A DNA stretch of 64,000 nt from Rhodobacterales bacterium HTCC2255 (GTDB taxonomy: Bacteria > Pseudomonadota > Alphaproteobacteria > Rhodobacterales > Rhodobacteraceae). Shown here piece by piece: positions 1 to 64,000 of this stretch. Under the pieces are notes generated by a model. That model searched no databases, had not been told where the DNA came from, and saw only the letters and a list, made by a program, of their open reading frames with translations. The translations under genes and the position numbers were made by a program. Positions within the stretch are counted from its first letter, which is position 1; every line of letters begins with the position of its first letter. The stretch spans positions 965,495-1,029,494 of the forward strand of contig DS022282.1 in the NCBI GenBank assembly GCA_000153745.1. The letters run 5' to 3'.

Positions 1-340
1 ATGAAACTTCGTTAATTGCTAAAGCCTCAACCTCTGTATTATTAGTGCATTTGGCAAGCATCTAGTGGATGAATAACTGCTCTCAGCATCATTAATCTTT
101 TAATAAATCATCAGATGAGTACTCATTCATTAAAAAACCAACTGTGCCTCTATTCATACCATATACAGGAATATCTAGGTGAGATGTTGAATGAAGCGCT
201 TCAAGCATGAAACCATCACCACCTAATGCAACTATTATTTCAGCTTTTTCAACTGGAGTGTTTCCATGAATTTTCGCTAAAACCGATAAGCTATCTTGTG
301 CGCTTAGTGAATCACTTGCGATAAAAGCAATATTTGACAT
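1..340 (-). pseudogene. nadK: NAD kinase N-terminal half, frame-disrupted, cut by window edge
   Basis: ATP-NAD kinase makes NADP from NAD. From ATG at 340 the frame reads 82 codons typical of the family, including the GGDGFMLEALH phosphate-binding motif and GTVGFLMNEY, then stops at 92-94. Homology does not stop there. It continues as INDAE, AVIHPL and MLAKCTNN...EALAINEVS, each block one base out of step with the one before. Single surplus bases sit at 97, 81 and 62, and the third shift restores the original frame. The gene is either inactivated or carries sequence errors. ATG at 340 is preferred because homologues begin close to the FIASD block and GGGA lies about 9 bases upstream. Family assignment is secure; functional status is not. 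Confidence 0.8.
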
Positions 341-514
341 AATCATTTTCCCATTCATTCTAATATATTCTAACAAAATGATTAAAAACTACCAGAGCTT
401 ACTAAGTATTCTTAAAAGCCGCTCTTAATGTCGCAACTGTTGTATTTTTCTTTAACAGCTCCAAGTAATGGATTAGGACAACTAAGAATTTTACTTTCTT
501 CCAGGAGTTATGAA

Positions 515-1810
515 ATGAATACGACAGTACGCGACGCGGGATTTTTCACAGAAGATTTATCGCAACGAGATCCGGAGCTATTTGGCTCAATAACATCTGA
601 ATTAGGTCGTCAACGCGACGAGATAGAACTTATTGCGTCAGAGAACATAGTATCAAAAGCGGTCATGCAAGCTCAAGGTTCTGTTATGACAAATAAATAT
701 GCTGAAGGATATGCAGGGCGTCGTTACTACGGTGGTTGCCAATATGTTGATATTGCTGAAACTCTAGCAGTAGACCGTGCAAAAGAACTTTTTGGATGTG
801 AATTTGCAAATGTACAACCAAACTCAGGATCACAAGCCAACCAAGGTGTGTTTTTAGCGCTCTTACAACCTGGAGACACAATCTTAGGTATGTCTCTAGA
901 CGCTGGGGGTCACCTGACACACGGAGCAAAGCCAAACCAATCTGGTAAATGGTTTAATGCAATTCAATTTGGTGTACGTAAAGAAGACAATCTGTTGGAC
1001 TACGATCAAGTACAAGCATTAGCAACAGAGCATCAACCAAAGATGATCATTGCAGGTGGCTCAGCTGTTCCACGTCAAATTGATTTTAAGCGCATGCGTG
1101 AGATTGCTGATTCTGTTGGTGCATATCTTCATGTAGACATGGCACACTTTGCAGGTTTAGTTGCTGCAGGTGTACACCCAAGCCCATTTCCATATGCTGA
1201 CGTTGCAACCACAACGACACATAAAACATTACGTGGCCCACGCGGCGGTTTAATTTTAACCAACAATGAAGACTTGGCTAAAAAATTCAACTCTGCGATA
1301 TTCCCAGGCATTCAAGGTGGCCCTTTAATGCATGTGATTGCCGCCAAGGCAGTAGCATTTGGTGAAGCTTTACGCCCTGAATTTAAACAATACCAAGCTC
1401 AAGTTATTCTTAATGCACAAGCTTTAGCTGACCAATTAATAAAAGGCGGTTTAGATATTGTTACTGGCGGGACAGATACACACGTAATGCTTGTTGATTT
1501 ACGCCCTAAAGGTGTAACTGGAAACATTGCTGATAAAGCATTAGGTCGCGCTCATATTACTTGTAACAAAAATGGAATTCCATTTGATCCAGAAAAACCA
1601 ATGGTTACATCTGGACTACGTCTTGGAACACCTGCTGGTACAACACGAGGATTTGGTGAAGCTGAGTTTAGAACAATTGCAGATTTAATTGTGGAAGTTT
1701 TGGATGGCCTTGCAGCTAATGGTGCAGAGGGAAATGCTGAAGTCGAAGCAAGTGTTAAGGCAAAGGTACAAAAACTTTGTGACCAATTCCCCATCTATGA
1801 CCAATTATAA
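515..1810 (+). CDS. glyA: Serine hydroxymethyltransferase
   Basis: Cytosolic PLP enzyme interconverting serine plus tetrahydrofolate with glycine plus 5,10-methylene-THF, the main entry of one-carbon units. The protein carries ELIASEN near the N-terminus, the [14 protein letters not shown] substrate region, HVDMAHFAG, and the PLP lysine in [11 protein letters not shown]. At 431 residues from ATG 515 it has the family's usual length. An upstream in-frame ATG at 428 would add 29 non-homologous residues, and AGGAG at 503-507 is well placed for 515. It is divergent from the broken nadK. It could supply or consume C1 units together with folD and fhs further along and with methyl groups from DMSP or betaine breakdown. 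Confidence 0.97.
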
Positions 1811-1850
1811 AATCAAAAATCTAAACATAAAAAAGCCAGTTTAAAATATT

Positions 1851-1887
1851 GCGCACCACGGCTCTTAAGATTAGGGTGGTGGTACGC
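1851..1887. promoter_or_regulatory. Imperfect inverted repeat downstream of glyA
   Basis: Arms 1851-1859 and 1879-1887 are complementary at 8 of 9 positions, with a 19-base loop. No T-run follows, so it is not a clear intrinsic terminator. It lies between glyA and the small lipoprotein gene and just before the latter's ribosome-binding site, so it could be a processing or stabilising stem. Confidence 0.3.
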
Positions 1888-1902
1888 ATTAAAGAGGCCA
1901 TT

Positions 1903-2157
1903 TTGTATCGTTTTATTATAATTATTTTTATAATGTCTTTATCAGCTTGTACTGTGAATAAAGAAAATTCAAAATATTCATTTTCAGATTTGTTTGCTCC
2001 CTCACAAGATGAATGGCTCAGTTTATTACCAACCGAAGAATTAAAATCAAGAAACCGTCAAAGTAAGTCTAATTCAATAGGTAAAGAAACAGATGACAAT
2101 GAACGCGTGGAACAATTGCGGAAAAAAGCGAAAGAATTGTCTGCATATGAGTTCTAA
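1903..2157 (+). CDS. Small putative lipoprotein
   Basis: I do not recognise a family. From TTG at 1903 the product is 84 residues: a very hydrophobic leader (YRFIIIIFIMSLSAC) ending in a plausible lipobox with Cys16, then a polar, charged tail containing SDLFAPSQDEWLSLLP and a Lys/Glu-rich C-terminus. AGAGG at 1892-1896 is correctly spaced for this TTG; the frame is open further upstream to 1849 but that part crosses an inverted repeat. It lies between glyA and hom on the same strand. Expected to be anchored to a membrane on the periplasmic side. Function unknown, and start uncertain. Confidence 0.55.
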   Translation: MYRFIIIIFIMSLSACTVNKENSKYSFSDLFAPSQDEWLSLLPTEELKSRNRQSKSNSIGKETDDNERVEQLRKKAKELSAYEF

Positions 2158-2222
2158 GACGTTGTCCTGCGGCAAACTTTTTAGTAATTAAAAAATAACT
2201 TACTCTACAGGAATTATTAAAC

Positions 2223-3509
2223 ATGTCTGATACGATCAAAATAGGTATAGCTGGTCTAGGCACCGTGGGTGCTGGACTTATCAAAATAATTCAAAAAAAC
2301 TCAAAAATTTTGGCTGCAAGATCAGGGAAATCAATTGAAATAATAGCTGTATCAGCATTGTCAAAGTCAAAAGATAGAGGTGTAGACCTATCTGCTTATG
2401 AATGGGAAAATGACCCCATTAATTTAGCTAAAAGAGATGACATTGATGTTTTTGTTGAGTTGATCGGTGGTGAGGACGGCAGTGCTAAACAAGCAACTGA
2501 GGCCGCCATAAAGCATGGAAAGCATGTAGTAACGGCCAATAAGGCAATGTTAGCAATGTATGGCCAGGAACTAGCTATTTCTGCTGAAAGTAATAATGTA
2601 AATTTAAGATTTGAAGCTGCAGTAGCGGGTGGTATTCCAGTCATCAAAGCTCTTACAGAAAGTCTTGCAGGGAATAATATTACAAGAATTATGGGTGTAA
2701 TGAATGGCACTTGCAATTACATATTAACACGAATGGAAGATACAGGTTTACCTTATGAAGAGATTTTTGAAGAAGCTAATCAACTAGGCTTTTTAGAAGC
2801 TGACCCCAATCTAGACGTAGGTGGGATTGATGCAGCGCATAAATTAGTTTTGTTATCCTCAATTGCCTATGGCACCCAAGTTGATTTTGAAGGAGCCGTC
2901 CTCGAAGGTATTGGTCGAATTTCAATAGAAGATATTCGAGCAGCTTCTGAAATGGGGTACCGGATAAAACTATTAGGTGTATCAACAATAAATAAACTTG
3001 GTTTGTCACAAACTATGAGGCCTTGCCTAGTTCCAGCTTCGTCCCCTTTGGCGCAACTGGATGGTGGAACAAATATGATCATTATAGAGGGCGACGCAGT
3101 AGGACAAATTGTTTTAAGGGGAGCTGGTGCTGGTGAAGGACCCACAGCCAGTGCTGTAATTGCAGATATTTTAGATATTGCCCGAGGCATTAATATTCCA
3201 GTATTCGGGCAACCTGCTAATTCCTTAAAAAAGGTGCCATCTATCAATACCACAGTTGAGAATTCATTTTATTTACGACTAAATTTAAAAGATGAAGCTG
3301 GTATATTAGCAAAAGTTTCGGCAGCGTTAGCAAATGCTGGCATTTCAATTGATAGGATCAGGCAAGAGGTACATGAAACAGATGCTGCCCCAGTTATTAT
3401 TGTAACACACCCAACTGAACGCGATCTTTTAAATAAAGCCATAGCTGAAATTGAAGCAACAAGTGCAGCAATCGACCCTCCAGTAGTTTTAAGAATTGAG
3501 ACTGTTTAA
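2223..3509 (+). CDS. hom: Homoserine dehydrogenase
   Basis: Reduces aspartate semialdehyde to homoserine, the branch point to threonine and methionine. The 428-residue protein has an N-terminal Rossmann fold (GIAGLGTVGAGL), the VTANKAMLA segment with the catalytic-region lysine, the NGTCNYILTRM dimer/substrate motif, EADPNLDVGGIDAAHK, and a C-terminal ACT domain (about residues 350-428, LKDEAGILAKVSAAL) for feedback control by amino acids. Length and architecture are standard for the monofunctional type. It is followed by recJ after 90 bases. In relatives I recall glpX between hom and recJ; it is absent here. Homoserine made here is the backbone precursor used by MetY at 59.5-60.8 kb. Confidence 0.96.
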   Translation: MSDTIKIGIAGLGTVGAGLIKIIQKNSKILAARSGKSIEIIAVSALSKSKDRGVDLSAYEWENDPINLAKRDDIDVFVELIGGEDGSAKQATEAAIKHGKHVVTANKAMLAMYGQELAISAESNNVNLRFEAAVAGGIPVIKALTESLAGNNITRIMGVMNGTCNYILTRMEDTGLPYEEIFEEANQLGFLEADPNLDVGGIDAAHKLVLLSSIAYGTQVDFEGAVLEGIGRISIEDIRAASEMGYRIKLLGVSTINKLGLSQTMRPCLVPASSPLAQLDGGTNMIIIEGDAVGQIVLRGAGAGEGPTASAVIADILDIARGINIPVFGQPANSLKKVPSINTTVENSFYLRLNLKDEAGILAKVSAALANAGISIDRIRQEVHETDAAPVIIVTHPTERDLLNKAIAEIEATSAAIDPPVVLRIETV

Positions 3510-3599
3510 TTTACTGTGATAAAACTCTATGTTTTACCTTAAAGTAAAATAATATTATCATAAATCATGGCACAATATATTTCTAACTGTGGGTAAATA

Positions 3600-5348
3600 A
3601 TGAACGATATTTTTCTTGATGTTGAGAGTTCAATATCTGGTCGCCGCTGGACTGGCCCAAATATTTCCGTTGACCGTCAAGCAGAAATGATCCTGCAAGA
3701 AACTAACTTTTCTTCTGCAATGGCCAACGTTTTAGCTCGCCTAGGAGTTGAGGCTAATCAAGTGAAAAATTATATAAAGCCTTCTCTAAGAGACTTGATG
3801 CCAAATCCATTAAAAATCTTGGATATGGAAAAAGCTGCATCACGAATAAATATCGCCGTAAACAATCATGAACGAATTGCAATCTTTGCAGATTACGATG
3901 TTGACGGCGCAACATCGGGAGCACTTCTGCATGACTGGTTAACTCAATTAGGAAATATACCAACATTATACGTTCCAGATCGTATTGAAGAAGGCTATGG
4001 CCCAAATATTGTAGCTATGGAAACATTAGCAAATGTTCATGATTTAATTATTTGCGTCGATTGTGGCACATTATCTCACGAAACAATAAATAAGATAACT
4101 AATACTGACATAATCATTCTTGACCACCACCTTGGGGGAGAAACACTTCCAAATGCCTACGCGGTCGTCAATCCCAATAGACAAGATGAAAAAGGTGATT
4201 TGTATTATCTTTGCGCAGCTGGGGTAGTATTTTTAACGCTCGTAGCAGCTAATTCTATCAGGAGAAATAATAATAAATCCACACCAGACCTGTTAAACAT
4301 GCTGGATTTAGTAGCATTAGGAACTGTGGCAGATGTTGCACCTTTGATTGGTTTCAATCGCGCATTGGTAAGGCAGGGTTTAAAAGTTATGGCAAAGAGA
4401 GAACGCATTGGCATAACTGCACTCTCAGACATTGCAAAAATGAACAATGCACCATCACCGTACCATTTAGGTTATCTGTTAGGCCCACGAATTAACGCTG
4501 GTGGGCGCGTTGGTAAAGCTGATTTAGGAATACGTCTCTTAACTTGTAAAAATTTCGACGAAGCAAACTCTATAGCTGATAAACTTAATCAACTTAATGA
4601 TGAACGGCGATCAATTGAAGCTACCGTACAAATCCAAGCATTAGAGCAGGTTGAGAAAATGGACTCAAATAGTGCTTTAGCTTGGGCAGCCGGTGAAGGC
4701 TGGCATCCAGGAGTTGTTGGCATTGTAGCCTCAAGAATTAAAGAAATTACAAATAAACCAACAGTAGTCATTGGCTTAGATGAACATGAGGGGAAAGGCT
4801 CCGGAAGATCAATAAGTGGAATAGATTTGGGTTCATCTATTGCAACCCTACAAAGAGAAAACCTCATTATAAGAGGTGGAGGCCATAAAATGGCAGCAGG
4901 GTTATCTCTTGAGAGAGAAAAATTAGAAATAGCTATGTCTAGGTTAAACGAACTCCTTGCAAATCAAGGTTCTAAGAGCTTTCAAACAAGAGAATTACAA
5001 TTAGATGGCGCTTTATCACTTCCTGCGATTACTATTGAGCTATTGGAACAATTAGAAACCGCAGGCCCTTTTGGTGCAGGAGCACCAGGGCCAAAGTTTG
5101 CACTTCCATTTATGAGAATTACTTTTGCAAAAAGAGCCGGTGAATCACACCTTAGACTCAGGTTGGTGGATGATTCTGGCGCATCAATTGATGCAATAGC
5201 ATTTGGAGCGTTTAAAAGTGATTTAGGTAAGACATTAGAAAATCATAAAGGGCAAATTTTTCATGTTGCTGGAAGATTAGAAATTGATACTTGGAATGGT
5301 CGAATGCGCCCAAAACTTAATTTAGAAGACGCAACATTAATAAATTAA
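3600..5348 (+). CDS. recJ: Single-stranded-DNA-specific exonuclease RecJ
   Basis: 5'-to-3' single-strand exonuclease of recombinational and mismatch repair. The 582-residue protein shows the DHH phosphoesterase motifs DYDVDG (98-103), VDCG and LDHH (174-177), which hold the two metal ions, then GPRINAGGRVGKA, GWHPGVVGIVASR and the DHHA1 motif RGGGHKMAAG, and a C-terminal OB-type nucleic-acid-binding domain (GPFGAGAPGPKF onward). Nothing appears missing. It starts with ATG at 3600, 90 bases after hom, and may be cotranscribed with it although a weak TTTTAC/GTAAAA stem lies between them. Confidence 0.96.
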   Translation: MNDIFLDVESSISGRRWTGPNISVDRQAEMILQETNFSSAMANVLARLGVEANQVKNYIKPSLRDLMPNPLKILDMEKAASRINIAVNNHERIAIFADYDVDGATSGALLHDWLTQLGNIPTLYVPDRIEEGYGPNIVAMETLANVHDLIICVDCGTLSHETINKITNTDIIILDHHLGGETLPNAYAVVNPNRQDEKGDLYYLCAAGVVFLTLVAANSIRRNNNKSTPDLLNMLDLVALGTVADVAPLIGFNRALVRQGLKVMAKRERIGITALSDIAKMNNAPSPYHLGYLLGPRINAGGRVGKADLGIRLLTCKNFDEANSIADKLNQLNDERRSIEATVQIQALEQVEKMDSNSALAWAAGEGWHPGVVGIVASRIKEITNKPTVVIGLDEHEGKGSGRSISGIDLGSSIATLQRENLIIRGGGHKMAAGLSLEREKLEIAMSRLNELLANQGSKSFQTRELQLDGALSLPAITIELLEQLETAGPFGAGAPGPKFALPFMRITFAKRAGESHLRLRLVDDSGASIDAIAFGAFKSDLGKTLENHKGQIFHVAGRLEIDTWNGRMRPKLNLEDATLIN

Positions 5349-5464
5349 TATACTTATATGATGCGGTTTTAATATACCAAAATATTAAGAAATTTTTATC
5401 TTTTTTGTAAAATATATCTTGCAAGAGGATCGCCCTTGGCCTAAACACCGGCACATCACAGTGC

Positions 5465-5539
5465 GGTCCCTTCGTCTATCGGTTAGGACGCCAGGTTTTC
5501 AACCTGGAAAGAGGGGTTCAATTCCCCTAGGGACTGCCA
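5465..5539 (+). tRNA. tRNA-Glu (anticodon TTC)
   Basis: A full cloverleaf can be drawn. The acceptor arms are 5465-5471 and 5529-5535 (first pair G-T), the D arm is GTC/GAC, and the anticodon stem CCAGG/CCTGG encloses loop TTTTCAA with anticodon TTC at 5498-5500. The T arm is GGGGTTCAATTCCCC, and G73 is followed by an encoded CCA at 5537-5539. Confidence 0.96.
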
Positions 5540-5558
5540 GTGATATTTTCATAACGGA

Positions 5559-6530
5559 TTATGAAACCTTATCTTCTGGAACCTTTCCAGAGAAGAATTC
5601 ATTAAGATTTTTGATTACACGAAAACCCATTGCTTCGCGCGTTTCATTGGTTGCACTTCCCAAATGTGGTAATAATATTGCATTAGGGCAATCTAAATAC
5701 TCTTTATTTAAATTTGGTTCTTCATTGTAAACATCTAATCCAGCAGCATTAATTATATTATTTTTTAGTGCGTATATTAACGCAGGATCATTAACCACCT
5801 CTCCACGTGCTGTATTAATTAAGATTGCTTCTTTTTTCATTAACTGCAATTCAGCAGAGCCAATTAAGTCTCGGTTTTCTTCACCCCCCGGACAATGCAA
5901 AGATAAGAAATCAATATGAGGCAATAAATCATTTATCTTATTAATTTGAACAGCATTAGTTTGAGAAAGGATACTTGGATCAATTGATGACCTATTTTGA
6001 ACTAAAATTTTCATTCCAAATCCATGATGAGCACGTTTTGCAACTTCTTGGCCGATTCTACCAAAACCAATTATTCCAAGAGTTTTACCCGTCAATTTAG
6101 TCCCTACTAAATGTGTAGGCCTCCAACCCTCCCATTGATTTGCTCGAACTTCACGCTCTCCCTCACCAGCACGCCGTGCAGCCATCAACATTAAAGTCAG
6201 AGTAATATCAGCAGTACAGTCAGATAATACATCAGGTGTATTAGTTACAGTAATTCCTAATGATTTGGCAGCTGAAATATCTATATGAGCATACCCAACA
6301 CCATAGTTTCCAAGTATTTGAGTTCTTATATTCTCAACCTCAAAAATCTTTTTTGGTATTTTGTCCGTTACGGTTGGCAATATTGCATCAAATTTTTTCA
6401 TCGCGTCACAGAAGTCATTAATACTCAATGCAATATCAGTATCATTAAAAGTAACATCAAAAGATTCTGAAAGTTTTTTTTCAACTTTTGCAGGCCATCG
6501 CCTTGTTACTAATATTTTAGGTTTTTCCAT
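5559..6530 (-). CDS. D-isomer 2-hydroxyacid dehydrogenase (glyoxylate/hydroxypyruvate reductase type)
   Basis: NAD(P)H-dependent dehydrogenase of 323 residues, likely reducing glyoxylate or hydroxypyruvate. It has the GNYGVGYAHID region, the Rossmann motif GIIGFGRIGQEVA, and all three catalytic positions: Arg in INTARGEVV, Glu in YNEEP, and His in LLPHLGSAT. The length matches GyaR/GhrB-like enzymes and excludes long SerA with C-terminal regulatory domains. It is convergent with the tRNA-Glu gene, 20 bases away. Glyoxylate and hydroxypyruvate turnover would fit a C1/serine-linked metabolism with glyA, but the substrate cannot be fixed from sequence alone. Confidence 0.88.
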   Translation of the reverse strand: MEKPKILVTRRWPAKVEKKLSESFDVTFNDTDIALSINDFCDAMKKFDAILPTVTDKIPKKIFEVENIRTQILGNYGVGYAHIDISAAKSLGITVTNTPDVLSDCTADITLTLMLMAARRAGEGEREVRANQWEGWRPTHLVGTKLTGKTLGIIGFGRIGQEVAKRAHHGFGMKILVQNRSSIDPSILSQTNAVQINKINDLLPHIDFLSLHCPGGEENRDLIGSAELQLMKKEAILINTARGEVVNDPALIYALKNNIINAAGLDVYNEEPNLNKEYLDCPNAILLPHLGSATNETREAMGFRVIKNLNEFFSGKVPEDKVS

Positions 6531-6697
6531 TTAGATCTCCAATATTGCAACTAAAAGTTCTTTTCATCGAAAGCTTTTTGTATCTTTTCCGCAAGCTCTA
6601 AATGATAATACTAGAATTCATTAATATTCAATTAGTAATAAATATAAATTTATTGGAATTAGATTCAGGCACTATAATTTCTTTAATTACAATTAAT

Positions 6698-7129
6698 TTA
6701 ATGACATGACTTACCCAGGGCTTTCAATCGCCAGTAGTTATATGGAAGTGGGGTTATAAAACCAGCAAAAAGCATAATAGGAATAATTGACCACTTAAGA
6801 ATTGCACCACCTGTCAGAATGACATCGGTAATGTTCATTGCAGCCTCCATCGAAATCATAGAAATCAACGACATGCCAATTGCTGTTTTAAAAGCCAACC
6901 TCAAATTCATCTGCTTCACAAGAATTATTGTTTCAAGTGCAATAGACGTAATTAATCCATTTAAAATTGCTAGACACATTATTGCCCACACTGACCAATT
7001 AATCTCCATGAATTGAAAGTAAGCAATTGTTCCAAAATCACCAATGCTACATCCAAGTAAACACCACGATGTATTAATAGAAGCCACTTTCCATGTGTGC
7101 CTACACATCCAATTTATATTTAAAATCAT
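6698..7129 (-). CDS. DUF4396-family membrane protein
   Basis: Short integral membrane protein (143 residues) with about four hydrophobic segments, recognised by the family's signatures: the Cys-rich GCSIGDFG block near residues 27-34, a central block ending in MEAAMNITD, and the C-terminal PLPYNYWRLKALGKSCH. Several cysteines and histidines (WMCRH, WCLLGC, the terminal CH) could bind metal. It lacks the N-terminal membrane pair that I recall in longer relatives. It is divergent from a CueR-type regulator with 72 bases between start codons and a dyad in that gap, which suggests metal-responsive expression. Its biochemical role is unknown. The N-terminus could extend differently. Confidence 0.7.
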   Translation of the reverse strand: MILNINWMCRHTWKVASINTSWCLLGCSIGDFGTIAYFQFMEINWSVWAIMCLAILNGLITSIALETIILVKQMNLRLAFKTAIGMSLISMISMEAAMNITDVILTGGAILKWSIIPIMLFAGFITPLPYNYWRLKALGKSCH

Positions 7130-7171
7130 TAATTATTTGCCATATTGAACTTTAATTATTCACCTTTTAAA

Positions 7172-7191
7172 GTCTCCCCTAACAGGAGAGG
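7172..7191. promoter_or_regulatory. Candidate MerR-family operator
   Basis: TCTCC (7173-7177) and GGAGA (7185-7189) form a dyad. On the minus strand it lies between a TTGCCT -35-like hexamer and a TTTAAA/TAAAAG -10-like hexamer with a spacer of 17-19 bases, depending on the -10 chosen. That is the arrangement of promoters twisted by MerR-class regulators. The right arm also overlaps the regulator's own Shine-Dalgarno (GGAGAGG), so part of the symmetry may be coincidental. Confidence 0.45.
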
Positions 7192-7201
7192 CAAGTAAAA
7201 A

Positions 7202-7588
7202 ATGAATATTGGGAAAGCTGCATCACTTTCAGGTCTGACTATTAAGACAGTCCGCTACTATAGCGACATTGGCATCATTGAACCGGCGATACACAGTGAT
7301 ACCGGCTATAGGATGTTTTCTACTGATGATGTAGCCAAGCTTCAATTTATTGGAAAAGCCCGCAGATTTAATTTTGGAATTGAAGAATGCCGTGAATTGC
7401 TTGCACTCTATGAAAATAAAGACAGGTCTAGCAAAAACGTCAAAAAGCTAACATTAGAAAAAATTGCTGAAATCGATATTAAATTAAATGAATTAAATAG
7501 CTTAAGGGAACAGCTAGGTAAATTAGCTTACGCTTGCGAGGGAAACGAAAGATCTCACTGTCCAATCTTAGACGCTTTATCTAATTAG
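7202..7588 (+). CDS. cueR: CueR-like Cu(I)-responsive MerR-family regulator
   Basis: DNA-binding transcription activator of 128 residues. The N-terminal winged helix (MNIGKAASLSGLTIKTVRYY...) is followed by a dimerisation helix and the metal-binding loop. The sensor residues fall exactly where E. coli CueR has them: Ser77, Cys112 and Cys120, the last two in a C-x7-C loop (CEGNERSHC). That combination marks +1 metal ions (Cu, Ag, Au) rather than Hg or Zn. No copA ATPase or multicopper oxidase is adjacent; the only nearby target is the divergent DUF4396 gene. Shine-Dalgarno GGAGAGG precedes ATG at 7202. Confidence 0.88.
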   Translation: MNIGKAASLSGLTIKTVRYYSDIGIIEPAIHSDTGYRMFSTDDVAKLQFIGKARRFNFGIEECRELLALYENKDRSSKNVKKLTLEKIAEIDIKLNELNSLREQLGKLAYACEGNERSHCPILDALSN

Positions 7589-7645
7589 AAATTTTTAATA
7601 CACTATAAAAGCACTGAGGGATGATTAAATACAGTAAGAGAGAAA

Positions 7646-7722
7646 TGGTAGCGGGACAGGGACTTGAACCCCGGACACGCGGATTATGATTCCGCTGCTC
7701 TAACCACCTGAGCTACCCCGCC
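7646..7722 (-). tRNA. tRNA-Met (anticodon CAT)
   Basis: On the minus strand, acceptor GGCGGGG pairs with TCCCGCT, the D arm is GCTC/GAGC, and anticodon stem GCGGA/TCCGC encloses loop ATCATAA with CAT (plus-strand 7686-7688). The T arm is standard, and A73 is followed by an encoded CCA. The overall sequence resembles elongator Met tRNA; a tRNA-Ile with lysidine-modified CAT is the alternative, less likely from the body sequence. Confidence 0.92.
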
Positions 7723-7876
7723 ACAGGGTGCTCGTTGAATATTGGAAACGTAATCATGCGTCAAGCTGCTTTTATTCTAAATTTCAACTAAATTGGTGCT
7801 TAATTAATTAATGATCAAACGATTAACTCAAACTTGTACCATTGCATAGAATTTATGAAACTCTATAAGAAATATT

Positions 7877-9259
7877 ATGTCGCAGAATCCTCCAGAACTC
7901 CGCCCAGACCTTGCACCAAAAATGCAAATTGATTCAACCTCTAGAAAAGGTCAGCCACAAATTGGTATGGTAAGCCTTGGCTGTCCTAAGGCATTAGTTG
8001 ATAGTGAAAGAATTCTCACAAGGCTTCGTGCCGAAGGATATGCTATCAGCCCAGAATATACCAATGCAGATGCAGTGATCGTAAACACTTGCGGTTTTTT
8101 AGATAGCGCAAAACTTGAAAGTTTAGAAGCAATTGGAGAAGCTTTATCTGAAAATGGGCGGGTAATAGTTACCGGTTGTTTGGGCGTTGAAGAAGATTAC
8201 ATACGTAAAAATCATCCATCAGTTTTAGCAGTAACCGGCCCACATCAATATGAACAAGTATTAGACGCAGTTCATAAAGCTGTCCCTCCAAGTCCTGATC
8301 CATTTATTGATTTATTACCTGCTAGTGGAGTTTCACTAACACCCCGGCATTATAGTTATTTGAAAATATCCGAAGGATGTAATCACAAATGTAAATTCTG
8401 TATCATTCCAGATATGCGTGGAAAGCTTATGTCTCGTCCGGCTCATGCTATAATTAGAGAAGCTGAAAAATTGGTAGATTCTGGAGTTAAGGAACTTTTA
8501 GTTATATCTCAAGATACCTCAGCCTATGGTCTCGATATAAAACACAATACAGCACATGATCATCGGGCACATATAACTGATTTAACAAGGGATTTAGGGA
8601 CTTTAGGGGCGTGGATACGTTTACATTATGTATACCCATATCCTCATGTGAGAAATTTAATTCCTTTAATGGCAGATCCTTCAAATAATATTTTACCTTA
8701 TCTGGATATACCCTTTCAACACAGCCATCCAGATGTATTAAAACGTATGGCTAGACCTGCAAAATCATCAAATACATTGTCTGAAATAGCCGCGTGGCGA
8801 GATAATTGCCCTGATATTACTTTACGTTCAACTTTTATTGTGGGCTACCCCGGTGAAACAGAGACAGAATTCGAACATCTGCTCGATTGGCTGGACGAAG
8901 CACAGCTGGATCGCGTTGGTTGTTTTCAATATGAAAATGTTGATGGAGCAAGATCAAACGTACTTAAAAACCATATAGAACCTGATGTTAAACAGGACAG
9001 ATGGGAAAGGTTTATGGAAAAATCACAAGCCATTTCAGAAACTAAATTAGCAAAAAAAGTAGGGCTTAACTTAGATGTAATCGTAGATAACATTGATGAA
9101 GATGGAGTAGCCACTTGCCGAACAAAAGCTGATGCCCCAGAAATTGATGGTAATCTTTTTATAGATGAAAATACTGATAAGATTAAGGTTGGACAAATTA
9201 TTCAAGTAAAAGTTGATGAAGCATCTGAATATGATTTATGGGGACAAATTATAGGGTAA
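7877..9259 (+). CDS. rimO: Ribosomal protein S12 methylthiotransferase
   Basis: Radical-SAM enzyme adding a methylthio group to an aspartate of ribosomal protein uS12. The N-terminal cluster-binding domain carries Cys in [21 protein letters not shown] and VTGCLG. The radical-SAM cluster is CxxxCxxC with Cys168, 172 and 175 (GCNHKCKFC). A C-terminal TRAM domain (about 385-460) ends in DLWGQIIG, as in RimO. At 460 residues it is slightly longer than usual because of about 27 extra polar N-terminal residues. The [12 protein letters not shown] signature separates it from MiaB. It is monocistronic between tRNA-Met and a convergent small gene. Confidence 0.95.
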
Positions 9260-9285
9260 ATATTTTTAAGTATTATCTTTAATTA

Positions 9286-9636
9286 TTACATGTCATTCAA
9301 ATAAATTTTTGTACACGTCTTAACATGCCTAAATCTATCACCACCTAAATGGACACCACCATACCACCTAGAAACAACAATAATATGGTTATATAATTTA
9401 GCTGAATTTAAAATTCTTAATATAATATTTCCAGCACCTCCTTCACCATCATCATCTTTTATTTCAATACCATCAGATAAAATTAATCCCCATGTATTAT
9501 GAGTAGCCTTCGAAAATTTTTTATTGCGCTTTAAATCTTTTATGAAATCTTGAGCTTGTAGTTTTGAATAAGCCAAGCCACCACTAACAGAATATTTTGA
9601 ACCTTTATCAGTTAAAACATTTTGTATAATTTTCAT
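9286..9636 (-). CDS. IMPACT/YigZ-type N-terminal domain protein
   Basis: Protein of 116 residues consisting of a single UPF0029 (IMPACT N-terminal) domain: NTWG...DDDGEGGAGNIILR and IIVVSRWYGGVHLGGDRFRHV match the family core (DDGEP.GTAG, VTRWFGG..LG). Bacterial YigZ proteins are about 200 residues, with a second domain that is missing here. Some alphaproteobacteria do carry the one-domain form. The biochemical function is unknown. It is convergent with rimO and separated by 15 bases from folD, upstream of it on the same strand, so it may be cotranscribed with folD. Confidence 0.75.
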   Translation of the reverse strand: MKIIQNVLTDKGSKYSVSGGLAYSKLQAQDFIKDLKRNKKFSKATHNTWGLILSDGIEIKDDDGEGGAGNIILRILNSAKLYNHIIVVSRWYGGVHLGGDRFRHVKTCTKIYLNDM

Positions 9637-9651
9637 AATATAATTTTAAAC

Positions 9652-10551
9652 TTAAGCTGTAAGGCCTTCAGGCTCATCAAGACCATTAGATCGACAGCAA
9701 GCTGTTAATGTATTTGCCAATAGACAAGCAATTGTCATAGGACCAACTCCACCAGGTACTGGTGTTATTGCACCTGCTTTAGCTGAAGCACTTGCAAAAT
9801 CAACATCACCAACTAATTTAAATTTACCCTCTTTGTCTGGATGAGGTATACGATTTATTCCGACATCAATTACAGTAGCGCCATCTGCAATCCAATCACC
9901 TGTAATCATTTCAGGGCGACCTACGGCAGCTATAACTATGTCTGCTCTGCGACATATGTCTTCAATATTTTTTGTTCTACTGTGCGCTATCGTTACAGTG
10001 CAGCTATCGCGCAACAAAAGATTTGCCATCGGTTTGCCAACTATATTGGAACGCCCTACAACAACTGCATTTAATCCAGACAATGAGCCATGATGGTCAC
10101 GTAGCATCATCAAACATCCAAGCGGAGTACATGGAACCATTGATTTTTGACCAGTCGACAACATACCAACATTAGAAATATGGAATCCATCTACATCTTT
10201 TTCTGGTATTATAGAATTAATAACCAATTCTTCATCCAAGTGCTTTGGAAGAGGTAATTGGCACAAAATACCATGTACTTTTTCATCATTATTTAATTCG
10301 TTGATTAACCCCAACAAATCAGACTCAGATGTGTCTGCAGGCAATCGGTGTTCATAACTATTCATTCCAACTTCAACCGTAGAAGCATGCTTATTTCTAA
10401 CATAAACTTGGCTTGCAGCATCTTCACCAACAAGCACAACGGCTAATCCTGGAATAATATTATGGTCATTTTTTAATTTCGAAACCTGCTTGGCGACTAG
10501 AGCGCGCACATTCGCAGCAAATTCTTTTCCATCGATAATTTTTGCAGCCAT
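9652..10551 (-). CDS. folD: Methylene-THF dehydrogenase / methenyl-THF cyclohydrolase
   Basis: Bifunctional cytosolic enzyme linking 5,10-methylene-THF to 10-formyl-THF. Visible landmarks are the YVRNKH segment with the catalytic-site lysine (Y-x3-K), [24 protein letters not shown], the NADP-binding [16 protein letters not shown] and the C-terminal [12 protein letters not shown]. From the start chosen here it is 299 residues. Two ATGs lie close together; GGGGA directly abuts the first (10557), so the second (10551, MAAKIIDG) has the better spacing. It lies downstream of fhs with a terminator between them. Together they interconvert folate C1 units and formate. Confidence 0.96.
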
Positions 10552-10570
10552 AGCCATTCCCCTTTTGTGT

Positions 10571-10601
10571 AAAAAAAGCGCACTAGTAATTAAGCGCGCT
10601 T
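10571..10601 (-). terminator. Intrinsic terminator after fhs
   Basis: AAGCGC (10576-10581) pairs with GCGCTT (10596-10601), and on the minus strand the stem is followed by seven Ts. It sits between fhs and folD, so the two genes probably have separate or attenuated transcripts. A T-run also flanks the other side. Confidence 0.75.
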
Positions 10602-10611
10602 AAATTTTTTA

Positions 10612-12288
10612 TTAAAATAAACCGTCAATTTGGCCATCATCATTTAACATAATCGCCTCAGCAGATGGTACACGTGGCAATCCCGGCATTGTCATAATCT
10701 CACCACATATTGCAACAATAAATCCCGCTCCTGCTGACAATCTTACTTCTCTTACTGGAACAGAATGTCCTGTTGGAGCACCTCGTAAGTTTGGATCAGT
10801 ACTAAAACTATATTGCGTTTTAGCCATACAAACTGGAAGATTACCATAACCTTGCTCTTCCCATTGACGCAATTGATCTCGGATTTTTTTGTCTGCTAAA
10901 ACTTCATCTGCACGGTAAATACGCTTTGCTATGGTTTCAATTTTTTCAAATAAAGGCATTTCATCGGGATAAATTGGAGCAAAATTTGCCATGTCAGCAT
11001 CTGCTATTTCTGATACTCTTTTAGCAAGGTCTGCAGATCCTTCAGATCCAAACTCCCAGTGCTTAGATAAAATAGCTTCCGAACCTTGGCTAGCAACATA
11101 GTCTTTAACTGCTTGCACTTCAGCATCTGTATCAGTCACAAAATGATTTATTGCAACAACCACAGGAACACCAAATGATTTAAGGTTTTCAATATGTCTT
11201 CCTAAATTTGGGCAACCATCATTTACTGCTGTCACATTCTCTGCACCAAGATCAGCTTTTGCTACTCCACCATTCATTTTCATTGCACGGACTGTTGCAA
11301 CAAGCACCACAACACTTGGAGCAATACCTGCTTTGCGACATTTAATATTCAAGAACTTTTCAGCGCCTAAATCAGCCCCAAATCCTGCCTCTGTAATTAC
11401 ATAGTCAGCTAGCTTAAGTGCAGTTGTTGTAGCAACTACAGAATTACATCCATGGGCTATATTAGCAAAAGGTCCACCATGAACAAACGCTGGATTATTT
11501 TCTAAAGTTTGAACGAGGTTTGGTTGCATAGCCTGTTGTAATAATACTGCCATTGCACCATCTGCTTTAATATCTCGAGCATAAATTGGTGAACGATCAC
11601 GTCTGTAAGCTACTATTATATCTCCAAGTCTTTTCTGCAAATCTTCCATATCTAAAGCTAAACACAAAATAGCCATAACCTCTGACGCAACAGTAATATC
11701 AAAACCAGATTGTCTTGGGAAACCATTTGAAACTCCACCAAGTGAAGTAACTATATCACGCAATGCACGATCGTTCATATCTAGTACACGACGCCAAACA
11801 ACTCGCCGTTGGTCAATTTCCAATTCATTTCCCCAATAAATATGGTTATCAATCATTGCAGATAATAAATTATGGGCTGATGTAATGGCATGGAAGTCAC
11901 CAGTGAAATGTAAATTCATTTCTTCCATTGGAACAACCTGAGCATATCCACCACCAGCTGCACCACCTTTCATTCCAAAGCATGGACCTAAAGAGGCTTC
12001 ACGAATACAAACAGCAGCTTTTTTTCCTATTTTGTTTAATCCATCACCTAAACCAACAGTTGTTGTTGTTTTACCTTCACCTGCTGGTGTTGGGTTTATT
12101 GCAGTAACAAGGATTAGTTTTCCATCTTTTTTTCCACGCTGGGCTTTGATAAATTCTGCGCTTATTTTGGCTTTATCATGACCGAATGGCAAAAGATCTG
12201 CGTCCGGTATCCCTAACTTTGCACCTATTTCTTGAATTGGTTTTTTATTCGCTTCTCGAGCAATTTCTATATCAGTTTTATATGCCAT
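10612..12288 (-). CDS. fhs: Formate--tetrahydrofolate ligase
   Basis: ATP-dependent ligase making 10-formyl-THF from formate (or running in reverse to release formate and ATP). Motifs are the ATP loop [14 protein letters not shown], the [27 protein letters not shown] block and the C-terminal [16 protein letters not shown]. At 558 residues from ATG 12288 ([10 protein letters not shown]) it is the normal length; three bases of the upstream frame give another ATG that lacks homology. With folD it forms the C1 oxidation route that in marine bacteria dissipates methyl groups from DMSP and glycine betaine; that link to dmdA here is inference. Confidence 0.97.
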
Positions 12289-12426
12289 TTTGAGTCCCAT
12301 CAAAAAGAATTTCTTTGTTAGTTCTGACCTATTTTAACACTTAATGGACATTAAGTTTCCGACCTTATTAAATGTTTTATCGTCTTTAATGATGATTAGT
12401 TAGTTCAATCTTATCAGAGACATAAA

Positions 12427-12448
12427 AAAGCCCGCTTAAGCGGGCTTT
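12427..12448 (-). terminator. Bidirectional intrinsic terminator after ftsH
   Basis: GCCCGCTTAAGCGGGC (12430-12445) is a perfect palindrome flanked by A and T runs. It begins four bases after the ftsH stop codon, giving a strong stem plus T-run on the minus strand. Confidence 0.92.
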
Positions 12449-12451
12449 AAT

Positions 12452-14371
12452 TTATTTATCTGACTTATCATCTGATTCAGATGATTTCCGTGGTTTTTTT
12501 GAGGTTTTAGGAACCGCAGCTAAGCTTGGTTTTGTTTCCTTTTTATTATCTTCATCATCAGAAGATAATTTTTGGCCTTTGATTATCTTGTTTATCTCAT
12601 CACCAGTTAAGGTTTCATATTCCAATAAGCCCTGAGCTAATCGTTCAAATTCTTTTTTCTTTTTCTTTAAAATCGATAATGCTTGAGCATAGCCGTCATC
12701 AATGAGTTTTTTAACCTCTTGCTCGATTAACTCTTTGGTTTTTGTAGAAATTGAGAAGCCACCAATATTACCACCAGCATATCCCTCATGTGCAGCTTGG
12801 TAATCTATATCTCCTATTTTATCAGACATTCCCCATCTCATAACCATTGCACGTGCCAAAGAAGATGCTTGCTGAATATCACCTGAAGGACCATTTGAAA
12901 CGTCCTCTTCGCCCCATTTTAAAATTTCAGCAGCCTTACCCGCCATTGTCATCGCGAGTTTTTGTTTGCATTCATTCTTATGCCAACTAAGACGTTCAAT
13001 TTCAGGTAAAGATACTACCATTCCCAAAGCTCCACCTCTTGGAATAATAGTTGCTTTATACACTGGATCGCATTTTTCCAGATTTAACCCTACTATTGCA
13101 TGACCAGCTTCATGATATGCTGTATGTTCTTTTTGCTCATCCGTTAATACCATCGAACGACGTTCAGCGCCCATCATTACTTTATCTTTAGCAAACTCAA
13201 AATCTTCCATTGTAACAAAACGCTTGCCTGTCCGTGCAGCCGTTAATGCTGCCTCATTAACAAGGTTGGCTAAGTCAGCACCCGAAAACCCTGGTGTACC
13301 CCTTGCGATTATTCGCAGATCTACATCAGGACCTAATGGTGATTTACGCGCATGAACATTGAGAATTTTTTCTCTACCTTTAATATCTGGATTTGGGACT
13401 TGAACTTGTCTGTCAAAACGTCCTGGCCGTTTTAAGGCAGGATCTAACACATCTGGACGGTTTGTTGCAGCTAGAAGAATCACGCCTTCATTTGCAGAAA
13501 ATCCATCCATCTCAACAAGCAATTGATTTAATGTTTGCTCACGTTCATCGTTACCACCACCGTGACCTGCGCCACGATGACGTCCAACTGCATCAATCTC
13601 ATCAATAAAAACTATGCAAGGAGCATTTTTCTTGGCTTGCTCAAACATATCACGAACCCTTGATGCACCCACACCGACAAACATCTCAACAAAGTCTGAT
13701 CCAGAAATTGTAAAGAACGGCACACCAGCTTCTCCTGCAATAGCACGTGCTAAAAGTGTTTTACCAGTTCCTGGTGGACCAATAAGCAAAGCACCCTTCG
13801 GGATTTGGCCTCCAAGACGGCTAAATTTTTGAGGATCTCTTAAAAATTCAACTATTTCTTCTAGTTCTTCTTTTGCTTCATCAATTCCGGCAACATCATC
13901 AAAAGTTTTTCTATCTTCATTTTGATTTAATAATTTTGCTTTAGATTTACCAAAACCCATGGCTCCACCACGACCACCACCTTGCATGCGGTTCATAAAG
14001 AAAATCCAAACCCCTACAATTAAAACAAATGGTAATAAATACTGAAGAAATGATGCAAGTCCTGATTCTTGTTGTTTTACAGCTTCAATCTCAACATTAT
14101 TATCTAATAAAGATTCCGTTATACCTTCATTGAATGGCCAGTTTGGGATGATTGAACGAAATTTACTATTATTAGCACCTAAAGTAATAGTTAAATTTTC
14201 CCCATCGATTTCAGCTGATTTAACGTCACCTTTTTCAATCATTTCAATAGCTTGAGAATACGGTATCTCATCAGAAGCTTTTGAAGACGAGTTACCACCA
14301 ATGACTTGAAAAACTGCAATCAATAAAAGAAAAAGAACTACCCAAAAGGCAATATTCCGATTATTTCCCAA
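12452..14371 (-). CDS. ftsH: ATP-dependent zinc metalloprotease FtsH
   Basis: Membrane-anchored AAA+ protease that degrades misfolded membrane proteins and short-lived regulators. The 639-residue protein has TM1 near residues 7-24, a short periplasmic domain, TM2 around 110-127, then the AAA domain with Walker A GPPGTGKT, Walker B IDEIDAVG and the SRH region ([20 protein letters not shown]). The zinc site HEAGH follows, and the C-terminus is Lys/Glu/Ser-rich. It lies 3' of tilS on the same strand, the usual arrangement after the tol-pal cluster in alphaproteobacteria. It is terminated by the palindrome at 12427-12448. Confidence 0.98.
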
Positions 14372-14445
14372 AATTTTACTCCTTAATTACGCAGGGAAGG
14401 ACCTGCATTATTTTGTTTATAGATGTATAGTATTATTGAGAAGTT

Positions 14446-15717
14446 TCAATGCGTCACTATAGCTGAATAGAAATTTTGACTATCTTTTTCTAACACGCAT
14501 TTCCAACCTGCATTCATATCAAGCATGGGAGCAGCTATCAGCAATTCATCTTTCCATATAGCTGGACTTCCTAAAATACTAATTCGAGACATATTGAGCT
14601 CTCTCCAATCTGGAAATTGCCTCAATCCTGCCTCACCAAGAGGGCCAATACTTAATTCCTCTTTTGATGATTTACTCTCTAAAATCCAACGCCCATCAAA
14701 TTTTTCAGAAAAACTATTTGATTTGATAATTTTTGAAACTTCGCGACATATTTCAGCACTTCTACCATTTGATGTTACATGGCAGCCAGAAATGGTATGA
14801 GTTTTACAATTTAATAATTTTTTAATGCTTTCTGTGAGGGAAATAAATCTTGGCCGGTAAATTGATCCTGAAATCCACTTTAATATATGAGAATAAATGC
14901 GATTTTGTACTTCAACAGGTAAAAGTTTAAATTCTTCTAAATCAAGCATTACTGTTCCCATTTTAGTGATTTCAGTAATGTTTTCTATTTTTTCTTTTGA
15001 AACTAATTCTAATGCATTTCTTGCTACACTCATTCTTTGAGCAGTTTCGTTTAAGCAGCTAATTGTGAGACCCATATTATTCAAAAAACTTTGAGCTTTT
15101 CTCATTTTAACGCGATCAAATTTCATATTCTCATTACTTGGATCATCAAACCATGTAATTTTATTTATATTTAAATAATCACGCAATTCAGAACGGTGGA
15201 ATTCAAGAAGAGGACGAAACCAAAGCATACCTTCTTTGAGTATTGATGATGCCATTCCTGATAAACCGTCAACACCAGATCCTCTAGCTAATCTTAGCAA
15301 AAATGTTTCTGCCTGATCATCAGCTGTATGCCCAGTAGCAACAGCATCAAGTCCTAAACTATTTGCCCAATTTCCAATTAAACGATTTCGCGCAGATCTT
15401 GCGGCATCTTGTAAATTTCCTGATTTATCCCAATCTGTCCAATTCAATATTGTACATTCAATACCTAGACTGCGGCAAATATCTTTTACTGTTTGAGCCT
15501 CATTCAGAGATTCTTTTCTTAAGCCATGATCAACTGTTGCCACAAAAATTTTCTTATCATTTTTACAGGCCCACTCTTTTGTTAAATATAAAAGTGCAAT
15601 TGAGTCGCCTCCTCCTGAGACAGATAATCCTATGTTGTCTCCAGAAATTTGTATTTCAAAAGCATTCATTTTTTCAGTAAAGTTATTTAATATATCTTGT
15701 GAACTAGGTTTTATCAC
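14446..15717 (-). CDS. tilS: tRNA(Ile)-lysidine synthetase
   Basis: Modifies C34 of the CAU-anticodon tRNA-Ile to lysidine so that it reads AUA. The N-terminal PP-loop ATPase motif is SVSGGGDSIALLYL, followed by VDHGLR, ATGHTADDQAETFLLRL and the RPLL segment; the region after about residue 220 is more divergent. The length (423) is normal for the larger form. The start overlaps the end of the cpoB-like gene by 4 bases, so the two are translationally coupled. Confidence 0.93.
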   Translation of the reverse strand: MIKPSSQDILNNFTEKMNAFEIQISGDNIGLSVSGGGDSIALLYLTKEWACKNDKKIFVATVDHGLRKESLNEAQTVKDICRSLGIECTILNWTDWDKSGNLQDAARSARNRLIGNWANSLGLDAVATGHTADDQAETFLLRLARGSGVDGLSGMASSILKEGMLWFRPLLEFHRSELRDYLNINKITWFDDPSNENMKFDRVKMRKAQSFLNNMGLTISCLNETAQRMSVARNALELVSKEKIENITEITKMGTVMLDLEEFKLLPVEVQNRIYSHILKWISGSIYRPRFISLTESIKKLLNCKTHTISGCHVTSNGRSAEICREVSKIIKSNSFSEKFDGRWILESKSSKEELSIGPLGEAGLRQFPDWRELNMSRISILGSPAIWKDELLIAAPMLDMNAGWKCVLEKDSQNFYSAIVTH

Positions 15718-17240
15718 GAGCAGCCTAATATTTGCATTTCATATTGAGCTTCTTCAACAATTTGATTTCTAGGGAACCTTGCCTCCACTCGATTTAAGAT
15801 ATTACATGCTTCATTTATTTTCTGCATTTTACCTAAACTAATACCTACATTCATCAATGCTTTCGCTGCGTATTTACCATCTGGCTCTAATTTAAAGCTC
15901 TCAAGGTAGCTTTTTCCCGCTGCTTTCCACTCTTCTAATTCACTGAAGGCGTCACCTTTTGAATAGTGTGCTGCAGTAAGTAAAGGGCCACTTGGAATAA
16001 CGTTAATTAATGAATCAAATTGAATAATTGCTAACTCAAAATTATTCTCATTTAATGGCATTAATGCAGTTTGATAACTAGCTTTAAGAGCTTTTGCAGC
16101 GTAATTACCATCTGATTCTAATTCATAACTTTTAAGATAACTTCTTAAGGCTGATTTCCAATCTTGCATTCCTGTAAATGCATCACCTCTAGAATAATAT
16201 ACTCCCGCTAAAAAAGTATCATCTGATGTAATATCTATTAATTTATCAAATTGTATCAATGCCACCTGAAAGTCATTTTGCTTTAACAATTCCAACGAAG
16301 CATCATAACTAGATTTAAGTGCCTTTTGGGCATACTTTCCATTTGGCTCCAAACTAAAGCTTTCAAGATAACTGTTTACGCCCTGATCCCAAGCAGTCAA
16401 ACCAATAAATGCATCTCCTTTGGAATAATGCGCTGCTACTGTTAGAGGGCCATTTGGAAATGCCTTTATGAGTTTATCAAACTCTAATAAAGCTAACTCA
16501 TAATTATTTTCATTTAGTAGTTTTAAAGCATTATCATAATTGGACTTTTCAGTAATAGCTAACTCAGCGTTTGTGTTTGAAGTCTTTACGCTTCCACCAA
16601 TTACACGTGAATTACCAAGCAGAGATAAGTCCCCCCCCTCTAATTCTGTAATACGAAACTCTAAATCCCCAATTCTATTTGTTGCATCAAAAGCTATATT
16701 CTTTGTGTAGAATTGTAATTCTTCAATTATTCCAGTCAGGTTTCGCATTTCTTCTTCAATCGCGTCCAGCCTGTATAACACACTACCAGCAGATTTCTTT
16801 ATACCAGATGCAACAATGTTCTCAGACGCTTCAATAGCTTCTTTTACAATAGAAGCTTTATTTTCAGCTAATTCTAAACGAATTTCAGAAATTTGTTCCG
16901 ACAAATTATTTAACTCAGATTGAACAGTTGAAAGTTCTTTAGAGTTTGTTTCAAATATATTTTCAAGATTTTGAAATACTTCATCTTGTACGTTTGTAAG
17001 CTCCTGAGATCTATTATCAAAAATAATATCAAGATTCTCAGATAATTTCTCTTGAATTGCAGTTAACTCATCAGAGTTTTTTTCAAAGATTAGCCCAAGG
17101 TTGTCAAATACCTCTTGTTGAAAATTACTAAACTCTTTTGGAACATCTGCCGTCTCATCTAAAGATTCCTGAGCATAAGAATTAGTCGCCAATGGTACCA
17201 AAAAAGTTAATAATATGGCTTTTAAGAAGTTACTTAACAT
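15714..17240 (-). CDS. cpoB: CpoB/YbgF-like Tol-Pal periplasmic protein with triplicated TPR module
   Basis: Periplasmic partner of Tol-Pal that in E. coli coordinates envelope constriction with peptidoglycan synthesis. The product is 508 residues, about twice the usual length. After a signal peptide (about 1-23) come three related segments of about 25 residues, each with a F/I-F..N..EL pattern (about 35-110). A coiled-coil region follows (about 115-190), then three consecutive copies of a 77-residue TPR module (about 230-465), each ending in a YAxKALK motif, then a final TPR. The copies differ clearly, so they are not a recent assembly duplication. Position directly after pal supports the assignment. 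Confidence 0.82.
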   Translation of the reverse strand: MLSNFLKAILLTFLVPLATNSYAQESLDETADVPKEFSNFQQEVFDNLGLIFEKNSDELTAIQEKLSENLDIIFDNRSQELTNVQDEVFQNLENIFETNSKELSTVQSELNNLSEQISEIRLELAENKASIVKEAIEASENIVASGIKKSAGSVLYRLDAIEEEMRNLTGIIEELQFYTKNIAFDATNRIGDLEFRITELEGGDLSLLGNSRVIGGSVKTSNTNAELAITEKSNYDNALKLLNENNYELALLEFDKLIKAFPNGPLTVAAHYSKGDAFIGLTAWDQGVNSYLESFSLEPNGKYAQKALKSSYDASLELLKQNDFQVALIQFDKLIDITSDDTFLAGVYYSRGDAFTGMQDWKSALRSYLKSYELESDGNYAAKALKASYQTALMPLNENNFELAIIQFDSLINVIPSGPLLTAAHYSKGDAFSELEEWKAAGKSYLESFKLEPDGKYAAKALMNVGISLGKMQKINEACNILNRVEARFPRNQIVEEAQYEMQILGCS

Positions 17241-17243
17241 ATG

Positions 17244-17735
17244 TTAATAGCCTAAACCTCCAGCGACTAGTGTCACCGAACGGCGATTTTTAGACCAACA
17301 AGCTTCGTCTGAACAAATAGCCAAAGGTCGTTCTTTACCAAATGTTACAGTATTAATACGAGAGTCAGTTAATCCTCTGCTAACTAAATAGTTTTGAACG
17401 GATGCAGCACGACGCGCACCAAGTGCTAAATTATATTCACGAGTTCCAGTTTCATCTGCGTGACCTTCAATCGTAATTGATTTATTAGGATTGTTTAACA
17501 ACCACTCTGCTTGTTTATTAAGAAGGTCAGTTGCTTCTGCTGTTAATGATGATTGATCGACTAAAAATAATACAGTGTCACCAATTTCTTGATTAAAATA
17601 TTCTACACCTGCTGGATCAAGCGATGATTGTAAAATGCCATTATTGCTTCCAAATCCACCCGTAGATCCATCTGGGCCACATGCGGTAAGGCCTAATAAG
17701 GCTAATGCCGTTAATGTAATTTTTATTGAGGTCAT
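17244..17735 (-). CDS. pal: Peptidoglycan-associated lipoprotein Pal
   Basis: Outer-membrane lipoprotein that binds peptidoglycan and TolB. From ATG 17735 the 163-residue precursor has a lipoprotein signal peptide with lipobox LTAC, a Gly/Ser-rich linker, and an OmpA-like domain with ITIEGHADETGTREYNLALG and ARRAASVQNYLVSRG, including the Asp and Arg that contact diaminopimelate. The frame is open to 17837 but the extra 34 residues precede the signal peptide and are not expected. It lies between tolB and the cpoB-like gene in the conserved tol-pal order. Confidence 0.95.
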   Translation of the reverse strand: MTSIKITLTALALLGLTACGPDGSTGGFGSNNGILQSSLDPAGVEYFNQEIGDTVLFLVDQSSLTAEATDLLNKQAEWLLNNPNKSITIEGHADETGTREYNLALGARRAASVQNYLVSRGLTDSRINTVTFGKERPLAICSDEACWSKNRRSVTLVAGGLGY

Positions 17736-17815
17736 TTTGCTCTTCCTCTTAAATAAGTGCTGTACGCAACTTTTTGTTAATTTAATTATTAATTTATAAT
17801 AGTAGGTAATAGATT

Positions 17816-19141
17816 TTATTTCAACAAGCCTGACCATGAAGGGTCAGAACCATTTTGGATTGTCTTTACACGCTTTAAATTTCGACCCGTCACATCCACT
17901 GAGAAAATTTCCGGGGCACCATTTGTTCCCGCAGACTCTCTGAAAAACATAATAACACGCCCATTAGGAGACCAAGTAGGCCCTTCATCTAAAAATGACG
18001 CAGTTAAAAGACGCTCATTACTGCCATCTGTTCGCATTACTCCAATATGGAATCGCCCTTGGCTAATTTTAGTAAATGCAATCATATCTCCTCTTGGAGA
18101 CCAAACTGGCGTACCATAACTGCCTTTACCAAAACTTATTCGGGTTGCATCACCGCCTGATGAAGACATTATATAAATTTGTTGCCTTCCGCCTCTATCA
18201 GATTCAAATACAATTTGTTTACCATCTGGTGAAAAACTTGGTGCTGTATCAATTGAAGGGCCAGAGGTTAATCGTGTTTTACGGCGAGATTCTAAAACTA
18301 CTGAATATATGTCTGTATTTCCACGATCTGTTAAGGACATTACCACATTTCTTCCATCAGGTGAAAATCTTGGCGCAAAAGTCATTCCAGGCTGATCATC
18401 TAAGACACGCTTGTTCAATGTATCAACATTCATTAAATAAACTTTTGGCACTCCAGTTTCGTAACTTGTATAAACAATTTCTTCATTATTTGGAGAAAAC
18501 CTTGGTGCTAATACAATATCATTATCATCTGTTAAAAATCTACTGTTGGCTCCATCATAGTCCATAATTGTAAGTCGTTTTTTTCGAGCATTTTTTGGAC
18601 CTTGTTCGGATATATATACAACTCTGCTATCAAAATAAGCAGCTTCACCAGTCAAACGTGAATAAACAGCGTCCGATATTTTATGAGCCATTCTACGCCA
18701 ATTCCCAATAGAAGCTTGGAACTGAAGACCTTCACCCAAAGGTTTTTGCGCAAATACATCAAACAAACGAAACTGGAGTATTAATTTATCGCCTTGAATA
18801 TTTACAGACCCTGTAATTAAGGCGTCTACATTAATAACTCTCCAATCAGAAAACTTCACAGGGTTATTAAAATTTGTATTCGCAGAAACATGTGCTGACC
18901 TTGGAATTTCTCTAAACAATCCAGAACCGACTAAATCAGCCATTATAACAGATGTAATCTGATCAACATACTGTGGAGTGGTATCTCCTATCGCCGTAAA
19001 TTGAGATAAAGCAATTGGCATAGGCTTAATAATACCTTGAGTAATTTCAATCATAAGAGGCTTTGTTTCAGCACTTAAAGTTAAAACTTTTGACATAAAA
19101 AACATCAAACCAATTATAACTATTTTTATAAAATATTTCAT
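17816..19141 (-). CDS. tolB: Tol-Pal system beta-propeller protein TolB
   Basis: Periplasmic protein that cycles between TolA and Pal during outer-membrane constriction. The 441-residue precursor has an N-terminal hydrophobic signal (about 1-24), an N-terminal alpha/beta domain, and WD40-like beta-propeller blades marked by repeated FSPDG/FSPNNEE/WSPNGR motifs (for example [14 protein letters not shown] and [19 protein letters not shown]). The start codon overlaps the tolA-like stop codon by one base (TAATG), showing coupling. Confidence 0.96.
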
Positions 19142-20268
19142 TAACGTCCCATATTTTTTGGATTAAATTTTAAATTTAGCTCTTTCCAACCATCATATAT
19201 TTCTGGATCTAATTCATTATAAGGACTGCAACGTATAACAGCTCTTCTTGCAGCTTCGAATGCTTGTAGAGACCCAACCCCAGAATTTGGTGTTAAATTT
19301 ACAGGACTTTCGACTAATTTACCATCAATATCAAACTTCAGTCCCAAGATCATAACGTTAGTCAAACCATTTTCAACCCCAACAGAAGGATTCCAACATA
19401 GTCTCATCTTATTTTTAATAATATTTACTACACTTTCTTTTTGTGCGGGAGTTAAATTCAAAAATGGCTCTGGTTCTTTTTTTTCTTTTAAGCTCTCTAA
19501 AATACTTTCAGCGGTTGTATCTTTTTCAGCTTCAACAACTTCTTTAGGTTTCAATTTTGGCTTTATAGCAATCTCTTTTGTAGTTTTTAAATTCTTAGGC
19601 CTACTTTTTGGTTTTGAAGTTCTACTGGGCACTAAATCACTTTTTTGTTCCTCAGCTTCAGTTACAATCTGTGTTGTACTTTCTTCTGCTGGAGTATTTT
19701 CATTTAACTCAATTTCTAACTTTTCTTCATCGGCTCCATTCACCTTCTCAAATGAAGTATCTTCTAACGCACCAATATCAGCAGGCTCTTCTGGGGCTTC
19801 ATTAGAAACATCAGAAATAATCTCTGCCGCTTTTGGTGCTGCATTTTCATTTAATTCGGGGGTTAACTCTCCAAGATTATCTTCATCTGCAATTGGTGCA
19901 ATAAGGTCAGAATCTGATTCATTAATAATTTCTTGCACTTCGGGTTCTGGCTCTGGTTCTTGTACTTCGAGTTCTGGCTCTGGCTCTTGCACTTCGGGTT
20001 CTGGCTCTGGCTCTTGTACTTCGGGTTCTGGCTCTGGCTCTTGTACTTCGGGTTCTAGTTCTGGCTCCTGCACTTCGGGTTCTGGCTCTGATTGAAATAC
20101 TGGCATATTTTCTTTTGTTAACAGTTCAAATTCTTCCAAAGATATCAAGCTTACTTCAGAAATTTGAATTGGATTTTCTTCATCTGCGCTAAAGATTGGC
20201 GCTCCAAAGATCGCAATGCTAATAAGTATTGCATGAGCAGTTCCTGATATCTTAACGCCTATATCCAC
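19141..20268 (-). CDS. tolA: TolA-like energy-transducing protein
   Basis: Inner-membrane protein expected to link TolQR to TolB-Pal. The 375 residues comprise a short N-terminal membrane segment (about 8-27), then the [16 protein letters not shown] motif I recall from Rhodobacterales TolA-like proteins, six tandem nine-residue Pro/Glu repeats (about 60-113), a long acidic then Lys-rich region, and a C-terminal TolA/TonB-type domain (about 270-375, with RLCWNPSVG and [12 protein letters not shown]). The Ala-rich helical coil of enterobacterial TolA is absent; the Pro/Glu repeat probably makes an extended periplasmic spacer. It is 9 bases downstream of tolR. Confidence 0.85.
19930..20091 (-). 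repeat. Six tandem 27-bp repeats inside tolA
   Basis: Six in-frame copies of a 27-base unit encode PEPEVQEPE with small variations ([18 protein letters not shown]). The number of copies is likely to vary between strains by slippage without breaking the frame, altering the length of the TolA spacer. Confidence 0.9.
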
Positions 20269-20277
20269 TATACAGAC

Positions 20278-20751
20278 CTAAGGATCTGAGCCATCTAACT
20301 TTGGCCCACCTGCGTCTGTAACTAATCCAATATTGTTAAATCCAGCAGCATTTAGCGCACCCATCACTTCCATAACTGCAGCATAGTTGACTGAAGCATC
20401 AGCCCGTAAAAAAACTTTGTTATTAGTTCTTTCTTCTGCGACAGCAACTAGCTTTTCTATTAAATTTTCGTTCTTTATTTCAATGTTTTGCAATACAATT
20501 TTGCCTTCAGACGACAAAGCTATTGTTAGCGGTTCTTCTTGTTCTGTTGCTAATGGCTGCGCTGCAGATTTTGGCAATTCAATCGGGACACCAACCGTCA
20601 ACATAGGTGCTGCAACCATAAATATTATCAATAGAACAAGCATAACATCAACAAATGGAGTTACATTAATTTCAGCCATAGGGCGATTTTTGGCATGACC
20701 TCTGCGACGCTTACCCCCTCCACCTCCTCTTGGCGATACTGATGCACCCAT
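20278..20751 (-). CDS. tolR: Tol-Pal system protein TolR (ExbD family)
   Basis: Inner-membrane component of the TolQR proton channel. The 157 residues start with a Gly/Arg-rich cytoplasmic tail, then the MAEINVTPFVDVMLVLLIIFMV transmembrane helix whose Asp carries protons, then a periplasmic ExbD domain (VFLRADASVNYAAVMEVMGAL). It is 9 bases downstream of tolQ. Confidence 0.96.
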   Translation of the reverse strand: MGASVSPRGGGGGKRRRGHAKNRPMAEINVTPFVDVMLVLLIIFMVAAPMLTVGVPIELPKSAAQPLATEQEEPLTIALSSEGKIVLQNIEIKNENLIEKLVAVAEERTNNKVFLRADASVNYAAVMEVMGALNAAGFNNIGLVTDAGGPKLDGSDP

Positions 20752-20760
20752 AATTAGCTC

Positions 20761-21465
20761 CTATGAATCAAGTTGGCGTGATAAAATTGTTGAAAATTCA
20801 TCCGCAAAACTTTCATACCCACCGACTAATCTATCAGCATCAGCTGATAATTTATTATAGAATATCACTGCAGGAATAGCAGCTAATAATCCTAGCGCCG
20901 TAGCAACCAAAGCTTCAGCAATACCAGGGGCAACAACTGCTAAGTTAGTATTCTGTTGAATTGCTATTTCTTCAAAGGCATTTTTTATACCCCAAACTGT
21001 CCCAAAAAGGCCTATGAATGGAGCTGTTGACCCAACGGTTGCCAAAAATGTTAGGCCATTATTTAAAATTTCACTTTCACGTGCAATTGCTACATCCATT
21101 GATCTATCTATTCGCTGTTGAGCACCCCCAATTAAATCCTCACCACGGTGAGACCTTTCCCATTCACTCATCGCTGCGACAAAAATCTTCTCACTTGCGC
21201 CTGTTGGATCTGAACCAACTCGCTCATATAGTTGATCTAATGGAGCACCTGACCAAAAAGCCTTATCAAAAAGATGTGCATTTTTACGCGCTTTTCTATA
21301 ATTAATAAATTTTTGAATTATAATTGACCACGACCATATTGATGAAAATATCAACATTAACATCACTATCTTAACAGTAAAAGTTGCGCGTAAATATAAA
21401 GCAAGGACAGAAAAATCAATTTCTGACGCTGCAGTTAGTGCTTCAGTTTCCATAATACTGCTCAT
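20761..21465 (-). CDS. tolQ: Tol-Pal system protein TolQ (ExbB family)
   Basis: Proton-channel partner of TolR in the inner membrane. The 234 residues carry three transmembrane segments (about 25-47, 140-160 and 175-200), with the family motifs LATVGSTAPFIGLFGTVWGI and GIAEALVATALGLLAAIPAV. ATG 21465 is used here; an in-frame ATG at 21453 is also possible since the ribosome-binding site is weak. First gene of tolQRAB, 98 bases after ybgC. Confidence 0.96.
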   Translation of the reverse strand: MSSIMETEALTAASEIDFSVLALYLRATFTVKIVMLMLIFSSIWSWSIIIQKFINYRKARKNAHLFDKAFWSGAPLDQLYERVGSDPTGASEKIFVAAMSEWERSHRGEDLIGGAQQRIDRSMDVAIARESEILNNGLTFLATVGSTAPFIGLFGTVWGIKNAFEEIAIQQNTNLAVVAPGIAEALVATALGLLAAIPAVIFYNKLSADADRLVGGYESFADEFSTILSRQLDS

Positions 21466-21563
21466 TCTTCTTGGGGCTGTTATTTATTAACAACGCATTT
21501 ATTATGAATCTTAACATAACCAGATTGCATATAAAAACTATATTTTTGTTATTTAGATGCACC

Positions 21564-21962
21564 TTAAGCGGCAAATTGCTTTAACTTTTGAATTATATCA
21601 TTTGGCAATCTAACTGGGCGCCCGCTAAGTGTAACATGTGCAATTGTTACATGCGATGAAAATAGTAATAAATTTTCATTATAAACACATTGATTGAATT
21701 CAATCTTTGCACCAGAAAGCTTAACTAATTTAGTTTCAACTTTCAATTTATCATCAAGTTTTGCTGAAGCGTGATATTCTGCATTTATCTTTTTAACAAC
21801 AAAGATGCAGCCTAAATCCTTTAACAAAAGTTGATCAATACCAGCATCTCTAATCAAAGAAGAGCGGCCTCGTTCTATAAATTTGAAATAGTTAGCGTAA
21901 TAAACGATTCCTGCCAGATCTGTATCTTCATAAAAAATACGAAAATCAAAATTATGTATCAT
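21564..21962 (-). CDS. ybgC: Tol-Pal-associated acyl-CoA thioesterase YbgC
   Basis: Hotdog-fold thioesterase of 132 residues acting on acyl-CoA or acyl-ACP, and genetically tied to tol-pal. It has the family's catalytic signature YEDTDLAGIVYYANYFKFIERGR near residues 10-32, given here in two parts: YEDTDLAGIVYYANY then FKFIERGR. It overlaps by one base the stop of the upstream unknown gene, and precedes tolQ. Confidence 0.94.
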   Translation of the reverse strand: MIHNFDFRIFYEDTDLAGIVYYANYFKFIERGRSSLIRDAGIDQLLLKDLGCIFVVKKINAEYHASAKLDDKLKVETKLVKLSGAKIEFNQCVYNENLLLFSSHVTIAHVTLSGRPVRLPNDIIQKLKQFAA

Positions 21963-22615
21963 TAATTCATACCTGACAAAAATATATTTGATCTTGCAAG
22001 TAATCTTAATGCATGACTTTTGTCATGAGAGGCGACTGGTAAGATCGGATCATAAGCAGCTCGAACCAGTGCTGCATATTTTGGTTTTGGTATACATAAA
22101 TTATTTTGAGATATTTGTGCTATAGGACTTTCATTTATAAACGCATTGGCAGAAAACAAAGCAAGGCATTGGAATGTTTCTCCAATTGCTAGTGCTTGTA
22201 TCGACATCTCGGCTGTTTCATCAGATACTTTTATCAACTGAACACACATTTTAATCCCACCCTCAGGATCAAAAGAAAAAATTCTATAACTTTTAGTGGA
22301 TGAAAATTGAAGTTTTTCTACAATGTCTTTAATGTTTGGTATAAGTTCCTGAAGGTCAGGTACAGATAAAACTTCGCTCCATTCTTGACAAAAAAACCAC
22401 ATAAAATTAGCACCAAGTTCTGGATCAGTCTCTTCAATTTTATTGCCAGTAATACCCACAGTTGTGACTATCGAAGATTTTAAATGAGTTAATGTTTCAT
22501 CATCAACGCCAAAAACTATAGGAACTATTGGACGATTCCAACGAGCAAAATGAAATGTGTTATTATCACCTGTGAAGAGAGCCTCAATTTCCTCAAGACT
22601 TAAGCTTTCAGTCAT
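21962..22615 (-). CDS. Unknown protein between ruvB and ybgC
   Basis: I do not recognise this 217-residue protein. It begins [14 protein letters not shown], continues with a mixed alpha/beta pattern and scattered aromatic residues (NFMWFFCQEWSEVL), and ends in a basic helix (KSHALRLLARSNIFLSG). No signal peptide or membrane segment is evident, so it is probably cytosolic. ATG at 22615 overlaps the ruvB stop codon (TGATG) and its own stop overlaps the ybgC start, so it is translationally coupled on both sides. That tight packing suggests a real, expressed gene. A GTG three bases upstream is an alternative start. Confidence 0.75.
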   Translation of the reverse strand: MTESLSLEEIEALFTGDNNTFHFARWNRPIVPIVFGVDDETLTHLKSSIVTTVGITGNKIEETDPELGANFMWFFCQEWSEVLSVPDLQELIPNIKDIVEKLQFSSTKSYRIFSFDPEGGIKMCVQLIKVSDETAEMSIQALAIGETFQCLALFSANAFINESPIAQISQNNLCIPKPKYAALVRAAYDPILPVASHDKSHALRLLARSNIFLSGMN

Positions 22616-23658
22616 CACTTGCCGCCTACAAACAAATCAGATTGATTTATAGATTTTGGCGCTCTCATCCCTAAATGGCTCCAAGCTTTTTGCCCAAGCA
22701 TTCTACCTCTCGGAGTTCTCTGAATTAAACCCTGTTGCAAAAGAAACGGCTCAACAACTTCCTCGATCGCATCACGAGACTCAGACAGTGCTGCAGCAAT
22801 AGTTTCAATGCCGACAGGACCACCAGCATAATTCTCTGCAACCATACGTAAATAGCGCCTGTCTGCTCCATCCAAACCCAAATCATCTACACCCAAACGA
22901 GTTAAAGAATTATCAGCAAGTTCTTTTGATATAGTCCCATTACCTTCAACCGTTGCAAAATCCACAACACGGCGCAATAACCGCCCCGCAATTCTTGGAG
23001 TTCCCCTAGCACGCCGTGCAATTTCCTTTGCTCCATCTGCTGATGCTTCAATACCCATTAATCTTGCTCCACGTTCAACAATCAAACACAGCTCATCAAC
23101 AGTATAAAATTCTAATCTTGTTGGAATGCCAAAACGATCACGTAATGGTGTAGTTAACAAACCTAATCGTGTTGTTGCCCCAACCAATGTGAATGGCTGC
23201 AAATCAATTCGTACAGAACGTGCAGCAGGCCCTTCTCCAATCATTAAATCAAGTTCAAAATCTTCTAATGCTGGATACAAGACTTCTTCAACAACTGGGT
23301 TTAACCTATGTATTTCATCGATAAATAAAACATCTCGTTCTTCTAAATTTGTTAAAATAGCGGCCAAATCACCAGCCTTTGCTAATACTGGGCCAGAGGT
23401 CATTCGAAAATTTACGCCAAGTTCTTTTGATATAATTTGCGCAAGCGTTGTTTTGCCTAAACCTGGTGGGCCATAGAACAATGTATGATCCATAGCTTGG
23501 CCTCTTTTTTTCGCACTTTCTATAAACACTTTCAAATTAGCCCGAGCTTCTGCTTGTCCAGTAAAATCATTTAAATTTTGTGGCCTAAGAGCACGATCAA
23601 CATCGTCTACTAAAGGCTCTGGGCGTAAATTTGGATCTGGATCTATCATATCTTTCAT
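22615..23658 (-). CDS. ruvB: Holliday junction branch-migration helicase RuvB
   Basis: Hexameric AAA+ motor that drives branch migration with RuvA. The 347 residues contain Walker [12 protein letters not shown], Walker [10 protein letters not shown], sensor-1 [19 protein letters not shown], the arginine-finger region and the C-terminal winged helix ([17 protein letters not shown]). It lies 4 bases downstream of ruvA in the standard ruvCAB order. Confidence 0.98.
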
Positions 23659-23662
23659 TAGC

Positions 23663-24340
23663 CTATCGGCCTTTTGGTGCCAAGAGCTTGAGTGCAGCCT
23701 TGATTATTTCTGTAGAAATTGAACTAGGTATTTCACTAGTCACTTGAGCGATAGCTCCTGCAGCATCCCCATGTGCATATCCTAAATTTATTAAAGCAGA
23801 TAATGCATCAGCTTGTGCACTAGCCTCTGATTTTCTATTTTGGTTTTTTACCGGTGTATCAACAGGCGTTTGAACATCAATAACCATACTTTCATCTGCT
23901 TCGACCACTGCTGATCCTTCACCACCCATAGCCATTATTTTCGGCGCTTTATCTTTTAATTCAGTTATAACCCTTTGTGCTATTTTTGGGCCTATACCTT
24001 GGGCTGATTTAATCGCATTAACATCACCAAGTGCTATGGCTTTCGACACCCCATCAGTTCCCAGTGTAGAGGCTATAGCTAAAGCAGCTTTTGCCCCAAC
24101 ACCTTGAACTGTAGTTAATAATTTATGCCACTCTTTATCTGCTAATGTTGTAAACCCAAACAGTTGCAGATTATCTTCACGAACAAGTAAATCAGTATAT
24201 AAAGCTACGATACCTCCTCGAGACGGCAAACCAGATAAGGTACGCTCCGAACAATAAACCATATACCCTACGCCTTGAACATCCACTAAAACATGATCAG
24301 TCCCACGATAATCCACACGGCCAGTTATTTTTCCAATCAT
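23663..24340 (-). CDS. ruvA: Holliday junction DNA-binding protein RuvA
   Basis: Tetrameric four-way-junction binding protein that loads RuvB. The 225 residues begin [13 protein letters not shown], with the OB-fold domain, two helix-hairpin-helix motifs ([31 protein letters not shown]) and a C-terminal UBA-like RuvB-binding domain ([16 protein letters not shown]). The linker (about 140-170) is acidic and variable. The start overlaps the ruvC stop by 4 bases. Confidence 0.97.
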
Positions 24341-24849
24341 GCTACCCCCTGTGCTCGCGCAATAGCCGCATCTAATTTACCCGAAAATTGAGCATGGTGT
24401 GCATGACAAAGAGCTATAGCCAGTGCGTCAACTGCATCTGGTCCAACAAAGCTCATTCCAGGAAATTGCATTTGAACCATATGTTCAACTTGCTTCTTAT
24501 CAGCATGCCCAACACCCACAACGACTTTTTTAATAGTGTTTGGTGCATATTCTGAGACATCTAATCCAGCCTGCGCAGGAGCAAGCAAACAAATACCCCG
24601 AGCCTGTCCTAATTTTAGCGTTCCCGCACCATCTTTATTTACGAAAGTTTTTTCAACTGCTGATGTTGTTGGTTTATATTTCTTTATGACATCTGTTAAC
24701 TGATTATGTAATTCTAACAATCGCTCAGCTAATGTACCAGTTGAAGATTTACAAACACCATCAGCAATATGAGTGATTTTTGGACCAAGCACATCTACAA
24801 CACCCCAACCTAAATTTCTCAATCCAGGATCAATACCAAGAACACGCAT
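24337..24849 (-). CDS. ruvC: Holliday junction resolvase RuvC
   Basis: Endonuclease that resolves Holliday junctions, with an RNase H fold. From ATG 24849 ([16 protein letters not shown]) the 170 residues carry the catalytic acidic residues in [14 protein letters not shown] and the [15 protein letters not shown] block. The open frame reaches 24882 but the 11 additional residues are not conserved. First gene of ruvCAB. Confidence 0.96.
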
Positions 24850-25055
24850 ATTAATATTCCATTTTATTTTTACATATAGCACGAAACAAGAACATTCGCC
24901 AAGTGTTGAATTTATTTAATTTAAAAACAGTAGTTTATATGATCTGATAAGCTATGCGTAGATTGCAAAACGGGAATGCGCAAATATCATTGGTAAATAG
25001 ACAAACAGAAGCCTAGATGAGCATCAATGACATTCACTGATAATAGGATTTTATC

Positions 25056-25256
25056 ATGGCTTACTTCACAAACACATCAACTCATCCATTTGGCTCAGTT
25101 ACTATTTTTCGCATTACTAGTTTTATCGAAATTAACGTAGAAAAAGCACTTAAATGGTATCAATCTCGTCAAACAAAAATCGTTCTATCAAAATTAACAG
25201 ATCGTGAATTAAATGACATTGGTCTTTCACGAAGCGACATAAATAATATTAAATAA
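25056..25256 (+). CDS. DUF1127 small protein
   Basis: Protein of 66 residues with a C-terminal DUF1127 domain (about 36-66: W...R...LSKLTDRELNDIGLSRSDI), the short basic helical domain abundant in alphaproteobacteria and tied to phosphate, nitrogen and RNA-related stress responses in some species. The N-terminal 35 residues are variable. Monocistronic, with a strong terminator 40 bases downstream and about 200 bases of upstream space that could hold its promoter. Precise role unknown. Confidence 0.85.
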   Translation: MAYFTNTSTHPFGSVTIFRITSFIEINVEKALKWYQSRQTKIVLSKLTDRELNDIGLSRSDINNIK

Positions 25257-25296
25257 TATTATAATACTATTTTAATTTCGATGACTTTTATATTTT

Positions 25297-25330
25297 ACGC
25301 CAAACAAATTCACATCTGTTTGGCGTTTTA
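25297..25330. terminator. Bidirectional intrinsic terminator
   Basis: ACGCCAAACA (25297-25306) pairs perfectly with TGTTTGGCGT (25317-25326), flanked by T-rich sequence on the plus side and by TAAAA on the other. It separates the DUF1127 gene from convergent prmA and can serve both. Confidence 0.92.
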
Positions 25331-25343
25331 TTTTAGAGAGCAT

Positions 25344-26213
25344 TTAAATCTTACGAAGTGTTAAAATTGACCATTCTGCTATTTGTATATGATCAATCAA
25401 TTCAAATTCTTCATCTCTATAAGCCTCAATAACTGCATCTGCTTGAGTACTTAGTAATCCTGATAAAATTACATACCCTCCTTCAGAAGAGTTTTTCGAC
25501 ATGTCAGGTGCAAGTGCTACGAGTGGACCTTTTAATATATTCGCTAAAATCAAATCATAAGGAGCCGCTGCCCTTAACTCAGGGTGATCAAATCCTGCAC
25601 AAGTTATAACATCAATACGATCACTTAAGTCATTTGCAATTGCATTTGCTTTTGATGTTTCAGTCGCTATTTCATCTATATCACTGGCCAATACCTTACC
25701 TGGCCAGCACAATGCTGCAGCCATTGCAAGTACCGCAGTCCCACAACCTATATCTACTATATTTTTTCCAATAAACCCTGTTTTAACCAACTTATCCAAA
25801 GCAGTCAGGCATCCTTTAGTTGTTCCATGATGTCCAGTTCCAAATGCCATGGCAGCTTCGATTAGTAACGGTTTACAATTATTAGGTACCTTCTCAGCAT
25901 CATGCGAGCCATATACAAAAAAATCACCTGCTTCTACAGGTGCTAATTCACGCCTCACTTCGGCAACCCAGTCTTTATCTGGAACTTTTGACACCACAAA
26001 TGGTTTGGATCCATGTACGGTGGATAATATTAAAAGTTCAATTTCGTTTGGAGCGTCTATAAAATAAGCCCCAACTTCATATAGCCCTGATCCATCCTCA
26101 ATTTCAAAAACGCCAACACCATAGGGCGCATTTTCCAAATTCTCTAATGCAAGACCTAAATCATTAGCAGCGTCTTTGCCCTTAAGTGTTGTAAGTGATG
26201 TATATGTTGGCAT
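25344..26213 (-). CDS. prmA: Ribosomal protein L11 methyltransferase
   Basis: SAM-dependent enzyme that methylates uL11. The 289-residue protein has an N-terminal L11-recognition domain (about 1-100), then a methyltransferase fold with FGTGHHGTTKGCL, IVDIGCGTAVLAMAAAL as SAM motif I, and DLILANILKGPL, the PrmA form of motif IV. Normal length. Monocistronic or with msrA, whose stop is 45 bases upstream. Confidence 0.93.
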   Translation of the reverse strand: MPTYTSLTTLKGKDAANDLGLALENLENAPYGVGVFEIEDGSGLYEVGAYFIDAPNEIELLILSTVHGSKPFVVSKVPDKDWVAEVRRELAPVEAGDFFVYGSHDAEKVPNNCKPLLIEAAMAFGTGHHGTTKGCLTALDKLVKTGFIGKNIVDIGCGTAVLAMAAALCWPGKVLASDIDEIATETSKANAIANDLSDRIDVITCAGFDHPELRAAAPYDLILANILKGPLVALAPDMSKNSSEGGYVILSGLLSTQADAVIEAYRDEEFELIDHIQIAEWSILTLRKI

Positions 26214-26258
26214 TTTTATTCTCGTTTTTGTTCGCGATATGCCAGATATAAGTTTAGG

Positions 26259-26906
26259 TCAAGCATCCACACCAATAGGGCAACTAATTCCAGTCCCTCC
26301 AATTCCACAATAACCATCAGGATTTTTTGCAAGATATTGTTGATGGTAAGTCTCTGCATAGAAAAATTCTGGCGCATCTAATATTTCAGATGTAATTGTT
26401 CCAATATTATTTAAATCCAATCTTTGCTGATACAAATTCTTACTCGCAAAAGAAGCCATTCTCTGATCAACGTCATAACAATAAATTCCAGAACGATATT
26501 GTGTACCTTGATCATTTCCCTGTCGCATTCCTTGTGTAGGATTATGACCTTCCCAAAACACTTTTAACAAACTTTCAAATGAGATAATGGATTTATCAAA
26601 TACTACATACACAACTTCATTATGCCCAGTCATCCCAGAACATACTTCTTCGTATGTTGCATTGGGCGTATGCCCTGCTGCGTAGCCAACCGCAGTAGTC
26701 CAAACACCTTCAATGTTCCAAAATATTCTTTCTACGCCCCAAAAACAACCCATCCCAAACATAGCCTCAGCAAATCCTTCAGGTAGAGGCCCCTTTATGG
26801 GTGTATTTAATACAAAATGTTTTGATGCAGTTTCAATTTCATAATCTCTTCCAGGCAAAGCATTCTTAGAGTTTGGAATTTCTACAGGTCGTTTAGTGAA
26901 GAACAT
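26259..26906 (-). CDS. msrA: Peptide-methionine (S)-S-oxide reductase
   Basis: Repairs oxidised methionine in proteins. The catalytic motif GMGCFWGVER gives the nucleophilic Cys near residue 53. AVGYAAGHTPNATYEEVCSG, VFWEGHNPTQGMRQGNDQGTQYRS (split in the protein as two adjacent conserved stretches) and the C-terminal GYCGIGGTG with a resolving Cys are all present. The length of 215 is typical. Confidence 0.95.
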   Translation of the reverse strand: MFFTKRPVEIPNSKNALPGRDYEIETASKHFVLNTPIKGPLPEGFAEAMFGMGCFWGVERIFWNIEGVWTTAVGYAAGHTPNATYEEVCSGMTGHNEVVYVVFDKSIISFESLLKVFWEGHNPTQGMRQGNDQGTQYRSGIYCYDVDQRMASFASKNLYQQRLDLNNIGTITSEILDAPEFFYAETYHQQYLAKNPDGYCGIGGTGISCPIGVDA

Positions 26907-26949
26907 TTTGAGATCCTTAATATTTAACAGTAGTTTAATTAATCATACT

Positions 26950-28293
26950 TTATATGACTTTTTTATGTAATTTTTCAACTCTACTTATAAACCACCAACC
27001 AAAAACAACACTTATAATACCAGCAAAAATATATGCTAATCCCTGCCCATATACCACACCTGCAGAACCATAAAATGCAGCGCCAAATATACAAAAAGGT
27101 AACATGACCACACCATCTTTTACCCAATTAAACAATGTAGAATATAATGGTTTTCCTAAGTTATTAAATGAAGCATTTGATACATAGAGCGCTCCTGCGA
27201 ATATGTAACTTCCTGCAGCTATATAATTAAATGCCTTTACTACATCTGCCGCACCATCACTTAAATTAAACACACCTAAAATAAATGGTGTTAATATCAC
27301 CAGCATTCCCCAGATAAGGAATACATAAAAAGTAGAGAAAAGCAGGGCATCTCTGTATGAACTCCTCACACGGTCAAACTTATTTGCACCAAAATTTTGC
27401 CCAATAATACCTCCAATTGCTCCCGAAAGAGCAAAAACACCTCCAAAGGCCACAACAGTAACTCGCCCAAGAACAGCCCAACCTGCCATAGCAGATTCAC
27501 CAAATTCTGAAATAACACTCGTTGCAAACATATTACCAGTTGGTGATGCTAATTGAGTAAGGATCGTTGGGATGGCAATCATTGCAAAAGGTAAATACCA
27601 TTTTTTTACGTCTTGAAAATTTATACTTGCTGCTAAATCTTTTACTTTTATTACGAAGTAAATTGCTAATATTGCAGACACCACTCTTGCGACAGACACT
27701 CCAAGTGCTGCACCCTGAATACCCATATCAAATCCAAAAATAAACAATGGATCAACAATTGCAGCGACAATGCCTGATGAAATCGTAACCATCATTGATC
27801 GTATACCATCGCCTTCCGCACGAAGTACGGCAGAGCCTATCATTCCTATGGCCATAATAGGCAATGAAGGAACAGAAATTAATAGAAAAGTTGAGGCAGT
27901 TTCTAGTGTGCTGCCACTGGCACCAATAGATGCTAAAATTTCTTTATTGAAAATCAATAAAACAATTACTGCGATTGATAATAATATAAATGTTAATAAT
28001 GCAAAAACGGTAGTCTGTTTTCGAGCATCTTCCCAATTTTCAGCCCCTAATGATCTCGAAACTAAGGCAGTGGTTGCTATCATGAATGCTATTCCAACAG
28101 AGATTGTGAAAAACTGAACTGTCCAAGCAAAGCCCATTGCTGCCATAAAACTTTCATTCTCAAGTCTTGAAACCCAAAATAGAGTTATAGCATCAATTAA
28201 GAACATAAATGTTAAACCAATCATGCCCGTAGTAGTCATAACTGCTACATGGCGCATTGTAGATCCTGTAGTGAACCTGGCTTGCCTCTTCAT
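26950..28293 (-). CDS. MATE-family multidrug/toxin efflux transporter
   Basis: Integral membrane antiporter of 447 residues with about twelve hydrophobic segments in two pseudo-symmetric halves, fitting the MATE (MatE x2) layout. Landmarks are AMGFAWTVQFFTISVGIAFM (start of the first half), GAENWEDARKQT, ASIGASGSTLETAS and, in the second half, GAIGGIIGQNFGANKFDRVR. The substrate is unknown. Its start overlaps the upstream MFS gene's stop by 4 bases, so two efflux-type carriers share a transcript. Confidence 0.88.
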   Translation of the reverse strand: MKRQARFTTGSTMRHVAVMTTTGMIGLTFMFLIDAITLFWVSRLENESFMAAMGFAWTVQFFTISVGIAFMIATTALVSRSLGAENWEDARKQTTVFALLTFILLSIAVIVLLIFNKEILASIGASGSTLETASTFLLISVPSLPIMAIGMIGSAVLRAEGDGIRSMMVTISSGIVAAIVDPLFIFGFDMGIQGAALGVSVARVVSAILAIYFVIKVKDLAASINFQDVKKWYLPFAMIAIPTILTQLASPTGNMFATSVISEFGESAMAGWAVLGRVTVVAFGGVFALSGAIGGIIGQNFGANKFDRVRSSYRDALLFSTFYVFLIWGMLVILTPFILGVFNLSDGAADVVKAFNYIAAGSYIFAGALYVSNASFNNLGKPLYSTLFNWVKDGVVMLPFCIFGAAFYGSAGVVYGQGLAYIFAGIISVVFGWWFISRVEKLHKKVI

Positions 28294-29519
28294 AATTTTA
28301 CTCTCTGCTTTGAGAAAATAGTCTCATTTGTGGCACTTGGTTTTTTTGGAATGCAAAAAGATAAAGCAAGTGATATTGCTGCTATTCCAGAAGCCACAAT
28401 AAAGACAAATGCAGGAGAATATAGCCAAATATAACCAAGCAATGCTGGTAAAACTACAGCTCCAATATGATTAATTGTAAAAGCTACTGCTGCCGTTGAT
28501 GCTATATCTGCTGGATCAGCAATCTTTTGAAAATATGTCTTTTGAGCAATTGATAATCCAAAAAATAAATGGTCAAGAACATATAATGTAGCAGCCAGTG
28601 CTACGCTCCATCCAAAAACATAAACGCCACCATATGCAGCGAAAATTATGATTAATCCAAAATATTCAAATATAAGAGCATTACGCTCACCAAACTTTTG
28701 AACGATACGCCCAATAATCGGACCAAATAACATATTTGCAATATAGTTTATTAAGAACAAAACTGTAACTTCATGAACTTGAAATCCAAATTTTTCAACC
28801 ATCATAAATGCAGCAAACACAATGAAAATTTGTCGCCGTGCACCAGCCATAAACTGAAGTAGATAAAATAACCAATATCGTTTTCTTAAGATCAACGTTG
28901 AATTTTGAATTGTTGGACCCTGAAACCTTGGATATGCAAAATAACAAAACATGGCTATTAAAATAGTAATACTACCACTAATTAAGTAGAGCTTATTATA
29001 ATCCCACCCAAAATATTTCCAAGCAATAGCAACCCCACCATATGCAATTAATGATCCTGCTGATCCAACAGCAAGAAGCCAACCTAATGTTTGGGGTGCT
29101 CTATCTTTTGGAATCCATTGCAATTCTAAACTTTGTTTTACAGTTTCATAATAATGAAAACCAAGGCTAGATATAAATGTTGTTATTAACAATCCACCAA
29201 AAGTTGGAAACCATGCAGTGACAGCAACAGCAGCGCCAAGCATTATCAATGAAACGATTGCTAAAATTTGTTCACGCATTATCCAAAGAACTACAATCAC
29301 AGCAACAGCAAAGAAGCCCGGTATTTCCCTTATGCTTTGAAGCCAACCTAAATCTGAGCCATCAAAATTTGCACGCTCATGTACAAAATTATTCAATAAT
29401 GCCATCCATGTAGCAAAACCCATATGCATTCCAAAAACCATCAAAGCCAATAAAGCTATTGGCCGCCTCCAAAATGGAAGAGTATGTGCATTTTGTGTAA
29501 GAACGGTGTTTGTATTCAT
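28290..29519 (-). CDS. MFS transporter
   Basis: Major facilitator superfamily carrier of 409 residues with about twelve transmembrane segments. The two halves are separated by a short loop near residue 200 (FAYPRFQGPTIQ), and the loop after TM8 contains GRIVQKFGERNALIFEY, a variant of the family's loop motif. Substrate not predictable. An ATG at 29519 (MNTNTVL) is favoured over 29537 because AGGT precedes it at a usable distance. Coupled by 4-base overlap to the MATE gene. Confidence 0.82.
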   Translation of the reverse strand: MNTNTVLTQNAHTLPFWRRPIALLALMVFGMHMGFATWMALLNNFVHERANFDGSDLGWLQSIREIPGFFAVAVIVVLWIMREQILAIVSLIMLGAAVAVTAWFPTFGGLLITTFISSLGFHYYETVKQSLELQWIPKDRAPQTLGWLLAVGSAGSLIAYGGVAIAWKYFGWDYNKLYLISGSITILIAMFCYFAYPRFQGPTIQNSTLILRKRYWLFYLLQFMAGARRQIFIVFAAFMMVEKFGFQVHEVTVLFLINYIANMLFGPIIGRIVQKFGERNALIFEYFGLIIIFAAYGGVYVFGWSVALAATLYVLDHLFFGLSIAQKTYFQKIADPADIASTAAVAFTINHIGAVVLPALLGYIWLYSPAFVFIVASGIAAISLALSFCIPKKPSATNETIFSKQRVKL

Positions 29520-29590
29520 ATAGATATTACCTATCACAAACGAGGAAAAGAACTATGTATGATATAATTCTTTAACCAGAAAAAACAAAA

Positions 29591-29610
29591 GCCGCACAAA
29601 ATTGTGCGGC
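29591..29610 (-). terminator. Intrinsic terminator after rpsD
   Basis: GCCGCACAA (29591-29599) pairs with TTGTGCGGC (29602-29610), with a run of T on the minus strand and A on the other side. It starts 25 bases beyond the rpsD stop codon. Confidence 0.9.
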
Positions 29611-29634
29611 TTTGAAAATTCTATAGTACTAAAT

Positions 29635-30255
29635 TTAGTTTTTAGCGTAATATTCAACAACTAAATTTGGCTCCATGATTACTGGATATGGTACATCCGC
29701 AAGAACTGGGGTACGAACAAATTCAGCTTTCATTTTTGATGCATCAACATTTATGTACTCAGCAAAATCACGCTCTGCAGATGCGAGAGCTTCAATTACA
29801 AGTGCCATTTGACGTGATTTTTCACGAACTTCGATTACATCACCTTCTTTAACTCTGTATGAAGGTATATTTACTTTTTTACCATTAACAGTCACGTGCC
29901 CATGGTTAACAAACTGTCGCGCAGCAAAAACTGTTGGTACAAATTTTGAACGATACACTACAGCATCCAAACGACGCTCAAGCAATCCAACAAGATTTTC
30001 ACCTGTATCACCATTTACTCGAACAGCTTCTCCGTAAATACGACGAAATTGCTTTTCTGTTAAATCGCCATAATAACCTTTAAGCTTTTGCTTAGCACGC
30101 AATTGGATACCAAAATCAGACAATTTTTGCTTACGGCGTTGGCCATGTTGACCTGGCCCATATTCACGACGGTTTACTGGAGATTTTGGTCGACCCCAAA
30201 TGTTTTCACCCATGCGGCGGTCTAGTTTATGTTTGGCAGCTGTACGTTTAGTCAT
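29635..30255 (-). CDS. rpsD: 30S ribosomal protein uS4
   Basis: Primary 16S rRNA-binding protein that nucleates assembly of the 30S body. The 206 residues match the family from [21 protein letters not shown] through the S4 RNA-binding domain (about 96-160: [41 protein letters not shown]). AAGGAG precedes ATG 30255 at ideal spacing. It stands alone between the MFS gene and divergent glnE, as in many alphaproteobacteria, rather than in the alpha operon. Confidence 0.97.
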
Positions 30256-30382
30256 ACGCTGGACTCCTTAAATTAAAATAAGAGCGCTTTCCTTTCCCTT
30301 AGCTGAAATGCCTTGGGCGACAGGTAACTTCTTGCGAAGGCCACAAACACCAATATGGTCACCAATATTTGGCGATGAGCGG

Positions 30383-30410
30383 CTTATATAGGTACCAATG
30401 GCAGAGTCAA
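30383..30410 (-). promoter_or_regulatory. rpsD: Probable sigma70 promoter of rpsD
   Basis: On the minus strand TTGACT (30410-30405) and TATAAG (30388-30383) are separated by 16 bases. This would give an untranslated leader of roughly 120 bases before rpsD. The leader contains a direct repeat of CACCAATAT (plus-strand sense), and S4 often represses translation by binding its own leader, so autoregulation is possible but not shown. Confidence 0.5.
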
Positions 30411-30469
30411 CGCTTTGTGTATAAGTTTTTCCCATTGACCAATTCTTAAGGGAATACCAAGATTACTTT

Positions 30470-33226
30470 ATGATTTTTAAAGAACACATATTGCACTTTC
30501 CAATACCTTTTGATCCATCTGTTGGAGAAAATATGAAGTCAGTATATAGTGACCTACCATCTGAAACTCAAAAATTAATCAGAGGGATTGCAGGCAGTAG
30601 TTCTTTTTTAAAAAAACTATTAGAGCAACATAGTGAGTGGTTGTTAACTCATTGGGAATTCAGTCCTGATGACGCCATTCTAGCGGCTCGTAAATTAGAT
30701 GGCAATTTAGACATTGCATTAAGAATTGCAAAAGCAAGAACAGCTTTAGTTTTAGCTTTAATAGACTTATCTCACTTGCGCCCACTTGAGTGGATTACAG
30801 AAAACCTAACAAATTTTGCTGATTTTGCAGTTCAATCAGCATTAAAAAGCGAATTAGAACTTTGCGTCTCAAATAGCAAAATCAAGAAGAAATTTCTTGA
30901 TGAAAATAATTCAGCTGGAATATTTGTTTTAGCAATGGGAAAAATGGGAGCGCATGAACTCAATTATTCATCTGATATTGATTTAATTTTTTTATTCGAT
31001 GGTTCTCAATTTCCAGAAGAAGAAATATCAGATTATCGCTCAATATTCATAAAAATTACACAAAAAGTTTTTTCTCTTATTTCTAAAAATACTGCACATG
31101 GATATGTTTTTAGGACTGACCTAAGATTACGTCCAAATCCTTCAGTAACCTCAGTATGCCCTACTATGCAAAGCGCTGAAGCATATTATATTCGTGAAGG
31201 GAGAACCTGGGAACGCGCCGCGTTTATAAAAGCACGTGTTTGTGCTGGAAATAAAACGATTGGGAACAATTTCTTGCAAAGAATGCAAAAGTTTATTTGG
31301 AGACAGGAATTAGATTTTGCAGCAATTGGGGAAATTGAACAGCTTTTAATTCAATCTCGCCAACACAAAGAAATATCTGGTCCAATAACGGTTGAAGGTC
31401 ATAATCTTAAGCTTGGGCAAGGTGGTATAAGGGAAATTGAATTTTTTGCTCAAGCCCATCAACTGATTTATGGAGGCAGGCACCAAGATTTAAGGCAAAT
31501 TTCAACCCAGGGTGCTCTCCAAGCACTATCTGATCAAAACCGCATTACTCCAAAAATAGCTAAAATATTAATTACAGCATTACGCCAGCATAGAAAAATT
31601 GAACATCGAATTCAAATGCTTCGAGACACACAAAGTCATTCAATACCAACTAATCTAGAAGAACTAGAACGCCTTTGTGCATTATCTGGATACGTAAAAT
31701 TAGAAGATTTCAAAGATGATATCATAGCAGAACTTCGTAAAACACATTCTGCTACTAAAACTTCATCTAGAATAATTAAAAAAAATACTTCACCAACTGA
31801 CCAACAAAAAATACGTTTTGATGAATGGCGAAAACTGCAAGCTTTTAAATCAGAAAGAGCCGTTGAGGTTTTTGAAACACAGTTGCAATATATTTGGAAT
31901 TACGCACAAAAATCTAAGAACCCAAATGAAGTACTAGATTATTTTGGATATTTTTTATCAGGCTTAACTTCTGGCGTTCAATTATTTTCACTTTTTGAAC
32001 GTAGACCAGATATTTTAGAAAAAGTTATTTACGTAACAAGCTTATCTAAACAATTGGCTGATGCTTTAGCAAAGCAAGTAAGCGTATTGGATGGTCTTGC
32101 AGACACTGGCCCTGACGCAATACCATCTAGCTTAACTGGCTTTCAAAAAAGCTTACAAGCTAGATTAATAAATACCAAAGATTTTGAAACCTCTTTAACA
32201 AATACAAGAGCTTGGAAATCTGAGGAACATTTCAAAATTATTTTTGCTCAACTTACACAAATCATAACACCTCAACGCGCTGAAAAAGCTTATTCAGATT
32301 TAGCACAAACGTGTTTAAACTTATGCTTGGATCAAGCTCTTTGCGAAACAAAAAGACGGTTTGGCGAAATTCCTGGAAGTTCTGTAGCAATCTTAGCAAT
32401 GGGCAAAATGGGCTCTCAAGAAATGAGTTGTACTTCTGATTTAGACATTATTGTGATTTATGATGGCAACCCTGACTCAGTTTCGAGTTTTAAAGAACTC
32501 GATATAAGGACTTATTTCCAAAAAGTTACACGAACTTTAATTAGTGGTTTATCCTCATCAATGTCTTACGGAAGATTATACGAAGTTGATATGCGGCTTC
32601 GTCCATCTGGTAGGGCTGGTACTGTCGCTACAAGTTTAGAAGGTTTTGTAAATTACCAAAAAACCAAAGCATGGCTTTGGGAAAAACTTGCTTTAACTAG
32701 GGCACGGGTTGTGGCTGGAGATAAAAAACTTTGTAGCGAAATTAATAAGGCATTAATTGATATACTTGATCAGAAAAATGATCCGAGAGAAATCTCTATT
32801 GAAGTAAATGATATGAGACTAAGAATTTCCAAGTTAGAGATAGATATCAAACAAAAATGGCAAATTAAAAAACTTCTTGGAGGTATTTTAGATTTAGAAC
32901 TTCTCTCGCAAAGTTTAACCTTATTAATCAAAGGAAAAAATCGCAAACCATCTGACCAATTAAAAAATGCTTTTGATAAAAGAATTATAAGCAAAAGTGA
33001 TTATGATGTTTTATTCAACTCATTGGAACTCTTTAGTGTAATTGAACATTTAAAAAGATTATTGGGAATTAAAGAATTTAAATTAGATAGTTTAAGCACA
33101 CCAGCTGTTGAATTATTTATAAATAATACAGGCATTGAATCAATCAATCACATCGGGCAAGAAATTGAAAAAAGTTTAAGCGAAAATTCTGATTTAATAC
33201 AAAAATTAATATCTGAACTTAAATAA
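30470..33226 (+). CDS. glnE: Glutamine synthetase adenylyltransferase/deadenylase
   Basis: Bifunctional enzyme that adenylylates and deadenylylates glutamine synthetase in response to PII, setting nitrogen assimilation. The 918 residues have two nucleotidyltransferase domains, each with the signature GKMG...S(D)xD: residues 157-171 (deadenylylase half) and 645-660 (adenylylase half), plus the GGIREIEFFAQ motif between them. The upstream ATG is kept despite a weak ribosome-binding site because HFPIPFDPSVG before the internal Met matches the N-terminus I recall for Rhodobacterales GlnE. The stop is 3 bases from the convergent racemase-family gene. Confidence 0.95.
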   Translation: MIFKEHILHFPIPFDPSVGENMKSVYSDLPSETQKLIRGIAGSSSFLKKLLEQHSEWLLTHWEFSPDDAILAARKLDGNLDIALRIAKARTALVLALIDLSHLRPLEWITENLTNFADFAVQSALKSELELCVSNSKIKKKFLDENNSAGIFVLAMGKMGAHELNYSSDIDLIFLFDGSQFPEEEISDYRSIFIKITQKVFSLISKNTAHGYVFRTDLRLRPNPSVTSVCPTMQSAEAYYIREGRTWERAAFIKARVCAGNKTIGNNFLQRMQKFIWRQELDFAAIGEIEQLLIQSRQHKEISGPITVEGHNLKLGQGGIREIEFFAQAHQLIYGGRHQDLRQISTQGALQALSDQNRITPKIAKILITALRQHRKIEHRIQMLRDTQSHSIPTNLEELERLCALSGYVKLEDFKDDIIAELRKTHSATKTSSRIIKKNTSPTDQQKIRFDEWRKLQAFKSERAVEVFETQLQYIWNYAQKSKNPNEVLDYFGYFLSGLTSGVQLFSLFERRPDILEKVIYVTSLSKQLADALAKQVSVLDGLADTGPDAIPSSLTGFQKSLQARLINTKDFETSLTNTRAWKSEEHFKIIFAQLTQIITPQRAEKAYSDLAQTCLNLCLDQALCETKRRFGEIPGSSVAILAMGKMGSQEMSCTSDLDIIVIYDGNPDSVSSFKELDIRTYFQKVTRTLISGLSSSMSYGRLYEVDMRLRPSGRAGTVATSLEGFVNYQKTKAWLWEKLALTRARVVAGDKKLCSEINKALIDILDQKNDPREISIEVNDMRLRISKLEIDIKQKWQIKKLLGGILDLELLSQSLTLLIKGKNRKPSDQLKNAFDKRIISKSDYDVLFNSLELFSVIEHLKRLLGIKEFKLDSLSTPAVELFINNTGIESINHIGQEIEKSLSENSDLIQKLISELK

Positions 33227-33229
33227 ATG

Positions 33230-33961
33230 TTATTTAAATAAATACCCTTCACAGCTTTTTGACAATCCCCCATTAGATAACTGGCTCATGTGCCAAGCTA
33301 ATACCTGATTACTGGATAAGACAGGTTTTCTAATTTTTTCTTCAATGCTTTTTATAACAGGAAGTGTATTTAAATTAGTGCATGATAAGAAAATCGCGTC
33401 AACATCTTGTCTACCTAATGCAACAGCTGCATCCGAAATAGATACAGTGCTAATTTTAACAACTCTTTCTTCTATTTCTTCGTTAAAACTTCCAAAAATT
33501 GGTGTCTCCACGCCAGATAAAAATAAAGTTTCTCTAAGCCCAGCACTTACTGCTTCTACATATGGGGATAAAAAACCAATTCGTTCTATTCCAAGATGCC
33601 TACACGCAGCAATTAAAGCACTCACAGGTTCTGTAACATGTTTAGTCTTGCATCTATCTTTAACAATTTTTGCAATATTTTCAGCTCCAATAACTGAAGT
33701 GCCAGACGTGCACCCATAACCAACAACATCAAAATCTACCGCATTGGGTAATAAAGATACTGCTATGGGTAGATCTTTTTCCATTTGTTTTAAAGTGTCA
33801 GTAGATACGGTTTCTGCTGAAGGAATTCGCGAGATATGAAGATTTACTTTTGGATCAAATTGTTGCCGCGCATCTAATTCAATTCTTTGGTCAGCTTGCA
33901 ATACAATCAAGCCCATCGTTGGATTATAATTTTCTTCCAATTTATATGAAAAATTATTCAT
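33230..33961 (-). CDS. Asp/Glu racemase superfamily protein (maleate isomerase / EutA-like)
   Basis: Protein of 243 residues of the Asp/Glu racemase fold with both catalytic cysteines in place: GYGCTSGTSVIG (Cys near 82) and LSCTNLNTLPVI (Cys near 195). The first motif is the one I associate with maleate cis-trans isomerase, arylmalonate decarboxylase and the ectoine-operon protein EutA rather than with true aspartate or glutamate racemases. Last gene of a tightly coupled trio, overlapping the M24 gene by 4 bases. With a C4-dicarboxylate transporter upstream, maleate or a related diacid is one possible substrate; ectoine-like compounds are another. The reaction is not determined. Confidence 0.75.
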   Translation of the reverse strand: MNNFSYKLEENYNPTMGLIVLQADQRIELDARQQFDPKVNLHISRIPSAETVSTDTLKQMEKDLPIAVSLLPNAVDFDVVGYGCTSGTSVIGAENIAKIVKDRCKTKHVTEPVSALIAACRHLGIERIGFLSPYVEAVSAGLRETLFLSGVETPIFGSFNEEIEERVVKISTVSISDAAVALGRQDVDAIFLSCTNLNTLPVIKSIEEKIRKPVLSSNQVLAWHMSQLSNGGLSKSCEGYLFK

Positions 33962-35097
33962 TCAATAATTACCATCTCTTTATAAAATGTTGAAAGTTTT
34001 TCTGCACCGTCTTTTCGAATTACAATATTTTCTTCATGAACCATAATGCGACCATCTATAGTTTCTATTGATGGCTCTAATGTTAAAACCATTCCTTCTA
34101 CGATTTCGGTATGATCATCAGGAATAAAAGATGGCCATTCTGTCAATTGCATCCCCAATCCATGACCAAATCGTCCTGCTTCTAAAGCTTTTCCTGCTCC
34201 TGTAATTTTTGCCATTGCATGGAAAATATCCGCAGCTGTTGATCCACTTTTTGCAACTTCTAATCCTGCCATAACAGCATCAACTAAATAACCATGACAA
34301 GAAATAACGCGGGGATCTGGCTTACCCATAGAAAAATTTCTATCAAAATCACAAAAGTAACCATCCCACATTAAACCAGTATCCAACATAAGAATATCAC
34401 CATCCTTAATTTGAATATCTGCAGCTGGAGAAATAACATCATAATAACCCCCAGCGCCTAGTCCCATTGAAACATAAGGAACACTATCAGCACCTGACTG
34501 CAAACACGCAGATTGAAATTTACGATTAATATTTGATTGTGTCATTCCTATCTCTGCAAAATCTTTAACTGAATTAAATGCATTGTCAGCAATACTACAT
34601 GCATGCCTGATCTTGTTTATTTCAGCTTCTGATTTTACCATGCGAAGTTGACGAACAATCCCATAATCAGATGATATATCTACTTCTTCAGATAACTTTT
34701 TCATGTCTGCATACGGCATACGAACATGAGATTCTAATCCATCTGGGATTCCTATTCTTCCATCTTTAGCCACTTCATTTAAAGTATCTATCAAAAGGCC
34801 AATACCATCATCAACCATGTTTGGAGCAAGCCATGTTCTGATATCATCTATCCAAGTTGAATTCATCAAAGAATATCCAATACTTGGTATTACAGCGATT
34901 GGCTTTCCAGAGGCTGGAACAATTAGAAACCACGGCCGTGCAGGACTTTGCCAGAATTGCGTAAGAAATCCTGTGAAATAACGAACATCAGGTTCTGTGG
35001 TCAGCAACAAAGCTGATAAATTATTTTTTACCATCAAGCCTTGAGCTAAACTAACGCGGTTTTGAAATTCTTTGTCTAAAAAACCCCTTTGCATCAT
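33958..35097 (-). CDS. M24 family (Xaa-Pro dipeptidase / creatinase fold) hydrolase
   Basis: Metal-dependent hydrolase of 379 residues. The N-terminal creatinase domain (about 1-140) is followed by the pita-bread domain with all five metal ligands visible: Asp in LMLDTGL, Asp in CDFDRNF, His in FGHGLGMQ, Glu in TLEPS and Glu in VHEENI. Relatives include aminopeptidase P, creatinase and ectoine hydrolase DoeA/EutD; the sequence does not settle which. It overlaps its neighbours by 4 bases on both sides, so it acts in the same pathway as the lyase-like and racemase-like enzymes. Two adjacent ATGs start the frame. Confidence 0.82.
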   Translation of the reverse strand: MMQRGFLDKEFQNRVSLAQGLMVKNNLSALLLTTEPDVRYFTGFLTQFWQSPARPWFLIVPASGKPIAVIPSIGYSLMNSTWIDDIRTWLAPNMVDDGIGLLIDTLNEVAKDGRIGIPDGLESHVRMPYADMKKLSEEVDISSDYGIVRQLRMVKSEAEINKIRHACSIADNAFNSVKDFAEIGMTQSNINRKFQSACLQSGADSVPYVSMGLGAGGYYDVISPAADIQIKDGDILMLDTGLMWDGYFCDFDRNFSMGKPDPRVISCHGYLVDAVMAGLEVAKSGSTAADIFHAMAKITGAGKALEAGRFGHGLGMQLTEWPSFIPDDHTEIVEGMVLTLEPSIETIDGRIMVHEENIVIRKDGAEKLSTFYKEMVIIE

Positions 35098-36110
35098 TCA
35101 TCTGGTCCTTCTGATAATATACACAGAACACGTGCATCTGCTGGAAGATCTGACATCATCATAGCTGCAATTCCAGCGCCACCTGATGAAGATGTATCTA
35201 AGTTATATTTAGGCAATACTTTTATTGCATCCAAACATTCTTTTTCAGTCAATGTAACAAAACTATTAGCGTCCCGGGATAAACCAGCTAACGCAATTAA
35301 TGAAGCTTCCTTACAATCAAGTCGACCCATATCAGAAACTGGCCCTGAAGTAGAAGCAAACTTCCCTTCAATAATTGAATTTGTAAGTGCCGGTGCGTAT
35401 GCAGGTTCAACAACAGTAATAATCGGTACATCTCCCCAGGCATTTCGAAAACATGCAGCCATAGCACCAGCCATACCTCCAACACCTGCTTGTAAATAAA
35501 TGTGGCTTGGAAGATGATCTATTTCCTGAATAATTTCGGCAGCCATCACTGTGTAGCCTTCCATCAATCTCCAAGGTCTTTTAAAATATCCATCCCATGA
35601 ACTATCCGATAATAAGACCCAATCATTATCAGTAGCAGCTTTTTGTGCAGCAAGCATTGAAGCTTCATAGTTATCACCTGCTCTAACAACAGTAGCTCCA
35701 ATTTTTGACAACCGCTTTGCAAAATCTTCAGGCACAGTATGTGAAAGGTAAACCACGGCTTGGGCACCAAAAGATGATGCTCCAGCAGCAACTGATAGCC
35801 CATGATTTCCAGCAGATGCAGTTACATAAGTAGTGTTTGTCACATCACCTTCAGATGCATCACTTGCGATTACATATGCAGCACCAAGAGCTTTAAAGCT
35901 CCCAAGATTCATTCTATCTCTTTCATCTTTTACATGTATTGACGCTATGCCTAAATTTTCAGCAAGTTTATCAACAGACATTAAAGGGGTTTGAAAATGT
36001 GCAGGACAATTTTTTAACATTCCTACTGGTCTCGCACTATTTGTGCTTGGCAATGGAACCTCTGCCATTTGGATCCCAGTTTTAAAATATTGATTAGTAA
36101 TATGCTGCAT
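35094..36110 (-). CDS. PLP-dependent diaminopropionate-ammonia-lyase-like enzyme
   Basis: Fold-type II PLP enzyme of 338 residues. The PLP lysine is in LGSFKALGAAY, the phosphate loop near AGVGGMAGAM, and TASAGNHGLSVA is the substrate/PLP-ring loop. KDERDRMNLGSFKALG and the YFKRPWRLMEGYTVMA stretch (written here in part) resemble diaminopropionate ammonia-lyase more than threonine dehydratase, but the protein is about 60 residues shorter than DpaL. It may deaminate a hydroxy- or diamino-acid. AAGG is placed 8 bases before ATG 36110. It starts a three-gene coupled set lying 96 bases after dctM. Confidence 0.75.
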   Translation of the reverse strand: MQHITNQYFKTGIQMAEVPLPSTNSARPVGMLKNCPAHFQTPLMSVDKLAENLGIASIHVKDERDRMNLGSFKALGAAYVIASDASEGDVTNTTYVTASAGNHGLSVAAGASSFGAQAVVYLSHTVPEDFAKRLSKIGATVVRAGDNYEASMLAAQKAATDNDWVLLSDSSWDGYFKRPWRLMEGYTVMAAEIIQEIDHLPSHIYLQAGVGGMAGAMAACFRNAWGDVPIITVVEPAYAPALTNSIIEGKFASTSGPVSDMGRLDCKEASLIALAGLSRDANSFVTLTEKECLDAIKVLPKYNLDTSSSGGAGIAAMMMSDLPADARVLCILSEGPDE

Positions 36111-36206
36111 GAAAATAACCTTAAAACGTTTTTACAAACTATTAGAAGAAATGCATTTATGTTACTAGCCTCATTACGACCTTGATTAGTTTAAAAACAA
36201 ATTAAA

Positions 36207-37601
36207 TTATTTCATTATTATTTCTGGTCCCATTACAGAGTTTGGCAATACTGTAGATATCCATGGAACGTATGTAATCAAAATTAAGAATACAAACATT
36301 ATGGCTAGGAATGGTAACGCTGCTCGCACCACACCCATCATAGACATGTTAGCCACGCCTGCAGTTACAAATAAATTCAAGCCAACAGGAGGAGTAATCA
36401 TTCCTATTTCCATATTTACTACCATAATTATACCTAGGTGGATTGGGTCAATTCCTAGCTCCATTGCTATTGGAAAAACTAACGGGGCTACAATTACTAA
36501 TAGACCGGATGGCTCCATAAATTGGCCACCAATCAGCAAGATGATATTTACAATGATTAAAAACATTATTGGCCCAAAACCATATGAAATCATAACAGAT
36601 GTGATTTTTTGAGGTAATTGTTCATCAGTTATCACATGCTTCAATAACAATGCATTTGCTATAACGAACATTAGGGTTACTATGAGTTTTCCAGCGTTGA
36701 ACAATGTATTTCGAGTATCTTCATGCCAAAAGGCTGTTATCAAAGCCTGCGGGTTTCGAAACAAACTTTTTCGCGTCTCACCTTCTTCAGTCGCTAAAGG
36801 CCCCATATCTCGATAAATGAAACTTGAAACAATAAAAGCGTAAATAGATGCAACTGCTGCAGCTTCTGTTGGGGTAAATATTGCACCTGTGACACCTGGG
36901 ATACCATAAATACCAATCATTATTATCACAATTAAAAGCAAACCCCACGCAGCGTCGTTAAAGCTTTCATATATTTCGCGCCAACCTAACCATTTACCAG
37001 ATGGCATATTTTTAACGCGCGCCATTACATAGATACCAACCATCAACATGGATCCTGCTAATAAACCTGGAATAACACCTGCTAAGAACATTCGTCCAAC
37101 CGACACTTCTACTGCTGCAGCGTATACAACCATAACAATCGAAGGTGGTATCAATATTCCCAAAGTACCAGCATTACAGATTACTCCTGCGGCAAATTCT
37201 TTGGTATAACCAACTTGCCTCATAGCAGCGATAACAATTGAACCAATTGCAACCACTGTTGCTGGCGAAGAACCCGATAGTGCCGCAAAAATCATACAAG
37301 CTAATACGCCTGCGATTGCTAATCCACCACGTAAGTGACCCACAAGTGCAATTGAAAACCTTATAATTCTTTTTGCCACACCGCCAGTTGACATAAATGA
37401 AGAAGCTAAAATGAAAAATGGTATTGCGAGAAGTGTTGAATGTCCTTCAAAAGCTTCAAAAATTGTTTGTGCGACAGATGCTAAGGAGCTATCAGAAAAA
37501 ATCAGTAGAAAAACAATCGATGAAAAACCTAATGATACTGCAATTGGCACACCGATCAGCATTAGGATAATCACCATTGCAAAAAGTAAGAAGAGTTCCA
37601 T
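36207..37601 (-). CDS. dctM: TRAP transporter large membrane subunit (DctM)
   Basis: Sodium-driven transport subunit of a tripartite ATP-independent periplasmic carrier. The 464 residues hold about twelve to thirteen hydrophobic helices with the DctM hallmarks: VPIAVSLGFSS, HSTLLAIPFFILASSFM, AALSGSSPATVVAIGS, NAGTLGILIPPSIVM and the second-half MVVNMEIGMITPPVGLNLF. A cytoplasmic loop around 250-290 (RDMGPLATEEGETRKS) is longer than in short DctM proteins. The start overlaps the dctQ stop by one base. Confidence 0.95.
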   Translation of the reverse strand: MELFLLFAMVIILMLIGVPIAVSLGFSSIVFLLIFSDSSLASVAQTIFEAFEGHSTLLAIPFFILASSFMSTGGVAKRIIRFSIALVGHLRGGLAIAGVLACMIFAALSGSSPATVVAIGSIVIAAMRQVGYTKEFAAGVICNAGTLGILIPPSIVMVVYAAAVEVSVGRMFLAGVIPGLLAGSMLMVGIYVMARVKNMPSGKWLGWREIYESFNDAAWGLLLIVIIMIGIYGIPGVTGAIFTPTEAAAVASIYAFIVSSFIYRDMGPLATEEGETRKSLFRNPQALITAFWHEDTRNTLFNAGKLIVTLMFVIANALLLKHVITDEQLPQKITSVMISYGFGPIMFLIIVNIILLIGGQFMEPSGLLVIVAPLVFPIAMELGIDPIHLGIIMVVNMEIGMITPPVGLNLFVTAGVANMSMMGVVRAALPFLAIMFVFLILITYVPWISTVLPNSVMGPEIIMK

Positions 37602-38272
37602 TATTTTATTTCCTCAGCAGCCATGGCTTTATTTGCTTCTTCAACTTCTTCTTCAGCCTCATGGCTGACAATCAACATATCCATTTTACCATTCCAAATT
37701 GATACCCCGGCTTGAACAAAGCGAAATAGCAATAAAGCCATAGATAGTGGCATTACAAAATATGGAACAACCTTAGGTAGTTTTTCATATTCCATTCCAT
37801 CATTAAACACAGTTTCAAGCCATCGCATAAAAAATGGTACTGGAATATCTTGTGTTTCATACCAACCACGACCACGGACTGTAAAATCAAATCCAATTGG
37901 AAACCAACGACCTTCTGTTGTGGGTAAGTTTGCATAGGGAGCCCAATAATCCCAGGATCCTTTGAGCATTAAAAATGCATAAAAAATACAAATAAATGCT
38001 GCAAATAATGCCAAAATTTTACGTTTTTTTGATCCAAGTGTGTTTATAATTGCATCAACACCTAGGTGTGAAGTTTTTTTAACTGCATAAGTGGCACCCA
38101 ATAAAACCAACCATGCAAATAAAAATACTGTTAATTCTAAAGCCCAAAAAATATTAGAGTTAAATACATACCGAGCGACAACATTAGCAAATGTTAATAA
38201 GGCCATGGTGCCTAAAATTACTGCTATTAAGTTTTCCTCAATACGATCAACCCACGAACTTTCTTCTTTCAT
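37601..38272 (-). CDS. dctQ: TRAP transporter small membrane subunit (DctQ)
   Basis: Four-helix partner of DctM (223 residues from ATG 38272). It has the N-terminal EENLIAVILGTMALLTFANVVARY helix (given in part), VFLFAWLVLLGATYAVKKTSHLGVD, and a long periplasmic insert typical of C4-dicarboxylate DctQ from roseobacter-type bacteria (region about 100-170). ATG 38272 is chosen because AGGAG lies 5-6 bases upstream; the open frame to 38320 runs into the intercistronic hairpin. It ends with an acidic tail. Confidence 0.92.
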   Translation of the reverse strand: MKEESSWVDRIEENLIAVILGTMALLTFANVVARYVFNSNIFWALELTVFLFAWLVLLGATYAVKKTSHLGVDAIINTLGSKKRKILALFAAFICIFYAFLMLKGSWDYWAPYANLPTTEGRWFPIGFDFTVRGRGWYETQDIPVPFFMRWLETVFNDGMEYEKLPKVVPYFVMPLSMALLLFRFVQAGVSIWNGKMDMLIVSHEAEEEVEEANKAMAAEEIK

Positions 38273-38306
38273 GATAGCTCCTGAAATCTCTGACTTGAAT
38301 AAAGAA

Positions 38307-38330
38307 GGCGCGTTGATCACTCAACGCGCC
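38307..38330 (-). promoter_or_regulatory. Intercistronic hairpin between dctP and dctQ
   Basis: GGCGCGTTGA (38307-38316) and TCAACGCGCC (38321-38330) form a perfect 10-bp stem with a 4-base loop, 7 bases after the dctP stop, followed on the minus strand by TTCTTTATT. It could partly terminate or protect the dctP message from 3' decay, so that the binding protein is made in excess of the membrane subunits. Confidence 0.75.
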
Positions 38331-38337
38331 AACTGTT

Positions 38338-39339
38338 TTAGTTTGCCATATTGATTTTTTGAGCGGCCGCAATATTTTCAGCACCAACATCGCTCTCAAA
38401 TTTTGACCAAACTGGTTTCATAGCATCAACCCATAATTGACGTTGTTCTGATGTCAGAGTACGAACCTCACCACCAGCATCTATGATAGCTTGTCTATTA
38501 GCTTGGTTGACGGCGTAAGACTCAGCATTTCTAAGTTCAGTTACCTCGTTAAAAATTGTTAAAAATTGATCACGAACATCCGCATCTAAACCATTCAACC
38601 AATCAATATTGGTAACAACCAAATAATCTAAAATGCCATGATCAGTTTCTGTTGTCCCATCTTGGACTTCAAAAAATTTCTTTCCATAAATATTTGACCA
38701 GGTATTTTCTTGACCGTCAACGACACCCTGCTGTAATCCACCATAAACTTCAGAGAAAGCCATCTTTTGTGGACTTGCTCCCATTGCTTCCATTTGCGCA
38801 ACAAGCACATCTGAAGACATTACTCGGAATTTTAATCCATTTGCATCTGAAGGTGCATTCAATGCAACATTTGCTGACATTTGCTTCATTCCATTATGCC
38901 AGTAACCCAGTCCTTGCAATCCACGTTTCTGCATAGAATCTAGCATAGCTTGGCCAGTTTCAGATGCTTGAAATGCATCAACTGCATTAATATTTTTGAA
39001 CATAAATGGTAAATCGAAAATTCGGAACTGTTTTGTAAATTTTTCAAACTTAGATAATGAAGGTGCAGCTAATTGAACATCACCTTGGAGCAAGGCTTCA
39101 AGTACTTTATTATCGTTATAAAGCGTAGAATTTGGATAAACTTCCATACAGGCCTTACCATTCATCTCATCATTAATTCGCTGCTCTAATAGAGTGGCTG
39201 CTATACCTTTTGGATGTTTGTCAGTATTAGTAACGTGACTGAACTTGATAACTATTTCACCACTATCACATGCTGCTGTTGCGATAGACGGCACTACTGC
39301 TACTGCTGCAACGCATGCAGCTTTTAAAAATATTTTCAT
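38338..39339 (-). CDS. dctP: TRAP transporter substrate-binding protein (DctP, C4-dicarboxylate type)
   Basis: Periplasmic binding protein of 333 residues with a cleaved signal peptide (MKIFLKAACVAAVAVVPSIA, cleavage near ATAA). Key family features are HPKGIAATLLEQRI, LQGDVQLAAPSLSKF, the substrate-carboxylate Arg in LKFRVMSSDV, and FSEVYGGLQQGVVDGQEN followed by the NIYGKKFFEVQ stretch. These match DctP for malate/succinate/fumarate closely. ATG 39339 follows GGGAGGAAATA at good spacing; the frame further upstream lacks a signal sequence. First gene of dctPQM, divergent from the dctBD pair. Confidence 0.94.
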   Translation of the reverse strand: MKIFLKAACVAAVAVVPSIATAACDSGEIVIKFSHVTNTDKHPKGIAATLLEQRINDEMNGKACMEVYPNSTLYNDNKVLEALLQGDVQLAAPSLSKFEKFTKQFRIFDLPFMFKNINAVDAFQASETGQAMLDSMQKRGLQGLGYWHNGMKQMSANVALNAPSDANGLKFRVMSSDVLVAQMEAMGASPQKMAFSEVYGGLQQGVVDGQENTWSNIYGKKFFEVQDGTTETDHGILDYLVVTNIDWLNGLDADVRDQFLTIFNEVTELRNAESYAVNQANRQAIIDAGGEVRTLTSEQRQLWVDAMKPVWSKFESDVGAENIAAAQKINMAN

Positions 39340-39562
39340 TATTTCCTCCCAATTGAAATAAGGGGTACTCCCCGCATCATTGATTGCTTCTAAAGATTTT
39401 TTATTGCAAATCATTTTTAAATTAAAAATTTTATTGTTTCTAATCATTTACTTAGAAATATAAATACAGATATTATATCCCTTTGTGCGAACAATCACAC
39501 AAAACATGTATGATAAAATTCAAATGGCCATTATGATTATCTCGAAATGTAAGCGAATCAAA

Positions 39563-41311
39563 ATGCACAAAAAATCAGTTCAAAATATCTATGCTATTTT
39601 ATACATAATACTTTCATCAACAATTGTAACAGGGGCGTATTTTTATTCATTACAATTAGGTTTGGATAGATTAAGTGAAACAGCAAAAGTAAGAATTGAT
39701 CAATCTAGCAACCGTTTACTAGAGCAATTGGCTAGCTTTAAACAACTATCAAACCTTCTTGCTCGCAACCCAAAAATTATTGAAGCCTTTGAGGGAAATT
39801 CTGATATAAAATCTATCGATGAGCTGGTACAAAGTACCGTATTTCTATCAGGCTCAGAACAAATATTATTAATAAATAAAACTGGCAATGTAATTGCATC
39901 ATCAAAGCTAGTTTCAGGTAAACCTACCGAAAAAAGTATAAATCCCAATGAACCCTACGTTCAAGCAGCATTAAATGGTCGCTTAGGATACTTTTATGCA
40001 GTGGATAAACAAACACTTGCTAGAACTATTTTTATAGCTAGGGGAATTTACACTAGTTCTTTATCACCCCAAGGAGTGGTCATAATCAAGGTAGACATAC
40101 CATCGCTTGAATATCAATGGAATGTTGATGACGTATCATTAGCTTTTTTTGATGCTAATGATGTTGCATTTATAACTAATAGACCAAGTATGGCATTACG
40201 AAGACTTGGCTCTTTAGATAAACCGTTCTTGGAAACAAAACATTATGAAAGAAACCAAATTTCAAAATTCTTTGACTATAAAAAATCAATGCTCTTAAAT
40301 CATACTATTTTAAAGTTTTTTAATACTGAAGAACTCCCAAAAGAAGCACTAATACTTTCGAAATACATACCTCGCTTAGAGATGACTACTCAAGTATTTA
40401 TGTCAACTCAGGTAACTAAATTTTCTGCTAGAGTCCAAGCAGGCCTTACCGCTGCAATCTTTTTTGCACTAGGTTCCGGACTTTGGTCACTTTGGCTTCG
40501 CAGACAAAGGTTAATAGACAAATTAGCAATTGAAGAAGCAGCAAATGCAAAATTGGAAGCACGAGTAGAAAAACGAACTGCGCAACTAAAAAAAGCACAA
40601 TTTCAATTGGTTCAAGCGGGCAAATTAAAAGCACTTGGAGAAATTTCAGCTGGCATCAGTCATGAATTAAATCAGCCATTGGCAGCTATGCAGAATTTTT
40701 CTGAAAATGGTGCTAAAATGTTAGATTTAAATAAAATTGAAGATGCTAGAATTAATTTTGATTTGATAGGCACACAAATCAATAGGATAACTCGAATTAT
40801 AAAATCTTTGCGCGCGTTTGCGCGTAAAGAAAAAGAAACAATTGAAGCTATTGACCTGCAGGAAGTAATAAAAGAAACGCTAAGTTTATCTAAATCGCGT
40901 ATCGATTTTGAGAAAGTTGATATTGAATGGCACCCTGAAGATAAAGAAATAATGGTAATGGGTGGACACGTACGTTTACAACAAGTCGTCATTAATCTCT
41001 TAACAAATGCAATAGATTCGATGCAAAATAAGAAAAATAAAAAGATCTCTATTAAAATATTAAAATCAAAATCAGATGTAATAATGTCAGTAAGAGATAC
41101 AGGTGATGGGTTAAGTGATCCTGGACGAGTTTTTGAACCATTTTACAGCACAAAAGAAGTTGGGGCGAGCAAAGGAATGGGCTTAGGCCTTTCGATATCG
41201 TATGGCATTGTGGGAAGCTTTGGTGGTGAAATGAGTTGTTCAAACTACAAATCTGGTGGTGCAGAGTTCATCATTAAACTTCGTGTAGCTGATGGTAAAA
41301 TGTTATCATGA
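39563..41311 (+). CDS. dctB: C4-dicarboxylate sensor histidine kinase DctB
   Basis: Membrane sensor kinase (582 residues from ATG 39563). TM1 is at about 9-29 and a periplasmic double-PAS-type domain at about 35-290. TM2 near 293-312 (GLTAAIFFALGSGLWSLWL) is followed by a coiled coil, then a HisKA domain with the phosphorylated His in GISHELNQPLAAMQNF, and a HATPase domain with NLLTNAID, DTGDGL and KGMGLGLSISYG. Several in-frame starts exist from 39485 on; 39563 puts TM1 at the N-terminus, but no strong ribosome-binding site decides it. It pairs with the overlapping dctD, opposite dctPQM. Confidence 0.9.
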   Translation: MHKKSVQNIYAILYIILSSTIVTGAYFYSLQLGLDRLSETAKVRIDQSSNRLLEQLASFKQLSNLLARNPKIIEAFEGNSDIKSIDELVQSTVFLSGSEQILLINKTGNVIASSKLVSGKPTEKSINPNEPYVQAALNGRLGYFYAVDKQTLARTIFIARGIYTSSLSPQGVVIIKVDIPSLEYQWNVDDVSLAFFDANDVAFITNRPSMALRRLGSLDKPFLETKHYERNQISKFFDYKKSMLLNHTILKFFNTEELPKEALILSKYIPRLEMTTQVFMSTQVTKFSARVQAGLTAAIFFALGSGLWSLWLRRQRLIDKLAIEEAANAKLEARVEKRTAQLKKAQFQLVQAGKLKALGEISAGISHELNQPLAAMQNFSENGAKMLDLNKIEDARINFDLIGTQINRITRIIKSLRAFARKEKETIEAIDLQEVIKETLSLSKSRIDFEKVDIEWHPEDKEIMVMGGHVRLQQVVINLLTNAIDSMQNKKNKKISIKILKSKSDVIMSVRDTGDGLSDPGRVFEPFYSTKEVGASKGMGLGLSISYGIVGSFGGEMSCSNYKSGGAEFIIKLRVADGKMLS

Positions 41312-42522
41312 TCAAACAAGTTATCTTAATTGAAGACGATGATGCAATGCGATTGTCATTAACACAAACTCTTGATCTTGAAGAAATTACAGTTATTGCG
41401 GCAAATAGTCTAATGCAAGCTAAGCGAAACATTCGTGCAAATTTTCCAGGTGTTATCATATCAGATATTCGAATGCCCACAAATGATGGTTTTGACGTTT
41501 TAGCTTACGTAAAATCTGTAGATAATGAATTGCCAACAATAATGCTCACAGGTGAGGCAGATGTTCCAATGGCATTGCAAGCAATAAAAAGTGGTGCCTA
41601 TGATTTCTTAGAAAAACCTTGCCCAAGAGATAAGCTCATGGATACAATTCATCGTGCTTTTGAATATAGAAATATTATACTGCAAAAAAGAAAATTAGAG
41701 CGCGAAATCCAACGTAATGATCCCGCAGTATTAAACTTTCCAGGTCAATCAAAGCCAAGTAAAAATTTGCAAAATCTATTGAGAAAACTTGGATCGATAT
41801 CGTCACACGTCCTTATTTCTGGTGAAGAAGGTGTTCGCAAAAAACTTGCCGCATTTACACTTCATACTTTAGGAAGAGAAAGTGCAATATTTAGAACTCA
41901 TAATTTTGCTTCATCTTCAAATTCTTTAAATGAGATACTTCAAACAAAAGATATTATAAATTTATCAATACAATCACTTCACTTAGCTACGGTACGTGAT
42001 CATGAAATATTAAAAAATATTTTAATAAACAACCAGAATATACGAATATTGATCTCAAGCCGACTGCCATTTTCAAAACTAATTGAAGATGTGAAAATTA
42101 AAAAATTAATCGAAATTATAGATCCTATTGAACTATCAATACCAAATTTACGTTCAAGGCGTAAGGATCTACCAATGTTATTTGAACAGGTTCTTAGAGA
42201 AGAAGTTAGACATTTAAACTTAGATATGCCAAATATCCCACAAACAATATATGCAGAAATTATGTCAAAAAGTTGGACCGGGAATATACCACAACTTAGG
42301 AAATTTGCACGAAAATTTTTACTTAATATTGACCTTTCGTATCCAAAAGAAGATGAGACTTTAGCAGATCAACTCTATAATTTTGAAGCTTTAGTATTAT
42401 GTGAAACACTAAGAAAAACAAATGGGAAAGCAACATTAGCATCAACTAAATTAGGGTTGCCCCGTAAAACTTTTTATGACCGTTTGGCTCGCTACAATAT
42501 CAAACCCAAAGATTTTCGATAA
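41308..42522 (+). CDS. dctD: DctD-type response regulator with degenerate AAA+ domain
   Basis: Response regulator of 404 residues. The receiver domain (1-120) is intact, with Asp53 in ISDIRMP, IMLTGEAD and the FLEKPCPRDKL lysine. The middle region aligns in position with an NtrC-family sigma54-activating ATPase but has lost its function-defining parts: Walker A reads GEEGVRKK, no GAFTGA loop is present, and no Walker B is recognisable. The C-terminus (about 365-404) is a Fis-type helix-turn-helix (ASTKLGLPRKTFYDRL). It should therefore act without sigma54. It overlaps dctB by 4 bases and probably controls dctPQM. Confidence 0.85.
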   Translation: MIKQVILIEDDDAMRLSLTQTLDLEEITVIAANSLMQAKRNIRANFPGVIISDIRMPTNDGFDVLAYVKSVDNELPTIMLTGEADVPMALQAIKSGAYDFLEKPCPRDKLMDTIHRAFEYRNIILQKRKLEREIQRNDPAVLNFPGQSKPSKNLQNLLRKLGSISSHVLISGEEGVRKKLAAFTLHTLGRESAIFRTHNFASSSNSLNEILQTKDIINLSIQSLHLATVRDHEILKNILINNQNIRILISSRLPFSKLIEDVKIKKLIEIIDPIELSIPNLRSRRKDLPMLFEQVLREEVRHLNLDMPNIPQTIYAEIMSKSWTGNIPQLRKFARKFLLNIDLSYPKEDETLADQLYNFEALVLCETLRKTNGKATLASTKLGLPRKTFYDRLARYNIKPKDFR

Positions 42523-42698
42523 ATTAAAAAATGATTTCTTTATTAACTACGTGCTAGCTCAAGCCACATTCAAAAAATGAGAGAACCACATAAATTTACA
42601 AAAAAATAATAGTCGTAAATATTAATCAGTTTTTACGATTAAACATTCCTATTAAACCTGTATAATAAAATAAGCTTAATTTCTATATGGAGTTTTAA

Positions 42699-43607
42699 AT
42701 GTTTGAGGATTTTGTAGAAGAATATATTGAAGGAGATGGTGCAAATTTATTTGTTCGCCGCTCTGGCCCAAAAAATGCAAAGCCAATCGTCCTTCTTCAT
42801 GGCTACCCTCAAACATCAGCAATGTGGCATGCTGTGGCGCCAATTCTTTCAGGATCTTATCAAGTTATTTGCCCAGATCTGCGAGGATATGGCGCCTCTG
42901 ACAAGCCAAACTCTGACGCAAATCACTATCCTTATTCAAAGCGAGCCATGGCAAAGGATATAGTCGCCATGATGAAACGATTGGGACACAATAAATTTTT
43001 GGTTGGTGCCCACGATCGAGGGGCTAGAGTTGCACACCGACTTGGCCTTGACTACCCCGATCGTATTGAAGCCATGGTATTATTAGATATTGCACCTACA
43101 CGGGAAATGTATGCTGGTACTAGTGCAAATTTTGCACAGATATATTGGCACTGGTTTTTTCTAACACAACCAAATCCATTGCCTGAAAAAATGATCTCAG
43201 CAGATCCAGAAGGATTTTGGAAGTTAAAGTGTTTAAATCAAGCACACGGTCAAAATCCATTTTCCCCAGAAGCATTAGCAGAATATCTAGCTTCTTTTAA
43301 AGATCCCAACACAATACATTCGACCTGTGAAGATTACCGTGCAGCTGCGAGCATTGATATAGAGCATGACGATGCGGACCAAGGAAAAAAACTTACGATG
43401 CCCATTTTGGCTCTTTGGGCGAAATTTGGAGTTATTGAATCTTGTTTTAATGCACTAGATCTCTGGCAACAACGTGCACTTCATGTCGAAGGTGAAGCGC
43501 TTGCTGCAACACATTATATGGCTGAGGAGATACCACAAGAAGTCACAAAACACATGTTAGAATTCTTTTCTCAGTATCCCATCCATAAGAAGGAAACTGC
43601 TCAATGA
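42699..43607 (+). CDS. Alpha/beta hydrolase of the fluoroacetate/haloacetate dehalogenase type
   Basis: Cytosolic hydrolase of 302 residues. It aligns throughout with fluoroacetate dehalogenases: LLHGYPQTSAMWH, then the nucleophile Asp106 in HDRGAR with carboxylate-binding Arg107 and Arg110, Asp130 in LDIAPT, the halide-site pair His151-Trp152 (YWHWFFL), Tyr in CEDYRA and catalytic His272 in THYMAEE. All family-critical positions are therefore present. Broad haloacid or other short-acid substrates remain possible. It overlaps the LeuC-like gene by 4 bases. Codon and base composition are more GC-rich than the genes around. Confidence 0.8.
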   Translation: MFEDFVEEYIEGDGANLFVRRSGPKNAKPIVLLHGYPQTSAMWHAVAPILSGSYQVICPDLRGYGASDKPNSDANHYPYSKRAMAKDIVAMMKRLGHNKFLVGAHDRGARVAHRLGLDYPDRIEAMVLLDIAPTREMYAGTSANFAQIYWHWFFLTQPNPLPEKMISADPEGFWKLKCLNQAHGQNPFSPEALAEYLASFKDPNTIHSTCEDYRAAASIDIEHDDADQGKKLTMPILALWAKFGVIESCFNALDLWQQRALHVEGEALAATHYMAEEIPQEVTKHMLEFFSQYPIHKKETAQ

Positions 43608-44983
43608 CACGAACCCTATATGACAAACTTGTGGACGCACATAAAGTTTGTGATCTACCAGATGGCGATATGCTCATTTACGTCGATTTTCATATAATGA
43701 ATGAATATACAAGCCCACAGGCTTTCTCCGGATTAGAAAGCAAAGGATTAAATGTATGGAGGCCAGAAGCACATCTTTCAGTTATAGACCATGTTAACGC
43801 CACCCGTAGCGTTGAAGCACATGATGCGCAATCTAAGTTGCTCATAGATAATCTTGGAAAAAATTGCACTACTCACGAGATTGCATTTTACGGACTAGGA
43901 GATCCTAGGCAAGGCATTGAACATATAGTGGTTCCAGAACAAGGGCTTGTTGTACCTGGCATGCTGATCGCTTGTGGAGACAGTCATACTACAACATACG
44001 GGGCCTTTGGTGCATTAGGTTTTGGCATTGGCACTTCTGAAGTAGAACATGTTTTAGCCACCCAAACACTTCGTTATAAACGTATGAAAACTATGCGCGT
44101 CACTATAAATGGAGACACGACACTTGGAGTAACAGCCAAAGACATTATTATGAAGGTTGTCCAAGTGATTGGCGCAGGTGGCGCTAATGGCTTTGCAGTG
44201 GAATTTTCTGGCTCTGCCATTCGTAATCTTAACATGGCTGGTCGAATGACTGTTTGTAATATGGCTGTTGAGTTAGGAGCACGCGCGGCATTAATCGCAA
44301 CAGATGAAACCACTGAAAAAGCACTGAAAGGCCACCCTCATAGTGGCCAATTTGAATTTAAAGGGGAAAAATGGGTGAGTGATCCCAATGCTATATTTGA
44401 TCATGAGGTCACGATTTCTGGAGCAGATATCGAACCTCTGATCACATGGGGAACTAGTCCAGATCAATCAATATCAATAACTGCACATGTACCTTCTGCC
44501 CAAGACTATGTTTCCCCTAAAGCTAAAAAAGCCTTAGAGCGGTCACTAGAATATATGGGGCTAGACGAAGGTCAATCGGCTCAATCGATCGTTATCGACA
44601 CGGCATTTATAGGCTCTTGTACAAATAGTCGAATAGAGGATCTACGAGAGGCCGCTAAAATACTAGATGGCAGACAAGTTGCAAAAGGTGTTGAAGCAAT
44701 AGTCGTACCCGGTTCTGCCATGACGCGTATTAAAGCTGAAGCTGAAGGGCTCCGTAGTATTTTTGAAACTTCTGGTTTCGAATGGCGCCCTGAAGCTGGA
44801 TGTTCTATGTGTTTAGCCATGAACGATGACATCGCTATGGATGGCGAAAGAGTTGCTTCATCAACCAACAGAAATTTTGAAGGGCGGCAAGGCCGCGGTG
44901 CACGCACCCACCTGATGTCACCAGCAATGGTTGCCGCAGCCGCCATAGCCGGTCATTTGGTTGACGTACGTAACTTTAAATGA
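43604..44983 (+). CDS. LeuC-like hydro-lyase large subunit (divergent isopropylmalate isomerase paralogue)
   Basis: Aconitase-superfamily [4Fe-4S] subunit of 459 residues with the LeuC layout: TSPQAFSGLESKG, VPGMLIACGDSHTTTYGAFGALGFG (in part), GTSEVEHVLATQTL, and cluster cysteines in FIGSCTNSRIEDL and AGCSMCLAMN. It departs from leucine-pathway LeuC at conserved spots: DHVNATRS replaces DHN.PT, and VIGAGGANGFAVEF replaces the usual IGTAGGTGY block. No leuA or leuB is nearby. It probably dehydrates or isomerises another C4-C7 hydroxy-diacid, such as a methylmalate. It is coupled by 4-base overlaps to the hydrolase and to the LeuD-like gene. Confidence 0.82.
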   Translation: MTRTLYDKLVDAHKVCDLPDGDMLIYVDFHIMNEYTSPQAFSGLESKGLNVWRPEAHLSVIDHVNATRSVEAHDAQSKLLIDNLGKNCTTHEIAFYGLGDPRQGIEHIVVPEQGLVVPGMLIACGDSHTTTYGAFGALGFGIGTSEVEHVLATQTLRYKRMKTMRVTINGDTTLGVTAKDIIMKVVQVIGAGGANGFAVEFSGSAIRNLNMAGRMTVCNMAVELGARAALIATDETTEKALKGHPHSGQFEFKGEKWVSDPNAIFDHEVTISGADIEPLITWGTSPDQSISITAHVPSAQDYVSPKAKKALERSLEYMGLDEGQSAQSIVIDTAFIGSCTNSRIEDLREAAKILDGRQVAKGVEAIVVPGSAMTRIKAEAEGLRSIFETSGFEWRPEAGCSMCLAMNDDIAMDGERVASSTNRNFEGRQGRGARTHLMSPAMVAAAAIAGHLVDVRNFK

Positions 44984-45600
44984 AAGAAAAGCACATGAAT
45001 ACAACTATCAAAGGCATAGCCGCCCCATTGCCACTGGCCAACGTCGATACTGATGTTATTATGCCAAAGCGTTTTCTTATCACGATCACTCGAGAAGGCT
45101 TGGCAGATGGAACTTTTGCAGATTTACGTTTTGATAATACAGGACAAAAACGTCCAGAATTTATTTTAAATAAAGCTCCTTGGAAACAAGCAAATATTTT
45201 AGTGGTTGGAGATAATTTTGGGTGTGGCTCAAGCCGCGAACATGCGGTCTGGGGCATGCGTCAGCTTGGAATTAATGCATGCATAGGAACAGGTTTTGCT
45301 GGAATATTTTATGATAATGCCCGAAAAAATGGTCTTGCACTCCCTATCGTTTCTAGTGAGTCAAGAGACACACTTTTAGAGTATTCAAAAAATAAAAGTG
45401 GTGAAGAGATATCTATTGATATTGTGAGTCAAACAATAAAAGCAGGTGAGATTTTGATACCGTTTGAGATGGATACATCTACTCAAACATCATTGATCCG
45501 TGGGCGAGATGATACGTTGGATACATTGGAATATACAAATGCAATACACAATTTTGAAACCCAATTAGACGACAGAATGCGCGTGAATGTAATCAAATAA
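44980..45600 (+). CDS. LeuD-like hydro-lyase small subunit
   Basis: Swivelling small subunit for the LeuC-like protein, 206 residues. Motifs are PLPLANVDTDVIMPKRFL, LVVGDNFGCGSSREHAVWGM (one stretch) and GFAGIFYDNARKNGL, all typical of LeuD, with substitutions around the active-site loop (GMRQLGINACIGTG) compared with leucine-pathway enzymes. The frame starts at ATG 44980, overlapping leuC-like by 4 bases; an internal ATG at 44995 (MNTTIKGI) is an equally good start by homology. Substrate unknown, as for its partner. Confidence 0.82.
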   Translation: MKEKHMNTTIKGIAAPLPLANVDTDVIMPKRFLITITREGLADGTFADLRFDNTGQKRPEFILNKAPWKQANILVVGDNFGCGSSREHAVWGMRQLGINACIGTGFAGIFYDNARKNGLALPIVSSESRDTLLEYSKNKSGEEISIDIVSQTIKAGEILIPFEMDTSTQTSLIRGRDDTLDTLEYTNAIHNFETQLDDRMRVNVIK

Positions 45601-45619
45601 ATTAACAAAGGGTATCTGA

Positions 45620-46504
45620 TTGGACATAAGACAACTGGAATGCTTCGTAGCCGTTGCTGAAGAACTTCACTTCAGAAGAGCTAGTGTTCGTTTGGGGCTG
45701 AGCCAACCGGCTCTATCTGAACGTGTTTCTGCATTAGAGCACGAACTTGGGGCACGGCTTCTTTTTAGAACAACCCGTCAAGTCAGCCTGACCCAAGCCG
45801 GATCAGAGTTCCTTCAGGATGCAAAGAGAATACTTTCTGATATTGAAAAATCAGTTTCTAATGTTGTCCATACAGCTGAATCTGACCTACACAATGTCCG
45901 TGTGAGCGGCGTAGATGAAGCAATTTCAATTTTGCTACCAAAGGCTTTGCTTAAATTTCGCCAAATAGATCCAACTGCACATGTGCAAATATTGGAAATT
46001 TCTTCTTCAGGACAGCACTCAAAGGAGTTAATTGCTCATCGTACAGACGTAGCATTTGTTAGAACTGCTCAAGAGGACGATTTTATCACGAGCAAACTTC
46101 TACATCGCCAACCTATCGTAGTCGTTCTTGCTGATACTAATCCACTTTCACGTTCTGCGTCACTTTCAGTATCTGACATCGTCGATCAACCAATAGTTGG
46201 GTACCCAAAACATGCTCGACCAATACTGCACGAAGCTTTATGGAATGGTTTTCGGAAAATTGGCGCTCAACCAAATATTGTCTGTGAAATTATCGATAAG
46301 TCCACTTTACTTCAGTTTGTAGCGCACGGCCTTGGTATTGCATTAGCACCAGCTTGGGTAAAGAATATAACTCCACCTGGTGTTTCCTTAGTTCCATTTG
46401 AATCATCCAAAGACCTAATAGATCTATATGTTTCATATAGAAAATCAGGGAACTCTGAGACCGTAAAAAGATTTATTAATACTGTAAAAAAAACCGTTGT
46501 CTAA
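45620..46504 (+). CDS. LysR-family transcriptional regulator
   Basis: Regulator of 294 residues starting at TTG 45620 (AAAGGG lies 8-9 bases upstream). The N-terminal winged helix is typical of LysR proteins (MDIRQLECFVAVAEELHFRR, then SQPALSERVSALEHELGARL), and the effector domain spans about 90-294. It lies only 20 bases after the LeuD-like gene on the same strand, so it is likely part of the operon and may regulate it in response to a pathway acid. This co-directional arrangement differs from the divergent layout usual for LysR genes. Confidence 0.9.
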   Translation: MDIRQLECFVAVAEELHFRRASVRLGLSQPALSERVSALEHELGARLLFRTTRQVSLTQAGSEFLQDAKRILSDIEKSVSNVVHTAESDLHNVRVSGVDEAISILLPKALLKFRQIDPTAHVQILEISSSGQHSKELIAHRTDVAFVRTAQEDDFITSKLLHRQPIVVVLADTNPLSRSASLSVSDIVDQPIVGYPKHARPILHEALWNGFRKIGAQPNIVCEIIDKSTLLQFVAHGLGIALAPAWVKNITPPGVSLVPFESSKDLIDLYVSYRKSGNSETVKRFINTVKKTVV

Positions 46505-46546
46505 CAAACTTACTTTTTATTATTTACACATAAAGCTAATATTTTT

Positions 46547-47500
46547 TTAATTAAAATGATTCCTATACTTACTAGGAGTTTGATCAAATCGCATCTTAAA
46601 AGCGCGGGAAAATGCACTAACATTTTCATACCCTGACCTTAAAGCAACTTCATTGATAGGCTTTTGTGTCGCCTGTAAAAGATGCCTTCCAAATGATAAT
46701 CTTATGTTTAAATAAACTTTCTTTGGTGACTGCCCTAGATCTTTTAAAAAAAATCTATGTAATTGTTTAGAACTAATACCAATTTTGTTTGCAATATTCG
46801 GTATTGTTAAAATATCTTCAATATTTTTGTGCATTATTTCCAAAGCTTTTTGCACCTCTTGAATCTTACAAACGGTATTTGTTCTATACTCTTGAGGTAA
46901 ATCAGCTCCACTCAAAAATATAGAAGCAACGTCGAGTGCAACTGTGACACCATTAATTTCTCTTATGATTGACAGACTGAGGTCGAAAGCAGCCATTCCT
47001 CCACCACAAGTCCCTATATTTCCATCAAAAATATATTTTTGCCGTTCAACATTAACCTCTACAAATTCTTCTGAAAATTCATCAATAATATCCCAATGAG
47101 CTGTCGCACGATGATTATCTATTATACCAGCCCCAGCCATCATCCATGGACCAGAATCTAATCCTATAATATTTTTATATCGCTTCATTGCTGCCCGAAG
47201 CGCTCGCCTTGACGCCACACTATCATGTCTTCGAAAATCGTATGAAGCTATAATGAATAAAAAATCTGCTCGTTTAGTTTCACCAAATTTTTGATCAGGC
47301 ATTAACCTTAATTCACTGGAACTTTGAACAGACAATCCGTCAAGTGTTACAAAATTCCATTCATAAACATCATTTGCACTTAAGGTATTTGCAGCTCTGA
47401 AAGGCTCTAAACAGTTTGCCATGCAGTGATTTGAAAACCGATCATAAACTAAAAAATCGATAGTAATCGGAAAAGATTTGAGCATTGGTAAATTTTGCAT
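46547..47500 (-). CDS. cdhR: GlxA-family AraC regulator, probable carnitine-catabolism regulator
   Basis: Transcription factor of 317 residues. It has an N-terminal DJ-1/class I glutamine-amidotransferase-like domain (about 10-190, with GLDSGPWMMAGAGIID and the ATAHWDI segment) and a C-terminal AraC helix-turn-helix pair (about 215-317, IGISSKQLHRFFLKDLGQSP and GYENVSAFSRAFKMRF). This architecture is that of CdhR, GbdR and GlxA regulators of betaine and carnitine use. It is divergent from the dehydrocarnitine-cleavage gene with 75 bases between starts, supporting the CdhR role. The ligand is inferred from context. Confidence 0.85.
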   Translation of the reverse strand: MQNLPMLKSFPITIDFLVYDRFSNHCMANCLEPFRAANTLSANDVYEWNFVTLDGLSVQSSSELRLMPDQKFGETKRADFLFIIASYDFRRHDSVASRRALRAAMKRYKNIIGLDSGPWMMAGAGIIDNHRATAHWDIIDEFSEEFVEVNVERQKYIFDGNIGTCGGGMAAFDLSLSIIREINGVTVALDVASIFLSGADLPQEYRTNTVCKIQEVQKALEIMHKNIEDILTIPNIANKIGISSKQLHRFFLKDLGQSPKKVYLNIRLSFGRHLLQATQKPINEVALRSGYENVSAFSRAFKMRFDQTPSKYRNHFN

Positions 47501-47516
47501 ATCTTATGTCTAATAG

Positions 47517-47535
47517 TGCATACTCACTTAATGCA
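47517..47535. promoter_or_regulatory. Candidate operator between cdhR and cdhC
   Basis: TGCAT (47517-47521) and ATGCA (47531-47535) form an inverted repeat with a 9-base spacer in the 75-base divergent intergenic region. Its position fits an activator site; there is no independent support. Confidence 0.3.
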
Positions 47536-47575
47536 AGAGGATTACGATAATTTATAATAATCAAAGGATATTAAT

Positions 47576-48484
47576 ATGCCCCTCTCAATGAACTCAAAAG
47601 TATTCATCACTTGCGCAATCACAGGCTCTGGAAGCTCGCAGGACCGAAGTCCTCATGTACCAAGAAGTCCAAAAGAGATTGCTGAAAGTGCTATAGCAGC
47701 TGCAAAAGCTGGTGCTGCAATTGTTCACTGCCATGTCAGGGATCCTGAAACAGGTGTGCCATCACGTGACTTGAAGCTTTATCGTGAGGTTACTGACCGC
47801 GTTAGAGATTCTGAAGTAGATATGGTTCTGAATCTAACAGCGGGAATGGGCGGTGATATGGTTTTTGGATCTCCCGACAGACCTTTACCACTTTCAAATT
47901 CAACAGATATGGCTAGTGCAGAAGAACGTGTAGCACATATAGCCGAATGTTTACCTGAAATTTGCACCCTAGATTGTGGAACAATGAATTTTGCAGAAGC
48001 AGACTATGTGATGACAAATACACCCGGCATGTTGGAAGCCATGGGGTCGATGATGGAGAGCTTAGGAGTAAAGCCAGAAATTGAAGCCTTTGATACAGGG
48101 CATTTATGGTTGGCCAAAAATTTGGTGGAAAAAGGAATATTAAAATCTCCAGCACTTGTTCAATTATGTATGGGTATTCCTTGGGGTGCGCCGGATGATT
48201 TAAATACATTCATGGCTATGGTGAACAATGTACCAAATGACTGGAATTGGTCTGCATTTTCCATTGGTCGCAATGAATTACCATATGTTGCAGCATCAGT
48301 TTTAGCCGGTGGTAATGTACGTGTTGGACTAGAAGATAACTTATGGTTGGCTAAGGGCCAATTAGCTACAAATGAAGCACTAGTAGAACGCGCTGTAACA
48401 ATAATAGAAGCTATGGGCAGTTCAATCATGACCCCAGAAGAAACTCGCGAAAAACTAAATTTAGTAAAACGGTTACCCAAATGA
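47576..48484 (+). CDS. cdhC: 3-Dehydrocarnitine cleavage enzyme (BKACE family)
   Basis: Zn-dependent beta-keto acid cleavage enzyme of 302 residues. In carnitine degradation it splits 3-dehydrocarnitine with acetyl-CoA into betainyl-CoA and acetoacetate. The metal ligands are visible as H-x-H in VHCHVRDPETG (His51 and His53) and Glu in GLEDNLW; LNLTAGMGG and CTLDCGTMNF are further BKACE motifs. AAAGGAT precedes ATG 47576. First gene of the operon, divergent from the GlxA-type regulator. The family has many substrate classes; the neighbouring carnitine dehydrogenase-thioesterase fusion makes dehydrocarnitine the best choice. Confidence 0.87.
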   Translation: MPLSMNSKVFITCAITGSGSSQDRSPHVPRSPKEIAESAIAAAKAGAAIVHCHVRDPETGVPSRDLKLYREVTDRVRDSEVDMVLNLTAGMGGDMVFGSPDRPLPLSNSTDMASAEERVAHIAECLPEICTLDCGTMNFAEADYVMTNTPGMLEAMGSMMESLGVKPEIEAFDTGHLWLAKNLVEKGILKSPALVQLCMGIPWGAPDDLNTFMAMVNNVPNDWNWSAFSIGRNELPYVAASVLAGGNVRVGLEDNLWLAKGQLATNEALVERAVTIIEAMGSSIMTPEETREKLNLVKRLPK

Positions 48485-49245
48485 GTAAAAAGCGAGTAGT
48501 CATAACTGCAGGAGCTGCAGGAATTGGCTTGGTCATAGCAAAAAACTATCTTGCAGAAGGCGCAAAAGTTGCAATTTGTGATATTGATCCAAACGCGATC
48601 CAAACATTCAAAAAGAAATACCCCAATTCACTAGCTATGTGTGCAAATGTAACTAACGAACAAGAAATGGATGATTTTTTTACTGCATGCAATGAATTTT
48701 TAAATGGTGTTGATGTTGTAATCGCTGGTGCTGGTATAGGTGGTCCTGCAGCATTAATTGAAGATTTAAATTACTCAGACTGGAAAGATACACTCGCCAC
48801 AACATTGGACGGTACATTTTTATTAGTTCGATGGGCCGCAAAACATATGCGCAAAAATAAATCTGGCTTGGTAATTCTTTTGTCATCATCTGCAGGATTG
48901 TTCGGTTACCCCTATCGCAGTCCATATGCCGTAGCAAAATGGGGGATTGTAGGATTAACAAAAACATTAGCTATGGAAATGGGAAGCGATGGCATTCGTG
49001 TAAATTGCATATGCCCTGGAGCTGTAGAAGGTGATCGGATGGACCGGGTAGTGCAAAATGAAGCTAAGGCGAGAGGTGTTGATGAGCAAAAAGTACGCGA
49101 TGATTATGTTTCGGCTGTATCATTGAAAACATGGGTTACTGCTGATGACATCGCGAATATGATTCACTTTTTAGATAGTCCGTCTGGCATGAAAATCTCT
49201 GGTCAAGCTTTGGCCGTTGATGGCCACACAGAGGCTATTACTTAG
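48481..49245 (+). CDS. Short-chain dehydrogenase/reductase in the carnitine operon
   Basis: Classical SDR of 254 residues: cofactor motif TAGAAGIGLVIA, Asp38-type residue in ICDIDPN suggesting NAD preference, AGAGIGG, catalytic Ser in ILLSSSAG and the Y-x3-K pair in SPYAVAKWG. The start overlaps cdhC by 4 bases. Because L-carnitine oxidation is assigned to the next gene, this one may be a D-carnitine dehydrogenase or a 3-hydroxybutyrate-type dehydrogenase using the acetoacetate released by CdhC. The sequence alone does not decide. Confidence 0.8.
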   Translation: MSKKRVVITAGAAGIGLVIAKNYLAEGAKVAICDIDPNAIQTFKKKYPNSLAMCANVTNEQEMDDFFTACNEFLNGVDVVIAGAGIGGPAALIEDLNYSDWKDTLATTLDGTFLLVRWAAKHMRKNKSGLVILLSSSAGLFGYPYRSPYAVAKWGIVGLTKTLAMEMGSDGIRVNCICPGAVEGDRMDRVVQNEAKARGVDEQKVRDDYVSAVSLKTWVTADDIANMIHFLDSPSGMKISGQALAVDGHTEAIT

Positions 49246-49289
49246 CATTAAAAAAAACTTAATTAAGACATTTATAAAATGAGAAAAAA

Positions 49290-50723
49290 ATGGAAAAAAA
49301 AGCAGCAATAATTGGTGGTGGTGTTATTGGTGGGGGTTGGCTTGCAAGATTTTTGCTTAATGGATGGGATGTAAATTTATATGATCCAGATCCTGAATCT
49401 GAGCGCAAAATAAAAGCAGTTTTAGAAAATGCACGGCATGCTTTGCCAATGTTGTATGATGTCAATTTACCTACTGAAGGATCACTTAAGTTTTGTGAAA
49501 ATATAAAAGATGCAGTTGATGGAGCTACTTGGATCCAAGAAAGTGTGCCTGAGAGATTGGCCCTCAAACATAAAGTATTTAATGAAATAATAAATTATGC
49601 ATCCTCTGATGCAGTTATTGGCTCTTCAACATCAGGGTTCAAACCATCAGAGCTTCAAGAAGAATCCATAAGACCTGATTCAATTATTGTTACACACCCT
49701 TTTAATCCAGTCTATTTGTTACCATTAATTGAGCTAGTTCCTTCCCCTGCAAATTCAGAAGCTATTATAAATAAAGCAAAAGAAATATTAACTTCCCTAG
49801 GAATGTTCCCATTACACGTTAGAAAAGAAATTGATGCACATATTGCAGATAGATTTTTAGAAGCTGTTTGGCGCGAAGGTTTATGGCTCATAAAGGATGG
49901 AATTGCCACAACTCAAGAAATAGATGATGCCATTCGATATGGTTTTGGATTGCGATGGGCTCAAATGGGATTATTCGAAACCTATAGGATAGCCGGTGGA
50001 GAAGAAGGAATGGCACATTTCATTTCTCAATTTGGTCCATGTTTGCAATGGCCATGGACTAAACTTATGGATGTTCCTGAACTTACTGATGAGTTAATTG
50101 AGCAAATTGCTAACCAATCTGATATGCAATCAGGACACAAATCTATTCGGGAACTAGAGAGATTACGTGATAACAATTTAATAGCTATTCTTCGTTCATT
50201 AAAAAATGAAAATACAGCTGCAGGTGCTTTAATTAATAAACATGAACAAATAATAAAACCAGAATTGCCTTCAGAATATAATGGCCCCATTACCACCATC
50301 AATAGAGTTATTCCAAACGATTGGACAGACTACAATGGACATATGAATGAAAGCAGATACGGACAAATTTTTTCTGATGCTGCTGATATAATTATGAAAA
50401 CAGTGGGGGCAAATGAAGCATACATTGCATCTGGACTAAGCTATTTTACCGTAGATATTTCAATTAAGTTTCTAGCTGAGACCCACGCAGGATCAAACAT
50501 TCATGTGAAATCATTTATCCTTCAAGGCGAAGGAAAAAAAATGCGTTTATTCCATCAAATGTTTGGCGATGATGGTAATTTAATGGCTACTGGGGAACAA
50601 ATGTTAATTCATGTTAGCTTAAAAACAAGACGTGCATGTGAACCAAGAAAAGATGTTCTTACCAACTTAGAAAGAATTGCAGCTGCTCACAGTAAAATTG
50701 AAGATCCGAGGGGAGAAAAATAA
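49290..50723 (+). CDS. lcdH: L-carnitine dehydrogenase / betainyl-CoA thioesterase fusion
   Basis: Two-domain enzyme of 477 residues. Residues 1 to about 320 form a 3-hydroxyacyl-CoA-dehydrogenase-type fold (IIGGGVIGGGW, STSGFKPSEL, THPFNPVYLLPLIELVPS) that oxidises L-carnitine to 3-dehydrocarnitine with NAD. Residues from about 335 form a hotdog thioesterase with DYNGHMNESRYGQIF near 347, which would release glycine betaine from betainyl-CoA. In pseudomonads these are separate CdhA and CdhB proteins; the fused form is known in rhizobia. The stop overlaps the next start by one base (TAATG). Confidence 0.88.
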   Translation: MEKKAAIIGGGVIGGGWLARFLLNGWDVNLYDPDPESERKIKAVLENARHALPMLYDVNLPTEGSLKFCENIKDAVDGATWIQESVPERLALKHKVFNEIINYASSDAVIGSSTSGFKPSELQEESIRPDSIIVTHPFNPVYLLPLIELVPSPANSEAIINKAKEILTSLGMFPLHVRKEIDAHIADRFLEAVWREGLWLIKDGIATTQEIDDAIRYGFGLRWAQMGLFETYRIAGGEEGMAHFISQFGPCLQWPWTKLMDVPELTDELIEQIANQSDMQSGHKSIRELERLRDNNLIAILRSLKNENTAAGALINKHEQIIKPELPSEYNGPITTINRVIPNDWTDYNGHMNESRYGQIFSDAADIIMKTVGANEAYIASGLSYFTVDISIKFLAETHAGSNIHVKSFILQGEGKKMRLFHQMFGDDGNLMATGEQMLIHVSLKTRRACEPRKDVLTNLERIAAAHSKIEDPRGEK

Positions 50724-51883
50724 TGAATTTTGGATTATCACAAGAGCAAGAAATGATCGTTGATACTGTACGTGATTTTGTTGAAAAAGAAATTTACCCT
50801 CATGAAGCTGAAGTAGAACGAACGGGAAATGTTCCTATAGAATTAGGCCAATCAATAAAACAAAAAGTTATAGATTTGGGTTTTTATGCCTGTAACTTTC
50901 CTGAAAGTGTGGGTGGCGCAGGTTTAAGCCATCTTGATTTTACACTTGTTGAGAGAGAACTAGGTAGAGGCTCTATGGCCTTAACTCATTTTTTTGGAAG
51001 ACCTCAAAATATTCTTATGGCGTGTCGAGATGAACAAATAGAGCGCTATCTTCTACCAGCAGTAAAAGGTGAAATTACAGATGCATTGGCCATGACTGAA
51101 CCAGATGCAGGAAGTGATGTTCGCGGAATGAAATGCAGCGCTATATCCGATGGCTCAGATTGGATTATTAATGGATCAAAACACTTTATATCTGGTGCTG
51201 AGCATGCTGATTTTTTCATAGTATTTGTTGCAACTGGTGTTGACGAAACACCGCGAGGTCCAAAAAAACGGATTACTACATTTCTAGTAGACCGCGGAAC
51301 AAAAGGCTTTGAAGTTCGAAATGGATACAATTCAGTTAGCCATAAGGGATATAAAAATTGCATTTTGGACTTTGATAACTGTCGCTTACCAAAAGAGGCT
51401 GTTTTAGGCGAAATTGATGGTGGTTTTGCCGTAATGAATGAATGGCTTTATGCAACAAGAATAACAGTTGCAGCATTTTCAGTTGGTCGAGCTAGAAGAT
51501 GCTTTGATTATGCACTTAATTATGCTGCAGAACGAAAACAATTTGGGCAAGCAATTGGAAAATTCCAGGGCGTAGGCTTTCAGATTGCTGATATGATAAC
51601 AGATATAGACGCTGCAGATTTATTGACATTAAAATCTGCTTGGATGCTTGATCAGGGACAACCATCAAATCGAGAAATCGCAAGCGCAAAAGTATTTGCC
51701 TCAGAAACTTTAGCAAGTGTAACTGATAAAACATTACAAATATTTGGTGGGATGGGTTTAATGGATGATTTTCCTATTGAGCGGTTTTGGAGAGATGCCC
51801 GAGTAGAACGTATCTGGGATGGAACATCTGAAATTCAGCGCCATATAATTAGTCGTGAATTACTTCGCCCATTGGGTGCATAA
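50723..51883 (+). CDS. Acyl-CoA dehydrogenase, probable gamma-butyrobetainyl-CoA dehydrogenase
   Basis: FAD enzyme of 386 residues expected to oxidise gamma-butyrobetainyl-CoA to crotonobetainyl-CoA. Family motifs are LAMTEPDAGSDVRGMKCSA and WIINGSKHFISGAEHADF, YAAERKQFGQAIGKFQGVGF and FGGMGLMDDFPIERFWRDA. The position of the catalytic base in many family members (E in YEGT) is Asp366 here (WDGTSE). It is too short for DmdC (about 590 residues), which excludes that role. Placement between carnitine dehydrogenase and CaiD-like genes gives the substrate inference. Confidence 0.82.
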   Translation: MNFGLSQEQEMIVDTVRDFVEKEIYPHEAEVERTGNVPIELGQSIKQKVIDLGFYACNFPESVGGAGLSHLDFTLVERELGRGSMALTHFFGRPQNILMACRDEQIERYLLPAVKGEITDALAMTEPDAGSDVRGMKCSAISDGSDWIINGSKHFISGAEHADFFIVFVATGVDETPRGPKKRITTFLVDRGTKGFEVRNGYNSVSHKGYKNCILDFDNCRLPKEAVLGEIDGGFAVMNEWLYATRITVAAFSVGRARRCFDYALNYAAERKQFGQAIGKFQGVGFQIADMITDIDAADLLTLKSAWMLDQGQPSNREIASAKVFASETLASVTDKTLQIFGGMGLMDDFPIERFWRDARVERIWDGTSEIQRHIISRELLRPLGA

Positions 51884-53920
51884 ATGAATAACCTTGGAAG
51901 CTTATTACATCCCAAATCTATTGCCGTAATAGGTGGTGGATCATGGTGTGAAAATGTTATTGAACAATGCAGGAAAATGGACTTTCAGGGTGCTATTTGG
52001 GCAGTTCATCCCAAACGTACCGAAATCAATGGAATTACCTGCTTCAAAACTGTGGAAGATCTTCCATACGGACCAGATGCAAGTTTCATAGGCGTAAATA
52101 GATTTACAACAATTGAAGTAATAAAATCATTAAATTCCATAAAAGCAAAAGGTGCTGTTTGTTTTGCAAGTGGGTTTTCAGAGTCTGTGTCAGAAGATGC
52201 AAAGAGTGCTGATTTAGAACGCCAGTTAGTACTGGCTGCTGGCGAAATGGCTATCTTGGGTCCAAATTGTTATGGGTTTATAAACTACCTTGATGGGTCA
52301 CTTCTTTGGCCAGATCAGCATGGTGGCGAACGGGTAAAAACGGGTGTAGCCATTATTACCCAATCCTCGAATATTGCTATCAATTTAACAATGCAAAAGC
52401 GAGGACTTCCAATTGCTTTTATCTCTTCTGTTGGGAACCAAGCTCAAGTCAGTTTAGCAGAAATGGCTACTGAATTTTTGAAAGATCCACGTGTAACAGC
52501 TTTAGGGCTTCACATTGAAGGGATTAAAGATGTTGTTGAATTTGAAAGAATGGTACATATCGCCAACAATCTAGGAAAACCAATAATTATATTAAAAGTT
52601 GGAAGCTCCGATCAGGCGCAAGCTGCAACGATTTCCCATACTGCATCAATCGCTGGAAGTAACGCTGGCGCAACTGCTTTATTCAATCGTTTGGGTGTGG
52701 TTCAAGTGCAAAATCTAACCATATTTTTAGAAACATTAAAATTAGCACATGTAGTTGGGGAGCAACCAAATAATAAGGTCTTATCAATGTCTTGTTCTGG
52801 AGGTGAAGCAAGCCTGATGGCTGACATAGGGCAGGCAGTAGGAATTAATTTCCCACCACTGAGCAAAAATCAATCTGCAAGGTTGCGAAATACCTTGGGA
52901 AAAATGGTAAAATTAGCAAATCCTTTAGATTACCATACTTATATTTGGGGTAATTGGGAGGCAATGACCCAAACTTTTATTGCTGCACTAAAAGATTCAG
53001 ACTGCATTGGTTTATTAGTTTTAGACTTCCCACGCATTGATCGATGTGATCCACAAATGTGGGTTGATGTCATTCCTTCCCTTGTTGAGGCAAAAAACAA
53101 AACAGGATGCCAGATTGGAGTTGTTGGTTCCATTTCAGATACCTTACCAGAAAAGATTGCAAAAGAATTATTAGAAAAAGGTATTATTCCGTTTGGTGGT
53201 ATCGAAAGTGCTTTAGATTCCATTGCCAAATTCGCAACTTATTCAAAAATGAAATCTGAAAATATTTTACCACCAATCATCCCATTAAATTTAAAAGTAT
53301 TAACTGAAGCGACAGCAAAAAAAATGCTTGGCGAATTTGATATCCAACTACCAATTTCACAAACGGTATCTAATTATGAAGACATCAAAGATGCTGCAAA
53401 TAATGTTGGGTTCCCAGTTGTTTTGAAAGGCGAAGGTAGCGCCCATAAAACCGAAGCAGGACTTGTTGCGTTAAATTTACAAAATCAAACTGATATCCTT
53501 AATGCTGCAAAAGTTATGCCAAGCGAAACATTTTTAATAGAAAAGATGATTGCTGATAGTTTAATAGAATTGTTAGTTGGAGTAGTTTTAGATGAAGCTC
53601 ATGGTTATGTTTTAACAATTGCTTCAGGAGGAAAGCTCACTGAAATATTCGATGATAAAATTTCTTTATTAATACCCGCAAATAATGAAGACATTTTAAA
53701 ATCATTAAAAACACTCAAAATGTGGCCATTGTTTTTAGGGTATAGAGGTGCACCATCTCCCGATATAAATTGCATATTAAAAACAATTCAAAATGTTCAA
53801 AATTTCGTTATTTCTAATCATGGGAAAATATCAGAAGTTGAAATCAACCCACTCATATGTAGAGAACTAGATGCCCTTGTAGCTGATGCACTAATAAAAA
53901 TAGGAGAAAAAAATGACTGA
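51884..53920 (+). CDS. ADP-forming acyl-CoA ligase, probable gamma-butyrobetaine/carnitine CoA ligase
   Basis: Single-chain member of the nucleoside-diphosphate-forming acyl-CoA synthetase family (678 residues). It has a CoA-binding Rossmann domain (about 1-130, KSIAVIGGGSW), flavodoxin-like ligase domains with GPNCYGF, QSSNIAINLTMQKRGL, and SHTASIAGS carrying the likely phospho-His, and a C-terminal ATP-grasp domain (about 460-678, PVVLKGEGSAHKTEAGLVAL, IEINPLI-like VEINPLI). It directly follows the acyl-CoA dehydrogenase stop (no gap). It probably activates gamma-butyrobetaine, replacing the CaiB CoA-transferase or CaiC AMP-forming ligase of enterobacteria. The substrate is inferred. Confidence 0.8.
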   Translation: MNNLGSLLHPKSIAVIGGGSWCENVIEQCRKMDFQGAIWAVHPKRTEINGITCFKTVEDLPYGPDASFIGVNRFTTIEVIKSLNSIKAKGAVCFASGFSESVSEDAKSADLERQLVLAAGEMAILGPNCYGFINYLDGSLLWPDQHGGERVKTGVAIITQSSNIAINLTMQKRGLPIAFISSVGNQAQVSLAEMATEFLKDPRVTALGLHIEGIKDVVEFERMVHIANNLGKPIIILKVGSSDQAQAATISHTASIAGSNAGATALFNRLGVVQVQNLTIFLETLKLAHVVGEQPNNKVLSMSCSGGEASLMADIGQAVGINFPPLSKNQSARLRNTLGKMVKLANPLDYHTYIWGNWEAMTQTFIAALKDSDCIGLLVLDFPRIDRCDPQMWVDVIPSLVEAKNKTGCQIGVVGSISDTLPEKIAKELLEKGIIPFGGIESALDSIAKFATYSKMKSENILPPIIPLNLKVLTEATAKKMLGEFDIQLPISQTVSNYEDIKDAANNVGFPVVLKGEGSAHKTEAGLVALNLQNQTDILNAAKVMPSETFLIEKMIADSLIELLVGVVLDEAHGYVLTIASGGKLTEIFDDKISLLIPANNEDILKSLKTLKMWPLFLGYRGAPSPDINCILKTIQNVQNFVISNHGKISEVEINPLICRELDALVADALIKIGEKND

Positions 53921-54698
53921 AAGTCCAATCAAAACAATTCAAGACGGTCATGTTTTAGAAGTCATTTTAGATCGACCAAAAGCTAATGCCATAGATCTAA
54001 AAACAAGCAGAATTATGGGAGATATTTTTGCAAGTTTTAGAGACAATCCAGAACTCCGTGTAGCTATAATTACAGGAGCTGGCCCAAAATTTTTCTGCCC
54101 AGGATGGGATTTGAAAGCTGCTGCGGATGGTGACGAAGTAGACGGTGATTATGGCCAAGGTGGTTTTGGAGGACTTCAAGAACTAAAAAATCTAAACAAA
54201 CCCGTTATTGCTGCAGTAAATGGCATTTGTTGTGGAGGTGGATTAGAGCTGGCATTATCTGCAGACATTATTCTTTCTGCAGAGCATGCCCAATTTGCTT
54301 TACCAGAAATAAACTCAGGAACAGTTGCTGATGCAGCTTCAATAAAATTACCAAAGCGTATTCCTTATCACATTGCAATGGAAATGCTATTTACAGGAAG
54401 GTGGATTGATGCAGAGGAAGCTGCACGTTGGGGATTAATAAATCAAATTCACCCTGCAGAAGAATTAATGAATGAAGCCCGAAAGATGGCTAAAATATTG
54501 GCCGCAGGTCCACCTTTAGTTTACGCTGCAATTAAAGAAGTTGTTCGTGAAGCCGAGAACATGAAGTTTCAGGATGCATTAAACACTATAACATCAAGTG
54601 AGCTTCCCACTGTGAAAACTCTTTATACATCAGAGGATCAACTTGAAGGTGCAAAAGCATTTTCAGAAAAGCGTAAACCAGTTTGGAAAGGCAAGTAA
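53913..54698 (+). CDS. caiD: Crotonobetainyl-CoA hydratase (CaiD-like)
   Basis: Crotonase-fold enzyme of 261 residues, strongly resembling E. coli CaiD along its length: LDRPKANAIDLKTSRIMG, LRVAIITGAGPKFFCPGWDL, KPVIAAVNGICCGGGLELAL, FALPEINSGTV and the C-terminal SEKRKPVWKGK. It would hydrate crotonobetainyl-CoA to L-carnitinyl-CoA, linking the CoA ligase and dehydrogenase upstream with carnitine oxidation. AGGAG stands 6 bases before ATG 53913, inside the end of the ligase gene (8-base overlap). Last gene of the plus-strand operon. Confidence 0.9.
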   Translation: MTESPIKTIQDGHVLEVILDRPKANAIDLKTSRIMGDIFASFRDNPELRVAIITGAGPKFFCPGWDLKAAADGDEVDGDYGQGGFGGLQELKNLNKPVIAAVNGICCGGGLELALSADIILSAEHAQFALPEINSGTVADAASIKLPKRIPYHIAMEMLFTGRWIDAEEAARWGLINQIHPAEELMNEARKMAKILAAGPPLVYAAIKEVVREAENMKFQDALNTITSSELPTVKTLYTSEDQLEGAKAFSEKRKPVWKGK

Positions 54699-54735
54699 CT
54701 CAAATAAAATTCCAGAACTAATCTTCGCGGGTAAA

Positions 54736-56337
54736 TCAGATATTATTTCTTAATTCATATTTCTGAATCTTACCTGTTGCAGTCTTTGGGAGTACTCCAA
54801 ATACAACCTTTTTAGGGCGTTTAAAACCAGCAAGATGATCGCGGCAAAAAGATATAATTTCGTTTTCAGTTACAGATTTTCCATCTTTTAATTCAATGAA
54901 AGCACAAGGTACTTCACCCCACTTTTCATCTTTCATTGCGACAACAGCAGCTAGAGCAACAGCCTCATGTCGATGTAAAATACCTTCGACTTCAACAGAT
55001 GAAATATTCTCACCACCTGATATTATTATGTCTTTTAATCTGTCCTTAACTTCAACATAGCCATTTGCATGCATTACGGCTAAATCTTCAGATCTAAACC
55101 AACCATCTGCAAAAGCTTCAGATGTTGCTTTTGGGTTTTTCAAATATCCCTTCATGACAGTATTGCCACGAATTAATATTTCTCCAAATGTTTCACCATC
55201 TGCTGGGACATCTATTCCGTTGGGATCAACTACACGCAAGCCATCAGTATGAACCATTCCTGCTCCTTGTCGTGATTTCATTATTGCACGTTGATCCTGC
55301 GGCAAATCATCCCAATCACTATTCCAAGTAGACATAACTGTGTGTCCGTATGTTTCAGTTAACCCGTAAACTTGCGTAACATTAAAGCCAAGTTTTTCAA
55401 TGCCTTCTAAAACTGCGGCTGGAGGTGGTGCACCAGCAGTCATTACATTTACTGTATAATTGAATTTTTTTCGGTCATTATCATTTGCATTTAAAATCAT
55501 TCCTAAAACTATTGGCGCACCTCCAAAGTGCGAAATGCCGTGTTCACTTATTGCATTGTAAATGACTGCAGGTGTAATAGCGCGCGTACATACAATGGTT
55601 CCAGCCAAAGCAGCCATAGCCCAACCATGGCACCATCCATTACAGTGAAATAACGGGACTGTATAAAGGTATTTTGGATGCCTTGGTAATCCCCAATCAG
55701 AAATTACTCCCATAGACATCAAATAAGCGCCCCGATGATGATAAACAACGCCTTTAGGGCGACCTGTTGAGCCTGAGGTATAATTTAGTGCAATTGCATC
55801 CCATTCATCTGTTGGCATTTCCCAGTTTGCACTTTCATTACCTAATTTAATAAAATCAGAATAATCAATTGTACCAATTCGATTTGGATTTGGATTGTCT
55901 TGCAAATCAGCGATATCAACTACAAGTACATCTCGTCCTTTAATTGCTTCTGCAGCCTGAGGAGCAAGTTCACCATCAACAATAAAAACCTTAGCTTCTC
56001 CATGATCAAGAATATATGCGATAGTATCAGAGTCTAACCGCGTATTTATAGTATTTAGAACGGCCCCAGACATAGGAATACCAAAATGCGCTTCAATCAT
56101 TTCAGGAGTATTAGCAGCGAGGATTGCAACTGTGTCACCTTTCCCAACCCCATTCTTGTTTAATGCAGATGCTAATTGAATTGATCGTTTATATAATTGC
56201 GACCAGCTATAATTACGACTTTCATAGATTACGGCATCACGATCTGGAAACATTAATGCAGTGCGTTTTATAAACGAAAGCGGTGATAATGCTGCATGGT
56301 TTGCAGAATTTTTTTCAAAATCGTCATAAATACTCAT
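54736..56337 (-). CDS. AMP-forming acyl-CoA ligase, possible methylmercaptopropionate-CoA ligase (DmdB-like)
   Basis: ANL-superfamily ligase of 533 residues. ATP motifs are YTSGSTGRPKGV (186-197), QVYGLTETYG and the RSEDLAVMHANGYVEVKDRLKD stretch (given in parts), with the catalytic lysine in TATGKIQK at Lys523. The active-site segment FHCNGW places Trp at 235. As I recall, Trp235 and Lys523 are functional residues in a characterised DmdB of about the same length, so numbering and context (divergent dmdA 5 kb away on the same island) favour DmdB. Other short- or medium-chain fatty acids, or carnitine-type substrates, are not excluded. AGGAGG precedes ATG 56337. Confidence 0.78.
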   Translation of the reverse strand: MSIYDDFEKNSANHAALSPLSFIKRTALMFPDRDAVIYESRNYSWSQLYKRSIQLASALNKNGVGKGDTVAILAANTPEMIEAHFGIPMSGAVLNTINTRLDSDTIAYILDHGEAKVFIVDGELAPQAAEAIKGRDVLVVDIADLQDNPNPNRIGTIDYSDFIKLGNESANWEMPTDEWDAIALNYTSGSTGRPKGVVYHHRGAYLMSMGVISDWGLPRHPKYLYTVPLFHCNGWCHGWAMAALAGTIVCTRAITPAVIYNAISEHGISHFGGAPIVLGMILNANDNDRKKFNYTVNVMTAGAPPPAAVLEGIEKLGFNVTQVYGLTETYGHTVMSTWNSDWDDLPQDQRAIMKSRQGAGMVHTDGLRVVDPNGIDVPADGETFGEILIRGNTVMKGYLKNPKATSEAFADGWFRSEDLAVMHANGYVEVKDRLKDIIISGGENISSVEVEGILHRHEAVALAAVVAMKDEKWGEVPCAFIELKDGKSVTENEIISFCRDHLAGFKRPKKVVFGVLPKTATGKIQKYELRNNI

Positions 56338-56346
56338 TATAGCCTC

Positions 56347-58680
56347 CTAATTTCTTATAGCTTCACCAGTATCCAATAGACTGGAAATGCGAACAATAGT
56401 CTCTGGTGTTTTTGCCAAATTTAGAAATGCACGTCGTTCTCGATCATACATATCTTGTTCAGATACAGTAATAGAATTTTCGTCAGCACTGTTAACTACA
56501 ATTTCAGCAACTTGCATTGCTACTGTCTTATCATGAGGAAAAAATAAACCTTCATGTATTCCATTTTGCATGAAGTCAGACATTTTTTTAATCATAGCAG
56601 ATCCAGGAAGTTCAAAAACTGGTTCAATTGGTGGTAGATATTCTTTTTGTAATTTTGCCATCTCAGTACTAGCAACATGCATTAATTTATCACGGTTTAG
56701 AACCTCAACATCTCTATCTTTTAGATAATATTGCATCCGTGCTGAAAGATCTGGACTTGTACCAATTTGCCCATAGCCAATTTGCATCCATGTATTCCAA
56801 GAAGCTTTCTCCCAATCTCCTGTTGCTTGATACCAGCGTAATAAAGTTTCTTTAACTCCACCCCCACCTGGCACAACACCAACCCCAGTCTCAACTAAAC
56901 CAAAAACTGTATTTGTATGTGCAATAAGTTTGTCACAATGCGCTAAAACTTCAAAACCACCACCAATAGATAATCCTGAAGGTGCACCAATAACAGGTAC
57001 AGGCGAATATTTAAGAGCTTTAACAGATTGTTGGAAACTATTTAAAAATTCATCAATTCCATTCCAGTTGGAAGCTTCAATAAGTGAGCGGAAACGGTTC
57101 AAATCAACTCCTGCTGAGAAATGCTGTGCATCATTGTGAATTATAATACCATCCCCATGATTTTTAGCTGCTGCTAGAACTATTTCCATAGATTCTGCCG
57201 TGAGTGCATTTGCCTTGGAATGGAATTCGAGTAATCGCAAATTTCCTTTTAATTCGTACAAGCTAGCTGCAGAATTGGTTAACAATGGTGTCATGCTTTG
57301 TTTAGTCATATGAAAACGAATTGTATTTTCAGGCAAAATAACAGGTGAATAAAATGTATTATTTTCAAAATTTAATACATTTAAACTAGACTTACTTACA
57401 GTATAAAACGGTCCAATTTCCTCACTTAAAGATATGGCTTTTGGTACAGTTAAACCTGCCTCTTTAATTAATTTTACAACTACATTTGCTCCTAAAGCAT
57501 CAATCAATTCGAATGGACCACGGACCCAATTAAAACCAAGTTTCATTGCATCATCAATATCTTGAGGACTAGATGTTACTGCTGGTATTAAATCTGCAGC
57601 ATAAGCTAAAGTACGGGCTAAAAATCGTTTGCAGAAGGTTGCATGGTTATCAGAACCATTAATCATAACTACTAAAGTTTCGTCCCCAGCAGCTTGTGCA
57701 TCAGCAGCTTTTTGAGCACTTATTGGTAAAGTCTTCTGCCGAAGGCGTATTTTGCCATTAGTCAAATCAACTGCACAATTTGTTTTACTTTCTATTCGAT
57801 AAAAACCACCTTTACCTTTATCACCTGTAAATCCATTTTGTATCATATCTCTAATCAAGGGCATTACAGGATTATTTAATGTACCAACTTCATGAAACAA
57901 ATCATCTTCTGGAAGGATATCACCTAGTGTGTTTACAACATCAGACATCAAATCAATTCCAATTAGATCGTATAATCCAAAAACACCAGTTTTAGGTATA
58001 CCCATTGGCCTACCCATTAAGGCATCAGCTTCTTCAACAGTAAGCTTATTTTTTGATGCTTCATCCATTCCAACTTGAAGTGCAAATACACCAACTCTAT
58101 TGCCTAAAAATCCAGGAGTATCATTACATCGAACAACACCTTTTCCCATGACCCGATCATTATAATCTGCAAGTTGGTCCATTATTTTTTCGTCAGTATT
58201 CGCACCTCGAACGAGCTCTAATAAACGCATGTATCTCACTGGGTTAAAATAATGCGTAATTGCAAATCGTTTTTGAAAATCTTCAGGCATATCTTCAACC
58301 AACAAAGAAATTGGTATTGTCGATGTATTTGAGGTTACAACACAGTTAGGATTTATAACTTCATTAAGTCGTTTATATAACTCTTTTTTAATATCTAAAC
58401 GTTCTACAATTGCTTCAACAATCCAATCACAATTTGCCAATTTATCAAAGTCATCACGAATATTACCTACTTCAATTAAATCAATGCGAGATTTATGAAC
58501 AAGTGCAGGTGGATCAGATTTTAAAAGTCTCTTTTTTGCATCTTTCAGTACACCAATAGGATCATCATCACGCGGCAAATCCATCAATAAAACTTTATTT
58601 CCTGAATTTGCAATTTGGGCAGCAATACCACTTCCCATTGTACCTGCACCTATAACTGCAATTTGTTTAAATTCTGGCAT
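56347..58680 (-). CDS. 3-Hydroxyacyl-CoA dehydrogenase / enoyl-CoA hydratase fusion (FadN-like order)
   Basis: Bifunctional beta-oxidation enzyme of 777 residues. The N-terminal half (about 1-400) is a 3-hydroxyacyl-CoA dehydrogenase: VIGAGTMGSGIAAQIANSG, TSNTSTIPISLL, THYFNPVRYMRLLELV and GFLGNRVG. The C-terminal part (about 465-700) is a crotonase domain with VIGAPSGLSIGGGFEVLAHCD (in part) and FGLVETGVGVVPGGGGVKE. The dehydrogenase-first order is that of FadN rather than FadB/FadJ. It lies 9 bases upstream of the acyl-CoA ligase, so both likely act on the same acyl-CoA. Confidence 0.88.
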   Translation of the reverse strand: MPEFKQIAVIGAGTMGSGIAAQIANSGNKVLLMDLPRDDDPIGVLKDAKKRLLKSDPPALVHKSRIDLIEVGNIRDDFDKLANCDWIVEAIVERLDIKKELYKRLNEVINPNCVVTSNTSTIPISLLVEDMPEDFQKRFAITHYFNPVRYMRLLELVRGANTDEKIMDQLADYNDRVMGKGVVRCNDTPGFLGNRVGVFALQVGMDEASKNKLTVEEADALMGRPMGIPKTGVFGLYDLIGIDLMSDVVNTLGDILPEDDLFHEVGTLNNPVMPLIRDMIQNGFTGDKGKGGFYRIESKTNCAVDLTNGKIRLRQKTLPISAQKAADAQAAGDETLVVMINGSDNHATFCKRFLARTLAYAADLIPAVTSSPQDIDDAMKLGFNWVRGPFELIDALGANVVVKLIKEAGLTVPKAISLSEEIGPFYTVSKSSLNVLNFENNTFYSPVILPENTIRFHMTKQSMTPLLTNSAASLYELKGNLRLLEFHSKANALTAESMEIVLAAAKNHGDGIIIHNDAQHFSAGVDLNRFRSLIEASNWNGIDEFLNSFQQSVKALKYSPVPVIGAPSGLSIGGGFEVLAHCDKLIAHTNTVFGLVETGVGVVPGGGGVKETLLRWYQATGDWEKASWNTWMQIGYGQIGTSPDLSARMQYYLKDRDVEVLNRDKLMHVASTEMAKLQKEYLPPIEPVFELPGSAMIKKMSDFMQNGIHEGLFFPHDKTVAMQVAEIVVNSADENSITVSEQDMYDRERRAFLNLAKTPETIVRISSLLDTGEAIRN

Positions 58681-58683
58681 ATT

Positions 58684-59481
58684 TTAACTCTTAGTAAAAA
58701 ATGTGCGTAAAGCACGGTTAACTTCTTCTGGATGTTCTGAGGGCAGCATATGACCAGCGTTTTCAATTACGGTAATATTGTTTGTGTTAAGAGCTTCTGC
58801 TGCTTTTAAGCCAAATTTCATGGGTGTCATTTTATCTTTTTGAGCAATAATAATTTGTGAAGGGCACGAAATATTATCAGCTGCAATATGGCCATTTGTG
58901 TAATCAACGCATGCCTTGAGATCAGCATGTAATGCTCCTAATTTGTTTGCAGCCATTAACTGAACGCCAAAATTAAGATGATTTTGGCCTGGCATTGTAT
59001 TGTCGTGATTATGACCTTCAGGGCCATGCCCCCAATCAATCATTGCATCAATTGCAGATTGTTCTTTATTTTTTGCCATTTCAATTAAATTACTATTAAC
59101 AGGAATTGATAGTGCTGTTGCTACTAATGATAATTGTGAAACTCTATCTGGATATCGATATGCCATATCCAAGCCGATCAAACCACCTTGAGAATGTCCT
59201 ATAATCTGTACTTTTTCTATACCGAGTTCATCCATCAGGGCTATTTGCCAATCAGACATTGCCTCAATAGTAGCCAAGGGAGCCCCAGATGATAAACCAT
59301 GAGATGGCATATCTGCAGATATTACAGGCCAACCTCGGTTCGCAAAAAATCGCCCTTGCAAAATAAATGAAAGATGACTTTGCCCAGATCCATGTATGAA
59401 CCATAAAGGGTGACCTTTTATTTCAAATGCTCTTCCCCCAGTTGACGCAAATATTACTTCATTATTTATATTAATTTTCAT
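58684..59481 (-). CDS. Alpha/beta hydrolase
   Basis: Cytosolic alpha/beta-fold hydrolase of 265 residues with oxyanion region FIHGSGQSHLSF, nucleophile Ser in IIGHSQGGLIGLDMAYRYPDR (one region) and catalytic His in NAGHMLPSEHPEEV; an Asp in IIAQKDKMTP completes the triad. It might be an esterase or thioesterase, but no substrate is indicated. It is 3 bases after metY and 3 bases before the dehydrogenase/hydratase fusion, so clearly part of the metY-led operon. Confidence 0.82.
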   Translation of the reverse strand: MKININNEVIFASTGGRAFEIKGHPLWFIHGSGQSHLSFILQGRFFANRGWPVISADMPSHGLSSGAPLATIEAMSDWQIALMDELGIEKVQIIGHSQGGLIGLDMAYRYPDRVSQLSLVATALSIPVNSNLIEMAKNKEQSAIDAMIDWGHGPEGHNHDNTMPGQNHLNFGVQLMAANKLGALHADLKACVDYTNGHIAADNISCPSQIIIAQKDKMTPMKFGLKAAEALNTNNITVIENAGHMLPSEHPEEVNRALRTFFTKS

Positions 59482-59484
59482 AGC

Positions 59485-60780
59485 TTAGCTCCTTGCTTTT
59501 GAAGCGCGCTTTAATGCCTGTTCAAAATCTGATTTCAAATCATCAAAATCTTCTAAACCAACTGAAATTCGCAACATATCATCGGTTAATCCAGCAGCTT
59601 TCATTGCTTCAGGACTCAAATGGCTTTGAGTGGTTGATCCTGGATGTATAACAAGCGTTTTTGCATCACCAACATTTGCAAGATGTGATGCGACTTGAAC
59701 ACTTTCTATAAAAGATTGACCTGCTTCACGCCCCCCCTTTAAGCCACATGCTATTACTGACCCTGCACCTTTTGGCATAAGACGTTTAGCAACTTCATAA
59801 TCTGGATGTTCGGGTAATGTTGGGTGTTTAATCCAGGAAATACTTTCATGACTAGATAAAAAGGCTAACATTTTTTTAGTATTTTCTATGTGTCGATCCA
59901 TGCGTAAGCTTAGTGTTTCAATACCTTGCATTAGGTGAAAAGCGTTAGTCGGGGAGAGGCATGGTCCAACATTATACATACCTTCTGTTCGCACGCGATT
60001 AATAAATGCTGCAGGACCAAACTCTTCATATAAATTCACTCCTTGGAAACCAAAATGTGACTCAGTTAAAGTTGGAAACCTATCGTTTTGACCCCAGTCA
60101 AAATTGCCACCATCAACGACTATACCTCCCAATGCAACGCCATGGCCACCCATCCATTTAGTAAGAGAATGTATAACTATATTTGCTCCATTTTTTAACG
60201 GTTTTAGCAAATATGGCGTATTAAATGTTGCATCAATAACTAATGGAACTCCAGCATCATTAGCAATCTTACCAACACGTGTAATATCCATTATGTCTAA
60301 GCCTGGATTGCCAATAACTTCTCCAAATACCATTTTTGTATTCGGCTGAATAGCTTCTGCAAAAGCTTCAGGATCGTTAGGAGCAACAAACGTCGTAGTA
60401 ATTCCATATCTTGAGAGCGTATGCTGAAATAAATTAATATTAGCACCATACATTTGAGATGAAGACACAATATGATCTCCTGCAGAACACAATGCTAATA
60501 CAGTTACAAACAAAGCAGCCATTCCAGATGATGTTGCAACTGCACCAATTCCCTCATCTAATGCTGCTACACGTTGCTCAAGTACGGCAACAGTTGGGTT
60601 TGATATTCTTGAATATAAATGGCCGCCTATTTCCAAATTATATAATGCGGCGGCGTGCTCTGAGTTTTTAAAAACATACGATGTTGTTTGATGAATTGGA
60701 ACTGCAGCAGATCCATGGCGTTCATCTGGTGTAAAGCCAGCATGCAAACTTAAGGTATCAAATTTATAATCACCCGTCAT
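59485..60780 (-). CDS. metY: O-acetylhomoserine aminocarboxypropyltransferase (O-acetylhomoserine sulfhydrylase)
   Basis: PLP enzyme of 431 residues joining O-acetylhomoserine with sulfide to make homocysteine, or with methanethiol to make methionine directly. It shows TLSLHAGFTPDERHGSAAVP, the PLP lysine in HSLTKWMGGHG, NPTVAVLEQRVAALD, and the C-terminal VIHPGSTTQSHLSPEAMKAAG. These are MetY rather than cystathionine-synthase features. AGGAA precedes ATG 60780. It leads a four-gene minus-strand operon and is divergent from dmdA, whose pathway ultimately yields methanethiol, a plausible substrate. Confidence 0.94.
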   Translation of the reverse strand: MTGDYKFDTLSLHAGFTPDERHGSAAVPIHQTTSYVFKNSEHAAALYNLEIGGHLYSRISNPTVAVLEQRVAALDEGIGAVATSSGMAALFVTVLALCSAGDHIVSSSQMYGANINLFQHTLSRYGITTTFVAPNDPEAFAEAIQPNTKMVFGEVIGNPGLDIMDITRVGKIANDAGVPLVIDATFNTPYLLKPLKNGANIVIHSLTKWMGGHGVALGGIVVDGGNFDWGQNDRFPTLTESHFGFQGVNLYEEFGPAAFINRVRTEGMYNVGPCLSPTNAFHLMQGIETLSLRMDRHIENTKKMLAFLSSHESISWIKHPTLPEHPDYEVAKRLMPKGAGSVIACGLKGGREAGQSFIESVQVASHLANVGDAKTLVIHPGSTTQSHLSPEAMKAAGLTDDMLRISVGLEDFDDLKSDFEQALKRASKARS

Positions 60781-61031
60781 TCTATATTCCTATTTAAATA
60801 ATTCTTTATACGAATTCCGATTATACGCACATTATGTCAATAGACCTAGCTTTTTTGTTTCTAAAATGACCCAACGTTACAATTGATCGAATCTCCAATT
60901 TGGATAAATGCTCAAAAATCAAATCTGGTATCCAGTCGAGTGTGTCACTTAAAAAGTCGCAAAAAGCTATGCTATCTTGATAAATATATAATACGAAAAA
61001 TAATATCATATGAATTTTAGGAGGTTCATTT
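60781..61031. promoter_or_regulatory. Divergent control region of metY and dmdA
   Basis: This 251-base non-coding region serves both genes. It contains a TCCAA/TTGGA dyad with one central base (60894-60904), an AGTG/CACT dyad (60939-60949) and a TATAAT at 60987-60992 upstream of dmdA. AGGAGG lies 8 bases before the dmdA ATG. I looked for, and did not find, a SAM-II or SAM-V riboswitch pattern. Confidence 0.45.
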
Positions 61032-62165
61032 ATGGCTAGTGCAATGATTTTCCCATCAAGGCGTTTGAGAGCAACGCCTTTTACATCTCGAGTATCTAAA
61101 TTGGGTGTTTCAGGCTTTACTGTTTACAATCATATGTTGTTGCCAACTGTATTTGAAAGTTTGCAAGAAGATTACAAACATCTAAAAGAATATGTACAAA
61201 TGTGGGATGTATCTGTTGAACGCCAAGTACAATTACTTGGTAAAGATGCTCATAAATTAGCATGCATGATATCTGCTAGAGACCTTACTAATGCACAAAC
61301 TGGTCGTTGTTATTATGCCCCAATTTGTGACCAAAGTGGGGCAATAATTAATGATCCTATAGCGCTTAGACTAGCTGATGATAAATACTGGTTTTCGATT
61401 GCGGACAGTGACTTATTATTATGGGTCCAAGGTATTGCCTTGGGTTTAGATCTAAATGTAGAAATTTGTGAACCAGATGTCTCTCCATTAGCAATACAAG
61501 GGCCAATGGCGGAAGATTTGATGGTTGATGTTTTTGGTGCAGAAATTAGAAATATAAAATTCTTTCATTTTAAAGAATTTCCATTCAATGGGCGAATGTT
61601 GAATATAGCAAGATCAGGTTGGTCGAAACAGGGTGGATTTGAAATCTATTTAAACGACTCTCAGCTTGGTCCGGAATTATGGGATACAATATGGGAAAAA
61701 GGTGAGAAATATAATATTAGGCCAGGTTGTCCTAACCTAATTGAAAGAATAGAAGCTGGCCTTCTATCTTATGGTAACGATATGAACCGTGAAGATTCGC
61801 CATTAGAAATTGGATTGGAAAAATACATATCGCTTGACTCAAATGTGGATTTCATTGGTAAAAAAGCACTCCTTAAGCAACGTAAAGATGGTATAAAAAA
61901 ACGTTTGTTGGGAATTGAAATAGATGGTTCTGAAATGCCACCCCTTTCAATGCCAGAAGAAGTTTTTAAAGATGGTAAAAAAATTGGTATAGTTACTTCT
62001 GCTGTTTTTTCACCTGATTATAATGGCAATATTGGTTTCGCCATGATCGAAGCTTCAAATGCAACTGCTGGCACAGAAGTATCAGTGGATTCAAAAGCAG
62101 GAATTCGAAAAGGAAAACTTTGTGAAATAGGAGATTTTTGGTCTCAAGTTCAATCAAAAAATTAG
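61032..62165 (+). CDS. dmdA: Dimethylsulfoniopropionate demethylase
   Basis: THF-dependent enzyme that removes one methyl group from DMSP, giving 3-methylmercaptopropionate and 5-methyl-THF. It belongs to the GcvT fold family but carries the DmdA-specific signatures I recognise: FPSRRLRATPFTSRV, YNHMLLPTVFESL, PLAIQGPMAEDLM, RSGWSKQGGFEIY and especially CPNLIERIEAGLLSYGNDM. The 377 residues are near the family length of about 370. The GcvT glycine-cleavage protein is excluded by these motifs. ATG 61032 follows AGGAGG. It is divergent from metY; the 5-methyl-THF formed would connect to the folate enzymes earlier in the window. Confidence 0.93.
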   Translation: MASAMIFPSRRLRATPFTSRVSKLGVSGFTVYNHMLLPTVFESLQEDYKHLKEYVQMWDVSVERQVQLLGKDAHKLACMISARDLTNAQTGRCYYAPICDQSGAIINDPIALRLADDKYWFSIADSDLLLWVQGIALGLDLNVEICEPDVSPLAIQGPMAEDLMVDVFGAEIRNIKFFHFKEFPFNGRMLNIARSGWSKQGGFEIYLNDSQLGPELWDTIWEKGEKYNIRPGCPNLIERIEAGLLSYGNDMNREDSPLEIGLEKYISLDSNVDFIGKKALLKQRKDGIKKRLLGIEIDGSEMPPLSMPEEVFKDGKKIGIVTSAVFSPDYNGNIGFAMIEASNATAGTEVSVDSKAGIRKGKLCEIGDFWSQVQSKN

Positions 62166-62250
62166 ATTTTTAAATTATAAATCATTAGTGATTTGGTAGT
62201 TTAGAAAAACACATATGAAGTAATTAGATTGCCTAAGAACTAGTGGAAAA

Positions 62251-62276
62251 AATGGCAGGAAGTAGATCCTGCCATT
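62251..62276. terminator. Bidirectional intrinsic terminator
   Basis: AATGGCAGGA (62251-62260) pairs perfectly with TCCTGCCATT (62267-62276), with a six-base loop and a run of six Ts on the minus strand. It ends the binding-protein gene and can also stop dmdA transcription. Confidence 0.92.
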
Positions 62277-62286
62277 TAGATTTTAA

Positions 62287-63057
62287 TTAAAGGCCATATT
62301 TTTTCTTGTTGGCAGCAAAAAATCCTTTTGCTTCTTTCACCTTCACCCAATTATTTACATAATTAATCCAAACTTGATCTGTTTGAGGCAATAGCATTGC
62401 AATTGGTGTTGGTGAACGCGCTTCTGCATTCTTTACACGAACTACTCCAAATTTTTCCTGCAAAGTTGCGCCTTCAATATTTGAAGTAATAAACACATCA
62501 GCTCTTCCAGCTAAAACTTCTTGATATCCACGGGCTGGCGCTTCAACTACTTTGATGTCGGCCTTTGGATACCAAGCCCTTACTAATTTCTCAAAAGATG
62601 TTCCAAGTGTTGTTGCAACTTTTACTCCAGGTTGATTTATAGCATCATGACCATCAAATTTTCCTGCATTTTCTTTTGCTGTAAATGGTATGAATTCTAC
62701 AGAAATGTAACTTTCAGAAAATCCTGCCGCTTTCATTCTTGCGGGTGAGACTGATGCTGAACCAGTAATATGGTATTGTCCTGCAACAACGCCATTAACT
62801 AATGTTTTCCAATCAGTTGGCACAAATTCTATTTCGACACCTAAATCTTTGGCTAATTCTTCCATGATATCGATATCAAATCCCTTATAACTGTTTGTCG
62901 CTGGATCACGCACAGTCATAGGGTTCCAATCTCCAGTTGTACCAACTTTTAAAACACCGCTACTCAGTATTTCGTTTAAGGCAGACTGCGCATTTACTGC
63001 ACCTGACAATACAATCCCCATGATTGCTATTGTTGCTGCTTTAAAAAATTTATTCAT
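62287..63057 (-). CDS. Periplasmic solute-binding protein, amino-acid ABC type
   Basis: Family 3 binding protein of 256 residues with a cleavable signal peptide (about 1-23, ending GAVNAQS). The start of the mature protein, LKVGTTGDWNPMT, and GFDIDIMEELAKDLGVEIEFVPTDW (in part), with ITGSASVSPARMKAAGFSESY, recall cyclohexadienyl-dehydratase-like/polar amino-acid receptors. The ligand may be a carboxylated amine; an osmolyte is possible but unsupported. It is divergent from an ATPase gene of the same transporter class (99 bases between starts). Confidence 0.85.
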   Translation of the reverse strand: MNKFFKAATIAIMGIVLSGAVNAQSALNEILSSGVLKVGTTGDWNPMTVRDPATNSYKGFDIDIMEELAKDLGVEIEFVPTDWKTLVNGVVAGQYHITGSASVSPARMKAAGFSESYISVEFIPFTAKENAGKFDGHDAINQPGVKVATTLGTSFEKLVRAWYPKADIKVVEAPARGYQEVLAGRADVFITSNIEGATLQEKFGVVRVKNAEARSPTPIAMLLPQTDQVWINYVNNWVKVKEAKGFFAANKKKYGL

Positions 63058-63156
63058 CGTCTTCTCCTATTTGGATGTTATGTTCTTGATGTAAGTTTAG
63101 ATTTAATTAAGGTAGTACGAAATTCAAACAAGTAAACTTTAATATTCAGGTTATTG

Positions 63157-63897
63157 ATGCAAAACACTGCAATAAGTCTCACAAATGTGAATAAATGGTT
63201 TGATAACTTTCATGTCCTTAAAGATATTAATCTTACAGTAAACACAGGTGAAAAAGTGGTAATTTGTGGACCTTCAGGATCTGGAAAATCTACTGTTGTT
63301 CGCTGTATAAACAAACTCGAAGAACACCAAAGTGGCTTAATTTCACTTTATGGAAAAGAATTAAAAAATACGCAGGAATCTATCAACTCAATTCAAGGTA
63401 ATGTTGGAATGGTATTTCAACAGTTTAACCTCTTTCCCCATTTGAATGTTTTAGAAAATTTAATTTTAGGACCCATGAAAACGCGCGGTAAAACTAAGGA
63501 TCAAGCTATCAAAATAGCAATGCATTTCCTTGAACGTGTTCATATTCCAGATCAAGCAAAAAAAATGCCTGCTCAACTCTCAGGTGGGCAACAACAGCGC
63601 GTTGCAATAGCAAGATCATTATGTATGGAACCTAAAGTAATGCTATTTGATGAGCCTACCTCATCTCTTGATCCAGAGATGATATCTGAAGTTCTCGATG
63701 TAATCATTGAATTGGCCAATGATGGAATGACCATGATAGTTGTTACTCATGAAATGGGATTTGCTCGTAAAGTAGCAGACAAAATTCTCTTTATGGATCA
63801 AGGTAAAATAGTCGAACAAAACACAACAGAAGAATTTTTTAAGTCTCCAAAAACTGATCGTTGCAAAACATTCTTAAATCAAATTTTAAAACACTAA
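63157..63897 (+). CDS. Amino-acid-type ABC transporter ATP-binding protein
   Basis: ABC ATPase of 246 residues from ATG 63157 (AGG lies 6 bases upstream; a TTG directly before is an alternative). Walker A is [10 protein letters not shown]-loop [13 protein letters not shown], signature [15 protein letters not shown], Walker [13 protein letters not shown] and H-loop VVTHEMGFA. These are the GlnQ/HisP subclass features for polar amino acids. It should work with the divergent binding protein and the permease that follows 8 bases later. Confidence 0.94.
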
Positions 63898-63905
63898 GAG
63901 AAAAT

Positions 63906-64000
63906 ATGAAAAAAATTTACCTTTTATGTTTAGCATTCATTTTTCTTTCGGGTTGTTCCTCAAACGTTTGGGGCTGGTATGTTATTAACCCAGCTACACC
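63906..64000 (+). CDS. ABC transporter permease, N-terminal fragment (window edge)
   Basis: Only the first 31 codons are inside the window. They read as a hydrophobic leader with a lipobox-like LSGC, followed by SNVWGWYVINPATP. GWYV(I/V)NP is a segment I associate with the start of amino-acid ABC permeases just before the first conserved helix, so a permease is likely. A lipoprotein is the alternative given the LSGC motif. It begins 8 bases after the ATPase gene, in the same operon. Confidence 0.6.
   Translation, partial: MKKIYLLCLAFIFLSGCSSNVWGWYVINPAT

Follow-up and report, generated by a model that had tools for sequence, protein, structure and literature searches.

Adjacent carnitine and dimethylsulfoniopropionate gene sets in Rhodobacterales bacterium HTCC2255

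Genes of the 46547-62165 region

The window analysed here is a stretch of 64,000 nucleotides from contig DS022282.1. Between 46547 and 62165 it carries a carnitine set (module A, 46547-54698) and a set for DMSP, an algal sulfur compound (module B, 54736-62165), whose features are listed in Table 1. An earlier note on this DNA had described the region as one island for N- and S-methylated osmolytes; the gene identities at the family level, the coordinates of every ORF and the physical adjacency of the two sets are all borne out. No transporter is present among the 15 ORFs making up the region.

Table 1. Features of the two modules and of the intervals between them
Feature	Coordinates	Strand	Module and basis
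GlxA/AraC-type regulator (GbdR/CdhR-like)	46547..47500	-	A; NF052371 GbdR, 168.8 bits
AraC/BKACE putative divergent promoter region, 75 bp	47501..47575		GTCTA core
BKACE, likely CdhC	47576..48484	+	A; PF05853, 342 bits; substrate suggested by context
SDR oxidoreductase, optional member	48481..49245	+	A; PF13561/PF00106
L-carnitine 3-dehydrogenase + hot-dog thioesterase fusion	49290..50723	+	A; NF005716, 4HBT_2
Acyl-CoA dehydrogenase, likely gamma-butyrobetainyl-CoA dehydrogenase	50723..51883	+	A; under NF002885 cut-off
NDP-forming acyl-CoA synthetase, likely gamma-butyrobetaine/carnitine-CoA ligase	51884..53920	+	A; CoA_binding_2, Succ_CoA_lig, ATP-grasp_5
Crotonase, likely crotonobetainyl-CoA hydratase	53913..54698	+	A; NF002936 best family, under cut-off
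Convergent junction A/B, 37 bp	54699..54735
AMP-forming acyl-CoA ligase (PRK08162 type), likely MMPA-CoA ligase	54736..56337	-	B; NF006020
3-hydroxyacyl-CoA dehydrogenase/enoyl-CoA hydratase fusion, FadN order	56347..58680	-	B; 3HCDH_N, 3HCDH, ECH_1
Alpha/beta hydrolase, Ser-Asp-His motifs	58684..59481	-	B; PF00561/PF12697; putative thioesterase-like role
O-acetylhomoserine sulfhydrylase (OAHS)	59485..60780	-	B; NF006004; putative methanethiol -> methionine
OAHS/dmdA divergent promoter region, 251 bp	60781..61031
DMSP demethylase DmdA	61032..62165	+	B; NF009133, 3tfh

In module A, the carnitine dehydrogenase (CDH) is a member of the carnitine 3-dehydrogenase family NF005716 (728 bits, cut-off 592), and its 3HCDH_N and 3HCDH domains are followed by a C-terminal 4HBT_2 domain, which would act as a betainyl-CoA thioesterase. 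The BKACE belongs to its family by PF05853, with 3c6c as the best PDB match (275.6 bits), and the operon context suggests that it is likely CdhC, converting 3-dehydrocarnitine and acetyl-CoA to betainyl-CoA and acetoacetate. The crotonobetainyl-CoA hydratase CaiD model NF002936 is the top family of the crotonase at 324 bits (cut-off 500), whereas the crotonobetainyl-CoA dehydrogenase model NF002885 gives the acyl-CoA dehydrogenase 174 bits (cut-off 540) and is not its top family. The regulator is likewise short of the GbdR cut-off of 480. For several proteins of both modules, the score stays below the equivalog cut-off of the proposed function.

The regulator lies divergently beside the BKACE in 13 of the 16 other genus genomes with BKACE; of the remaining three, G017 has a 34% regulator homologue at that place, the G001 contig begins at the BKACE, and none was seen in G012. 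The GTCTA core occurs in the AraC/BKACE promoter region of all 14 sequences compared, the window among them. The acyl-CoA dehydrogenase adjoins CDH or lies one gene off in 15 of these 16 genomes (G012 excepted), and the SDR oxidoreductase was not found in module A of G032, G018, G021, G014, G006 and G017.

In module B, DmdA scores 520.6 bits against the DMSP demethylase model NF009133 (cut-off 410; best PDB match 3tfh, E 1.9e-113), and family membership predicts a THF-dependent DMSP demethylase. The OAHS passes the cut-off of NF006004 (651.4 against 636 bits) and has the PLP-lysine motif; catalytic motifs are also present in the hydrolase, and the active-site motifs of the fusion are intact and conserved across 18 trio-type rows. 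The ligase matches the PRK08162 model NF006020 at 824.6 bits (cut-off 677). By NCBIfam it is not DmdB (NF005426), with 301.8 bits against a cut-off of 822, and no G000 protein attains that cut-off, the best reaching 308.1. Among its PDB matches are 1ult at 265 bits and, fourth at 220 bits, 6ihk, which we take to be DmdB. G000 encodes a single PF12806-type acyl-CoA dehydrogenase of 590 aa (L113), a candidate DmdC; its best match is 6ijc, presumably a DmdC, at 423.6 bits, yet 8png is close at 415.7. The crotonase of a second DmdA-like cluster has no clear DmdD among the 60 PDB matches listed.

Predicted catabolic routes and distribution of module B

We infer all the substrates assigned to modules A and B from the family and context assignments given above. 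Module A would convert gamma-butyrobetaine and carnitine to glycine betaine under its own divergent AraC-type regulator. The route would start with CoA ligation and dehydrogenation to crotonobetainyl-CoA, followed by hydration to carnitinyl-CoA and release of L-carnitine; this would be oxidised to 3-dehydrocarnitine, BKACE cleavage would yield betainyl-CoA, and the fused thioesterase would hydrolyse the latter. BKACE/CdhC and carnitine dehydrogenase are shared with the cdhABC-type carnitine operon of Pseudomonas aeruginosa, Sinorhizobium meliloti and Ruegeria pomeroyi. In S. meliloti, one protein is described that acts as a carnitine dehydrogenase and also turns betainyl-CoA into betaine (PMC12482172), resembling the fusion of module A, and CdhABC is reported to be raised on N-osmolytes in R. 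pomeroyi (PMC12478193). Unlike the cdhABC type, module A adds an acyl-CoA dehydrogenase, an NDP-forming ligase and a crotonase, which would feed gamma-butyrobetaine in. The carnitine/choline island of Arctic SAR11, also marine and alphaproteobacterial, has CDH and BKACE in common with module A but possesses a gamma-butyrobetaine dioxygenase, a choline dehydrogenase and an ABC transporter of its own, and the account of its genes in the passages concerned names no dmdA (PMC12421898).

In module B, DmdA would demethylate DMSP to MMPA, and the PRK08162-type ligase would form MMPA-CoA, which may be dehydrogenated by a DmdC-type enzyme encoded elsewhere. The fusion protein would then hydrate methylthioacryloyl-CoA, the CoA product would be cleared by the hydrolase, by the 3HCDH domain or by both, and the OAHS would capture methanethiol as methionine. 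The gene set most likely carries MMPA-CoA through to methanethiol and methionine. A more specific version is that the fusion replaces DmdD, methanethiol passes to the adjacent OAHS, and malonate-semialdehyde-CoA is either oxidised to malonyl-CoA by the 3HCDH domain or hydrolysed by the alpha/beta hydrolase. The cell would then retain the sulfur and all three carbons, which would otherwise be lost as acetaldehyde, CO2 and methanethiol; we find this version rather unlikely.

DmdA is common to the DmdABCD pathway (DmdD: PMC3660561), and a candidate for its DmdC step is encoded elsewhere in the genome, whereas the ligase here is not DmdB by NCBIfam, an OAHS is adjacent, and the hydratase is likely the 3HCDH-crotonase fusion, replacing or standing beside DmdD. 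The Roseobacter dmdA-acuI operon also has DmdA in common with module B (PMC3338564). Here, in contrast, the gene after dmdA lies on the opposite strand and encodes a binding protein, and dmdA faces the OAHS-hydrolase-fusion-ligase genes. The same source names two of 26 strains with dmdA in which acuI lies away from it (PMC3338564). For three Antarctic bins, genes for MMPA assimilation are stated to adjoin dmdA, the passages concerned leaving them unnamed (PMC6383258). No title or abstract among those listed in our literature searches describes a dmdA-OAHS or fusion-based DMSP branch, though an earlier sighting of module B is possible.

The arrangement of dmdA opposite OAHS, hydrolase, 3HCDH/crotonase fusion and PRK08162-type ligase was found in 13 of the 18 genus genomes examined, and module B is absent beside dmdA in the other five. 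Eleven more distant dmdA loci include five with either the OAHS-hydrolase-fusion trio (two) or the ligase (three) beside dmdA and no module A; six have neither. A relative of the ligase adjoins dmdA in G433, G534 and G656, and the trio stands beside dmdA in the same divergent layout in two genomes of another family (f117).

These counts bear on whether the trio serves another methylthio or acyl-CoA substrate and lies beside dmdA by inheritance, a reading that appears doubtful to us. Three of the five trio genomes outside the genus (G350, G125 and G309) have no dmdA within the 20-kb trio locus, and in G125 no DmdA at all passes the cut-off, so the link between trio and DmdA is not a strict one. 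The trio of G125 adjoins an MTTB-family gene, the second gene beyond the fusion in G350 is a PF02574 gene, and the trio neighbours looked at in G309 are unrelated. However, the trio adjoins dmdA in the 13 genus genomes and in both f117 genomes, four of the five outside genomes do carry an over-cut-off DmdA, and the OAHS is the methanethiol trap one would expect.

If the assignment of module B to DMSP is true, DMSP sulfur would pass directly into methionine by a DmdD-free step in some marine Rhodobacterales and other alphaproteobacteria, and the route would bear on how much methanethiol escapes. It could then be compared with two Ruegeria species, in which direct capture is reported to have given only 33% and 50% of methionine (PMC7157515).

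Occurrence and origin of the junction

Among the 33 genus genomes surveyed, 20 have DmdA over the cut-off, 29 have CDH and 19 have both. The two sets are joined in seven of these 19, window included, and apart in 12. Six of the joined cases are on one contig; the seventh, G029, has a contig break inside the acyl-CoA dehydrogenase and counts as joined only if its two contigs connect. Separation was also seen in the loci themselves for 11 genomes, and in G004 it is taken from contig positions only. Module A occurs without B alongside in nine genomes (G001, G006, G009, G014, G017, G018, G021, G025 and G032), and module B without A in six (G001, G009, G014, G021, G025 and G032). The G001 contig stops about 0.6 kb beyond the crotonase; its module B nonetheless has no A alongside. 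Each module is found intact and independently of the other.

Outside the genus, DmdA and CDH are adjacent in none of the 15 genomes carrying both over cut-off, and at the 11 more distant loci dmdA has neither CDH nor BKACE nor the NDP ligase beside it. A DmdA scan of named genomes returned four loci only (two Rhodobacteraceae, one Rhodobacterales and one Rhodospirillaceae at 50%), a number too small to build a survey on.

In the unrooted rpoB tree, which omits the five of 33 genus genomes without rpoB (G005, G011, G020, G026 and G029), a single branch separates the joined genomes from all others (6 of 28 rows; branch value 98), and the joined state takes one change. In the CDH tree, other genera included, the joined genomes form a clade (7 of 47 rows; branch value 100). 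Since the joined genomes are a single clade, the junction arose once. The adjacency is not unique to this genome: six further genus genomes share it, one of them across the contig break, which is more than chance but traces to one event. A recurrent independent association of the two sets did not emerge, given the one clade and the counts of zero outside the genus.

A recent import of module A as a carnitine island, with the junction as its insertion site, is quite unlikely. The flank upstream of module A does vary among the joined genomes: within 5 kb, G027 has nothing in common with the other six, and G000 has about 0.95 kb common to five. The joined clade nevertheless groups in the CDH tree with genus members G014, G021, G020, G032, G018, G009 and others. 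G003, G031, G004, G016, G012, G010, G011, G015, G019, G030 and G017 fall elsewhere, so that module A may have been transferred at an earlier time, either between genus members or from outside.

Relation between the two modules

Modules A and B are convergent, each with its own divergent promoter region, and therefore do not form one operon. The earlier note had suggested looking for shared regulator sites in 47501-47575 and 60781-61031. We compared the two promoter regions by their best ungapped similarity in 12 genomes, with 200 shuffles each, and found no similarity beyond shuffles in 11 of them: shuffles scored as high in 6 of 200 cases in G029, in 28 in G007 and in at least 74 in the other ten. 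A shared regulator site was rejected on this basis. A single combined onium operon is not supported: the modules are not co-oriented, 11 of 12 genomes show no shared site, and there is no recurrent independent association. Scans for promoter-like sites gave fewer hits than shuffled sequence did (34 against 58.6), and those for terminator-like sites stayed at chance (11 against 12.1), so both are uninformative.

We consider it quite probable that the region consists of two separate catabolic operons placed tail to tail, with the substrates proposed above, which were joined once in the ancestor of the clade and neither of which needs the other. The functional union put forward in the earlier note is not supported, the modules being convergent, each intact elsewhere without the other alongside, served by unrelated ligases and joined in one clade. 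That the linkage was selected for, with enzymes or regulators serving both trimethylammonium and dimethylsulfonium substrates, is very improbable: both sets share CoA-thioester chemistry, and the junction is kept in 7/7 descendants of one event though the flanks changed, so that there may be selection for linkage, but the separation in 12 of 19 genus genomes, the lack of adjacency in all 15 genomes outside the genus, the 11 distant dmdA loci without carnitine genes, the separate promoters without a common site and the unrelated ligases argue against it.

No title or abstract among those listed in our literature searches describes a combined carnitine/DMSP locus. The less ordinary part of the region is the make-up of its DMSP half. 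A combined island would have implied enzymes common to nitrogen and sulfur osmolytes; the survey indicates two independent sets, a result that guards against counting them as a single trait in comparative work. The ligases belong to different superfamilies (NDP-forming ATP-grasp in A, AMP-binding in B), and the two crotonases, compared with each other, do not match at E 1e-3. The sole homology between the modules is that of the carnitine dehydrogenase with the 3HCDH domain of the fusion, at 33% over 171 aa.

Layout and annotation of the two modules

The open reading frames described in the earlier note lie at exactly the coordinates it gave (window C1:965495-1029494 of the 2.30-Mb genome; GC content 37.2%), and form a carnitine module (A) and a DMSP module (B).

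Locations and gene content of the modules and of further loci
Feature	Location	Strand	Content
Module A	46547-54698	+	BKACE (CdhC candidate), SDR, carnitine dehydrogenase-thioesterase fusion (CDH), acyl-CoA dehydrogenase, NDP-forming acyl-CoA synthetase, crotonase
SDR of module A	48481-49245	+	Variably present across carnitine modules of the genus
Module A regulator			AraC-type, divergent from the + strand genes
Module B	54736-62165		
DmdA of module B		+	
Module B, divergent from DmdA			O-acetylhomoserine sulfhydrylase (OAHS), alpha/beta hydrolase, 777-aa 3HCDH-crotonase fusion, AMP-forming ligase
Upstream of module A	42699-46504		leuCD-type hydro-lyase pair, alpha/beta hydrolase, LysR regulator
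Binding protein, ATPase	62287-63897		Resemble a polar amino-acid system
Second DmdA-like locus, this genome	L104 (G000:C1:750001-770000), 8740-13440		In order: AsnC-type regulator, DmdA-like gene (392 bits, cut-off 410; 40% to the window's), OsmC, crotonase (PRK08139), PRK08162 ligase
Carnitine module, G017	L102, 7973-13500		Second AraC-type gene between CDH and acyl-CoA dehydrogenase
Trio locus, G125	L134, 8351-12231		OAHS-hydrolase-fusion trio, convergent with a methyltransferase of the MTTB family
dmdA locus, G099 (another family)	L167, 9902-12500		44% OAHS homologue adjoining dmdA, convergent; rest of module B absent
G056 (another genus)	G056:C47:71405-87548		DmdA-like gene (373 bits, sub-cut-off) 13.6 kb from an over-cut-off CDH

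In profile comparison, CDH, DmdA and OAHS exceed their NCBIfam cut-offs, and the module B ligase scores above that of PRK08162 and below that of DmdB. A PDB search matches DmdA across 361 residues to 3tfh, which we take to be Pelagibacter ubique DmdA; the DmdA proteins of the nearest named Rhodobacteraceae/Rhodobacterales assemblies are 88, 74 and 73% identical to the window's. Three module A proteins, namely the crotonase, the acyl-CoA dehydrogenase and the regulator, score under the cut-offs of their carnitine/betaine namesakes, so their roles rest on context. No transporter was found among the ORFs of 46547-62165, and neither G023 nor G029 showed the binding protein and ATPase of 62287-63897 next to dmdA.

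Adjacency within and beyond the genus

The two modules converge, their stops 37 bp apart, so the pair is not transcribed as a single unit from a common promoter. When 33 genomes of the genus were scored against cut-offs, 20 exceeded that for DmdA, 29 that for CDH and 19 both. Positions and neighbour maps show A and B adjoining (joined) on one contig in G000 (this genome), G002, G007, G022, G023 and G027; G029 is joined only if two contigs, both ending within the acyl-CoA dehydrogenase, adjoin. In the remaining 12 of the 19, DmdA and CDH lie on separate contigs, except in G003 (281 kb apart), and module A is absent at the fetched dmdA locus of 11, G004 being judged by contig positions. Module A occurs without adjoining B in 9 genomes, and B without adjoining A in 6. 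Of the 18 dmdA neighbourhoods fetched from the genus (window counted; G004 not fetched with flanks), 13 have the gene facing module B and five do not: G003, G012, G016, G018 and G031. The SDR, possibly a D-carnitine or 3-dehydrocarnitine enzyme, is absent from module A of several genomes; the module A contig of G001 begins at BKACE and stops shortly after the crotonase.

The 121 genomes searched include 15 from outside the genus in which both DmdA and CDH exceed the cut-offs. The two genes are on different contigs in 14 of these and 1.37 Mb apart in G041, and adjacency was found in none, though fragmented assemblies might conceal a case at a contig break. Neither CDH nor BKACE was found at 7 dmdA loci from 6 outside-genus genomes (L097, L098, L099, L100, L108, L165, L167). 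An all-versus-all comparison of the 17 window proteins from 43604 to 63897 at E 1e-3 returned a sole match: CDH resembles the fusion's 3HCDH domain (33% across 171 aa). The ligases of A and B belong to different superfamilies.

The adjacency of carnitine and DMSP genes is confirmed, and the junction is seen in 7 genus genomes, in G029 across a contig break. The earlier note's reading of it as one 'onium' osmolyte island combining N- and S-compound catabolism is weak, given the convergent modules, the different ligase superfamilies and the lack of adjacency in the 15 outside genomes. Nor did a shared regulator site, which the note suggested looking for, emerge: similarity between the two divergent promoter regions does not exceed that of shuffles, G029 possibly excepted.

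Of the 33 genus genomes, 28 are on the rpoB tree, where the 6 joined genomes included make up the whole of one side of a branch (support 98; tree unrooted). In a CDH tree of 47 rows including other genera the 7 form a clade (100). Both supports are SH-aLRT only, by a quick method. Because the joined genomes group together on both trees, a single event accounts for the adjacency, which is a clade-limited rearrangement. The junction is retained in all 7 despite change of the upstream flank (complete in G027, mostly in G000); downstream, G023 and G029 differ from G027, G022 and G007, with G002 intermediate. The leuC, leuD and LysR genes were not found within at least 4.8 kb past the regulator in the 6 other joined genomes. 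Survival of the junction amid changed flanks means that the adjacency is not to be dismissed entirely; either chance or weak selection that favours linkage could account for its persistence.

Distribution and proposed chemistry of module B

Module B is a more interesting lead than the combined island. In most Roseobacters acuI follows dmdA, with two named exceptions among 26 (PMC3338564); the window's dmdA has no acuI with it. A partial literature search, without supplements, gave no account of the OAHS-hydrolase-fusion set (the trio) with dmdA, nor of a carnitine-DMSP locus.

Twelve of 385 genomes of the class, this one included, have a DmdA matching the window's at E 1e-120 or better. All 11 others were fetched: the trio stands beside dmdA in the same divergent layout in two (G441, G545), a ligase relative in three (G433, 58%; G534, 61%; G656, 63% identity) and neither in six. 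Trio and ligase are each separately found beside this DmdA type. CDH, BKACE and the NDP ligase were not found in the 11 loci, three of which, truncated by size or by the end of a contig, span 5.6, 12 and 16 kb.

Across 295 genomes of the family, searched for the fusion at E 1e-100, five have it at 63% identity or more (G000, G021, G350, G125, G309) and seven others at 38% or less. The trio is a real unit, since OAHS and hydrolase adjoin the fusion in all 3 close outside-genus genomes and in none of the 4 fetched distant ones. The trio loci fetched from G350, G125 and G309, 20 kb each, yielded no dmdA, which counts against a tie of the trio to DmdA; G125 has no DmdA over the cut-off. The MTTB-family methyltransferase of G125 scores 326 bits, below the trimethylamine cut-off of 525; the second gene past the fusion in G350 belongs to the PF02574 homocysteine methyltransferase family, and the scanned neighbours in G309 are cell-shape and unrelated genes.

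In all 18 trio-type rows the fusion retains the residues to be expected for its two activities, the 3HCDH His/Glu/Asn motifs and two crotonase Glu; the hydrolase retains Ser, Asp and His, and OAHS its PLP lysine motif. Since the catalytic positions are also retained in 4 distant comparison fusions, they indicate competence, not a special substrate. PMC3660561 states the two catalytic Glu of DmdD/ECH, and that after hydration of methylthioacryloyl-CoA methanethiol departs spontaneously, leaving malonate-semialdehyde-CoA; on that account a hydratase domain would be enough to release methanethiol. What is left could be oxidised by the fused dehydrogenase, giving malonyl-CoA, and the alpha/beta hydrolase could clear CoA esters. 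MMPA-CoA dehydrogenation would have to be encoded outside module B; the genome has one PF12806 acyl-CoA dehydrogenase, nearest to 6ijc, with 8png almost as near.

The proposed carnitine route and other DmdA-like genes

Judging from the families in module A, gamma-butyrobetaine would be ligated to CoA, dehydrogenated and hydrated; carnitine would be released and oxidised by CDH, BKACE would cleave the product using acetyl-CoA, and the fused thioesterase would hydrolyse betainyl-CoA to glycine betaine. The last three steps agree with the carnitine route as described in the literature. P. aeruginosa carries them out with carnitine dehydrogenase, BKACE and DhcAB, whereas a single S. meliloti protein oxidises carnitine and turns betainyl-CoA into glycine betaine (both PMC12482172). 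CdhABC of R. pomeroyi increased on N-osmolytes (PMC12478193). We take the module A route to belong to an already known type of carnitine pathway.

The PRK08162 ligase of L104 and the ligase of the window share 51% identity. Of 12 genomes checked, 8, this one counted, have similar DmdA-like proteins that score under the cut-off; their substrate may be other than DMSP. The 2.3-Mb genome has 15 GcvT-domain matches, a large set of the folate-linked methyl-transfer type.
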